Positions 1 through 64,000 of a stretch of 64,000 nt of DNA are shown here, in pieces. Each line of letters begins with the position of its first letter. Position 1 is the stretch's first letter. This DNA comes from Muricea muricata (lineage: Eukaryota; Cnidaria; Anthozoa; Malacalcyonacea; Plexauridae), in assembly GCA_963855995.1 (NCBI GenBank), contig OY979718.1, forward strand, positions 40,607,559 to 40,671,558, in the 5' to 3' direction. The position numbers were made by a program, and so were the translations under genes. The notes beneath the pieces are model-generated. The model worked only from the letters and a program-made list of their open reading frames with translations. It was not told where the DNA came from and ran no database searches.

Positions 1-251
1 CTTTATTAAGATTGTACATTGTCGAGGAAGCGGTTTTGAGTTGTTATCAGCATTGCTGTGTTTGGCAGCTGTATGCCATGATTCTAGACTTTCTAGTGTT
101 AGGCGACTACGGAAATTCCCTGTGTCAATGATTTTCGCGTTGCACGTTTTTCGATGTTTGAACCATTATTATGTTCCTTAACGTTTCTGATGTGTTCAGC
201 CTTTCTTGTTTCCAGAGATCTGCCTGTTTCCCCTAAGTACAGGCAGATATT
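1..251 (-). pseudogene. Penelope-like GIY-YIG remnant, copy cut by the window edge
   Basis: Same fragment as at 3176-3566, starting in the window inside its C-terminal tail. The GIY-YIG run is 251-102 on the minus strand and the shifted tail frame is 105-1. The sequence agrees with the other copies, including the frame break at about 103. Confidence 0.7.
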
Positions 252-276
252 TTAAAAGAAGAAAAGCAAATGATCA

Positions 277-458
277 CGCATGGCAATAGTGCCTACCTGG
301 TCGTAATTCAACCACAATTAGTGCAACAGCAAAGCATGACGTATATAAATACAAATCGGTGATACTATAGTACGACCGATTTGTATTTATATACGTCATG
401 CTTTGCTGTTGCACTGATTGTGGTTGAATTACGACCAGGTAGGCACTATTGCCATGCG
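277..458. repeat. Near-perfect palindrome, 84-bp arms, at the D-A border
   Basis: Arms are 277-360 and 375-458 with a 14-bp spacer. I find one mismatch between the arms in this copy (AAT against GAT). Transcribed or extruded, it would form a very long hairpin. The right arm continues directly into module A, and the matching part of B (from about 2075) has only a right-arm equivalent. The left arm may therefore be a local inverted duplication of the start of A. One copy is present per D-A junction, 16 in all. Several units carry arm changes without compensation in the partner arm, for example CCTAATT in units 3, 5, 9-11 and 13-16. That argues against selection to keep the hairpin. A 98-codon frame spans the palindrome and is best explained by it. 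Confidence 0.9.
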
Positions 459-1088
459 CACATGCATCTATATATAGGCTGCTGTTATTAACGTGCTGTG
501 TAAGTTTTATCATAAACATCAAAATATAATTTGCGTGGTCATTTATGCAATCAGCGAAACACATTTCCATTTATTTAATACCTATCGTCTCTGTAGTGCT
601 CCAGCAATAATGTTGTTCTTCGAAATTAGATTTAAATAGTGATCTGCTTTGTTCAATGATATATATATTGGACGCCTATAGCTAGGTCATTATATTTGGA
701 AAAGTATGTTTGATCAGAATTTACAAGGTCTTCTCCGAGTATAAGAGAAGGCTGATTTCAACACACATTTATTTTTCAAATGTTTTATTACTCACAAAAA
801 CATAGGCTTTTAAAATTCGTAGCACCAGAAACCTACTATATGCTCAAGTTTTGACCTTACCCATTTTTGTTATTTGTGATATTGCAAAAGACTCAATTGG
901 ATTTATTTAGAAATAAATTTGTACATAATTTAAAAACGTAATTACACTCAAAAGCAACTTCAAGGTCTTCCTCGACAGAGTATGATTAAATATTATTCGA
1001 TGAAATGCGAACAAAAGCTCGCGAATGGCTTCGAATAACTTTGATTTAATCTAGCGTGTATATCTATAATAATTCTTAACCCAGTCAA
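365..1088. repeat. Module A (reference copy), paralogue of module B
   Basis: About 720 bp, alignable along its length with B at about 2068-2779, from the ATAGTA-x-x-ACCGATTTGTAT start to the ATTCTTA-x-CCCAG end. A and B differ by small indels (ATAATTTAAAAACG in A against ATAAATG in B) and many substitutions, roughly 10% by eye. I recognise no gene in it. Confidence 0.85.
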
Positions 1089-1124
1089 AGTGGTAACTAA
1101 CATAGAAAGTGGTAACTAACATAG
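1087..1124 (+). repeat. 19-bp tandem duplication at the start of module C
   Basis: AAAGTGGTAACTAACATAG occurs twice without spacer (1087-1105, 1106-1124). The second copy leads directly into the A-box-like TAGTCCAGTGG at 1122-1132. The pair is present in every C module I checked, including those of the extra C-B pairs, so it is a fixed feature of the unit. Confidence 0.85.
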
Positions 1125-1185
1125 TCCAGTGGTAAAGACCATGTGTATCCCTTCAGAGTCAATCACTGAGTCCGGGAGCAATACC
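1115..1185 (+). other. tRNA-like segment 1 (A-box-like, degenerate B box)
   Basis: TAGTCCAGTGG at 1122-1132 fits the Pol III A-box pattern TRGYNNARNNG exactly. Downstream, GAGTCAATCAC near 1156-1166 sits at about the expected distance for a B box but fits GWTCRANNC poorly, with roughly one base missing. It looks like the decayed head of a tRNA-derived SINE, and I do not call it a functional tRNA. Confidence 0.4.
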
Positions 1186-1287
1186 TACCTTTGATAAAAA
1201 TCGTTCTGGATTTCGTCAGTTTCAAGAATTAAGCATAGGCTAGAAGAACGTATAGACAACTTCAACCAACTTGCCGAAGCCGCATAA

Positions 1288-1356
1288 CCAACGTAATGCA
1301 GTGGTCAAATACAAATTACCCTACAAAAGTGGGTAGGATCAATTCCTGCCCTTGCC
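1288..1356 (+). other. tRNA-like segment 2 (A and B boxes, T-arm-like stem)
   Basis: The B box GATCAATTC at 1337-1345 fits GWTCRANNC exactly. It sits in the 7-nt loop of a stem in which GGGTAGG pairs with CCTGCCC. An A-box-like TAATGCAGTGG at 1294-1304 has one mismatch to TRGYNNARNNG and lies 43 bp upstream, the spacing seen in real tRNAs. No full cloverleaf with paired acceptor ends is evident, so a tRNA-derived SINE remnant is more likely than a tRNA gene. It is repeated in each C module. Confidence 0.5.
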
Positions 1357-1365
1357 ATGCATTAA

Positions 1366-1735
1366 ATAGTTTTCGTCTTGTGTAAGAATTAATAACCCTT
1401 TCCAAAGTATCTTTTCGTCTATTTTGCAAATTTTTTTAGAAAAAAATTCGTCACAATTTGACAATTACTTCTTTTCATCATACAGTCTGATAAAGAAAAA
1501 TTTTTATTTCCTTGTTAACCGCACTGGCAAAATTTTTGGTAAATGGAGAAAATAAAAGTTCTAAAAAACCATCGAAAAAAATTGAGCAGAAAACCGTGCT
1601 CAAAATGCTATAGTTTTTCTTAACGGTGGGAGCCATCTTTTTTGGCGAAAAAACCCCAGATAAATAATTGAAAAGAATTACGCTCTACCACTTACATTAG
1701 GGCTATTGAAAAGCGTCATAAGAGATTGTACGCCG
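1366..1735. other. AT-rich part of module C, no gene seen
   Basis: Rich in short A and T runs, with no long open frame, no tRNA-like boxes and no recognisable domain. The A-run near 1437-1448 varies by one base between copies. That explains some of the 1-bp length differences between units. Confidence 0.7.
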
Positions 1736-1740
1736 GCCAG

Positions 1741-2034
1741 CGTAATCAATTTAAATTAAAAGGTTCCAAAAGGTGTCAGGAATTCTGCTACCTTCGAAGG
1801 ATTAGCCTTGGAAATGTATAACGATGGTAAAAAGGACCGGGGTATTGTAATAAAAGTTTGCACACGGATGGCGCGCACGGGTGGCTTCGCACAATTGGCC
1901 TCGACAACCCACCAAATGCCGTTGCCTTTCGACAACGACATCGCATTGACTGCCTCAACCGTCTTGTATCACAACTCCACCACCTCTGGTTCGAAATATA
2001 GGGGAGGGTAGAAGCGGCCCCCAGACCGTAAGTG
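1741..2034. other. GC-richer conserved block of module C, origin unknown
   Basis: This ~290 bp block is less AT-rich than its surroundings and nearly unchanged in all 20 copies in the window. It is open on both strands: 1814-2011 (+, from an ATG) and 1968-1756 (-, with an ATG at 1941-1939 and a TGA just upstream). The minus frame has a tryptophan pair (GIWWVVEAN) and reads more like protein than the plus frame, but I recognise no family. A splice-donor-like GTAAGT lies at 2029-2034 on the + strand. It could be a captured exon fragment or piece of another mobile element, and nothing here shows that it is translated. Confidence 0.5.
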
Positions 2035-2067
2035 CTAAAACCCTGTATCTTCGAATCAGACCATCAA

Positions 2068-2779
2068 GATATAGTATCACCGATTTGTATATATATACCT
2101 CATGCTCTGCTGTTGCAGTGATTGTGGTTGAATTACGACCGGGTAGACACTATTGCCATGCGCACATGCATCTATATATAGGCTGCTGTTATTAACGTGC
2201 TGTATAAGTTTTATCATATCAAAATATAATTTGCGTGGTCATTTATGCAATCAGCGAAAAACATTTCCATTTATTTAATACTTATCGTGTCTGTAGTGCC
2301 TCAGCAATAAAATTGTTCTTCGACATTGAGATTTAAATAGTGATCTGTTTAGTTCAATGATATATATTGAACGTCATATAGCTGGGTCATTAAATTTGGA
2401 AATGTATGTTTGATCAGAATTTACATGGTCTTCTCCGAGTATAAGAGAAGGCTGATTTCAACACACATTTATCTTTCAAATGTTCTACTTACAAAAATAT
2501 GGGATTTTAAAATTCGTAGCACCAGAAACCTACTGTATGCTCAAGTTGTGATCTTACCCATTTTTGTTATTGTGATATTGCAAAAGACTCAATTGGATTT
2601 ATTTAGAAATAAATTTGTGCATATAAATGTAATTACACTCAAAAGCAACTTCAAGGTCTTCCTCGACAGAGTATGATTAAATATTATTCGATGAAATGCG
2701 AACAAAAGCTCGCGAATGGCTTCGAATAACTTTGATTTAATCTAGCGTGTATATTTATAATAATTCTTACCCCAGACAA
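2068..2779. repeat. Module B (reference copy), paralogue of module A
   Basis: Diverged second copy of A within the unit. It lacks the left palindrome arm and is usually followed by D (TATATTTATA, then CCCCAGACAAAA). B copies come in two forms at one site, TATGATT and TATGGATT, which sets unit length at 3315 or 3316 bp. A second marker, TTAATACTT against TTAACACTT, tracks recombination history. No gene recognised. Confidence 0.85.
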
Positions 2780-2804
2780 AAACCTATGGGGTTTGTGACA
2801 AGGG

Positions 2805-2870
2805 CAATTAGGTTTGACCAAAAACTCGTTGACTTGAGACATTTTGCATTGGCCACTAGACTATGTATGT
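2805..2870 (-). other. tRNA-like segment 3, minus strand (A and B boxes at tRNA spacing)
   Basis: On the minus strand TAGTCTAGTGG (2863-2853) fits TRGYNNARNNG exactly and resembles the 5' part of glutamate-type tRNAs. GGTCAAACC (2819-2811) matches the B-box pattern apart from one base. The start-to-start distance is 44 bp, as in tRNA genes. I do not see a convincing acceptor stem. Best call is the promoter head of a tRNA-derived SINE lying opposite to segments 1 and 2. One copy per D module. Confidence 0.5.
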
Positions 2871-2954
2871 TTGCTATCACGCGCTTGCCACTTAAATTGT
2901 TTAAGCGGGCTTTTCTCTAGCCTATAATTAATTCTAAAACAAGAAAAGAATTCA

Positions 2955-3025
2955 GAGCAAGGGAATTATCGTTCAGCTGCGTTGTTTATTTACCGCCACA
3001 TTGCCTTACCACCAGACCGCGAGGG
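2955..3025 (-). other. Possible tRNA-like segment 4, minus strand, degenerate
   Basis: On the minus strand CGGTCTGGTGG (3019-3009) is two mismatches from an A box, and GATAATTCC (2970-2962) is two from a B box, 49 bp apart. Taken alone this is weak. It is listed because three better examples share the unit. The stretch from 3026 to about 3175 shows nothing else that I can name. Confidence 0.22.
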
Positions 3026-3175
3026 CTATTACACTCGCCCTATTTTACCCGTTTTTCACTGAATGAGCTTTAAGAAACGGTTAAACAATATAAACCACTA
3101 AAAATCGTAGATGTGTCAATTAGACATAAATGAAAAGGGTGAGACGTTCTCTGACTAAAATATATTTATTTGTTT

Positions 3176-3566
3176 ACGAGCTTTCGGCCACCAGTCTGTA
3201 GCCTTCAACGGGTATATTTATAATGATTGCAGTAAACTGTGAAAGTGTGAAATGAAGCTAGATATGACGTGTATACATGTGCACTGTGAAATACGATAAG
3301 GTGATACTATGTTTTCTTTATTAAGATTGTACATTGTCGAGGAAGCGGTTTTGAGTTGTTATCAGCATTGCTGTGTTTGGCAGCTGTATGCCATGATTCT
3401 AGACTTTCTAGTGTTAGGCGACTACGGAAATTCCCTGTGTCAATGATTTTCGCGTTGCACGTTTTTCGATGTTTGAACCATTATTATGTTCCTTAACGTT
3501 TCTGATGTGTTCAGCCTTTCTTGTTTCCAGAGATCTGCCTGTTTCCCCTAAGTACAGGCAGATATT
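3176..3566 (-). pseudogene. Penelope-like element 3' fragment with GIY-YIG endonuclease remnant (reference copy)
   Basis: On the minus strand, 3566-3417 reads 50 codons that look like the second half of a Penelope-like GIY-YIG domain. The run YLGETGRSLETR is followed by EH eight bases-triplets later at AEHIRNVKEH, the usual spacing of YIG-x-T-x-R and the EH helix in that family. A frame change near 3418 then leads into a second open run (3420-3310) with LESLESWHTAAKHSN, resembling the C-terminal tail of these proteins, ending in TAG at 3309-3307. At about 3209-3176 the minus strand has TGAAGGCT and GCCGAAAGCT, similar to a motif I recall trailing Penelope-like coding regions. A TAA lies just upstream of the first run, so the RT domain and the N-terminal GIY part are missing. 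It is a frameshifted, 5'-truncated fossil, repeated in every unit (positions given under each unit). The family call rests on remembered motifs, not on a search. Confidence 0.72.
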
Positions 3567-6500
3567 TTAAAAGAAGAAAAGCAAATGATCACGCATGGCA
3601 ATAGTGCCTACCTGGTCGTAATTCAACCACAATTAGTGCAACAGCAAAGCATGACGTATATAAATACAAATCGGTGATACTATAGTACGACCGATTTGTA
3701 TTTATATACGTCATGCTTTGCTGTTGCACTGATTGTGGTTGAATTACGACCAGGTAGGCACTATTGCCATGCGCACATGCATCTATATATAGGCTGCTGT
3801 TATTAACGTGCTGTGTAAGTTTTATCATAAACATCAAAATATAATTTGCGTGGTCATTTATGCAATCAGCGAAACACATTTCCATTTATTTAATACCTAT
3901 CGTCTCTGTAGTGCTCCAGCAATAATGTTGTTCTTCGAAATTAGATTTAAATAGTGATCTGCTTTGTTCAATGATATATATATTGGACGCCTATAGCTAG
4001 GTCATTATATTTGGAAAAGTATGTTTGATCAGAATTTACAAGGTCTTCTCCGAGTATAAGAGAAGGCTGATTTCAACACACATTTATTTTTCAAATGTTT
4101 TATTACTCACAAAAACATAGGCTTTTAAAATTCGTAGCACCAGAAACCTACTATATGCTCAAGTTTTGACCTTACCCATTTTTGTTATTTGTGATATTGC
4201 AAAAGACTCAATTGGATTTATTTAGAAATAAATTTGTACATAATTTAAAAACGTAATTACACTCAAAAGCAACTTCAAGGTCTTCCTCGACAGAGTATGA
4301 TTAAATATTATTCGATGAAATGCGAACAAAAGCTCGCGAATGGCTTCGAATAACTTTGATTTAATCTAGCGTGTATATCTATAATAATTCTTAACCCAGT
4401 CAAAGTGGTAACTAACATAGAAAGTGGTAACTAACATAGTCCAGTGGTAAAGACCATGTGTATCCCTTCAGAGTCAATCACTGAGTCCGGGAGCAATACC
4501 TACCTTTGATAAAAATCGTTCTGGATTTCGTCAGTTTCAAGAATTAAGCATAGGCTAGAAGAACGTATAGACAACTTCAACCAACTTGCCGAAGCCGCAT
4601 AACCAACGTAATGCAGTGGTCAAATACAAATGACCCTACAAAAGTGGGTAGGATCAATTCCTGCCCTTGCCATGCATTAAATAGTTTTCGTCTTGTGTAA
4701 GAATTAATAACCCTTTCCAAAGTATCTTTTCGTCTATTTTGCAAATTTTTTTAGAAAAAAAATTCGTCACAATTTGACAATTACTTCTTTTCATCATACA
4801 GTCTGATAAAGAAAAATTTTTATTTCCTTGTTAACCGCACTGACAAAATTTTTGGTAAATGGAGAAAATAAAAGTTCTAAAAAACCATCGAAAAAAATTG
4901 AGCAGAAAACCGTGCTCAAAATGCTATAGTTTTTCTTAACGGTGGGAGCCATCTTTTTTGGCGAAAAAACCCCAGATAAATAATTGAAAAGAATTACGCT
5001 CTACCACTTACATTAGGGCTATTGAAAAGCGTCATAAGAGATTGTACGCCGGCCAGCGTAATCAATTTAAATTAAAAGGTTCCAAAAGGTGTCAGGAATT
5101 CTGCTACCTTCGAAGGATTAGCCTTGGAAATGTATAACGATGGTAAAAAGGACCGGGGTATTGTAATAAAAGTTTGCACACGGATGGCGCGCACGGGTGG
5201 CTTCGCACAATTGGCCTCGACAACCCACCAAATGCCGTTGCCTTTCGACAACGACATCGAATTGACTGCCTCAACCGTCTTGTATCACAACTCCACCACC
5301 TCTGGTTCGAAATATAGGGGAGGGTAGAAGCGGCCCCCAGACCGTAAGTGCTAAAACCCTGTATCTTCGAATCAGACCATCAAGATATAGTATCACCGAT
5401 TTGTATAAATATACCTCATGCTCTGCTGTTGCAGTGATTGTGGTTGAATTACGACCGGGTAGACACTATTGCCATGCGCACATGCATCTATATATAGGCT
5501 GCTGTTATTAACGTGCTGTATAAGTTTTATCATATCAAAATATAATTTGCGTGGTCATTTATGCAATCAGCGAAAAACATTTCCATTTATTTAACACTTA
5601 TCGTGTCTGTAGTGCCTCAGCAATAAAATTGTTCTTCGACATTGAGATTTAAATAGTGATCTGTTTAGTTCAATGATATATATTGAACGTCATATAGCTG
5701 GGTCATTAAATTTGGAAATGTATGTTTGATCAGAATTTACATGGTCTTCTCCGAGTATAAGAGAAGGCTGATTTCAACACACATTTATCTTTCAAATGTT
5801 CTACTTACAAAAATATGGGATTTTAAAATTCGTAGCACCAGAAACCTACTGTATGCTCAAGTTGTGATCTTACCCATTTTTGTTATTGTGATATTGCAAA
5901 AGACTCAATTGGATTTATTTAGAAATAAATTTGTGCATATAAATGTAATTACACTCAAAAGCAACTTCAAGGTCTTCCTCGACAGAGTATGATTAAATAT
6001 TATTCGATGAAATGCGAACAAAAGCTCGCGAATGGCTTCGAATAACTTTGATTTAATCTAGCGTGTATATCTATAATAATTCTTAACCCAGTCAAAGTGG
6101 TAACTAACATAGAAAGTGGTAACTAACATAGTCCAGTGGTAAAGACCATGTGTATCCCTTCAGAGTCAATCACTGAGTCCGGGAGCAATACCTACCTTTG
6201 ATAAAAATCGTTCTGGATTTCGTCAGTTTCAAGAATTAAGCATAGGCTAGAAGAACGTATAGACAACTTCAACCAACTTGCCGAAGCCGCATAACCAACG
6301 TAATGCAGTGGTCAAATACAAATTACCCTACAAAAGTGGGTAGGATCAATTCCTGCCCTTGCCATGCATTAAATAGTTTTCGTCTTGTGTAAGAATTAAT
6401 AACCCTTTCCAAAGTATCTTTTCGTCTATTTTGCAAATTTTTTTAGAAAAAAATTCGTCACAATTTGACAATTACTTCTTTTCATCATACAGTCTGATAA

Positions 6501-8323
6501 AGAAAAATTTTTATTTCCTTGTTAACCGCACTCGCAAAATTTTTGGTAAATGGAGAAAATAAAAGTTCTAAAAAACCATCGAAAAAAATTGAGCAGAAAA
6601 CCGTGCTCAAAATGCTATAGTTTTTCTTAACGGTGGGAGCCATCTTTTTTGGCGAAAAAACCCCAGATAAATAATTGAAAAGAATTACGCTCTACCACTT
6701 ACATTAGGGCTATTGAAAAGCGTCATAAGAGATTGTACGCCGGCCAGCGTAATCAATTTAAATTAAAAGGTTCCAAAAGGTGTCAGGAATTCTGCTACCT
6801 TCGAAGGATTAGCCTTGGAAATGTATAACGATGGTAAAAAGGACCGGGGTATTGTAATAAAAGTTTGCACACGGATGGCGCGCACGGGTGGCTTCGCACA
6901 ATTGGCCTCGACAACCCACCAAATGCCGTTGCCTTTCGACAACGACATCGAATTGACTGCCTCAACCGTCTTGTATCACAACTCCACCACCTCTGGTTCG
7001 AAATATAGGGGAGGGTAGAAGCGGCCCCCAGACCGTAAGTACTAAAACCCTGTATCTTCGAATCAGACCATCAAGATATAGTATCACCGATTTGTATATA
7101 TATACCTCATGCTCTGCTGTTGCAGTGATTGTGGTTGAATTACGACCGGGTAGACACTATTGCCATGCGCACATGCATCTATATATAGGCTGCTGTTATT
7201 AACGTGCTGTATAAGTTTTATCATATCAAAATATAATTTGCGTGGTCATTTATGCAATCAGCGAAAAACATTTCCATTTATTTAATACTTATCGTGTCTG
7301 TAGTGCCTCAGCAATAAAATTGTTCTTCGACATTGAGATTTAAATAGTGATCTGTTTAGTTCAATGATATATATTGAACGTCATATAGCTGGGTCATTAA
7401 ATTTGGAAATGTATGTTTGATCAGAATTTACATGGTCTTCTCCGAGTATAAGAGAAGGCTGATTTCAACACACATTTATCTTTCAAATGTTCTACTTACA
7501 AAAATATGGGATTTTAAAATTCGTAGCACCAGAAACCTACTGTATGCTCAAGTTGTGATCTTACCCATTTTTGTTATTGTGATATTGCAAAAGACTCAAT
7601 TGGATTTATTTAGAAATAAATTTGTGCATATAAATGTAATTACACTCAAAAGCAACTTCAAGGTCTTCCTCGACAGAGTATGGATTAAATATTATTCGAT
7701 GAAATGCGAACAAAAGCTCGCGAATGGCTTCGAATAACTTTGATTTAATCTAGCGTGTATATTTATAATAATTCTTACCCCAGACAAAAACCTATGGGGT
7801 TTGTGACAAGGGCAATTAGGTTTGACCAAAAACTCGTTGACTTGAGACATTTTGCATTGGCCACTAGACTATGTATGTTTGCTATCACGCGCTTGCCACT
7901 TAAATTGTTTAAGCGGGCTTTTCTCTAGCCTATAATTAATTCTAAAACAAGAAAAGAATTCAGAGCAAGGGAATTATCGTTCAGCTGCGTTGTTTATTTA
8001 CCGCCACATTGCCTTACCACCAGACCGCGAGGGCTATTACACTCGCCCTATTTTACCCGTTTTTCACTGAATGAGCTTTAAGAAACGGTTAAACAATATA
8101 AACCACTAAAAATCGTAGATGTGTCAATTAGACATAAATGAAAAGGGTGAGACGTTCTCTGACTAAAATATATTTATTTGTTTACGAGCTTTCGGCCACC
8201 AGTCTGTAGCCTTCAACGGGTATATTTATAATGATTGCAGTAAACTGTGAAAGTGTGAAATGAAGCTAGATATGACGTGTATACATGTGCACTGTGAAAT
8301 ACGATAAGGTGATACTATGTTTT
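3316..8323. repeat. Array unit 2 (5008 bp, D-A-C-B-C-B)
   Basis: Long unit with a second C-B pair. The first B (about 5384-6070) runs into C-type sequence (TATATCTATA, then the tandem 19-mer) instead of D. The second B starts near 7075 and is followed by D. Penelope fragment 3417-3566, palindrome 3592-3773. The first B has the TTAACACTT variant. The second has TTAATACTT and the extra G that gives TATGGATT. Confidence 0.94.
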
Positions 8324-11300
8324 CTTTATTAAGATTGTACATTGTCGAGGAAGCGGTTTTGAGTTGTTATCAGCATTGCTGTGTTTGGCAGCTGTATGCC
8401 ATGATTCTAGACTTTCTAGTGTTAGGCGACTACGGAAATTCCCTGTGTCAATGATTTTCGCGTTGCACGTTTTTCGATGTTTGAACCATTATTATGTTCC
8501 TTAACGTTTCTGATGTGTTCAGCCTTTCTTGTTTCCAGAGATCTGCCTGTTTCCCCTAAGTACAGGCAGATATTTTAAAAGAAGAAAAGCAAATGATCAC
8601 GCATGGCAATAGTGCCTACCTGGTCCTAATTCAACCACAATTAGTGCAACAGCAAAGCATGACGTATATAAATACAAATCGGTGATACTATAGTACGACC
8701 GATTTGTATTTATATACGTCATGCTTTGCTGTTGCACTGATTGTGGTTGAATTACGACCAGGTAGGCACTATTGCCATGCGCACATGCATCTATATATAG
8801 GCTGCTGTTATTAACGTGCTGTGTAAGTTTTATCATAAACATCAAAATATAATTTGCGTGGTCATTTATGCAATCAGCGAAACACGTTTCCATTTATTTA
8901 ATACCTATCGTCTCTGTAGTGCTCCAGCAATAATGTTGTTCTTCGAAATTAGATTTAAATAGTGATCTGCTTTGTTCAATGATATATATATTGGACGCCT
9001 ATAGCTAGGTCATTATATTTGGAAAAGTATGTTTGATCAGAATTTACAAGGTCTTCTCCGAGTATAAGAGAAGGCTGATTTCAACACACATTTATTTTTC
9101 AAATGTTTTATTACTCACAAAAACATAGGCTTTTAAAATTCGTAGCACCAGAAACCTACTATATGCTCAAGTTTTGACCTTACCCATTTTTGTTATTTGT
9201 GATATTGCAAAAGACTCAATTGGATTTATTTAGAAATAAATTTGTACATAATTTAAAAACGTAATTACACTCAAAAGCAACTTCAAGGTCTTCCTCGACA
9301 GAGTATGATTAAATATTATTCGATGAAATGCGAACAAAAGCTCGCGAATGGCTTCGAATAACTTTGATTTAATCTAGCGTGTATATCTATAATAATTCTT
9401 AACCCAGTCAAAGTGGTAACTAACATAGAAAGTGGTAACTAACATAGTCCAGTGGTAAAGACCATGTGTATCCCTTCAGAGTCAATCACTGAGTCCGGGA
9501 GCAATACCTACCTTTGATAAAAATCGTTCTGGATTTCGTCAGTTTCAAGAATTAAGCATAGGCTAGAAGAACGTATAGACAACTTCAACCAACTTGCCGA
9601 AGCCGCATAACCAACGTAATGCAGTGGTCAAATACAAATTACCCTACAAAAGTGGGTAGGATCAATTCCTGCCCTTGCCATGCATTAAATAGTTTTCGTC
9701 TTGTGTAAGAATTAATAACCCTTTCCAAAGTATCTTTTCGTCTATTTTGCAAATTTTTTTAGAAAAAAATTCGTCACAATTTGACAATTACTTCTTTTCA
9801 TCATACAGTCTGATAAAGAAAAATTTTTATTTCCTTGTTAACCGCACTCGCAAAATTTTTGGTAAATGGAGAAAATAAAAGTTCTAAAAAACCATCGAAA
9901 AAAATTGAGCAGAAAACCGTGCTCAAAATGCTATAGTTTTTCTTAACGGTGGGAGCTATCTTTTTTGGCGAAAAAACCCCAGATAAATAATTGAAAAGAA
10001 TTACGCTCTACCACTTACATTAGGGCTATTGAAAAGCGTCATAAGAGATTGTACGCCGGCCAGCGTAATCAATTTAAATTAAAAGGTTCCAAAAGGTGTC
10101 AGGAATTCTGCTACCTTCGAAGGATTAGCCTTGGAAATGTATAACGATGGTAAAAAGGACCGGGGTATTGTAATAAAAGTTTGCACACGGATGGCGCGCA
10201 CGGGTGGCTTCGCACAATTGGCCTCGACAACCCACCAAATGCCGTTGCCTTTCGACAACGACATCGAATTGACTGCCTCAACCGTCTTGTATCACAACTC
10301 CACCACCTCTGGTTCGAAATATAGGGGAGGGTAGAAGCGGCCCCCAGACCGTAAGTGCTAAAACCCTGTATCTTCGAAACAGACCATCAAGATATAGTAT
10401 CACCGATTTGTATATATATACCTCATGCTCTGCTGTTGCAGTGATTGTGGTTGAATTACGACCGGGTAGACACTATTGCCATGCGCACATGCATCTATAT
10501 ATAGGCTGCTGTTATTAACGTGCTGTATAAGTTTTATCATATCAAAATATAATTTGCGTGGTCATTTATGCAATCAGCGAAAAACATTTCCATTTATTTA
10601 ATACTTATCGTGTCTGTAGTGCCTCAGCAATAAAATTGTTCTTCGACATTGAGATTTAAATAGTGATCTGTTTAGTTCAATGATATATATTGAACGTCAT
10701 ATAGCTGGGTCATTAAATTTGGAAATGTATGTTTGATCAGAATTTACATGGTCTTCTCCGAGTATAAGAGAAGGCTGATTTCAACACACATTTATCTTTC
10801 AAATGTTCTACTTACAAAAATATGGGATTTTAAAATTCGTAGCACCAGAAACCTACTGTATGCTCAAGTTGTGATCTTACCCATTTTTGTTATTGTGATA
10901 TTGCAAAAGACTCAATTGGATTTATTTAGAAATAAATTTGTGCATATAAATGTAATTACACTCAAAAGCAACTTCAAGGTCTTCCTCGACAGAGTATGGA
11001 TTAAATATTATTCGATGAAATGCGAACAAAAGCTCGCGAATGGCTTCGAATAACTTTGATTTAATCTAGCGTGTATATTTATAATAATTCTTACCCCAGA
11101 CAAAAACCTATGGGGTTTGTGACAAGGGCAATTAGGTTTGACCAAAAACTCGTTGACTTGAGACATTTTGCATTGGCCACTAGACTATGTATGTTTGCTA
11201 TCACGCGCTTGCCACTTAAATTGTTTAAGCGGGCTTTTCTCTAGCCTATAATTAATTCTAAAACAAGAAAAGAATTCAGAGCAAGGGAATTATCGTTCAG

Positions 11301-11639
11301 CTGCGTTGTTTATTTACCGCCACATTGCCTTACCACCAGACCGCGAGGGCTATTACACTCGCCCTATTTTACCCGTTTTTCACTGAATGAGCTTTAAGAA
11401 ACGGTTAAACAATATAAACCACTAAAAATCGTAGATGTGTCAATTAGACATAAATGAAAAGGGTGAGACGTTCTCTGACTAAAATATATTTATTTGTTTA
11501 CGAGCTTTCGGCCACCAGTCTGTAGCCTTCAACGGGTATATTTATAATGATTGCAGTAAACTGTGAAAGTGTGAAATGAAGCTAGATATGACGTGTATAC
11601 ATGTGCACTGTGAAATACGATAAGGTGATACTATGTTTT
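8324..11639. repeat. Array unit 3 (3316 bp)
   Basis: Standard D-A-C-B unit. Penelope fragment 8425-8574, palindrome 8600-8781. The left palindrome arm carries a G-to-C change (CCTAATT) that the right arm does not compensate. B carries the TATGGATT +1 indel, which accounts for 3316 rather than 3315 bp. Confidence 0.94.
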
Positions 11640-14503
11640 CTTTATTAAGATTGTACATTGTCGAGGAAGCGGTTTTGAGTTGTTATCAGCATTGCTGTGT
11701 TTGGCAGCTGTATGCCATGATTCTAGACTTTCTAGTGTTAGGCGACTACGGAAATTCCCTGTGTCAATGATTTTCGCGTTGCACGTTTTTCGATGTTTGA
11801 ACCATTATTATGTTCCTTAACGTTTCTGATGTGTTCAGCCTTTCTTGTTTCCAGAGATCTGCCTGTTTCCCCTAAGTACAGGCAGATATTTTAAAAGAAG
11901 AAAAGCAAATGATCACGCATGGCAATAGTGCCTACCTGGTCGTAATTCAACCACAATTAGTGCAACAGCAAAGCATGACGTATATAAATACAAATCGGTG
12001 ATACTATAGTACGACCGATTTGTATTTATATACGTCATGCTTTGCTGTTGCACTGATTGTGGTTGAATTACGACCAGGTAGGCACTATTGCCATGCGCAC
12101 ATGCATCTATATATAGGCTGCTGTTATTAACGTGCTGTGTAAGTTTTATCATAAACATCAAAATATAATTTGCGTGGTCATTTATGCAATCAGCGAAACA
12201 CATTTCCATTTATTTAATACCTATCGTCTCTGTAGTGCTCCAGCAATAATGTTGTTCTTCGAAATTAGATTTAAATAGTGATCTGCTTTGTTCAATGATA
12301 TATATATTGGACGCCTATAGCTAGGTCATTATATTTGGAAAAGTATGTTTGATCAGAATTTACAAGGTCTTCTCCGAGTATAAGAGAAGGCTGATTTCAA
12401 CACACATTTATTTTTCAAATGTTTTATTACTCACAAAAACATAGGCTTTTAAAATTCGTAGCACCAGAAACCTACTATATGCTCAAGTTTTGACCTTACC
12501 CATTTTTGTTATTTGTGATATTGCAAAAGACTCAATTGGATTTATTTAGAAATAAATTTGTACATAATTTAAAAACGTAATTACACTCAAAAGCAACTTC
12601 AAGGTCTTCCTCGACAGAGTATGATTAAATATTATTCGATGAAATGCGAACAAAAGCTCGCGAATGGCTTCGAATAACTTTGATTTAATCTAGCGTGTAT
12701 ATCTATAATAATTCTTAACCCAGTCAAAGTGGTAACTAACATAGAAAGTGGTAACTAACATAGTCCAGTGGTAAAGACCATGTGTATCCCTTCAGAGTCA
12801 ATCACTGAGTCCGGGAGCAATACCTACCTTTGATAAAAATCGTTCTGGATTTCGTCAGTTTCAAGAATTAAGCATAGGCTAGAAGAACGTATAGACAACT
12901 TCAACCAACTTGCCGAAGCCGCATAACCAACGTAATGCAGTGGTCAAATACAAATTACCCTACAAAAGTGGGTAGGATCAATTCCTGCCCTTGCCATGCA
13001 TTAAATAGTTTTCGTCTTGTGTAAGAATTAATAACCCTTTCCAAAGTATCTTTTCGTCTATTTTGCAAATTTTTTTAGAAAAAAATTCGTCACAATTTGA
13101 CAATTACTTCTTTTCATGATACAGTCTGATAAAGAAAAATTTTTATTTCCTTGTTAACCGCACTCGCAAAATTTTTGGTAAATGGAGAAAATAAAAGTTC
13201 TAAAAAACCATCGAAAAAAATTGAGCAGAAAACCGTGCTCAAAATGCTATAGTTTTTCTTAACGGTGGGAGCCATCTTTTTTGGCGAAAAAACCCCAGAT
13301 AAATAATTGAAAAGAATTACGCTCTACCACTTACATTAGGGCTATTGAAAAGCGTCATAAGAGATTGTACGCCGGCCAGCGTAATCAATTTAAATTAAAA
13401 GGTTCCAAAAGGTGTCAGGAATTCTGCTACCTTCGAAGGATTAGCCTTGGAAATGTATAACGATGGTAAAAAGGACCGGGGTATTGTAATAAAAGTTTGC
13501 ACACGGATGGCGCGCACGGGTGGCTTCGCACAATTGGCCTCGACAACCCACCAAATGCCGTTGCCTTTCGACAACGACATCGAATTGACTGCCTCAACCG
13601 TCTTGTATCACAACTCCACCACCTCTGGTTCGAAATATGGGGGAGGGTAGAAGCGGCCCCCAGACCGTAAGTGCTAAAACCCTGTATCTTCGAATCAGAC
13701 CATCAAGATATAGTATCACCGATTTGTATATATATACCTCATGCTCTGCTGTTGCAGTGATTGTGGTTGAATTACGACCGGGTAGACACTATTGCCATGC
13801 GCACATGCATCTATATATAGGCTGCTGTTATTAACGTGCTGTATAAGTTTTATCATATCAAAATATAATTTGCGTGGTCATTTATGCAATCAGCGAAAAA
13901 CATTTCCATTTATTTAATACTTATCGTGTCTGTAGTGCCTCAGCAATAAAATTGTTCTTCGACATTGAGATTTAAATAGTGATCTGTTTAGTTCAATGAT
14001 ATATATTGAACGTCATATAGCTGGGTCATTAAATTTGGAAATGTATGTTTGATCAGAATTTACATGGTCTTCTCCGAGTATAAGAGAAGGCTGATTTCAA
14101 CACACATTTATCTTTCAAATGTTCTACTTACAAAAATATGGGATTTTAAAATTCGTAGCACCAGAAACCTACTGTATGCTCAAGTTGTGATCTTACCCAT
14201 TTTTGTTATTGTGATATTGCAAAAGACTCAATTGGATTTATTTAGAAATAAATTTGTGCATATAAATGTAATTACACTCAAAAGCAACTTCAAGGTCTTC
14301 CTCGACAGAGTATGGATTAAATATTATTCGATGAAATGCGAACAAAAGCTCGCGAATGGCTTCGAATAACTTTGATTTAATCTAGCGTGTATATTTATAA
14401 TAATTCTTACCCCAGACAAAAACCTATGGGGTTTGTGACAAGGGCAATTAGGTTTGACCAAAAACTCGTTGACTTGAGACATTTTGCATTGGCCACTAGA
14501 CTA

Positions 14504-14512
14504 TGTATGTTT
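14504..14512. repeat. Left 9-bp target-site duplication of the 908-bp element
   Basis: TGTATGTTT, identical to 15421-15429 and to the single uninterrupted copy in the other D modules (for example 2865-2873). Confidence 0.9.
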
Positions 14513-15420
14513 AGCAGCTGGGAAATTTGTCAGCCGCTGTGCAAAAATATTGTTGGCGGCTGAGCACAAAATGTAATTAGCATATTATTTGCGAAATACA
14601 GATTGGTTTCAGAGGTGCTCGGAATTTAGTTTCTTTGACGAGCCAGTTACAATTTTGTTCACAATTTTTCATTGATTTCAGTAAAGGATTGATATAGCTG
14701 TCAGTTAATCATATTTTGAAGTGATGACATCGTCTGTTGAAGCAAATTTCCAAACTTTGACATGTGAGTGGGTTGCCAAGAATTAAGCGTGATGTTGAAT
14801 TTACGTTTGACTTAATACTGAAAAATTTAGCTTTTGCTCCAAAAAGATATTTGTTTCCTGTTACTTCCAATCTGTTTATGTTCCTTTCGAAACCAATTTT
14901 TTTGTTTTATAAATTCCGCTCATGGCCAATAATTTGTTGTGAAAATCGCTACCGGAAAAGTACTTTAAATAACGGTTGTTGTTGAAATGGTCGTGAAAGT
15001 GATAAAACATCCACAATCACGTGGGCTGTCAGTGCAATGATGTCTTTGATACTTTATAAATGTTTTCGTACAAATGGTAAAGATATTTTTCAGTTGACTA
15101 ATGTGTTTAGTCGATCGATTTCAGTAACATTTTTGTATTGTTGTTCGAGTACGAGCGTTGACTAGTTTGAGTCGAATTTTAAAAAATCAGCCTTTTGCTC
15201 CAACATGATTTTAGCTGGGACTTGGCCTTCATGTTTATATCTACTCACCTGATTTGTTAGCGTGCTCTTAAAAATTACGCTAAAAGGTCGTTTAGTCCAC
15301 TGAAAATGCTTGTGATCCATGTTTGTTATATGATTTTTAAATATCACGCGTAAATCACGCAATTTCCACGCGTTCACGCAGGCTTATCTGGCGCATGCTC
15401 AGACAAATTTCCCAGCTGCT
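14513..15420. mobile_element. 908-bp non-autonomous DNA transposon with 19-bp TIRs
   Basis: Perfect 19-bp terminal inverted repeats AGCAGCTGGGAAATTTGTC at 14513-14531 and its complement at 15402-15420. It is flanked by TGTATGTTT at 14504-14512 and 15421-15429. The other D modules contain a single TGTATGTTT and serve as empty sites. The extra length of unit 4 (917 bp) equals element plus one target copy. Open frames inside are at most ~73 codons and match no transposase, so it needs a helper in trans. A 9-bp duplication suggests a Mutator-like (or Merlin-like) helper; hAT and P families usually give 8 bp. The superfamily is therefore uncertain. It lies about 10 bp upstream of the A box of tRNA-like segment 3. 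Confidence 0.9.
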
Positions 15421-15429
15421 TGTATGTTT
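15421..15429. repeat. Right 9-bp target-site duplication of the 908-bp element
   Basis: TGTATGTTT directly after the right TIR. Array sequence resumes at once with GCTATCACGCGC, as in the intact units. Confidence 0.9.
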
Positions 15430-15872
15430 GCTATCACGCGCTTGCCACTTAAATTGTTTAAGCGGGCTTTTCTCTAGCCTATAATTAATTCTAAAACAAG
15501 AAAAGAATTCAGAGCAAGGGAATTATCGTTCAGCTGCGTTGTTTATTTACCGCCACATTGCCTTACCACCAGACCGCGAGGGCTATTACACTCGCCCTAT
15601 TTTACCCGTTTTTCACTGAATGAGCTTTAAGAAACGGTTAAACAATATAAACCACTAAAAATCGTAGATGTGTCAATTAGACATAAATGAAAAGGGTGAG
15701 ACGTTCTCTGACTAAAATATATTTATTTGTTTACGAGCTTTCGGCCACCAGTCTGTAGCCTTCAACGGGTATATTTATAATGATTGCAGTAAACTGTGAA
15801 AGTGTGAAATGAAGCTAGATATGACGTGTATACATGTGCACTGTGAAATACGATAAGGTGATACTATGTTTT

Positions 15873-18800
15873 CTTTATTAAGATTGTACATTGTCGAGGA
15901 AGCGGTTTTGAGTTGTTATCAGCATTGCTGTGTTTGGCAGCTGTATGCCATGATTCTAGACTTTCTAGTGTTAGGCGACTACGGAAATTCCCTGTGTCAA
16001 TGATTTTCGCGTTGCACGTTTTTCGATGTTTGAACCATTATTATGTTCCTTAACGTTTCTGATGTGTTCAGCCTTTCTTGTTTCCAGAGATCTGCCTGTT
16101 TCCCCTAAGTACAGGCAGATATTTTAAAAGAAGAAAAGCAAATGATCACGCATGGCAATAGTGCCTACCTGGTCCTAATTCAACCACAATTAGTGCAACA
16201 GCAAAGCATGACGTATATAAATACAAATCGGTGATACTATAGTACGACCGATTTGTATTTATATAGGTCATGCTTTGCTGTTGCACTGATTGTGGTTGAA
16301 TTACGACCAGGTAGGCACTATTGCCATGCGCACATGCATCTATATATAGGCTGCTGTTATTAACGTGCTGTGTAAGTTTTATCATAAACATCAAAATATA
16401 ATTTGCGTGGTCATTTATGCAATCAGCGAAACACGTTTCCATTTATTTAATACCTATCGTCTCTGTAGTGCTCCAGCAATAATGTTGTTCTTCGAAATTA
16501 GATTTAAATAGTGATCTGCTTTGTTCAATGATATATATATTGGACGCCTATAGCTAGGTCATTATATTTGGAAAAGTATGTTTGATCAGAATTTACAAGG
16601 TCTTCTCCGAGTATAAGAGAAGGCTGATTTCAACACACATTTATTTTTCAAATGTTTTATTACTCACAAAAACATAGGCTTTTAAAATTCGTAGCACCAG
16701 AAACCTACTATATGCTCAAGTTTTGACCTTACCCATTTTTGTTATTTGTGATATTGCAAAAGACTCAATTGGATTTATTTAGAAATAAATTTGTACATAA
16801 TTTAAAAACGTAATTACACTCAAAAGCAACTTCAAGGTCTTCCTCGACAGAGTATGATTAAATATTATTCGATGAAATGCGAACAAAAGCTCGCGAATGG
16901 CTTCGAATAACTTTGATTTAATCTAGCGTGTATATCTATAATAATTCTTAACCCAGTCAAAGTGGTAACTAACATAGAAAGTGGTAACTAACATAGTCCA
17001 GTGGTAAAGACCATGTGTATCCCTTCAGAGTCAATCACTGAGTCCGGGAGCAATACCTACCTTTGATAAAAATCGTTCTGGATTTCGTCAGTTTCAAGAA
17101 TTAAGCATAGGCTAGAAGAACGTATAGACAACTTCAACCAACTTGCCGAAGCCGCATAACCAACGTAATGCAGTGGTCAAATACAAATTACCCTACAAAA
17201 GTGGGTAGGATCAATTCCTGCCCTTGCCATGCATTAAATAGTTTTCGTCTTGTGTAAGAATTAATAACCCTTTCCAAAGTATCTTTTCGTCTATTTTGCA
17301 AATTTTTTTAGAAAAAAATTCGTCACAATTTGACAATTACTTCTTTTCATCATACAGTCTGATAAAGAAAAATTTTTATTTCCTTGTTAACCGCACTGGC
17401 AAAATTTTTGGTAAATGGAGAAAATAAAAGTTCTAAAAAACCATCGAAAAAAATTGAGCAGAAAACCGTGCTCAAAATGCTATAGTTTTTCTTAACGGTG
17501 GGAGCCATCTTTTTTGGCGAAAAAACCCCAGATAAATAATTGAAAAGAATTACGCTCTACCACTTACATTAGGGCTATTGAAAAGCGTCATAAGAGATTG
17601 TACGCCGGCCAGCGTAATCAATTTAAATTAAAAGGTTCCAAAAGGTGTCAGGAATTCTGCTACCTTCGAAGGATTAGCCTTGGAAATGTATAACGATGGT
17701 AAAAAGGACCGGGGTATTGTAATAAAAGTTTGCACACGGATGGCGCGCACGGGTGGCTTCGCACAATTGGCCTCGACAACCCACCAAATGCCGTTGCCTT
17801 TCGACAACGACATCGAATTGACTGCCTCAACCGTCTTGTATCACGACTCCACCACCTCTGGTTCGAAATATAGGGGAGGGTAGAAGCGGCCCCCAGACCG
17901 TAAGTGCTAAAACCCTGTATCTTCGAATCAGACCATCAAGATATAGTATCACCGATTTGTATATATATACCTCATGCTCTGCTGTTGCAGTGATTGTGGT
18001 TGAATTACGACCGGGTAGACACTATTGCCATGCGCACATGCATCTATATATAGGCTGCTGTTATTAACGTGCTGTATAACTTTTATCATATCAAAATATA
18101 ATTTGCGTGGTCATTTATGCAATCAGCGAAAAACATTTCCATTTATTTAATACTTATCGTGTCTGTAGTGCCTCAGCAATAAAATTGTTCTTCGACATTG
18201 AGATTTAAATAGTGATCTGTTTAGTTCAATGATATATATTGAACGTCATATAGCTGGGTCATTAAATTTGGAAATGTATGTTTGATCAGAATTTACATGG
18301 TCTTCTCCGAGTATAAGAGAAGGCTGATTTCAACACACATTTATCTTTCAAATGTTCTACTTACAAAAATATGGGATTTTAAAATTCGTAGCACCAGAAA
18401 CCTACTGTATGCTCAAGTTGTGATCTTACCTATTTTTGTTATTGTGATATTGCAAAAGACTCAATTGGATTTATTTAGAAATAAATTTGTGCATATAAAT
18501 GTAATTACACTCAAAAGCAACTTCAAGGTCTTCCTCGACAGAGTATGATTAAATATTATTCGATGAAATGCGAACAAAAGCTCGCGAATGGCTTCGAATA
18601 ACTTTGATTTAATCTAGCGTGTATATTTATAATAATTCTTACCCCAGACAAAAACCTATGGGGTTTGTGACAAGGGCAATTAGGTTTGACCAAAAACTCG
18701 TTGACTTGAGACATTTTGCATTGGCCACTAGACTATGTATGTTTGCTATCACGCGCTTGCCACTTAAATTGTTTAAGCGGGCTTTTCTCTAGCCTATAAT

Positions 18801-19187
18801 TAATTCTAAAACAAGAAAAGAATTCAGAGCAAGGGAATTATCGTTCAGCTGCGTTGTTTATTTACCGCCACATTGCCTTACCACCAGACCGCGAGGGCTA
18901 TTACACTCGCCCTATTTTACCCGTTTTTCACTGAATGAGCTTTAAGAAACGGTTAAACAATATAAACCACTAAAAATCGTAGATGTGTCAATTAGACATA
19001 AATGAAAAGGGTGAGACGTTCTCTGACTAAAATATATTTATTTGTTTACGAGCTTTCGGCCACCAGTCTGTAGCCTTCAACGGGTATATTTATAATGATT
19101 GCAGTAAACTGTGAAAGTGTGAAATGAAGCTAGATATGACGTGTATACATGTGCACTGTGAAATACGATAAGGTGATACTATGTTTT
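15873..19187. repeat. Array unit 5 (3315 bp)
   Basis: Standard unit. Penelope fragment 15974-16123, palindrome 16149-16330. The right palindrome arm has the TATAGGTCAT variant, seen again only in unit 11. Private CACGACTCC change near 17843. Confidence 0.94.
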
Positions 19188-22100
19188 CTTTATTAAGATT
19201 GTACATTGTCGAGGAAGCGGTTTTGAGTTGTTATCAGCATTGCTGTGTTTGGCAGCTGTATGCCATGATTCTAGACTTTCTAGTGTTAGGCGACTACGGA
19301 AATTCCCTGTGTCAATGATTTTCGCGTTGCACGTTTTTCGATGTTTGAACCATTATTATGTTCCTTAACGTTTCTGATGTGTTCAGCCTTTCTTGTTTCC
19401 AGAGATCTGCCTGTTTCCCCTAAGTACAGGCAGATATTTTAAAAGAAGAAAAGCAAATGATCACGCATGGCAATAGTGCCTACCTGGTCGTAATTCAACC
19501 ACAATTAGTGCAACAGCAAAGCATGACGTATATAAATACAAATCGGTGATACTATAGTACGACCGATTTGTATTTATATACGTCATGCTTTGCTGTTGCA
19601 CTGATTGTGGTTGAATTACGACCAGGTAGGCACTATTGCCATGCGCACATGCATCTATATATAGGCTGCTGTTATTAACGTGCTGTGTAAGTTTTATCAT
19701 AAACATCAAAATATAATTTGCGTGGTCATTTATGCAATCAGCGAAACACATTTCCATTTATTTAATACCTATCGTCTCTGTAGTGCTCCAGCAATAATGT
19801 TGTTCTTCGAAATTAGATTTAAATAGTGATCTGCTTTGTTCAATGATATATATATTGGACGCCTATAGCTAGGTCATTATATTTGGAAAAGTATGTTTGA
19901 TCAGAATTTACAAGGTCTTCTCCGAGTATAAGAGAAGGCTGATTTCAACACACATTTATTTTTCAAATGTTTTATTACTCACAAAAATATAGGCTTTTAA
20001 AATTCGTAGCACCAGAAACCTACTATATGCTCAAGTTTTGACCTTACCCATTTTTGTTATTTGTGATATTGCAAAAGACTCAATTGGATTTATTTAGAAA
20101 TAAATTTGTACATAATTTAAAAACGTAATTACACTCAAAAGCAACTTCAAGGTCTTCCTCGACAGAGTATGATTAAATATTATTCGATGAAATGCGAACA
20201 AAAGCTCGCGAATGGCTTCGAATAACTTTGATTTAATCTAGCGTGTATATCTATAATAATTCTTAACCCAGTCAAAGTGGTAACTAACATAGAAAGTGGT
20301 AACTAACATAGTCCAGTGGTAAAGACCATGTGTATCCCTTCAGAGTCAATCACTGAGTCCGGGAGCAATACCTACCTTTGATAAAAATCGTTCTGGATTT
20401 CGTCAGTTTCAAGAATTAAGCATAGGCTAGAAGAACGTATAGACAACTTCAACCAACTTGCCGAAGCCGCATAACCAACGTAATGCAGTGGTCAAATACA
20501 AATGACCCTACAAAAGTGGGTAGGATCAATTCCTGCCCTTGCCATGCATTAAATAGTTTTCGTCTTGTGTAAGAATTAATAACCCTTTCCAAAGTATCTT
20601 TTCGTCTATTTTGCAAATTTTTTTAGAAAAAAATTCGTCACAATTTGACAATTACTTCTTTTCATCATACAGTCTGATAAAGAAAAATTTTTATTTCCTT
20701 GTTAACCGCACTGGCAAAATTTTTGGTAAATGGAGGAAATAAAAGTTCTAAAAAACCATCGAAAAAAATTGAGCAGAAAACCGTGCTCAAAATGCTATAG
20801 TTTTTCTTAACGGTGGGAGCTATCTTTTTTGGCGAAAAAACCCCAGATAAATAATTGAAAAGAATTACGCTCTACCACTTACATTAGGGCTATTGAAAAG
20901 CGTCATAAGAGATTGTACGCCGGCCAGCGTAATCAATTTAAATTAAAAGGTTCCAAAAGGTGTCAGGAATTCTGCTACCTTCGAAGGATTAGCCTTGGAA
21001 ATGTATAACGATGGTAAAAAGGACCGGGGCATTGTAATAAAAGTTTGCACACGGATGGCGCGCACGGGTGGCTTCGCACAATTGGCCTCGACAACCCACC
21101 AAATGCCGTTGCCTTTCGACAACGACATCGAATTGACTGCCTCAACCGTCTTGTATCACAACTCCACCACCTCTGGTTCGAAATATAGGGGAGGGTAGAA
21201 GCGGGCCCCAGACCGTGAGTGCTAAAACCCTGTGTCTTCGAATCAGACCATCAAGATATAGTATCACCGATTTGTATATATATACCTCATGCTCTGCTGT
21301 TGCAGTGATTGTGGTTGAATTACGACCGGGTAGACACTATTGCCATGCGCACATGCATCTATATATAGGCTGCTGTTATTAACGTGCTGTATAAGTTTTA
21401 TCATATCAAAATATAATTTGCGTGGTCATTTATGCAATCAGCGAAAAACATTTCCATTTATTTAATACTTATCGTGTCTGTAGTGCCTCAGCAATAAAAT
21501 TGTTCTTCGACATTGAGATTTAAATAGTGATCTGTTTAGTTCAATGATATATATTGAACGTCATATAGCTGGGTCATTAAATTTGGAAATGTATGTTTGA
21601 TCAGAATTTACATGGTCTTCTCCGAGTATAAGAGAAGGCTGATTTCAACACACATTTATCTTTCAAATGTTCTACTTACAAAAATATGGGATTTTAAAAT
21701 TCGTAGCACCAGAAACCTACTGTATGCTCAAGTTGTGATCTTACCCATTTTTGTTATTGTGATATTGCAAAAGACTCAATTGGATTTATTTAGAAATAAT
21801 TTTGTGCATATAAATGTAATTACACTCAAAAGCAACTTCAAGGTCTTCCTCGACAGAGTATGATTAAATATTATTCGATGAAATGCGAACAAAAGCTCGC
21901 GAATGGCTTCGAATAACTTTGATTTAATCTAGCGTGTATATTTATAATAATTCTTACCCCAGACAAAAACCTATGGGGTTTGTGACAAGGGCAATTAGGT
22001 TTGACCAAAAACTCGTTGACTTGAGACATTTTGCATTGGCCACTAGACTATGTATGTTTGCTATCACGCGCTTGCCACTTAAATTGTTTAAGCGGGCTTT

Positions 22101-22502
22101 TCTCTAGCCTATAATTAATTCTAAAACAAGAAAAGAATTCAGAGCAAGGGAATTATCGTTCAGCTGCGTTGTTTATTTACCGCCACATTGCCTTACCACC
22201 AGACCGCGAGGGCTATTACACTCGCCCTATTTTACCCGTTTTTCACTGAATGAGCTTTAAGAAACGGTTAAACAATATAAACCACTAAAAATCGTAGATG
22301 TGTCAATTAGACATAAATGAAAAGGGTGAGACGTTCTCTGACTAAAATATATTTATTTGTTTACGAGCTTTCGGCCACCAGTCTGTAGCCTTCAACGGGT
22401 ATATTTATAATGATTGCAGTAAACTGTGAAAGTGTGAAATGAAGCTAGATATGACGTGTATACATGTGCACTGTGAAATACGATAAGGTGATACTATGTT
22501 TT
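19188..22502. repeat. Array unit 6 (3315 bp)
   Basis: Standard unit. Penelope fragment 19289-19438, palindrome 19464-19645. Private changes include GGGGCATT near 21028, GCGGGCCCC near 21203 and AATAATTTTG near 21797. It shares the AAAAATATAGG variant in A with unit 12. Confidence 0.94.
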
Positions 22503-25500
22503 CTTTATTAAGATTGTACATTGTCGAGGAAGCGGTTTTGAGTTGTTATCAGCATTGCTGTGTTTGGCAGCTGTATGCCATGATTCTAGACTTTCTAGTG
22601 TTAGGCGACTACGGAAATTCCCTGTGTCAATGATTTTCGCGTTGCACGTTTTTCGATGTTTGAACCATTATTATGTTCCTTAACGTTTCTGATGTGTTCA
22701 GCCTTTCTTGTTTCCAGAGATCTGCCTGTTTCCCCTAAGTACAGGCAGATATTTTAAAAGAAGAAAAGCAAATGATCACGCATGGCAATAGTGCCTACCT
22801 GGTCGTAATTCAACCACAATTAGTGCAACAGCAAAGCATGACGTATATAAATATAAATCGGTGATACTATAGTACGACCGATTTGTATTTATATACGTCA
22901 TGCTTTGCTGTTGCACTGATTGTGGTTGAATTACGACCAGGTAGGCACTATTGCCATGCGCACATGCATCTATATATAGGCTGCTGTTATTAACGTGCTG
23001 TGTAAGTTTTATCATAAACATCAAAATATAATTTGCGTGGTCATTTATGCAATCAGCGAAACACGTTTCCATTTATTTAATACCTATCGTCTCTGTAGTG
23101 CTCCAGCAATAATGTTGTTCTTCGAAATTAGATTTAAATAGTGATCTGCTTTGTTCAATGATATATATATTGGACGCCTATAGCTAGGTCATTATATTTG
23201 GAAAAGTATGTTTGATCAGAATTTACAAGGTCTTCTCCGAGTATAAGAGAAGGCTGATTTCAACACACATTTATTTTTCAAATGTTTTATTACTGACAAA
23301 AACATAGGCTTTTAAAATTCGTAGCACCAGAAACCTACTATATGCTCAAGTTTTGACCTTACCCATTTTTGTTATTTGTGATATTGCAAAAGACTCAATT
23401 GGATTTATTTAGAAATAAATTTGTACATAATTTAAAAACGTAATTACACTCAAAAGCAACTTCAAGGTCTTCCTCGACAGAGTATGATTAAATATTATTC
23501 GATGAAATGCGAACAAAAGCTCGCGAATGGCTTCGAATAACTTTGATTTAATCTAGCGTGTATATCTATAATAATTCTTAACCCAGTCAAAGTGGTAACT
23601 AACATAGAAAGTGGTAACTAACATAGTCCAGTGGTAAAGACCATGTGTATCCCTTCAGAGTCAATCACTGAGTCCGGGAGCAATACCTACCTTTGATAAA
23701 AATCGTTCTGGATTTCGTCAGTTTCAAGAATTAAGCATAGGCTAGAAGAACGTATAGACAACTTCAACCAACTTGCCGAAGCCGCATAACCAACGTAATG
23801 CAGTGGTCAAATACAAAGTACCCTACAAAAGTGGGTAGGATCAATTCCTGCCCTTGCCATGCATTAAATAGTTTTCGTCTTGTGTAAGAATTAATAACCC
23901 TTTCCAAAGTATCTTTTCGTCTATTTTGCAAATTTTTTTAGAAAAAAATTCGTCACAATTTGACAATTACTTCTTTTCATCATACAGTCTGATAAAGAAA
24001 AATTTTTATTTCCTTGTTAACCGCACTCGCAAAATTTTTGGTAAATGGAGAAAATAAAAGTTCTAAAAAACCATCGAAAAAAATTGAGCAGAAAACCGTG
24101 CTCAAAATGCTATAGTTTTTCTTAACGGTGGGAGCCATCTTTTTTGGCGAAAAAACCCCAGATAAATAATTGAAAAGAATTACGCTCTACCACTTACATT
24201 AGGGCTATTGAAAAGCGTCATAAGAGATTGTACGCCGGCCAGCGTAATCAATTTAAATTAAAAGGTTCCAAAAGGTGTCAGGAATTCTGCTACCTTCGAA
24301 GGATTAGCCTTGGAAATGTATAACGATGGTAAAAAGGACCGGGGTATTGTAATAAAAGTTTGCACACGGATGGCGCGCACGGGTGGCTTCGCACAATTGG
24401 CCTCGACAACCCACCAAATGCCGTTGCCTTTCGACAACGACATCGAATTGACTGCCTCAACCGTCTTGTATCACAACTCCACCACCTCTGGTTCGAAATA
24501 TAGGGGAGGGTAGAAGCGGCCCCCAGACCGTAAGTGCTAAAACCCTGTATCTTCGAATCAGACCATCAAGATATAGTATCACCGATTTGTATATATATAC
24601 CTCATGCTCTGCTGTTGCAGTGATTGTGGTTGAATTACGACCGGGTAGACACTATTGCCATGCGCACATGCATCTATATATAGGCTGCTGTTATTAACGT
24701 GCTGTATAAGTTTTATCATATCAAAATATAATTTGCGTGGTCATTTATGCAATCAGCGAAAAACATTTCCATTTATTTAACACTTATCGTGTCTGTAGTG
24801 CCTCAGCAATAAAATTGTTCTTCGACATTGAGATTTAAATAGTGATCTGTTTAGTTCAATGATATATATTGAACGTCATATAGCTGGGTCATTAAATTTG
24901 GAAATGTATGTTTGATCAGAATTTACATGGTCTTCTCCGAGTATAAGAGAAGGCTGATTTCAACACACATTTATCTTTCAAATGTTCTACTTACAAAAAT
25001 ATGGGATTTTAAAATTCGTAGCACCAGAAACCTACTGTATGCTCAAGTTGTGATCTTACCCATTTTTGTTATTGTGATATTGCAAAAGACTCAATTGGAT
25101 TTATTTAGAAATAAATTTGTGCATATAAATGTAATTACACTCAAAAGCAACTTCAAGGTCTTCCTCGACAGAGTATGATTAAATATTATTCGATGAAATG
25201 CGAACAAAAGCTCGCGAATGGCTTCGAATAACTTTGATTTAATCTAGCGTGTATATTTATAATAATTCTTACCCCAGACAAAAACCTATGGGGTTTGTGA
25301 CAAGGGCAATTAGGTTTGACCAAAAACTCGTTGACTTGAGACATTTTGCATTGGCCACTAGACTATGTATGTTTGCTATCACGCGCTTGCCACTTAAATT
25401 GTTTAAGCGGGCTTTTCTCTAGCCTATAATTAATTCTAAAACAAGAAAAGAATTCAGAGCAAGGGAATTATCGTTCAGCTGCGTTGTTTATTTACCGCCA

Positions 25501-25817
25501 CATTGCCTTACCACCAGACCGCGAGGGCTATTACACTCGCCCTATTTTACCCGTTTTTCACTGAATGAGCTTTAAGAAACGGTTAAACAATATAAACCAC
25601 TAAAAATCGTAGATGTGTCAATTAGACATAAATGAAAAGGGTGAGACGTTCTCTGACTAAAATATATTTATTTGTTTACGAGCTTTCGGCCACCAGTCTG
25701 TAGCCTTCAACGGGTATATTTATAATGATTGCAGTAAACTGTGAAAGTGTGAAATGAAGCTAGATATGACGTGTATACATGTCCACTGTGAAATACGATA
25801 AGGTGATACTATGTTTT
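22503..25817. repeat. Array unit 7 (3315 bp)
   Basis: Standard unit. Penelope fragment 22604-22753, palindrome 22779-22960. Carries AATATAAATCGG in the left palindrome arm (shared with unit 12), CAAAGTACCC in C (shared with units 10 and 14), and TTAACACTT in B. Confidence 0.94.
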
Positions 25818-28800
25818 CTTTATTAAGATTGTACATTGTCGAGGAAGCGGTTTTGAGTTGTTATCAGCATTGCTGTGTTTGGCAGCTGTATGCCATGATT
25901 CTAGACTTTCTAGTGTTAGGCGACTACGGAAATTCCCTGTGTCAATGATTTTCGCGTTGCACGTTTTTCGATGTTTGAACCATTATTATGTTCCTTAACG
26001 TTTCTGATGTGTTCAGCCTTTCTTGTTTCCAGAGATCTGCCTGTTTCCCCTAAGTACAGGCAGATATTTTAAAAGAAGAAAAGCAAATGATCACGCATGG
26101 CAATAGTGCCTACCTGGTCGTAATTCAACCACAATTAGTGCAACAGCAAAGCATGACGTATATAAATACAAATCGGTGATACTATAGTACGACCGATTTG
26201 TATTTATATACGTCATGCTTTGCTGTTGCACTGATTGTGGTTGAATTACGACCAGGTAGGCACTATTGCCATGCGCACATGCATCTATATATAGGCTGCT
26301 GTTATTAACGTGCTGTGTAAGTTTTATCATAAACATCAAAATATAATTTGCGTGGTCATTTATGCAATCAGCGAAACACATTTCCATTTATTTAATACCT
26401 ATCGTCTCTGTAGTGCTCCAGCAATAATGTTGTTCTTCGAAATTAGATTTAAATAGTGATCTGCTTTGTTCAATGATATATATATTGGACGCCTATAGCT
26501 AGGTCATTATATTTGGAAAAGTATGTTTGATCAGAATTTACAAGGTCTTCTCCGAGTATAAGAGAAGGCTGATTTCAACACACATTTATTTTTCAAATGT
26601 TTTATTACTCACAAAAACATAGGCTTTTAAAATTCGTAGCACCAGAAACCTACTATATGCTCAAGTTTTGACCTTACCCATTTTTGTTATTTGTGATATT
26701 GCAAAAGACTCAATTGGATTTATTTAGAAATAAATTTGTACATAATTTAAAAACGTAATTACACTCAAAAGCAACTTCAAGGTCTTCCTCGACAGAGTAT
26801 GATTAAATATTATTCGATGAAATGCGAACAAAAGCTCGCGAATGGCTTCGAATAACTTTGATTTAATCTAGCGTGTATATCTATAATAATTCTTAACCCA
26901 GTCAAAGTGGTAACTAACATAGAAAGTGGTAACTAACATAGTCCAGTGGTAAAGACCATGTGTATCCCTTCAGAGTCAATCACTGAGTCCGGGAGCAATA
27001 CCTACCTTTGATAAAAATCGTTCTGGATTTCGTCAGTTTCAAGAATTAAGCATAGGCTAGAAGAACGTATAGACAACTTCAACCAACTTGCCGAAGCCGC
27101 ATAACCAACGTAATGCAGTGGTCAAATACAAATTACCCTACAAAAGTGGGTAGGATCAATTCCTGCTCTTGCCATGCATTAAATAGTTTTCGTCTTGTGT
27201 AAGAATTAATAACCCTCTCCAAAGTATCTTTTCGTCTATTTTGCAAATTTTTTTAGAAAAAAAATTCGTCACAATTTGACAATTACTTCTTTTCATCATA
27301 CAGTCTGATAAAGAAAAATTTTTATTTCCTTGTTAACCGCACTGGCAAAATTTTTGGTAAATGGAGAAAATAAAAGTTCTAAAAAACCATCGAAAAAAAT
27401 TGAGAAGAAAACCGTGCTCAAAATGCTATAGTTTTTCTTAACGGTGGGAGCTATCTTTTTTGGCGAAAAAACCCCAGATAAATAATTGAAAAGAATTACG
27501 CTCTACCACTTACATTAGGGCTATTGAAAAGCGTCATAAGAGATTGTACGCCGGCCAGCGTAATCAATTTAAATTAAAAGGTTCCAAAAGGTGTCAGGAA
27601 TTCTGCTACCTTCGAAGGATTAGCCTTGGAAATGTATAACGATGGTAAAAAGGACCGGGGTATTGTAATAAAAGTTTGCACACGGATGGCGCGCACGGGT
27701 GGCTTCGCACAATTGGCCTCGACAACCCACCAAATGCCGTTGCCTTTCGACAACGACATCGAATTGACTGCCTCAACCGTCTTGTGTCACAACTCCACCA
27801 CCTCTGGTTCGAAATATAGGGGAGGGTAGAAGCGGCCCCCAGACCGTAAGTGCTAAAACCCTGTATCTTCGAATCAGACCATCAAGATATAGTATCACCG
27901 ATTTGTATATATATACCTCATGCTCTGCTGTTGCAGTGATTGTGGTTGAATTACGACCGGGTAGACACTATTGCCATGCGCACATGCATCTATATATAGG
28001 CTGCTGTTATTAACGTGCTGTATAAGTTTTATCATATCAAAATATAATTTGCGTGGTCATTTATGCAATCAGCGAAAAACATTTCCATTTATTTAACACT
28101 TATCGTGTCTGTAGTGCCTCAGCAATAAAATTGTTCTTCGACATTGAGATTTAAATAGTGATCTGTTTAGTTCAATGATATATATTGAACGTCATATAGC
28201 TGGGTCATTAAATTTGGAAATGTATGTTTGATCAGAATTTACATGGTCTTCTCCGAGTATAAGAGAAGGCTGATTTCAACACACATTTATCTTTCAAATG
28301 TTCTACTTACAAAAATATGGGATTTTAAAATTCGTAGCACCAGAAACCTACTGTATGCTCAAGTTGTGATCTTACCCATTTTTGTTATTGTGATATTGCA
28401 AAAGACTCAATTGGATTTATTTAGAAATAAATTTGTGCATATAAATGTAATTACACTCAAAAGCAACTTCAAGGTCTTCCTCGACAGAGTATGATTAAAT
28501 ATTATTCGATGAAATGCGAACAAAAGCTCGCGAATGGCTTCGAATAACTTTGATTTAATCTAGCGTGTATATCTATAATAATTCTTAACCCAGTCAAAGT
28601 GGTAACTAACATAGAAAGTGGTAACTAACATAGTCCAGTGGTAAAGACCATGTGTATCCCTTCAGAGTCAATCACTGAGTCCGGGAGCAATACCTACCTT
28701 TGATAAAAATCGTTCTGGATTTCGTCAGTTTCAAGAATTAAGCATAGGCTAGAAGAACGTATAGACAACTTCAACCAACTTGCCGAAGCCGCATAACCAA

Positions 28801-30825
28801 CGTAATGCAGTGGTCAAATACAAATTACCCTACAAAAGTGGGTAGGATCAATTCCTGCCCTTGCCATGCATTAAATAGTTTTCGTCTTGTGTAAGAATTA
28901 ATAACCCTTTCCAAAGTATCTTTTCGTCTATTTTGCAAATTTTTTTAGAAAAAAATTCGTCACAATTTGACAATTACTTCTTTTCATCATACAGTCTGAT
29001 AAAGAAAAATTTTTATTTCCTTGTTAACCGCACTGGCAAAATTTTTGGTAAATGGAGAAAATAAAAGTTCTAAAAAACCATCGAAAAAAATTGAGCAGAA
29101 AACCGTGCTCAAAATGCTATAGTTTTTCTTAACGGTGGGAGCCATCTTTTTTGGCGAAAAAACCCCAGATAAATAATTGAAAAGAATTACGCTCTACCAC
29201 TTACATTAGGGCTATTGAAAAGCGTCATAAGAGATTGTACGCCGGCCAGCGTAATCAATTTAAATTAAAAGGTTCCAAAAGGTGTCAGGAATTCTGCTAC
29301 CTTCGAAGGATTAGCCTTGGAAATGTATAACGATGGTAAAAAGGACCGGGGTATTGTAATAAAAGTTTGCACACGGATGGCGCGCACGGGTGGCTTCGCA
29401 CAATTGGCCTCGACAACCCACCAAATGCCGTTGCCTTTCGACAACGACATCGCATTGACTGCCTCAACCGTCTTGTATCACAACTCCACCACCTCTGGTT
29501 CGAAATATAGGGGAGGGTAGAAGCGGCCCCCAGACCGTAAGTGCTAAAACCCTGTATCTTCGAAACAGACCATCAAGATATAGTATCACCGATTTGTATA
29601 TATATACCTCATGCTCTGCTGTTGCAGTGATTGTGGTTGAATTACGACCGGGTAGACACTATTGCCATGCGCACATGCATCTATATATAGGCTGCTGTTA
29701 TTAACGTGCTGTATAAGTTTTATCATATCAAAATATAATTTGCGTGGTCATTTATGCAATCAGCGAAAAACATTTCCATTTATTTAATACTTATCGTGTC
29801 TGTAGTGCCTCAGCAATAAAATTGTTCTTCGACATTGAGATTTAAATAGTGATCTGTTTAGTTCAATGATATATATTGAACGTCATATAGCTGGGTCATT
29901 AAATTTGGAAATGTATGTTTGATCAGAATTTACATGGTCTTCTCCGAGTATAAGAGAAGGCTGATTTCAACACACATTTATCTTTCAAATGTTCTACTTA
30001 CAAAAATATGGGATTTTAAAATTCGTAGCACCAGAAACCTACTGTATGCTCAAGTTGTGATCTTACCCATTTTTGTTATTGTGATATTGCAAAAGACTCA
30101 ATTGGATTTATTTAGAAATAAATTTGTGCATATAAATGTAATTACACTCAAAAGCAACTTCAAGGTCTTCCTCGACAGAGTATGGATTAAATATTATTCG
30201 ATGAAATGCGAACAAAAGCTCGCGAATGGCTTCGAATAACTTTGATTTAATCTAGCGTGTATATTTATAATAATTCTTACCCCAGACAAAAACCTATGGG
30301 GTTTGTGACAAGGGCAATTAGGTTTGACCAAAAACTCGTTGACTTGAGACATTTTGCATTGGCCACTAGACTATGTATGTTTGCTATCACGCGCTTGCCA
30401 CTTAAATTGTTTAAGCGGGCTTTTCTCTAGCCTATAATTAATTCTAAAACAAGAAAAGAATTCAGAGCAAGGGAATTATCGTTCAGCTGCGTTGTTTATT
30501 TACCGCCACATTGCCTTACCACCAGACCGCGAGGGCTATTACACTCGCCCTATTTTACCCGTTTTTCACTGAATGAGCTTTAAGAAACGGTTAAACAATA
30601 TAAACCACTAAAAATCGTAGATGTGTCAATTAGACATAAATGAAAAGGGTGAGACGTTCTCTGACTAAAATATATTTATTTGTTTACGAGCTTTCGGCCA
30701 CCAGTCTGTAGCCTTCAACGGGTATATTTATAATGATTGCAGTAAACTGTGAAAGTGTGAAATGAAGCTAGATATGACGTGTATACATGTGCACTGTGAA
30801 ATACGATAAGGTGATACTATGTTTT
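25818..30825. repeat. Array unit 8 (5008 bp, D-A-C-B-C-B)
   Basis: Long unit. The first B starts near 27886 and the second near 29577, with a B-to-C junction at about 28565-28572. The first C has several private changes, including CTGCTCTTG near 27166 and CCCTCTCC near 27214. Penelope fragment 25919-26068, palindrome 26094-26275. The first B has TTAACACTT and TATGATT. The second has TTAATACTT and TATGGATT, as in the other long units. Confidence 0.94.
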
Positions 30826-33800
30826 CTTTATTAAGATTGTACATTGTCGAGGAAGCGGTTTTGAGTTGTTATCAGCATTGCTGTGTTTGGCAGCTGTATG
30901 CCATGATTCTAGACTTTCTAGTGTTAGGCGACTACGGAAATTCCCTGTGTCAATGATTTTCGCGTTGCACGTTTTTCGATGTTTGAACCATTATTATGTT
31001 CCTTAACGTTTCTGATGTGTTCAGCCTTTCTTGTTTCCAGAGATCTGCCTGTTTCCCCTAAGTACAGGCAGATATTTTAAAAGAAGAAAAGCAAATGATC
31101 ACGCATGGCAATAGTGCCTACCTGGTCCTAATTCAACCACAATTAGTGCAACAGCAAAGCATGACGTATATAAATACAAATCGGTGATACTATAGTACGA
31201 CCGATTTGTATTTATATACGTCATGCTTTGCTGTTGCACTGATTGTGGTTGAATTACGACCAGGTAGGCACTATTGCCATGCGCACATGCATCTATATAT
31301 AGGCTGCTGTTATTAACGTGCTGTGTAAGTTTTATCATAAACATCAAAATATAATTTGCGTGGTCATTTATGCAATCAGCGAAACACGTTTCCATTTATT
31401 TAATACCTATCGTCTCTGTAGTGCTCCAGCAATAATGTTGTTCTTCGAAATTAGATTTAAATAGTGATCTGCTTTGTTCAATGATATATATATTGGACGC
31501 CTATAGCTAGGTCATTATATTTGGAAAAGTATGTTTGATCAGAATTTACAAGGTCTTCTCCGAGTATAAGAGAAGGCTGATTTCAACACACATTTATTTT
31601 TCAAATGTTTTATTACTCACAAAAACATAGGCTTTTAAAATTCGTAGCACCAGAAACCTACTATATGCTCAAGTTTTGACCTTACCCATTTTTGTTATTT
31701 GTGATATTGCAAAAGACTCAATTGGATTTATTTAGAAATAAATTTGTACATAATTTAAAAACGTAATTACACTCAAAAGCAACTTCAAGGTCTTCCTCGA
31801 CAGAGTATGATTAAATATTACTCGATGAAATGCGAACAAAAGCTCGCGAATGGCTTCGAATAACTTTGATTTAATCTAGCGTGTATATCTATAATAATTC
31901 TTAACCCAGTCAAAGTGGTAACTAACATAGAAAGTGGTAACTAACATAGTCCAGTGGTAAAGACCATGTGTATCCCTTCAGAGTCAATCACTGAGTCCGG
32001 GAGCAATACCTACCTTTGATAAAAATCGTTCTGGATTTCGTCAGTTTCAAGAATTAAGCATAGGCTAGAAGAACGTATAGACAACTTCAACCAACTTGCC
32101 GAAGCCGCATAACCAACGTAATGCAGTGGTCAAATACAAATTACCCTACAAAAGTGGGTAGGATCAATTCCTGCCCTTGCCATGCATTAAATAGTTTTCG
32201 TCTTGTGTAAGAATTAATAACCCTTTCCAAAGTATCTTTTCGTCTATTTTGCAAATTTTTTTAGAAAAAAATTCGTCACAATTTGACAATTACTTCTTTT
32301 CATCATACAGTCTGATAAAGAAAAATTTTTATTTCCTTGTTAACCGCACTGGCAAAATTTTTGGTAAATGGAGAAAATAAAAGTTCTAAAAAACCATCGA
32401 AAAAAATTGAGCAGAAACCCTTGCTCAAAATGCTATAGTTTTTCTTAACGGTGGGAGCCATCTTTTTTGGCGAAAAAACCCCAGATAAATAATTGAAAAG
32501 AATTACGCTCTACCACTTACATTAGGGCTATTGAAAAGCGTCATAAGAGATTGTACGCCGGCCAGCGTAATCAATTTAAATTAAAAGGTTCCAAAAGGTG
32601 TGAGGAATTCTGCTACCTTCGAAGGATTAGCCTTGGAAATGTATAACGATGGTAAAAAGGACCGGGGTATTGTAATAAAAGTTTGCACACGGATGGCGCG
32701 CACGGGTGGCTTCGCACAATTGGCCTCGACAACCCACCAAATGCCGTTGCCTTTCGACAACGACATCGAATTGACTGCCTCAACCGTCTTGTATCACAAC
32801 TCCACCACCTCTGGTTCGAAATATAGGGGAGGGTAGAAGCGGCCCCCAGACCGTAAGTGCTAAAACCCCGTATCTTCGAAACAGACCATCAAGATATAGT
32901 ATCACCGATTTGTATATATATACCTCATGCTCTGCTGTTGCAGTGATTGTGGTTGAATTACGACCGGGTAGACACTATTGCCATGCGCACATGCATCTAT
33001 ATATAGGCTGCTGTTATTAACGTGCTGTATAAGTTTTATCATATCAAAATATAATTTGCGTGGTCATTTATGCAATCAGCGAAAAACATTTCCATTTATT
33101 TAATACTTATCGTGTCTGTAGTGCCTCAGCAATAAAATTGTTCTTCGACATTGAGATTTAAATAGTGATCTGTTTAGTTCAATGATATATATTGAACGTC
33201 ATATAGCTGGGTCATTAAATTTGGAAATGTATGTTTGATCAGAATTTACATGGTCTTCTCCGAGTATAAGAGAAGGCTGATTTCAACACACATTTATCTT
33301 TCAAATGTTCTACTTACAAAAATATGGGATTTTAAAATTCGTAGCACCAGAAACCTACTGTATGCTCAAGTTGTGATCTTACCCATTTTTGTTATTGTGA
33401 TATTGCAAAAGACTCAATTGGATTTATTTAGAAATAAATTTGTGCATATAAATATAATTACACTCAAAAGCAACTTCAAGGTCTTCCTCGACAGAGTATG
33501 GATTAAATATTATTCGATGAAATGCGAACAAAAGCTCGCGAATGGCTTCGAATAACTTTGATTTAATCTAGCGTGTATATTTATAATAATTCTTACCCCA
33601 GACAAAAACCTATGGGGTTTGTGACAAGGGCAATTAGGTTTGACCAAAAACTCGTTGACTTGAGACATTTTGCATTGGCCACTAGACTATGTATGTTTGC
33701 TATCACGCGCTTGCCACTTAAATTGTTTAAGCGGGCTTTTCTCTAGCCTATAATTAATTCTAAAACAAGAAAAGAATTCAGAGCAAGGGAATTATCGTTC

Positions 33801-34141
33801 AGCTGCGTTGTTTATTTACCACCACATTGCCTTACCACCAGACCGCGAGGGCTATTACACTCGCCCTATTTTACCCGTTTTTCACTGAATGAGCTTTAAG
33901 AAACGGTTAAACAATATAAACCACTAAAAATCGTAGATGTGTCAATTAGACATAAATGAAAAGGGTGAGACGTTCTCTGACTAAAATATATTTATTTGTT
34001 TACGAGCTTTCGGCCACCAGTCTGTAGCCTTCAACGGGTATATTTATAATGATTGCAGTAAACTGTGAAAGTGTGAAATGAAGCTAGATATGACGTGTAT
34101 ACATGTGCACTGTGAAATACGATAAGGTGATACTATGTTTT
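30826..34141. repeat. Array unit 9 (3316 bp)
   Basis: Standard unit. Penelope fragment 30927-31076, palindrome 31102-31283. Carries a rare set: ATTACTCG near 31817, AACCCTTGC near 32417, GTGTGAGG near 32599, CCCCGTATC near 32866, AATATAATT near 33450 and TACCACCAC near 33818. The same set occurs in unit 13. Confidence 0.94.
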
Positions 34142-37100
34142 CTTTATTAAGATTGTACATTGTCGAGGAAGCGGTTTTGAGTTGTTATCAGCATTGCTGT
34201 GTTTGGCAGCTGTATGCCATGATTCTAGACTTTCTAGTGTTAGGCGACTACGGAAATTCCCTGTGTCAATGATTTTCGCGTTGCACGTTTTTCGATGTTT
34301 GAACCATTATTATGTTCCTTAACGTTTCTGATGTGTTCAGCCTTTCTTGTTTCCAGAGATCTGCCTGTTTCCCCTAAGTACAGGCAGATATTTTAAAAGA
34401 AGAAAAGCAAATGATCACGCATGGCAATAGTGCCTACCTGGTCCTAATTCAACCACAATTAGTGCAACAGCAAAGCATGACGTATATAAATACAAATCGG
34501 TGATACTATAGTACGACCGATTTGTATTTATATACGTCATGCTTTGCTGTTGCACTGATTGTGGTTGAATTACGACCAGGTAGGCACTATTGCCATGCGC
34601 ACATGCATCTATATATAGGCTGCTGTTATTAACGTGCTGTGTAAGTTTTATCATAAACATCAAAATATAATTTGCGTGGTCATTTATGCAATCAGCGAAA
34701 CACGTTTCCATTTATTTAATACCTATCGTCTCTGTAGTGCTCCAGCAATAATGTTGTTCTTCGAAATTAGATTTAAATAGTGATCTGCTTTGTTCAATGA
34801 TATATATATTGGACGCCTATAGCTAGGTCATTATATTTGGAAAAGTATGTTTGATCAGAATTTACAAGGTCTTCTCCGAGTATAAGAGAAGGCTGATTTC
34901 AACACACATTTATTTTTCAAATGTTTTATTACTCACAAAAACATAGGCTTTTAAAATTCGTAGCACCAGAAACCTACTATATGCTCAAGTTTTGACCTTA
35001 CCCATTTTTGTTATTTGTGATATTGCAAAAGACTCAATTGGATTTATTTAGAAATAAATTTGTACATAATTTAAAAACGTAATTACACTCAAAAGCAACT
35101 TCAAGGTCTTCCTCGACAGAGTATGATTAAATATTATTCGATGAAATGCGAACAAAAGCTCGCGAATGGCTTCGAATAACTTTGATTTAATCTAGCGTGT
35201 ATATCTATAATAATTCTTAACCCAGTCAAAGTGGTAACTAACATAGAAAGTGGTAACTAACATAGTCCAGTGGTAAAGACCATGTGTATCCCTTCAGAGT
35301 CAATCACTGAGTCCGGGAGCAATACCTACCTTTGATAAAAATCGTTCTGGATTTCGTCAGTTTCAAGAATTAAGCATAGGCTAGAAGAACGTATAGACAA
35401 CTTCAACCAACTTGCCGAAGCCGCATAACCAACGTAATGCAGTGGTCAAATACAAAGTACCCTACAAAAGTGGGTAGGATCAATTCCTGCCCTTGCCATG
35501 CATTAAATAGTTTTCGTCTTGTGTAAGAATTAATAACCCTTTCCAAAGTATCTTTTCGTCTATTTTGCAAATTTTTTTAGAAAAAAATTCGTCACAATTT
35601 GACAATTACTTCTTTTCATCATACAGTCTGATAAAGAAAAATTTTTATTTCCTTGTTAACCGCACTGGCAAAATTTTTGGTAAATGGAGAAAATAAAAGT
35701 TCTAAAAAACCATCGAAAAAAATTGAGCAGAAAACCGTGCTCAAAATGCTATAGTTTTTCTTAACGGTGGGAGCCATCTTTTTTGGCGAAAAAACCCCAG
35801 ATAAATAATTGAAAAGAATTACGCTCTACCACTTACATTAGGGCTATTGAAAAGCGTCATAAGAGATTGTACGCCGGCCAGCGTAATCAATTTAAATTAA
35901 AAGGTTCCAAAAGGTGTCAGGAATTCTGCTACCTTCGAAGGATTAGCCTTGGAAATGTATAACGATGGTAAAAAGGACCGGGGTATTGTAATAAAAGTTT
36001 GCACACGGATGGCGCGCACGGGTGGCTTCGCACAATTGGCCTCGACAACCCACCAAATGCCGTTGCCTTTCGACAACGACATCGAATTGACTGCCTCAAC
36101 CGTCTTGTATCACAACTCCACCACCTCTGGTTCGAAATATAGGGGAGGGTAGAAGCGGCCCCCAGACCGTAAGTGCTAAAACCCTGTATCTTCGAATCAG
36201 ACCATCAAGATATAGTATCACCGATTTGTATATATATACCTCATGCTCTGCTGTTGCAGTGATTGTGGTTGAATTACGACCGGGTAGACACTATTGCCAT
36301 GCGCACATGCATCTATATATAGGCTGCTGTTATTAACGTGCTGTATAAGTTTTATCATATCAAAATATAATTTGCGTGGTCATTTATGCAATCAGCGAAA
36401 AACATTTCCATTTATTTAACACTTATCGTGTCTGTAGTGCCTCAGCAATAAAATTGTTCTTCGACATTGAGATTTAAATAGTGATCTGTTTAGTTCAATG
36501 ATATATATTGAACGTCATATAGCTGGGTCATTAAATTTGGAAATGTATGTTTGATCAGAATTTACATGGTCTTCTCCGAGTATAAGAGAAGGCTGATTTC
36601 AACACACATTTATCTTTCAAATGTTCTACTTACAAAAATATGGGATTTTAAAATTCGTAGCACCAGAAACCTACTGTATGCTCAAGTTGTGATCTTACCC
36701 ATTTTTGTTATTGTGATATTGCAAAAGACTCAATTGGATTTATTTAGAAATAAATTTGTGCATATAAATGTAATTACACTCAAAAGCAACTTCAAGGTCT
36801 TCCTCGACAGAGTATGATTAAATATTATTCGATGAAATGCGAACAAAAGCTCGCGAATGGCTTCGAATAACTTTGATTTAATCTAGCGTGTATATTTATA
36901 ATAATTCTTACCCCAGACAAAAACCTATGGGGTTTGTGACAAGGGCAATTAGGTTTGACCAAAAACTCGTTGACTTGAGACATTTTGCATTGGCCACTAG
37001 ACTATGTATGTTTGCTATCACGCGCTTGCCACTTAAATTGTTTAAGCGGGCTTTTCTCTAGCCTATAATTAATTCTAAAACAAGAAAAGAATTCAGAGCA

Positions 37101-37456
37101 AGGGAATTATCGTTCAGCTGCGTTGTTTATTTACCGCCACATTGCCTTACCACCAGACCGCGAGGGCTATTACACTCGCCCTATTTTACCCGTTTTTCAC
37201 TGAATGAGCTTTAAGAAACGGTTAAACAATATAAACCACTAAAAATCGTAGATGTGTCAATTAGACATAAATGAAAAGGGTGAGACGTTCTCTGACTAAA
37301 ATATATTTATTTGTTTACGAGCTTTCGGCCACCAGTCTGTAGCCTTCAACGGGTATATTTATAATGATTGCAGTAAACTGTGAAAGTGTGAAATGAAGCT
37401 AGATATGACGTGTATACATGTGCACTGTGAAATACGATAAGGTGATACTATGTTTT
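34142..37456. repeat. Array unit 10 (3315 bp)
   Basis: Standard unit. Penelope fragment 34243-34392, palindrome 34418-34599. Has CAAAGTACCC in C and TTAACACTT in B, matching the first part of unit 14 at an offset of 14,953 bp. Confidence 0.94.
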
Positions 37457-40400
37457 CTTTATTAAGATTGTACATTGTCGAGGAAGCGGTTTTGAGTTGT
37501 TATCAGCATTGCTGTGTTTGGCAGCTGTATGCCATGATTCTAGACTTTCTAGTGTTAGGCGACTACGGAAATTCCCTGTGTCAATGATTTTCGCGTTGCA
37601 CGTTTTTCGATGTTTGAACCATTATTATGTTCCTTAACGTTTCTGATGTGTTCAGCCTTTCTTGTTTCCAGAGATCTGCCTGTTTCCCCTAAGTACAGGC
37701 AGATATTTTAAAAGAAGAAAAGCAAATGATCACGCATGGCAATAGTGCCTACCTGGTCCTAATTCAACCACAATTAGTGCAACAGCAAAGCATGACGTAT
37801 ATAAATACAAATCGGTGATACTATAGTACGACCGATTTGTATTTATATAGGTCATGCTTTGCTGTTGCACTGATTGTGGTTGAATTACGACCAGGTAGGC
37901 ACTATTGCCATGCGCACATGCATCTATATATAGGCTGCTGTTATTAACGTGCTGTGTAAGTTTTATCATAAACATCAAAATATAATTTGCGTGGTCATTT
38001 ATGCAATCAGCGAAACACGTTTCCATTTATTTAATACCTATCGTCTCTGTAGTGCTCCAGCAATAATGTTGTTCTTCGAAATTAGATTTAAATAGTGATC
38101 TGCTTTGTTCAATGATATATATATTGGACGCCTATAGCTAGGTCATTATATTTGGAAAAGTATGTTTGATCAGAATTTACAAGGTCTTCTCCGAGTATAA
38201 GAGAAGGCTGATTTCAACACACATTTATTTTTCAAATGTTTTATTACTCACAAAAACATAGGCTTTTAAAATTCGTAGCACCAGAAACCTACTATATGCT
38301 CAAGTTTTGACCTTACCCATTTTTGTTATTTGTGATATTGCAAAAGACTCAATTGGATTTATTTAGAAATAAATTTGTACATAATTTAAAAACGTAATTA
38401 CACTCAAAAGCAACTTCAAGGTCTTCCTCGACAGAGTATGATTAAATATTATTCGATGAAATGCGAACAAAAGCTCGCGAATGGCTTCGAATAACTTTGA
38501 TTTAATCTAGCGTGTATATCTATAATAATTCTTAACCCAGTCAAAGTGGTAACTAACATAGAAAGTGGTAACTAACATAGTCCAGTGGTAAAGACCATGT
38601 GTATCCCTTCAGAGTCAATCACTGAGTCCGGGAGCAATACCTACCTTTGATAAAAATCGTTCTGGATTTCGTCAGTTTCAAGAATTAAGCATAGGCTAGA
38701 AGAACGTATAGACAACTTCAACCAACTTGCCGAAGCCGCATAACCAACGTAATGCAGTGGTCAAATACAAATTACCCTACAAAAGTGGGTAGGATCAATT
38801 CCTGCCCTTGCCATGCATTAAATAGTTTTCGTCTTGTGTAAGAATTAATAACCCTTTCCAAAGTATCTTTTCGTCTATTTTGCAAATTTTTTTAGAAAAA
38901 AATTCGTCACAATTTGACAATTACTTCTTTTCATCATACAGTCTGATAAAGAAAAATTTTTATTTCCTTGTTAACCGCACTGGCAAAATTTTTGGTAAAT
39001 GGAGAAAATAAAAGTTCTAAAAAACCATCGAAAAAAATTGAGCAGAAAACCGTGCTCAAAATGCTATAGTTTTTCTTAACGGTGGGAGCCATCTTTTTTG
39101 GCGAAAAAACCCCAGATAAATAATTGAAAAGAATTACGCTCTACCACTTACATTAGGGCTATTGAAAAGCGTCATAAGAGATTGTACGCCGGCCAGCGTA
39201 ATCAATTTAAATTAAAAGGTTCCAAAAGGTGTCAGGAATTCTGCTACCTTCGAAGGATTAGCCTTGGAAATGTATAACGATGGTAAAAAGGACCGGGGTA
39301 TTGTAATAAAAGTTTGCACACGGATGGCGCGCACGGGTGGCTTCGCACAATTGGCCTCGACAACCCACCAAATGCCGTTGCCTTTCGACAACGACATCGC
39401 ATTGACTGCCTCAACCGTCTTGTATCACAACTCCACCACCTCTGGTTCGAAATATAGGGGAGGGTAGAAGCGGCCCCCAGACCGTAAGTGCTAAAACCCT
39501 GTATCTTCGAATCAGACCATCAAGATATAGTATCACCGATTTGTATATATATACCTCATGCTCTGCTGTTGCAGTGATTGTGGTTGAATTACGACCGGGT
39601 AGACACTATTGCCATGCGCACATGCATCTATATATAGGCTGCTGTTATTAACGTGCTGTATAAGTTTTATCATATCAAAATATAATTTGCGTGGTCATTT
39701 ATGCAATCAGCGAAAAACATTTCCATTTATTTAATACTTATCGTGTCTGTAGTGCCTCAGCAATAAAATTGTTCTTCGACATTGAGATTTAAATAGTGAT
39801 CTGTTTAGTTCAATGATATATATTGAACGTCATATAGCTGGGTCATTAAATTTGGAAATGTATGTTTGATCAGAATTTACATGGTCTTCTCCGAGTATAA
39901 GAGAAGGCTGATTTCAACACACATTTATCTTTCAAATGTTCTACTTACAAAAATATGGGATTTTAAAATTCGTAGCACCAGAAACCTACTGTATGCTCAA
40001 GTTGTGATCTTACCCATTTTTGTTATTGTGATATTGCAAAAGACTCAATTGGATTTATTTAGAAATAAATTTGTGCATATAAATGTAATTACACTCAAAA
40101 GCAACTTCAAGGTCTTCCTCGACAGAGTATGATTAAATATTATTCGATGAAATGCGAACAAAAGCTCGCGAATGGCTTCGAATAACTTTGATTTAATCTA
40201 GCGTGTATATTTATAATAATTCTTACCCCAGACAAAAACCTATGGGGTTTGTGACAAGGGCAATTAGGTTTGACCAAAAACTCGTTGACTTGAGACATTT
40301 TGCATTGGCCACTAGACTATGTATGTTTGCTATCACGCGCTTGCCACTTAAATTGTTTAAGCGGGCTTTTCTCTAGCCTATAATTAATTCTAAAACAAGA

Positions 40401-40771
40401 AAAGAATTCAGAGCAAGGGAATTATCGTTCAGCTGCGTTGTTTATTTACCGCCACATTGCCTTACCACCAGACCGCGAGGGCTATTACACTCGCCCTATT
40501 TTACCCGTTTTTCACTGAATGAGCTTTAAGAAACGGTTAAACAATATAAACCACTAAAAATCGTAGATGTGTCAATTAGACATAAATGAAAAGGGTGAGA
40601 CGTTCTCTGACTAAAATATATTTATTTGTTTACGAGCTTTCGGCCACCAGTCTGTAGCCTTCAACGGGTATATTTATAATGATTGCAGTAAACTGTGAAA
40701 GTGTGAAATGAAGCTAGATATGACGTGTATACATGTGCACTGTGAAATACGATAAGGTGATACTATGTTTT
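37457..40771. repeat. Array unit 11 (3315 bp)
   Basis: Standard unit. Penelope fragment 37558-37707, palindrome 37733-37914. Right palindrome arm variant TATAGGTCAT as in unit 5, and GCATTG in C as in unit 1. Confidence 0.94.
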
Positions 40772-43700
40772 CTTTATTAAGATTGTACATTGTCGAGGAA
40801 GCGGTTTTGAGTTGTTATCAGCATTGCTGTGTTTGGCAGCTGTATGCCATGATTCTAGACTTTCTAGTGTTAGGCGACTACGGAAATTCCCTGTGTCAAT
40901 GATTTTCGCGTTGCACGTTTTTCGATGTTTGAACCATTATTATGTTCCTTAACGTTTCTGATGTGTTCAGCCTTTCTTGTTTCCAGAGATCTGCCTGTTT
41001 CCCCTAAGTACAGGCTGATATTTTAAAAGAAGAAAAGCAAATGATCACGCATGGCAATAGTGCCTACCTGGTCGTAATTCAACCACAATTAGTGCAACAG
41101 CAAAGCATGACGTATATAAATATAAATCGGTGATACTATAGTACGACCGATTTGTATTTATATACGTCATGCTTTGCTGTTGCACTGATTGTGGTTGAAT
41201 TACGACCAGGTAGGCACTATTGCCATGCGCACATGCATCTATATATAGGCTGCTGTTATTAACGTGCTGTGTAAGTTTTATCATAAACATCAAAATATAA
41301 TTTGCGTGGTCATTTATGCAATCAGCGAAACACATTTCCATTTATTTAATACCTATCGTCTCTGTAGTGCTCCAGCAATAATGTTGTTCTTCGAAATTAG
41401 ATTTAAATAGTGATCTGCTTTGTTCAATGATATATATATTGGACGCCTATAGCTAGGTCATTATATTTGGAAAAGTATGTTTGATCAGAATTTACAAGGT
41501 CTTCTCCGAGTATAAGAGAAGGCTGATTTCAACACACATTTATTTTTCAAATGTTTTATTACTCACAAAAATATAGGCTTTTAAAATTCGTAGCACCAGA
41601 AACCTACTATATGCTCAAGTTTTGACCTTACCCATTTTTGTTATTTGTGATATTGCAAAAGACTCAATTGGATTTATTTAGAAATAAATTTGTACATAAT
41701 TTAAAAACGTAATTACACTCAAAAGTAACTTCAAGGTCTTCCTCGACAGAGTATGATTAAATATTATTCGATGAAATGCGAACAAAAGCTCGCGAATGGC
41801 TTCGAATAACTTTGATTTAATCTAGCGTGTATATCTATAATAATTCTTAACCCAGTCAAAGTGGTAACTAACATAGAAAGTGGTAACTAACATAGTCCAG
41901 TGGTAAAGACCATGTGTATCCCTTCAGAGTCAATCACTGAGTCCGGGAGCAATACCTACCTTTGATAAAAATCGTTCTGGATTTCGTCAGTTTCAAGAAT
42001 TAAGCATAGGCTAGAAGAACGTATAGACAACTTCAACCAACTTGCCGAAGCCGCATAACCAACGTAATGCAGTGGTCAAATACAAATTACCCTACAAAAG
42101 TGGGTAGGATCAATTCCTGCCCTTGCCATGCATTAAATAGTTTTCGTCTTGTGTAAGAATTAATAACCCTTTCCAAAGTATCTTTTCGTCTATTTTGCAA
42201 ATTTTTTTAGAAAAAAATTCGTCACAATTTGACAATTACTTCTTTTCATCATACAGTCTGATAAAGAAAAATTTTTATTTCCTTGTTAACCGCACTCGCA
42301 AAATTTTTGGTAAATGGAGAAAATAAAAGTTCTAAAAAACCATCGAAAAAAATTGAGCAGAAAACCGTGCTCAAAATGCTATAGTTTTTCTTAACGGTGG
42401 GAGCCATCTTTTTTGGCGAAAAAACCCCAGATAAATAATTGAAAAGAATTACGCTCTACCACTTACATTAGGGCTATTGAAAAGCGTCATAAGAGATTGT
42501 ACGCCGGCCAGCGTAATCAATTTAAATTAAAAGGTTCCAAAAGGTGTCAGGAATTCTGCTACCTTCGAAGGATTAGCCTTGGAAATGTATAACGATGGTA
42601 AAAAGGACCGGGGTATTGTAATAAAAGTTTGCACACGGATGGCGCGCACGGGTGGCTTCGCACAATTGGCCTCGACAACCCACCAAATGCCGTTGCCTTT
42701 CGACAACGACATCGAATTGACTGCCTCAACCGTCTTGTATCACAACTCCACCACCTCTGGTTCGAAATATAGGGGAGGGTAGAAGCGGCCCCCAGACCGT
42801 AAGTGCTAAAACCCTGTATCTTCGAATCAGACCATCAAGATATAGTATCACCGATTTGTATATATATACCTCATGCTCTGCTGTTGCAGTGATTGTGGTT
42901 GAATTACGACCGGGTAGACACTATTGCCATGCGCACATGCATCTATATATAGGCTGCTGTTATTAACGTGCTGTATAAGTTTTATCATATCAAAATATAA
43001 TTTGCGTGGTCATTTATGCAATCAGCGAAAAACATTTCCATTTATTTAACACTTATCGTGTCTGTAGTGCCTCAGCAATAAAATTGTTCTTCGACATTGA
43101 GATTTAAATAGTGATCTGTTTAGTTCAATGATATATATTGAACGTCATATAGCTGGGTCATTAAATTTGGAAATGTATGTTTGATCAGAATTTACATGGT
43201 CTTCTCCGAGTATAAGAGAAGGCTGATTTCAACACACATTTATCTTTCAAATGTTCTACTTACAAAAATATGGGATTTTAAAATTCGTAGCACCAGAAAC
43301 CTACTGTATGCTCAAGTTGTGATCTTACCCATTTTTGTTATTGTGATATTGCAAAAGACTCAATTGGATTTATTTAGAAATAAATTTGTGCATATAAATG
43401 TAATTACACTCAAAAGCAACTTCAAGGTCTTCCTCGACAGAGTATGATTAAATATTATTCGATGAAATGCGAACAAAAGCTCGCGAATGGCTTCGAATAA
43501 CTTTGATTTAATCTAGCGTGTATATCTATAATAATTCTTAACCCAGTCAAAGTGGTAACTAACATAGAAAGTGGTAACTAACATAGTCCAGTGGTAAAGA
43601 CCATGTGTATCCCTTCAGAGTCAATCACTGAGTCCGGGAGCAATACCTACCTTTGATAAAAATCGTTCTGGATTTCGTCAGTTTCAAGAATTAAGCATAG

Positions 43701-45778
43701 GCTAGAAGAACGTATAGACAACTTCAACCAACTTGCCGAAGCCGCATAACCAACGTAATGCAGTGGTCAAATACAAATTACCCTACAAAAGTGGGTAGGA
43801 TCAATTCCTGCCCTTGCCATGCATTAAATAGTTTTCGTCTTGTGTAAGAATTAATAACCCTTTCCAAAGTATCTTTTCGTCTATTTTGCAAATTTTTTTA
43901 GAAAAAAATTCGTCACAATTTGACAATTACTTCTTTTCATCATACAGTCTGATAAAGAAAAATTTTTATTTCCTTGTTAACCGCACTGGCAAAATTTTTG
44001 GTAAATGGAGAAAATAAAAGTTCTAAAAAACCATCGAAAAAAATTGAGCAGAAAACCGTGCTCAAAATGCTATAGTTTTTCTTAACGGTGGGAGCCATCT
44101 TTTTTGGCGAAAAAACCCCAGATAAATAATTGAAAAGAATTACGCTCTACCACTTACATTAGGGCTATTGAAAAGCGTCATAAGAGATTGTACGCCGGCC
44201 AGCGTAATCAATTTAAATTAAAAGGTTCCAAAAGGTGTCAGGAATTCTGCTACCTTCGAAGGATTAGCCTTGGAAATGTATAACGATGGTAAAAAGGACC
44301 GGGGTATTGTAATAAAAGTTTGCACACGGATGGCGCGCACGGGTGGCTTCGCACAATTGGCCTCGACAACCCACCAAATGCCGTTGCCTTTCGACAACGA
44401 CATCGCATTGACTGCCTCAACCGTCTTGTATCACAACTCCACCACCTCTGGTTCGAAATATAGGGGAGGGTAGAAGCGGCCCCCAGACCGTAAGTGCTAA
44501 AACCCTGTATCTTCGAAACAGACCATCAAGATATAGTATCACCGATTTGTATATATATACCTCATGCTCTGCTGTTGCAGTGATTGTGGTTGAATTACGA
44601 CCGGGTAGACACTATTGCCATGCGCACATGCATCTATATATAGGCTGCTGTTATTAACGTGCTGTATAAGTTTTATCATATCAAAATATAATTTGCGTGG
44701 TCATTTATGCAATCAGCGAAAAACATTTCCATTTATTTAATACTTATCGTGTCTGTAGTGCCTCAGCAATAAAATTGTTCTTCGACATTGAGATTTAAAT
44801 AGTGATCTGTTTAGTTCAATGATATATATTGAACGTCATATAGCTGGGTCATTAAATTTGGAAATGTATGTTTGATCAGAATTTACATGGTCTTCTCCGA
44901 GTATAAGAGAAGGCTGATTTCAACACACATTTATCTTTCAAATGTTCTACTTACAAAAATATGGGATTTTAAAATTCGTAGCACCAGAAACCTACTGTAT
45001 GCTCAAGTTGTGATCTTACCCATTTTTGTTATTGTGATATTGCAAAAGACTCAATTGGATTTATTTAGAAATAAATTTGTGCATATAAATGTAATTACAC
45101 TCAAAAGCAACTTCAAGGTCTTCCTCGACAGAGTATGGATTAAATATTATTCGATGAAATGCGAACAAAAGCTCGCGAATGGCTTCGAATAACTTTGATT
45201 TAATCTAGCGTGTATATTTATAATAATTCTTACCCCAGACAAAAACCTATGGGGTTTGTGACAAGGGCAATTAGGTTTGACCAAAAACTCGTTGACTTGA
45301 GACATTTTGCATTGGCCACTAGACTATGTATGTTTGCTATCACGCGCTTGCCACTTAAATTGTTTAAGCGGGCTTTTCTCTAGCCTATAATTAATTCTAA
45401 AACAAGAAAAGAATTCAGAGCAAGGGAATTATCGTTCAGCTGCGTTGTTTATTTACCGCCACATTGCCTTACCACCAGACCGCGAGGGCTATTACACTCG
45501 CCCTATTTTACCCGTTTTTCACTGAATGAGCTTTAAGAAACGGTTAAACAATATAAACCACTAAAAATCGTAGATGTGTCAATTAGACATAAATGAAAAG
45601 GGTGAGACGTTCTCTGACTAAAATATATTTATTTGTTTACGAGCTTTCGGCCACCAGTCTGTAGCCTTCAACGGGTATATTTATAATGATTGCAGTAAAC
45701 TGTGAAAGTGTGAAATGAAGCTAGATATGACGTGTATACATGTGCACTGTGAAATACGATAAGGTGATACTATGTTTT
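40772..45778. repeat. Array unit 12 (5007 bp, D-A-C-B-C-B)
   Basis: Long unit. The first B starts near 42839 and the second near 44530. Penelope fragment 40873-41022 with a private GGCTGATA change close by, palindrome 41048-41229. The first part shares variants with units 6 and 7, the second part with unit 8, so the copy is a mosaic. Confidence 0.94.
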
Positions 45779-48700
45779 CTTTATTAAGATTGTACATTGT
45801 CGAGGAAGCGGTTTTGAGTTGTTATCAGCATTGCTGTGTTTGGCAGCTGTATGCCATGATTCTAGACTTTCTAGTGTTAGGCGACTACGGAAATTCCCTG
45901 TGTCAATGATTTTCGCGTTGCACGTTTTTCGATGTTTGAACCATTATTATGTTCCTTAACGTTTCTGATGTGTTCAGCCTTTCTTGTTTCCAGAGATCTG
46001 CCTGTTTCCCCTAAGTACAGGCAGATATTTTAAAAGAAGAAAAGCAAATGATCACGCATGGCAATAGTGCCTACCTGGTCCTAATTCAACCACAATTAGT
46101 GCAACAGCAAAGCATGACGTATATAAATACAAATCGGTGATACTATAGTACGACCGATTTGTATTTATATACGTCATGCTTTGCTGTTGCACTGATTGTG
46201 GTTGAATTACGACCAGGTAGGCACTATTGCCATGCGCACATGCATCTATATATAGGCTGCTGTTATTAACGTGCTGTGTAAGTTTTATCATAAACATCAA
46301 AATATAATTTGCGTGGTCATTTATGCAATCAGCGAAACACGTTTCCATTTATTTAATACCTATCGTCTCTGTAGTGCTCCAGCAATAATGTTGTTCTTCG
46401 AAATTAGATTTAAATAGTGATCTGCTTTGTTCAATGATATATATATTGGACGCCTATAGCTAGGTCATTATATTTGGAAAAGTATGTTTGATCAGAATTT
46501 ACAAGGTCTTCTCCGAGTATAAGAGAAGGCTGATTTCAACACACATTTATTTTTCAAATGTTTTATTACTCACAAAAACATAGGCTTTTAAAATTCGTAG
46601 CACCAGAAACCTACTATATGCTCAAGTTTTGACCTTACCCATTTTTGTTATTTGTGATATTGCAAAAGACTCAATTGGATTTATTTAGAAATAAATTTGT
46701 ACATAATTTAAAAACGTAATTACACTCAAAAGCAACTTCAAGGTCTTCCTCGACAGAGTATGATTAAATATTACTCGATGAAATGCGAACAAAAGCTCGC
46801 GAATGGCTTCGAATAACTTTGATTTAATCTAGCGTGTATATCTATAATAATTCTTAACCCAGTCAAAGTGGTAACTAACATAGAAAGTGGTAACTAACAT
46901 AGTCCAGTGGTAAAGACCATGTGTATCCCTTCAGAGTCAATCACTGAGTCCGGGAGCAATACCTACCTTTGATAAAAATCGTTCTGGATTTCGTCAGTTT
47001 CAAGAATTAAGCATAGGCTAGAAGAACGTATAGACAACTTCAACCAACTTGCCGAAGCCGCATAACCAACGTAATGCAGTGGTCAAATACAAATTACCCT
47101 ACAAAAGTGGGTAGGATCAATTCCTGCCCTTGCCATGCATTAAATAGTTTTCGTCTTGTGTAAGAATTAATAACCCTTTCCAAAGTATCTTTTCGTCTAT
47201 TTTGCAAATTTTTTTAGAAAAAAATTCGTCACAATTTGACAATTACTTCTTTTCATCATACAGTCTGATAAAGAAAAATTTTTATTTCCTTGTTAACCGC
47301 ACTGGCAAAATTTTTGGTAAATGGAGAAAATAAAAGTTCTAAAAAACCATCGAAAAAAATTGAGCAGAAACCCTTGCTCAAAATGCTATAGTTTTTCTTA
47401 ACGGTGGGAGCCATCTTTTTTGGCGAAAAAACCCCAGATAAATAATTGAAAAGAATTACGCTCTACCACTTACATTAGGGCTATTGAAAAGCGTCATAAG
47501 AGATTGTACGCCGGCCAGCGTAATCAATTTAAATTAAAAGGTTCCAAAAGGTGTGAGGAATTCTGCTACCTTCGAAGGATTAGCCTTGGAAATGTATAAC
47601 GATGGTAAAAAGGACCGGGGTATTGTAATAAAAGTTTGCACACGGATGGCGCGCACGGGTGGCTTCGCACAATTGGCCTCGACAACCCACCAAATGCCGT
47701 TGCCTTTCGACAACGACATCGAATTGACTGCCTCAACCGTCTTGTATCACAACTCCACCACCTCTGGTTCGAAATATAGGGGAGGGTAGAAGCGGCCCCC
47801 AGACCGTAAGTGCTAAAACCCCGTATCTTCGAAACAGACCATCAAGATATAGTATCACCGATTTGTATATATATACCTCATGCTCTGCTGTTGCAGTGAT
47901 TGTGGTTGAATTACGACCGGGTAGACACTATTGCCATGCGCACATGCATCTATATATAGGCTGCTGTTATTAACGTGCTGTATAAGTTTTATCATATCAA
48001 AATATAATTTGCGTGGTCATTTATGCAATCAGCGAAAAACATTTCCATTTATTTAATACTTATCGTGTCTGTAGTGCCTCAGCAATAAAATTGTTCTTCG
48101 ACATTGAGATTTAAATAGTGATCTGTTTAGTTCAATGATATATATTGAACGTCATATAGCTGGGTCATTAAATTTGGAAATGTATGTTTGATCAGAATTT
48201 ACATGGTCTTCTCCGAGTATAAGAGAAGGCTGATTTCAACACACATTTATCTTTCAAATGTTCTACTTACAAAAATATGGGATTTTAAAATTCGTAGCAC
48301 CAGAAACCTACTGTATGCTCAAGTTGTGATCTTACCCATTTTTGTTATTGTGATATTGCAAAAGACTCAATTGGATTTATTTAGAAATAAATTTGTGCAT
48401 ATAAATATAATTACACTCAAAAGCAACTTCAAGGTCTTCCTCGACAGAGTATGGATTAAATATTATTCGATGAAATGCGAACAAAAGCTCGCGAATGGCT
48501 TCGAATAACTTTGATTTAATCTAGCGTGTATATTTATAATAATTCTTACCCCAGACAAAAACCTATGGGGTTTGTGACAAGGGCAATTAGGTTTGACCAA
48601 AAACTCGTTGACTTGAGACATTTTGCATTGGCCACTAGACTATGTATGTTTGCTATCACGCGCTTGCCACTTAAATTGTTTAAGCGGGCTTTTCTCTAGC

Positions 48701-49094
48701 CTATAATTAATTCTAAAACAAGAAAAGAATTCAGAGCAAGGGAATTATCGTTCAGCTGCGTTGTTTATTTACCACCACATTGCCTTACCACCAGACCGCG
48801 AGGGCTATTACACTCGCCCTATTTTACCCGTTTTTCACTGAATGAGCTTTAAGAAACGGTTAAACAATATAAACCACTAAAAATCGTAGATGTGTCAATT
48901 AGACATAAATGAAAAGGGTGAGACGTTCTCTGACTAAAATATATTTATTTGTTTACGAGCTTTCGGCCACCAGTCTGTAGCCTTCAACGGGTATATTTAT
49001 AATGATTGCAGTAAACTGTGAAAGTGTGAAATGAAGCTAGATATGACGTGTATACATGTGCACTGTGAAATACGATAAGGTGATACTATGTTTT
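45779..49094. repeat. Array unit 13 (3316 bp)
   Basis: Standard unit that repeats the rare variants of unit 9 one for one, including ATTACTCG near 46770 and TACCACCAC near 48771. Penelope fragment 45880-46029, palindrome 46055-46236. Confidence 0.94.
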
Positions 49095-52000
49095 CTTTAT
49101 TAAGATTGTACATTGTCGAGGAAGCGGTTTTGAGTTGTTATCAGCATTGCTGTGTTTGGCAGCTGTATGCCATGATTCTAGACTTTCTAGTGTTAGGCGA
49201 CTACGGAAATTCCCTGTGTCAATGATTTTCGCGTTGCACGTTTTTCGATGTTTGAACCATTATTATGTTCCTTAACGTTTCTGATGTGTTCAGCCTTTCT
49301 TGTTTCCAGAGATCTGCCTGTTTCCCCTAAGTACAGGCAGATATTTTAAAAGAAGAAAAGCAAATGATCACGCATGGCAATAGTGCCTACCTGGTCCTAA
49401 TTCAACCACAATTAGTGCAACAGCAAAGCATGACGTATATAAATACAAATCGGTGATACTATAGTACGACCGATTTGTATTTATATACGTCATGCTTTGC
49501 TGTTGCACTGATTGTGGTTGAATTACGACCAGGTAGGCACTATTGCCATGCGCACATGCATCTATATATAGGCTGCTGTTATTAACGTGCTGTGTAAGTT
49601 TTATCATAAACATCAAAATATAATTTGCGTGGTCATTTATGCAATCAGCGAAACACGTTTCCATTTATTTAATACCTATCGTCTCTGTAGTGCTCCAGCA
49701 ATAATGTTGTTCTTCGAAATTAGATTTAAATAGTGATCTGCTTTGTTCAATGATATATATATTGGACGCCTATAGCTAGGTCATTATATTTGGAAAAGTA
49801 TGTTTGATCAGAATTTACAAGGTCTTCTCCGAGTATAAGAGAAGGCTGATTTCAACACACATTTATTTTTCAAATGTTTTATTACTCACAAAAACATAGG
49901 CTTTTAAAATTCGTAGCACCAGAAACCTACTATATGCTCAAGTTTTGACCTTACCCATTTTTGTTATTTGTGATATTGCAAAAGACTCAATTGGATTTAT
50001 TTAGAAATAAATTTGTACATAATTTAAAAACGTAATTACACTCAAAAGCAACTTCAAGGTCTTCCTCGACAGAGTATGATTAAATATTATTCGATGAAAT
50101 GCGAACAAAAGCTCGCGAATGGCTTCGAATAACTTTGATTTAATCTAGCGTGTATATCTATAATAATTCTTAACCCAGTCAAAGTGGTAACTAACATAGA
50201 AAGTGGTAACTAACATAGTCCAGTGGTAAAGACCATGTGTATCCCTTCAGAGTCAATCACTGAGTCCGGGAGCAATACCTACCTTTGATAAAAATCGTTC
50301 TGGATTTCGTCAGTTTCAAGAATTAAGCATAGGCTAGAAGAACGTATAGACAACTTCAACCAACTTGCCGAAGCCGCATAACCAACGTAATGCAGTGGTC
50401 AAATACAAAGTACCCTACAAAAGTGGGTAGGATCAATTCCTGCCCTTGCCATGCATTAAATAGTTTTCGTCTTGTGTAAGAATTAATAACCCTTTCCAAA
50501 GTATCTTTTCGTCTATTTTGCAAATTTTTTCAGAAAAAAATTCGTCACAATTTGACAATTACTTCTTTTCATCATACAGTCTGATAAAGAAAAATTTTTA
50601 TTTCCTTGTTAACCGCACTGGCAAAATTTTTGGTAAATGGAGAAAATAAAAGTTCTAAAAAACCATCGAAAAAAATTGAGCAGAAAACCGTGCTCAAAAT
50701 GCTATAGTTTTTCTTAACGGTGGGAGCCATCTTTTTTGGCGAAAAAACCCCAGATAAATAATTGAAAAGAATTACGCTCTACCACTTACATTAGGGCTAT
50801 TGAAAAGCGTCATAAGAGATTGTACGCCGGCCAGCGTAATCAATTTAAATTAAAAGGTTCCAAAAGGTGTCAGGAATTCTGCTACCTTCGAAGGATTAGC
50901 CTTGGAAATGTATAACGATGGTAAAAAGGACCGGGGTATTGTAATAAAAGTTTGCACACGGATGGCGCGCACGGGTGGCTTCGCACAATTGGCCTCGACA
51001 ACCCACCAAATGCCGTTGCCTTTCGACAACGACATCGAATTGACTGCCTCAACCGTCTTGTATCACAACTCCACCACCTCTGGTTCGAAATATAGGGGAG
51101 GGTAGAAGCGGCCCCCAGACCGTAAGTGCTAAAACCCTGTATCTTCGAATCAGACCATCAAGATATAGTATCACCGATTTGTATATATATACCTCATGCT
51201 CTGCTGTTGCAGTGATTGTGGTTGAATTACGACCGGGTAGACACTATTGCCATGCGCACATGCATCTATATATAGGCTGCTGTTATTAACGTGCTGTATA
51301 AGTTTTATCATATCAAAATATAATTTGCGTGGTCATTTATGCAATCAGCGAAAAACATTTCCATTTATTTAACACTTATCGTGTCTGTAGTGCCTCAGCA
51401 ATAAAATTGTTCTTCGACATTGAGATTTAAATAGTGATCTGTTTAGTTCAATGATATATATTGAACGTCATATAGCTGGGTCATTAAATTTGGAAATGTA
51501 TGTTTGATCAGAATTTACATGGTCTTCTCCGAGTATAAGAGAAGGCTGATTTCAACACACATTTATCTTTCAAATGTTCTACTTACAAAAATATGGGATT
51601 TTAAAATTCGTAGCACCAGAAACCTACTGTATGCTCAAGTTGTGATCTTACCCATTTTTGTTATTGTGATATTGCAAAAGACTCAATTGGATTTATTTAG
51701 AAATAAATTTGTGCATATAAATGTAATTACACTCAAAAGCAACTTCAAGGTCTTCCTCGACAGAGTATGATTAAATATTATTCGATGAAATGCGAACAAA
51801 AGCTCGCGAATGGCTTCGAATAACTTTGATTTAATCTAGCGTGTATATCTATAATAATTCTTAACCCAGTCAAAGTGGTAACTAACATAGAAAGTGGTAA
51901 CTAACATAGTCCAGTGGTAAAGACCATGTGTATCCCTTCAGAGTCAATCACTGAGTCCGGGAGCAATACCTACCTTTGATAAAAATCGTTCTGGATTTCG

Positions 52001-54101
52001 TCAGTTTCAAGAATTAAGCATAGGCTAGAAGAACGTATAGACAACTTCAACCAACTTGCCGAAGCCGCATAACCAACGTAATGCAGTGGTCAAATACAAA
52101 TTACCCTACAAAAGTGGGTAGGATCAATTCCTGCCCTTGCCATGCATTAAATAGTTTTCGTCTTGTGTAAGAATTAATAACCCTTTCCAAAGTATCTTTT
52201 CGTCTATTTTGCAAATTTTTTTAGAAAAAAGTTCGTCACAATTTGACAATTACTTCTTTTCATCATACAGTCTGATAAAGAAAAATTTTTATTTCCTTGT
52301 TAACCGCACTGGCAAAATTTTTGGTAAATGGAGAAAATAAAAGTTCTAAAAAACCATCGAAAAAAATTGAGCAGAAAACCGTGCTCAAAATGCTATAGTT
52401 TTTCTTAACGGTGGGAGCCATCTTTTTTGGCGAAAAAACCCCAGATAAATAATTGAAAAGAATTACGCTCTACCACTTACATTAGGGCTATTGAAAAGCG
52501 TCATAAGAGATTGTACGCCGGCCAGCGTAATCAATTTAAATTAAAAGGTTCCAAAAGGTGTGAGGAATTCTGCTACCTTCGAAGGATTAGCCTTGGAAAT
52601 GTATAACGATGGTAAAAAGGACCGGGGTATTGTAATAAAAGTTTGCACACGGATGGCGCGCACGGGTGGCTTCGCACAATTGGCCTCGACGACCCACCAA
52701 ATGCCGTTGCCTTTCGACAACGACATCGAATTGACTGCCTCAACCGTCTTGTATCACAACTCCACCACCTCTGGTTCGAAATATAGGGGAGGGTAGAAGC
52801 GGCCCCCAGACCGTAAGTGCTAAAACCCTGTATCTTCGAAACAGACCATCAAGATATAGTATCACCGATTTGTATATATATACCTCATGCTCTGCTGTTG
52901 CAGTGATTGTGGTTGAATTACGACCGGGTAGACACTATTGCCATGCGCACATGCATCTATATATAGGCTGCTGTTATTAACGTGCTGTATAAGTTTTATC
53001 ATATCAAAATATAATTTGCGTGGTCATTTATGCAATCAGCGAAAAACATTTCCATTTATTTAATACTTATCGTGTCTGTAGTGCCTCAGCAATAAAATTG
53101 TTCTTCGACATTGAGATTTAAATAGTGATCTGTTTAGTTCAATGATATATATTGAACGTCATATAGCTGGGTCATTAAATTTGGAAATGTATGTTTGATC
53201 AGAATTTACATGGTCTTCTCCGAGTATAAGAGAAGGCTGATTTCAACACACATTTATCTTTCAAATGTTCTACTTACAAAAATATGGGATTTTAAAATTC
53301 GTAGCACCAGAAACCTACTGTATGCTCAAGTTGTGATCTTACCCATTTTTGTTATTGTGATATTGCAAAAGACTCAATTGGATTTATTTAGAAATAAATT
53401 TGTGCATATAAATGTAATTACACTCAAAAGCAACTTCAAGGTCTTCCTCGACAGAGTATGGATTAAATATTATTCGATGAAATGCGAACAAAAGCTCGCG
53501 AATGGCTTCGAATAACTTTGATTTAATCTAGCGTGTATATTTATAATAATTCTTACCCCAGACAAAAACCTATGGGGTTTGTGACAAGGGCAATTAGGTT
53601 TGACCAAAAACTCGTTGACTTGAGACATTTTGCATTGGCCACTAGACTATGTATGTTTGCTATCACGCGCTTGCCACTTAAATTGTTTAAGCGGGCTTTT
53701 CTCTAGCCTATAATTAATTCTAAAACAAGAAAAGAATTCAGAGCAAGGGAATTATCGTTCAGCTGCGTTGTTTATTTACCGCCACATTGCCTTACCACCA
53801 GACCGCGAGGGCTATTACACTCGCCCTATTTTACCCGTTTTTCACTGAATGAGCTTTAAGAAACGGTTAAACAATATAAACCACTAAAAATCGTAGATGT
53901 GTCAATTAGACATAAATGAAAAGGGTGAGACGTTCTCTGACTAAAATATATTTATTTGTTTACGAGCTTTCGGCCACCAGTCTGTAGCCTTCAACGGGTA
54001 TATTTATAATGATTGCAGTAAACTGTGAAAGTGTGAAATGAAGCTAGATATGACGTGTATACATGTGCACTGTGAAATACGATAAGGTGATACTATGTTT
54101 T
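49095..54101. repeat. Array unit 14 (5007 bp, D-A-C-B-C-B)
   Basis: Long unit. The first B starts near 51162 and the second near 52853. Penelope fragment 49196-49345, palindrome 49371-49552. The first C-B matches unit 10 (CAAAGTACCC, TTAACACTT). The second has the GTGTGAGG variant near 52559 and a private CGACGACCC near 52688. Confidence 0.94.
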
Positions 54102-57100
54102 CTTTATTAAGATTGTACATTGTCGAGGAAGCGGTTTTGAGTTGTTATCAGCATTGCTGTGTTTGGCAGCTGTATGCCATGATTCTAGACTTTCTAGTGT
54201 TAGGCGACTACGGAAATTCCCTGTGTCAATGATTTTCGCGTTGCACGTTTTTCGATGTTTGAACCATTATTATGTTCCTTAACGTTTCTGATGTGTTCAG
54301 CCTTTCTTGTTTCCAGAGATCTGCCTGTTTCCCCTAAGTACAGGCAGATATTTTAAAAGAAGAAAAGCAAATGATCACGCATGGCAATAGTGCCTACCTG
54401 GTCCTAATTCAACCACAATTAGTGCAACAGCAAAGCATGACGTATATAAATACAAATCGGTGATACTATAGTACGACCGATTTGTATTTATATACGTCAT
54501 GCTTTGCTGTTGCACTGATTGTGGTTGAATTACGACCAGGTAGGCACTATTGCCATGCGCACATGCATCTATATATAGGCTGCTGTTATTAACGTGCTGT
54601 GTAAGTTTTATCATAAACATCAAAATATAATTTGCGTGGTCATTTATGCAATCAGCGAAACACGTTTCCATTTATTTAATACCTATCGTCTCTGTAGTGC
54701 TCCAGCAATAATGTTGTTCTTCGAAATTAGATTTAAATAGTGATCTGCTTTGTTCAATGATATATATATTGGACGCCTATAGCTAGGTCATTATATTTGG
54801 AAAAGTATGTTTGATCAGAATTTACAAGGTCTTCTCCGAGTATAAGAGAAGGCTGATTTCAACACACATTTATTTTTCAAATGTTTTATTACTCACAAAA
54901 ACATAGGCTTTTAAAATTCGTAGCACCAGAAACCTACTATATGCTCAAGTTTTGACCTTACCCATTTTTGTTATTTGTGATATTGCAAAAGACTCAATTG
55001 GATTTATTTAGAAATAAATTTGTACATAATTTAAAAACGTAATTACACTCAAAAGCAACTTCAAGGTCTTCCTCGACAGAGTATGATTAAATATTATTCG
55101 ATGAAATGCGAACAAAAGCTCGCGAATGGCTTCGAATAACTTTGATTTAATCTAGCGTGTATATCTATAATAATTCTTAACCCAGTCAAAGTGGTAACTA
55201 ACATAGAAAGTGGTAACTAACATAGTCCAGTGGTAAAGACCATGTGTATCCCTTCAGAGTCAATCACTGAGTCCGGGAGCAATACCTACCTTTGATAAAA
55301 ATCGTTCTGGATTTCGTCAGTTTCAAGAATTAAGCATAGGCTAGAAGAACGTATAGACAACTTCAACCAACTTGCCGAAGCCGCATAACCAACGTAATGC
55401 AGTGGTCAAATACAAATTACCCTACAAAAGTGGGTAGGATCAATTCCTGCCCTTGCCATGCATTAAATAGTTTTCGTCTTGTGTAAGAATTAATAACCCT
55501 TTCCAAAGTATCTTTTCGTCTATTTTGCAAATTTTTTTAGAAAAAAATTCGTCACAATTTGACAATTACTTCTTTTCATCATACAGTCTGATAAAGAAAA
55601 ATTTTTATTTCCTTGTTAACCGCACTGGCAAAATTTTTGGTAAATGGAGAAAATAAAAGTTCTAAAAAACCATCGAAAAAAATTGAGCAGAAACCCTTGC
55701 TCAAAATGCTATAGTTTTTCTTAACGGTGGGAGCCATCTTTTTTGGCGAAAAAACCCCAGATAAATAATTGAAAAGAATTACGCTCTACCACTTACATTA
55801 GGGCTATTGAAAAGCGTCATAAGAGATTGTACGCCGGCCAGCGTAATCAATTTAAATTAAAAGGTTCCAAAAGGTGTGAGGAATTCTGCTACCTTCGAAG
55901 GATTAGCCTTGGAAATGTATAACGATGGTAAAAAGGACCGGGGTATTGTAATAAAAGTTTGCACACGGATGGCGCGCACGGGTGGCTTCGCACAATTGGC
56001 CTCGACAACCCACCAAATGCCGTTGCCTTTCGACAACGACATCGAATTGACTGCCTCAACCGTCTTGTATCACAACTCCACCACCTCTGGTTCGAAATAT
56101 AGGGGAGGGTAGAAGCGGCCCCCAGACCGTAAGTGCTAAAACCCCGTATCTTCGAAACAGACCATCAAGATATAGTATCACCGATTTGTATATATATACC
56201 TCATGCTCTGCTGTTGCAGTGATTGTGGTTGAATTACGACCGGGTAGACACTATTGCCATGCGCACATGCATCTATATATAGGCTGCTGTTATTAACGTG
56301 CTGTATAAGTTTTATCATATCAAAATATAATTTGCGTGGTCATTTATGCAATCAGCGAAAAACATTTCCATTTATTTAATACTTATCGTGTCTGTAGTGC
56401 CTCAGCAATAAAATTGTTCTTCGACATTGAGATTTAAATAGTGATCTGTTTAGTTCAATGATATATATTGAACGTCATATAGCTGGGTCATTAAATTTGG
56501 AAATGTATGTTTGATCAGAATTTACATGGTCTTCTCCGAGTATAAGAGAAGGCTGATTTCAACACACATTTATCTTTCAAATGTTCTACTTACAAAAATA
56601 TGGGATTTTAAAATTCGTAGCACCAGAAACCTACTGTATGCTCAAGTTGTGATCTTACCCATTTTTGTTATTGTGATATTGCAAAAGACTCAATTGGATT
56701 TATTTAGAAATAAATTTGTGCATATAAATATAATTACACTCAAAAGCAACTTCAAGGTCTTCCTCGACAGAGTATGGATTAAATATTATTCGATGAAATG
56801 CGAACAAAAGCTCGCGAATGGCTTCGAATAACTTTGATTTAATCTAGCGTGTATATTTATAATAATTCTTACCCCAGACAAAAACCTATGGGGTTTGTGA
56901 CAAGGGCAATTAGGTTTGACCAAAAACTCGTTGACTTGAGACATTTTGCATTGGCCACTAGACTATGTATGTTTGCTATCACGCGCTTGCCACTTAAATT
57001 GTTTAAGCGGGCTTTTCTCTAGCCTATAATTAATTCTAAAACAAGAAAAGAATTCAGAGCAAGGGAATTATCGTTCAGCTGCGTTGTTTATTTACCGCCA

Positions 57101-57417
57101 CATTGCCTTACCACCAGACCGCGAGGGCTATTACACTCGCCCTATTTTACCCGTTTTTCACTGAATGAGCTTTAAGAAACGGTTAAACAATATAAACCAC
57201 TAAAAATCGTAGATGTGTCAATTAGACATAAATGAAAAGGGTGAGACGTTCTCTGACTAAAATATATTTATTTGTTTACGAGCTTTCGGCCACCAGTCTG
57301 TAGCCTTCAACGGGTATATTTATAATGATTGCAGTAAACTGTGAAAGTGTGAAATGAAGCTAGATATGACGTGTATACATGTGCACTGTGAAATACGATA
57401 AGGTGATACTATGTTTT
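54102..57417. repeat. Array unit 15 (3316 bp)
   Basis: Standard unit. Penelope fragment 54203-54352, palindrome 54378-54559. Shares AACCCTTGC, GTGTGAGG, CCCCGTATC and AATATAATT with units 9 and 13, but lacks their ATTACTCG and TACCACCAC. This is a partial match, consistent with conversion or mosaic exchange. Confidence 0.94.
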
Positions 57418-60347
57418 CTTTATTAAGATTGTACATTGTCGAGGAAGAGGTTTTGAGTTGTTATCAGCATTGCTGTGTTTGGCAGCTGTATGCCATGATT
57501 CTAGACTTTCTAGTGTTAGGCGACTACGGAAATTCCCTGTGTCAATGATTTTCGCGTTGCACGTTTTTCGATGTTTGAACCATTATTATGTTCCTTAACG
57601 TTTCTGATGTGTTCAGCCTTTCTTGTTTCCAGAGATCTGCCTGTTTCCCCTAAGTACAGGCAGATATTTTAAAAGAAGAAAAGCAAATGATCACGCATGG
57701 CAATAGTGCCTACCTGGTCCTAATTCAACCACAATTAGTGCAACAGCAAAGCATGACGTATATAAATACAAATCGGTGATACTATAGTACGACCGATTTG
57801 TATTTATATACGTCATGCTTTGCTGTTGCACTGATTGTGGTTGAATTACGACCAGGTAGGCACTATTGCCATGCGCACATGCATCTATATATAGGCTGCT
57901 GTTATTAACGTGCTGTGTAAGTTTTATCATAAACATCAAAATATAATTTGCGTGGTCATTTATGCAATCAGCGAAACACGTTTCCATTTATTTAATACCT
58001 ATCGTCTCTGTAGTGCTCCAGCAATAATGTTGTTCTTCGAAATTAGATTTAAATAGTGATCTGCTTTGTTCAATGATATATATATTGGACGCCTATAGCT
58101 AGGTCATTATATTTGGAAAAGTATGTTTGATCAGAATTTACAAGGTCTTCTCCGAGTATAAGAGAAGGCTGATTTCAACACACATTTATTTTTCAAATGT
58201 TTTATTACTCACAAAAACATAGGCTTTTAAAATTCGTAGCACCAGAAACCTACTATATGCTCAAGTTTTGACCTTACCCATTTTTGTTATTTGTGATATT
58301 GCAAAAGACTCAATTGGATTTATTTAGAAATAAATTTGTACATAATTTAAAAACGTAATTACACTCAAAAGCAACTTCAAGGTCTTCCTCGACAGAGTAT
58401 GATTAAATATTATTCGATGAAATGCGAACAAAAGCTCGCGAATGGCTTCGAATAACTTTGATTTAATCTAGCGTGTATATCTATAATAATTCTTAACCCA
58501 TTCAAAGTGGTAACTAACATAGAAAGTGGTAACTAACATAGTCCAGTGGTAAAGACCATGTGTATCCCTTCAGAGTCAATCACTGAGTCCGGGAGCAATA
58601 CCTACCTTTGATAAAAATCGTTCTGGATTTCGTCAGTTTCAAGAATTAAGCATAGGCTAGAAGAACGTATAGACAACTTCAACCAACTTGCCGAAGCCGC
58701 ATAACCAACGTAATGCAGTGGTCAAATACAAATTACCCTACAAAAGTGGGTAGGATCAATTCCTGCCCTTGCCATGCATTAAATAGTTTTCGTCTTGTGT
58801 AAGAATTAATAACCCTTTCCAAAGTATCTTTTCGTCTATTTTGCAAATTTTTTTAGAAAAAAATTCGTCACAATTTGACAATTACTTCTTTTCATCATAC
58901 AGTCTGATAAAGAAAAATTTTTATTTCCTTGTTAACCGCACTGGCAAAATTTTTGGTAAATGGAGAAAATAAAAGTTCTAAAAAACCATCGAAAAAAATT
59001 GAGCAGAAACCCTTGCTCAAAATGCTATAGTTTTTCTTAACGGTGGGAGCCATCTTTTTTGGCGAAAAAACCCCAGATAAATAATTGAAAAGAATTACGC
59101 TCTACCACTTACATTAGGGCTATTGAAAAGCGTCATAAGAGATTGTACGCCGGCCAGCGTAATCAATTTAAATTAAAAGGTTCCAAAAGGTGTCAGGAAT
59201 TCTGCTACCTTCGAAGGATTAGCCTTGGAAATGTATAACGATGGTAAAAAGGACCGGGGTATTGTAATAAAAGTTTGCACACGGATGGCGCGCACGGGTG
59301 GCTTCGCACAATTGGCCTCGACAACCCACCAAATGCCGTTGCCTTTCGACAACGACATCGAATTGACTGCCTCAACCGTCTTGTATCACAACTCCACCAC
59401 CTCTGGTTCGAAATATAGGGGAGGGTAGAAGCGGCCCCCAGACCGTAAGTGCTAAAACCCTGTATCTTCGAAACAGACCATCAAGATATAGTATCACCGA
59501 TTTGTATATATATACCTCATGCTCTGCTGTTGCAGTGATTGTGGTTGAATTACGACCGGGTAGACACTATTGCCATGCGCACATGCATCTATATATAGGC
59601 TGCTGTTATTAACGTGCTGTATAAGTTTTATCATATCAAAATATAATTTGCGTGGTCATTTATGCAATCAGCGAAAAACATTTCCATTTATTTAATACTT
59701 ATCGTGTCTGTAGTGCCTCAGCAATAAAATTGTTCTTCGACATTGAGATTTAAATAGTGATCTGTTTAGTTCAATGATATATATTGAACGTCATATAGCT
59801 GGGTCATTAAATTTGGAAATGTATGTTTGATCAGAATTTACATGGTCTTCTCCGAGTATAAGAGAAGGCTGATTTCAACACACATTTATCTTTCAAATGT
59901 TCTACTTACAAAAATATGGGATTTTAAAATTCGTAGCACCAGAAACCTACTGTATGCTCAAGTTGTGATCTTACCCATTTTTGTTATTGTGATATTGCAA
60001 AAGACTCAATTGGATTTATTTAGAAATAAATTTGTGCATATAAATGTAATTACACTCAAAAGCAACTTCAAGGTCTTCCTCGACAGAGTATGGATTAAAT
60101 ATTATTCGATGAAATGCGAACAAAAGCTCGCGAATGGCTTCGAATAACTTTGATTTAATCTAGCGTGTATATTTATAATAATTCTTACCCCAGACAAAAA
60201 CCTATGGGGTTTGTGACAAGGGCAATTAGGTTTGACCAAAAACTCGTTGACTTGAGACATTTTGCATTGGCCACTAGACTATGTATGTTTGCTATCACGC
60301 GCTTGCCACTTAAATTGTTTAAGCGGGCTTTTCTCTAGCCTATAATT
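57418..60347. repeat. Array unit 16 (partial, cut by the DIRS element)
   Basis: D-A-C-B, then D only as far as TATAATT at 60341-60347. Intact D modules continue with AATTCTAAAAC; here the DIRS terminus follows instead. Penelope fragment 57519-57668, palindrome 57694-57875. Private changes GAGGAAGAGG near 57440 and CCCATTCAAAG near 58498. Confidence 0.94.
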
Positions 60348-60430
60348 GGAAAATTAAACGAGACTTACCTGTAAGTTGAAGTTGGATTGAAATTCTGTCA
60401 CAGGACCAGGAGGCGAGGGGAGATCACATG
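60344..60430. repeat. DIRS right terminus, arm of an 87-bp perfect inverted repeat
   Basis: Positions 60344-60430 are the exact reverse complement of 60597-60683. The inner part (from about 60390, AATTCTGTCACAGGACC) also resembles the sequence at 60680-60720 in direct orientation. The inner part therefore corresponds to the terminal repeat proper and the outer ~45 bp to an extension found only at the right end, as known for DIRS elements. A splice-donor consensus CAG/GTAAGT reads on the minus strand at 60371-60363. Confidence 0.85.
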
Positions 60431-60596
60431 AGATAGCACAGAGCATGCGCAAGTCATTTTTTAAAGATTGTGGATGTGTCAGAAAATTAGTGTTACACTA
60501 TTCTCTTGTCAGAAGGTCTGTATGATGTATACCACTAACCCTTTCAGCAAGTGTTGTGAACTCCTCAACCATATACCAGGGAGGGTACTGGGTGGG
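60431..60596. other. Spacer between the DIRS right terminus and the complementary region
   Basis: 166 bp with no open frame or motif that I recognise. It forms the loop between the two 87-bp arms. Confidence 0.6.
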
Positions 60597-60720
60597 CATG
60601 TGATCTCCCCTCGCCTCCTGGTCCTGTGACAGAATTTCAATCCAACTTCAACTTACAGGTAAGTCTCGTTTAATTTTCCAATTCTGTCACATGACCGGAG
60701 GCTCAGGAGATCCCATGAGA
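60597..60720. repeat. DIRS internal complementary region (ICR)
   Basis: 60597-60683 is complementary to the right terminus. It is followed by CTGTCACATGACCGGAGGCT and related sequence to about 60720, which should be complementary to the left terminus lying outside the window. The two parts meet at AATT (60680-60683), the tetranucleotide also found at the insertion point. In the DIRS model the ICR templates the joining of both ends into a circle that the recombinase then integrates without target duplication. The left-end match is a prediction here. Confidence 0.8.
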
Positions 60721-60886
60721 CTTTAAAGCTCTGGCACATCCACCAAAGTCAACATTATATTGTGGATTACTATGAATCACACTGTAAACTTCTATTTCTC
60801 AATGTATTTTCTGTAAATGCACTATGGTTGAAAACCAACCCAGTAAACAAACTTTACTAATTGTTAATAACTATACATAGGTTTAA
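60721..60886 (-). other. DIRS 3' untranslated stretch after the recombinase frame
   Basis: AT-rich and without an open frame. I see no clear AATAAA on the sense strand between the YR stop and the ICR. Confidence 0.5.
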
Positions 60887-62149
60887 CTATAGTGTTAATA
60901 CTGTGTCTGCCAACGTAACCTGATTCAGTATTGGCTTGTGGTAAAATTTATGGAAAGTGTTAGCAGATGCCCAACCGGCTGTGGACAAGATAACATCTAG
61001 GGGTATATCTCTATCTTTTGCCTTTGAAGATACTGCTGCTCTGGTACTGTGGCTCATGAATTTACTTGTGTCTATGCCTGCAGCTTTCATTGCACTTTTT
61101 GTCCACCTTGATATGGTATCTCTTGAAACCCTTTTGTGTGGTTGTATGAAGCTTATGAACAGCTTGGTCTCGGTGTTTCGTAAGGGTTCTGTTCTCTGAA
61201 TGTAAGCTTTCAGTGCTGTTAGTGGGCACAGGGTTTTGTCAGGCTGAAAAGGCCTGATTTCAATAGGTTTTGTGCTCTTATTTGGCTTGCTGGTCTTAAT
61301 GTGCTCCATTAATTCAAATGTGCATGAATTAGCTCTCATAGTCATACCTTCTAGGCTTAGTAAGTAGATGGATTGTCCCCTTTGTCCTGTAGCTAATAGT
61401 AATAGCATAACTAGCTTTAATGTTAGTTCCTTCAAGCTTATCTGTTCAAGTGGTTCTATAGTTGTTAGATGTTCCAAAACAGTATTGACATCCCAAATAT
61501 ACTTATACTTTGGTTCTGGTTTGTTGATTTCGTAAAGTCCCTTAAAGAACCTGGTAACAAGTGGGTGAGATCCAAATGTGTGTTCGCCAACATTCAATAT
61601 TGCTGATAATGCAGACCTGGCAGTGTTTATGGTAGAGTAACTCAAGCCTTGCTTGTAGAGGCTATTTAAAAATTCAAGTGCTTCATTTATCTTTGGGCAA
61701 CTCTTATTAATTTTCCTTTTATCACAAAATGCCAGCCATTTTTCGACATATGTCTTGTATTGAGCTTGGCTTCCTCGTCGCCATGATGCCATGAGTATGT
61801 CGGTAATGTCTGCTGAAAGGTTTTGTTGTGTAAAGGTGTTCCTGATAAAGGACAGACCATTAGTCGTAGACTCTTTTGTAGCGGGTGTGGTTCCCTGATG
61901 TGGACATGGGTCAGCAACTGTGGTGATGGACCTATTATCCATGGTTGTCTGTATAGTAGTTGGAGTACCAGTGGGAACCATGGTTGTGTTGGCCAAACTG
62001 GTACTAATAATATTCCCTTTGCTTTGTCCTGGCTTATTTTTTGTACACATTTTGGGATCATGCTGAAAGGAGGAAAGGCAAAAAATTTTAGGTTTTCCCA
62101 GTTTAATGTAAAAGCATCTACATATGTACACCCTGGGTCTGGCTTCCAT
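60887..62149 (-). CDS. Tyrosine recombinase (YR) of the DIRS element
   Basis: A 420-codon frame starting at a true ATG (62149-62147); the frame is open to about 62170. It is the integrase-equivalent of DIRS elements, cutting and rejoining DNA through a phosphotyrosine link to integrate the circular cDNA in the nucleus. Residues ~1-100 are low in complexity, rich in Thr, Ser and Pro, and may not be part of the folded enzyme. From ~101 to 210 there is an N-terminal SAM-like DNA-binding region (SWRRGSQAQYKTYVEKWLAFC). The catalytic set is visible: R257 (ATGQRGQ), a lysine near 285-292, H367-x-x-R370 (SHSTRAA), W393 (AGWAS) and Y403 (KFYHK). Its 5' 463 bp overlap pol in another frame, one base upstream of the pol frame. 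The true start may lie further inside, since the overlap region is constrained by pol only in part. Confidence 0.9.
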   Translation of the reverse strand: MEARPRVYICRCFYIKLGKPKIFCLSSFQHDPKMCTKNKPGQSKGNIISTSLANTTMVPTGTPTTIQTTMDNRSITTVADPCPHQGTTPATKESTTNGLSFIRNTFTQQNLSADITDILMASWRRGSQAQYKTYVEKWLAFCDKRKINKSCPKINEALEFLNSLYKQGLSYSTINTARSALSAILNVGEHTFGSHPLVTRFFKGLYEINKPEPKYKYIWDVNTVLEHLTTIEPLEQISLKELTLKLVMLLLLATGQRGQSIYLLSLEGMTMRANSCTFELMEHIKTSKPNKSTKPIEIRPFQPDKTLCPLTALKAYIQRTEPLRNTETKLFISFIQPHKRVSRDTISRWTKSAMKAAGIDTSKFMSHSTRAAVSSKAKDRDIPLDVILSTAGWASANTFHKFYHKPILNQVTLADTVLTL

Positions 62150-63873
62150 GAGCAGTAGGTTGGTAATTGATTATTAAGTCTGCTAGCAAACAGGTCAACA
62201 TCCAGCTCTGGGAATGCTTTGTAGATTTCCTGGAATTGTGACTTATTCAAAGCCCATTCATGTTTGTCTGAAAAATTGCGTGACCTGTTGTCTGCACTTG
62301 TGTTAAGTTTCCCAGCTATGTGTACTGCAGATAGCCAAATATTCTTTTGTATGCACCAGGACCACATCTCTTTTGCTAATTCATTTAGCTGGTGTGATTT
62401 GCTCCCACCCATGTGCATGATGTATGCAACAGCTGTTGTGTTGTCAATTTGTAATTGCACATGAGTATTTTTAGAGTGCTTGCAAAATGCCTTGAGTGCA
62501 AAAAAGGCAGCCTGTAACTCCAAAATGTTAATATGGTTAGTGGCCTCACTATCCATCCACCTTCCTCCAGTTTCCTGGCTACCCAGGACTGCTCCCCACC
62601 CCTTCTTGGAAGCATCAGTTTGAATAATCAGCTGAGGGTTGGGATGCAATATTTCCCGGTTTACATGGTGCATATTTTCTACCCACCATGTCAGCTCAGC
62701 TTTGGAGGTGTTGCTTATTTGCATATGCGATTTGTAGTTACCCTTGCTTCGTGCAAGTGCTTTTGTTTTGTCCAGTTCCAACGCCCGATAATGAAGAGGC
62801 CCATATTGAGCCCCTGGGAAGTTTGAGACAATAATCCCTATAACTTCAGCAACCTCATGTATCATTGGATGCTGTTTCTTAAGCAGTTTTTCACAGGTTT
62901 TTATAGTTTTCTGTATCTTTCCCTCAGTGGGGGATACTGTCATATTAATAGAGTCTAGGATAAACCCCAAAAAGGTAAGTTTCTGTGTGGGATTAGTGAC
63001 TGATTTTGTTGGGTGCAAGTGAAATTGCAGCTTCCTAAGCAGGGATGCTGTGTTTTCAACATTTTCACAACATTCACTGTGTGTGTCTCCCTGTAAATAA
63101 GAATCATCTATATATCCCAAGTTAAGGTAACCCATGTTATGCAGTGTTTCATACACTGGTTTTAGGAGTTTTGTGAAAATCCTTGGTGCACTGCTCAAGC
63201 CATTTGGCATGCATGTGAACTGGTAGAGTTTTGTGTTAAATACAAATTTAAGATATTTTTGATGTGCTATGCATATGGGTACGCTGTAGTAAGCATCCTT
63301 CAAATCTATTGATGCCATGAAGCATCCAGGCTTCATCATATTTATTGCTGTTTCTAGCGTATCCATTTTAAAGTGGTGGTACTCAACATGCTGATTAAAT
63401 TCTTTCAAGTTGAGTATTACACGATGTGTACCATCTGACTTAGCTCTTAGAAATATTGGAGAAATAAATTCCCCTGGTTCATGAGCGGATGGCTTAATAA
63501 CTCCTTTCTTTAGGAGGTTTTGAATTTCATTGGCAACAATTACCTGTTGGGCACGACTAAATTTACTAGGTCGTACATTGTTTTGCTTTGGGCTCTGGCC
63601 TGGCCAAAATTCTATTTTTACTCCCCGCACAACCTGTAGTATTGTCGGGTCAGAAGTGAGATTTTGCCACTCACGGAAGGCATAAGCAATTTGGCCTGCT
63701 TTAAAAATTGGTTGGCTCTCAAGCAACCTTTCAATTGTATTGTTTGCACAAGCTACTGCATATTCATTCCTTACCGTTTCTTCATGTAGCTTGGGTATGG
63801 TATGAGTTGATTCTACTTCTGGTCCCCTTCCTTTTTGAATTTTGATCTTGGGGCTCGGCCTTTGGACAAAAAA
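61687..63873 (-). CDS. Pol: reverse transcriptase-RNase H of the DIRS element
   Basis: The frame is open from 63873 (just after a TGA at 63876-63874) to the stop at 61687. Residue numbers below count from the TTG at 63726. RT: SIDLKDAYYSVPI with Asp141, the fingers/palm region before it (LRAKSDGTHRVILNLK, ~93-108), MPNGLSSAP (~173-181), and the YIDD box at 205-208. RNase H: TDAS Asp371, LELQ Glu403, IDNT Asp428 and ADNRSR Asp479, a complete D-E-D-D set. A conserved tail follows, with DLFASRLN (511-518) and AFPPF (550-554), which is typical of DIRS-type pol. The last ~65 codons overlap YR and look unconstrained. No ATG occurs until residue 121, inside the RT domain, so an independent AUG start is unlikely. 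Fusion to Gag by -1 frameshifting is the simplest route. Confidence 0.92.
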   Translation of the reverse strand, partial: FFVQRPSPKIKIQKGRGPEVESTHTIPKLHEETVRNEYAVACANNTIERLLESQPIFKAGQIAYAFREWQNLTSDPTILQVVRGVKIEFWPGQSPKQNNVRPSKFSRAQQVIVANEIQNLLKKGVIKPSAHEPGEFISPIFLRAKSDGTHRVILNLKEFNQHVEYHHFKMDTLETAINMMKPGCFMASIDLKDAYYSVPICIAHQKYLKFVFNTKLYQFTCMPNGLSSAPRIFTKLLKPVYETLHNMGYLNLGYIDDSYLQGDTHSECCENVENTASLLRKLQFHLHPTKSVTNPTQKLTFLGFILDSINMTVSPTEGKIQKTIKTCEKLLKKQHPMIHEVAEVIGIIVSNFPGAQYGPLHYRALELDKTKALARSKGNYKSHMQISNTSKAELTWWVENMHHVNREILHPNPQLIIQTDASKKGWGAVLGSQETGGRWMDSEATNHINILELQAAFFALKAFCKHSKNTHVQLQIDNTTAVAYIMHMGGSKSHQLNELAKEMWSWCIQKNIWLSAVHIAGKLNTSADNRSRNFSDKHEWALNKSQFQEIYKAFPELDVDLFASRLNNQLPTYCSWKPDPGCTYVDAFTLNWENLKFFAFPPFSMIPKCVQKISQDKAKGILLVPVWPTQPWFPLVLQLLYRQPWIIGPSPQLLTHVHIREPHPLQKSLRLMVCPLSGTPLHNKTFQQTLPTYSWHHGDEEAKLNTRHMSKNGWHFVIKGKLIRVAQR

Positions 63874-64000
63874 TCATTCCTTGGCCTTGAGTATGGTTGA
63901 AACCGGCGACTACTCTGGTATCCCTGACCCTGGCTACGCGAGCCAGGATGGAATTTTCTATTGTTGCTTCGTGGCGGTGGCCGAACTCGTTTTGTTAACT
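63813..64000 (-). CDS. Gag-like protein, C-terminal 61 codons (partial at window edge)
   Basis: The minus-strand frame enters at the window edge and ends with TAG at 63815-63813. The visible tail is strongly basic and rich in Arg, Pro, Ser, Gln and Gly (KRVRPPPRSNNRKF, RSQGQGYQSSRRF, RPRND), with no CCHC zinc knuckle. Such tails are usual for the nucleic-acid-binding end of DIRS Gag proteins, which package the element RNA. Its last 61 nt overlap the opening of pol in the -1 frame. The assignment rests on position and composition, because the conserved core lies outside the window. Confidence 0.65.
   Translation of the reverse strand, partial: LTKRVRPPPRSNNRKFHPGSRSQGQGYQSSRRFQPYSRPRNDFLSKGRAPRSKFKKEGDQK
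63867..63873 (-). promoter_or_regulatory. Candidate -1 ribosomal frameshift heptamer (U UUU UUG)
   Basis: In the gag frame the minus strand reads GAT TTT TTG, giving T TTT TTG, a canonical X XXY YYZ slippery heptamer. The -1 frame has a TGA immediately upstream (63876-63874) and is then open through the whole of pol. Slippage here would fuse Gag to Pol. Downstream structure is not obvious to me: only a weak CCCC/GGGG pairing within the next ~40 nt. Confidence 0.6.

Follow-up and report, generated by a model that had tools for sequence, protein, structure and literature searches.

A tandem array of 3.3-kb composite units in Muricea muricata, probably a macrosatellite derived from transposon-laden DNA

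Most of the 64,000-nucleotide stretch of Muricea muricata DNA analysed here (contig OY979718.1; hereafter the window) consists of a repeat whose unit is itself a patchwork. This raises the question of what kind of repeat it is: a satellite, a domain preserved for its use, a transposon that happens to stand in tandem, or an error of assembly. Our analysis indicates that it is quite probably a composite (macro)satellite, derived from captured transposon-laden DNA that was amplified in tandem and homogenised by unequal recombination.

1 to 60347, unstranded: tandem array of 16 units (the last one cut) and four 1.69-kb H-B half-units, with both ends open

The units of this array lie head to tail with a basic length of 3315 or 3316 bp, and the two most frequent spacings of 25-mer self-matches are 3316 (19,008) and 3315 (13,320). 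We tiled the array with six blocks, P, L, A, H, B and C, all taken from the first unit as reference, and the tiling of positions 1-60347 leaves no gap of more than 15 bp apart from one 908-bp insert. Block P starts 16 times. Ten of the 15 spacings between these starts are 3315 or 3316 bp, four are 5007 or 5008 bp because they include a half-unit, and one is 4233 bp because it includes the insert. Block H occurs 20 times, 16 times within units and four times within half-units. Overall divergence between full copies is about 0.28%. The mean number of pairwise differences is 6.8 over 2231 columns for H+B+C (15 of 20 copies, omitting four short copies and the cut copy, and with the 908-bp insert removed from one copy) and 2.58 over 1086 columns for P+L+A (16 copies). 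A six-frame search of the whole unit gives no Pfam match above cut-off. Near-identical, non-coding units arranged head to tail, with a monomer longer than 500 bp, are what defines satellite DNA and, within it, a macrosatellite. The 25-mer spacings, the six-block tiling and the low divergence therefore bear out the preliminary description of a tandem array of about 60 kb with at least 16 near-identical copies of a unit of about 3.3 kb.

The left end of the array is the edge of the window. At the right, the final unit ends after 151 of the 537 bp of block C, and two insertions, one at this position and one further to the left, are each present in one unit only.

60344 to 64000, minus strand: DIRS-type retrotransposon with a reverse transcriptase ORF and a tyrosine recombinase ORF, extending past the end of the window
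14513 to 15420, unstranded: 908-bp element bounded by perfect terminal inverted repeats of 19 bp and flanked by a target duplication of 9 bp

In the first of these elements, inverted repeats of 87 bp occupy 60344-60430 and 60597-60683, and the unit shares their first 4 bp. Its 728-aa minus-strand frame matches RVT_1 (E=1.7e-15) and, below the cut-off, RT_RNaseH (E=2.2e-4), and its 427-aa frame, the region with the tyrosine recombinase match, matches Phage_integrase (E=6.4e-12). Matches to reverse transcriptase, to RNase H at sub-threshold strength and to tyrosine recombinase are present together with inverted repeats, as in DIRS elements. The element cuts into block C of the last unit, and in each of the 15 other units C runs on past this point (14 of them intact, one split by the 908-bp insert). 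Therefore, position 60347, which had been given as the end of the array, is not its natural end; it reads as an interruption in mid-unit where the DIRS element begins. The 908-bp element, judging from the length of its target duplication, could presumably be a non-autonomous Mutator-like element.

The first unit, which served as the reference, is made up as follows.

1 to 276, minus strand: block P, a GIY-YIG-like coding remnant with a frame at 102-251 (Pfam GIY_YIG_2, E=0.042, below cut-off)
277 to 458, unstranded: palindrome of two 91-bp arms (277-367 and 368-458), 97% complementary, without spacer
367 to 1086, unstranded: core A, sharing 92.1% identity with core B across 726 bp
1087 to 2066, unstranded: block H, 980 bp, with e1 and e2 at its start; 27 variable sites among 20 copies, the most of any block
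2067 to 2778, unstranded: core B, a paralog of core A, about 0.7 kb
2779 to 3315, unstranded: block C, 537 bp, comprising e5, the head of e4 and what is presumably the Penelope 3' region
1100 to 1260, plus strand: SINE-like segment e1, from pairwise local alignment
1280 to 1420, plus strand: SINE-like segment e2, from pairwise local alignment
2740 to 2890, minus strand: SINE-like segment e4, from pairwise local alignment
2900 to 3060, minus strand: SINE-like segment e5, from pairwise local alignment

The four SINE-like segments form one family. All six pairs among e1, e2, e4 and e5 are related, with local alignment scores of 42-61 where shuffled sequences average 22-25 (p 0.003-0.007); with 300 shuffles the floor of p is 0.003, and these values are optimistic since the segments were picked after looking. 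On the opposite strand the pairs score 17-31. For e1/e4 the shuffle maximum (49) exceeds the real score (47). The head that the segments have in common contains GTGG, and their body has the motifs CCTTTG/CCCTTG and AGAATTA, so that several related copies with a common head and body are present, as in tRNA-derived SINEs. The body of e4 enters the end of core B, and positions 2758-2783 pair with the body of e2. We regard the four segments as putative true SINEs.

A tRNA origin of their heads is not independently supported. The unit contains nine A/B-box pairs against a shuffle mean of 3.5 and a shuffle maximum of 13 (60 shuffles), which is no excess over shuffles; e5 has no A/B-box pair at the listed thresholds; and neither ARAGORN nor Rfam finds a tRNA. 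Of the candidates for the proposed tRNA-like Pol III heads, four of five thus group into one family by alignment, and their likeness to tRNAs is not borne out by box counts or tRNA searches. The fifth candidate, e3 (minus strand, 1720-1560), was rejected as unrelated (p 0.89, 0.92, 0.29 and 0.047 against e1, e2, e4 and e5, respectively, and p 0.53 against the end of core A). At its end, core A also matches e4, with a score of 70. We dropped this match as a sign of a common SINE body because it overlaps the paralogy of A and B and hence is not independent evidence. Compared with e1 and e2, the end of core A gives no significant score (p 0.12 and 0.40), and compared with e5 it gives p 0.043; with e1, the higher score came from the opposite strand (38 versus 30).

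A second type of mobile element is suggested by the minus-strand frame of block P. This frame contains the motif GETGRSLETR, which we take to be typical of the GIY-YIG domains of Penelope-like elements, and the Penelope 3' end presumably reaches back to about 3110-3315, as judged by eye. The frame is not listed in the six-frame Pfam scan of the whole unit, its best match among PDB sequences has an E of 0.81, and those matches are exonucleases. Stretches that fit its peptide pattern number 39 in viral contigs and 249 in prokaryote contigs, none of them confirmed by tblastn. The six frames of the unit give no reverse transcriptase match, so the remnant is at most a truncated fragment and is not filed as an element; likewise, the unit has no match to a simple hammerhead ribozyme pattern or to a hammerhead in Rfam. 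The fragment in block P is probably, though not provably, that of a truncated Penelope-like element. The inverted Penelope-like 3' fragment described earlier is seen as a frame and stays weak as a domain call; should this call not hold up, the unit would be left with a single demonstrated transposon family.

These assignments do not extend to about 0.67 kb of H (about 1400-2066) or to most of both cores. The conserved block that had been called unidentified proves to consist mostly of two SINE-like segments on the minus strand, together with what is presumably the Penelope 3' end. As for the larger claim, that the unit was assembled from fragments of several mobile elements and amplified whole, a mosaic with SINE-like pieces that was amplified as a whole is upheld, and the Penelope part is its weak point. 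At the start of H, positions 1087-1124 are a perfect 19-bp tandem duplication in all 20 H blocks.

The long palindrome noted earlier is confirmed: its left arm repeats the start of core A in inverted orientation and is joined to it. Both parts, the left arm and core A, occur in all 16 units. When folded as RNA, positions 270-465 give a predicted energy of -161 kcal/mol (z -26). Rfam searches of the window give no gathering-level match to a structured RNA (5S, snRNA, tRNA). The microRNA-family matches that they do return are to the palindrome, all of them below gathering scores, and in our judgement such matches are to be expected of any long hairpin.

The blocks differ in how much they vary between copies. 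The observed (expected) numbers of variable sites are 27 (14.3) for H, 2 (7.2) for C, 6 (9.8) for B, 7 (9.8) for A, 2 (3.8) for P and 2 (1.2) for L, the count for B leaving out three recombinant sites. This unevenness over the six blocks has a p of 0.002 if the sites are independent, which they are not. Without the half-units, H still has 21 variable sites. Block C, with its two sites in 537 bp, has the lowest density of the blocks (3.7 per kb). The excess in H and the deficit in C, which weigh against the composite-satellite explanation, could reflect either selection on C or conversion that imports variants from outside into H. The H-B copy at 20274-21965 has six private variants, more than any other copy, which is compatible with its conversion from a diverged copy that lies beyond the array.

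Another explanation is that the array is a functional satellite domain: it would serve as a centromere, or its palindrome would be transcribed into long hairpin RNA as a source for small-RNA silencing, and this use would preserve the array. The presence of the left arm and core A in every unit, the strong fold predicted for the palindrome as RNA, the low variation of C and the Pol III promoters that the SINE-like heads may carry all speak for this explanation. Nevertheless, we consider it unlikely. The microRNA-family matches stay below gathering scores, the variation of block P is not exceptionally low (7.2 variable sites per kb, compared with 8.9 for B and 9.7 for A), and the arms are not strictly kept: at site 303 of the left arm, seven units have G and nine have C, and the C breaks the pair with position 432. 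Slightly less probable still is a version in which the palindrome and the SINE promoters, themselves transposon debris, were recruited into a centromere or hairpin small-RNA locus, with C under selection and H drifting.

Cores A and B, whose 92.1% identity bears out the A/B pair noted earlier, are direct repeats that flank H and thereby superficially resemble long terminal repeats. Such an arrangement could suggest that the unit is one large composite transposon, mobile as a unit, which stands in tandem here by chance. However, the blocks abut in regular order throughout the array, and matches to transposases, integrases and reverse transcriptases are absent from the unit. An identification of A and B as long terminal repeats was rejected, since TG...CA ends of the cores are absent by eye. 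We therefore hold a composite transposon to be improbable, a little more so than either form of a functional domain.

The composite satellite that we prefer is also supported by traces of recombination within the array.

4402 to 6093, unstranded: H-B half-unit whose end is recombinant, switching from B to A; three more begin at 26904, 41858 and 50181
27787 to 35577, unstranded: exact repeat of 7,791 bp, identical to 42740-50530 at an offset of 14,953 bp

In all four half-units, core B gives way to A-specific bases inside one and the same 126-bp stretch in which A and B are identical. This single switch stretch indicates that A and B have undergone unequal homologous recombination. The variant 1193C is present in all four half-units, and among the other 16 copies two have it (Fisher p 0.003, for a site picked after the table had been seen). 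We favour the explanation that the half-units go back to one recombinant that later spread; recurrence inside the 126-bp stretch is a less likely alternative. The 7,791-bp repeat is the only exact ungapped repeat of at least 3,000 bp among those listed, and it indicates that blocks of several units get copied. This exact copy could also be a repeated assembly path, but an assembly artefact, with copies collapsed or falsely expanded, is the least probable explanation of all, given that units have their own variants, that there are four recombinant half-units, and that the 908-bp insertion with its target duplication is specific to one unit.

Variants are also mixed among copies. The four-gamete test fails for 16 of 91 site pairs, and neighbouring copies are no more similar than distant ones (p 0.43). 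Together these results indicate that variants have been reshuffled, and the lack of likeness between neighbours indicates that more than local unequal crossing over has been at work. The internal higher-order structure that had been reported thus exists in the sense that there is structure above the level of the unit. It consists of A/B recombinant half-units of one type and a duplication spaced at about 15 kb, and not of a strict higher-order repeat.

The origin of the array as a composite satellite may be pictured as follows. A stretch of DNA would have gathered four segments from a single SINE-like family, lying in both orientations, and a probable truncated Penelope-like fragment, and it would also have had a duplicated core of about 0.7 kb with a fold-back palindrome. 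Captured as a unit of 3.3 kb, this stretch would then have multiplied in tandem, and unequal homologous recombination would have spread and homogenised the copies. In this scheme, we infer the order of the insertions and the origin of the first tandem duplication. The site of the array would be heterochromatic, and the array would persist through recombination and not through an encoded function. If this is true, the array is a worked example of a recently proposed route by which degraded transposon loci are recycled into satellite DNA, and the presence of recognisable pieces, a readable recombinant junction and an exact multi-unit copy in one array would allow the steps in the birth and spread of a satellite to be ordered.

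Composite units in tandem are known from other systems. Those of the human T2T composite elements are reportedly tandemly arrayed. For satellite DNA, Satovic-Vuksic, Majcen and Plohl (2025; PMC12628747) put forward, in a review, the hypothesis that composite monomers derive from "TE graveyards" and contain multiple short segments resembling various transposons. This hypothesis predicts the kind of anatomy seen here, palindromes included: both systems combine transposon-resembling stretches, inverted repeats, palindromes and tandem amplification (PMC12628747). With regard to stretches resembling various transposons, the unit holds one SINE-like family in four segments and a second, Penelope-like type that amounts to a sub-threshold Pfam match. 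The array differs from the satellites described there in its 3.3-kb unit, in having four segments of one SINE-like family, in a second transposon type that is only probable, and in a recombination junction that can be read (PMC12628747). Tandem composite repeats are also reported from ape sex chromosomes (PMC11168930), and the likeness there is one of arrangement, composite units in tandem. Macrosatellites (PMC12692304) have monomers of more than 500 bp and possibly a composite structure; the array resembles them in both respects, a likeness of size class. Penelope-like elements can themselves form tandems or partial tandems that have pseudo-LTRs (PMC11167929). The array resembles these in having a probable Penelope fragment inside a tandem repeat and is unlike them in that its unit has neither a reverse transcriptase match nor a hammerhead pattern. 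Given the published composite monomers and tandem composite repeats (PMC12628747, PMC11168930), the rarity first ascribed to a satellite this mixed was overstated. The array does not seem to represent a new category; it resembles a type of satellite DNA that was described not long ago, of which it would be a large and clear instance, and it probably adds a large, well-resolved case to the composite satellites.
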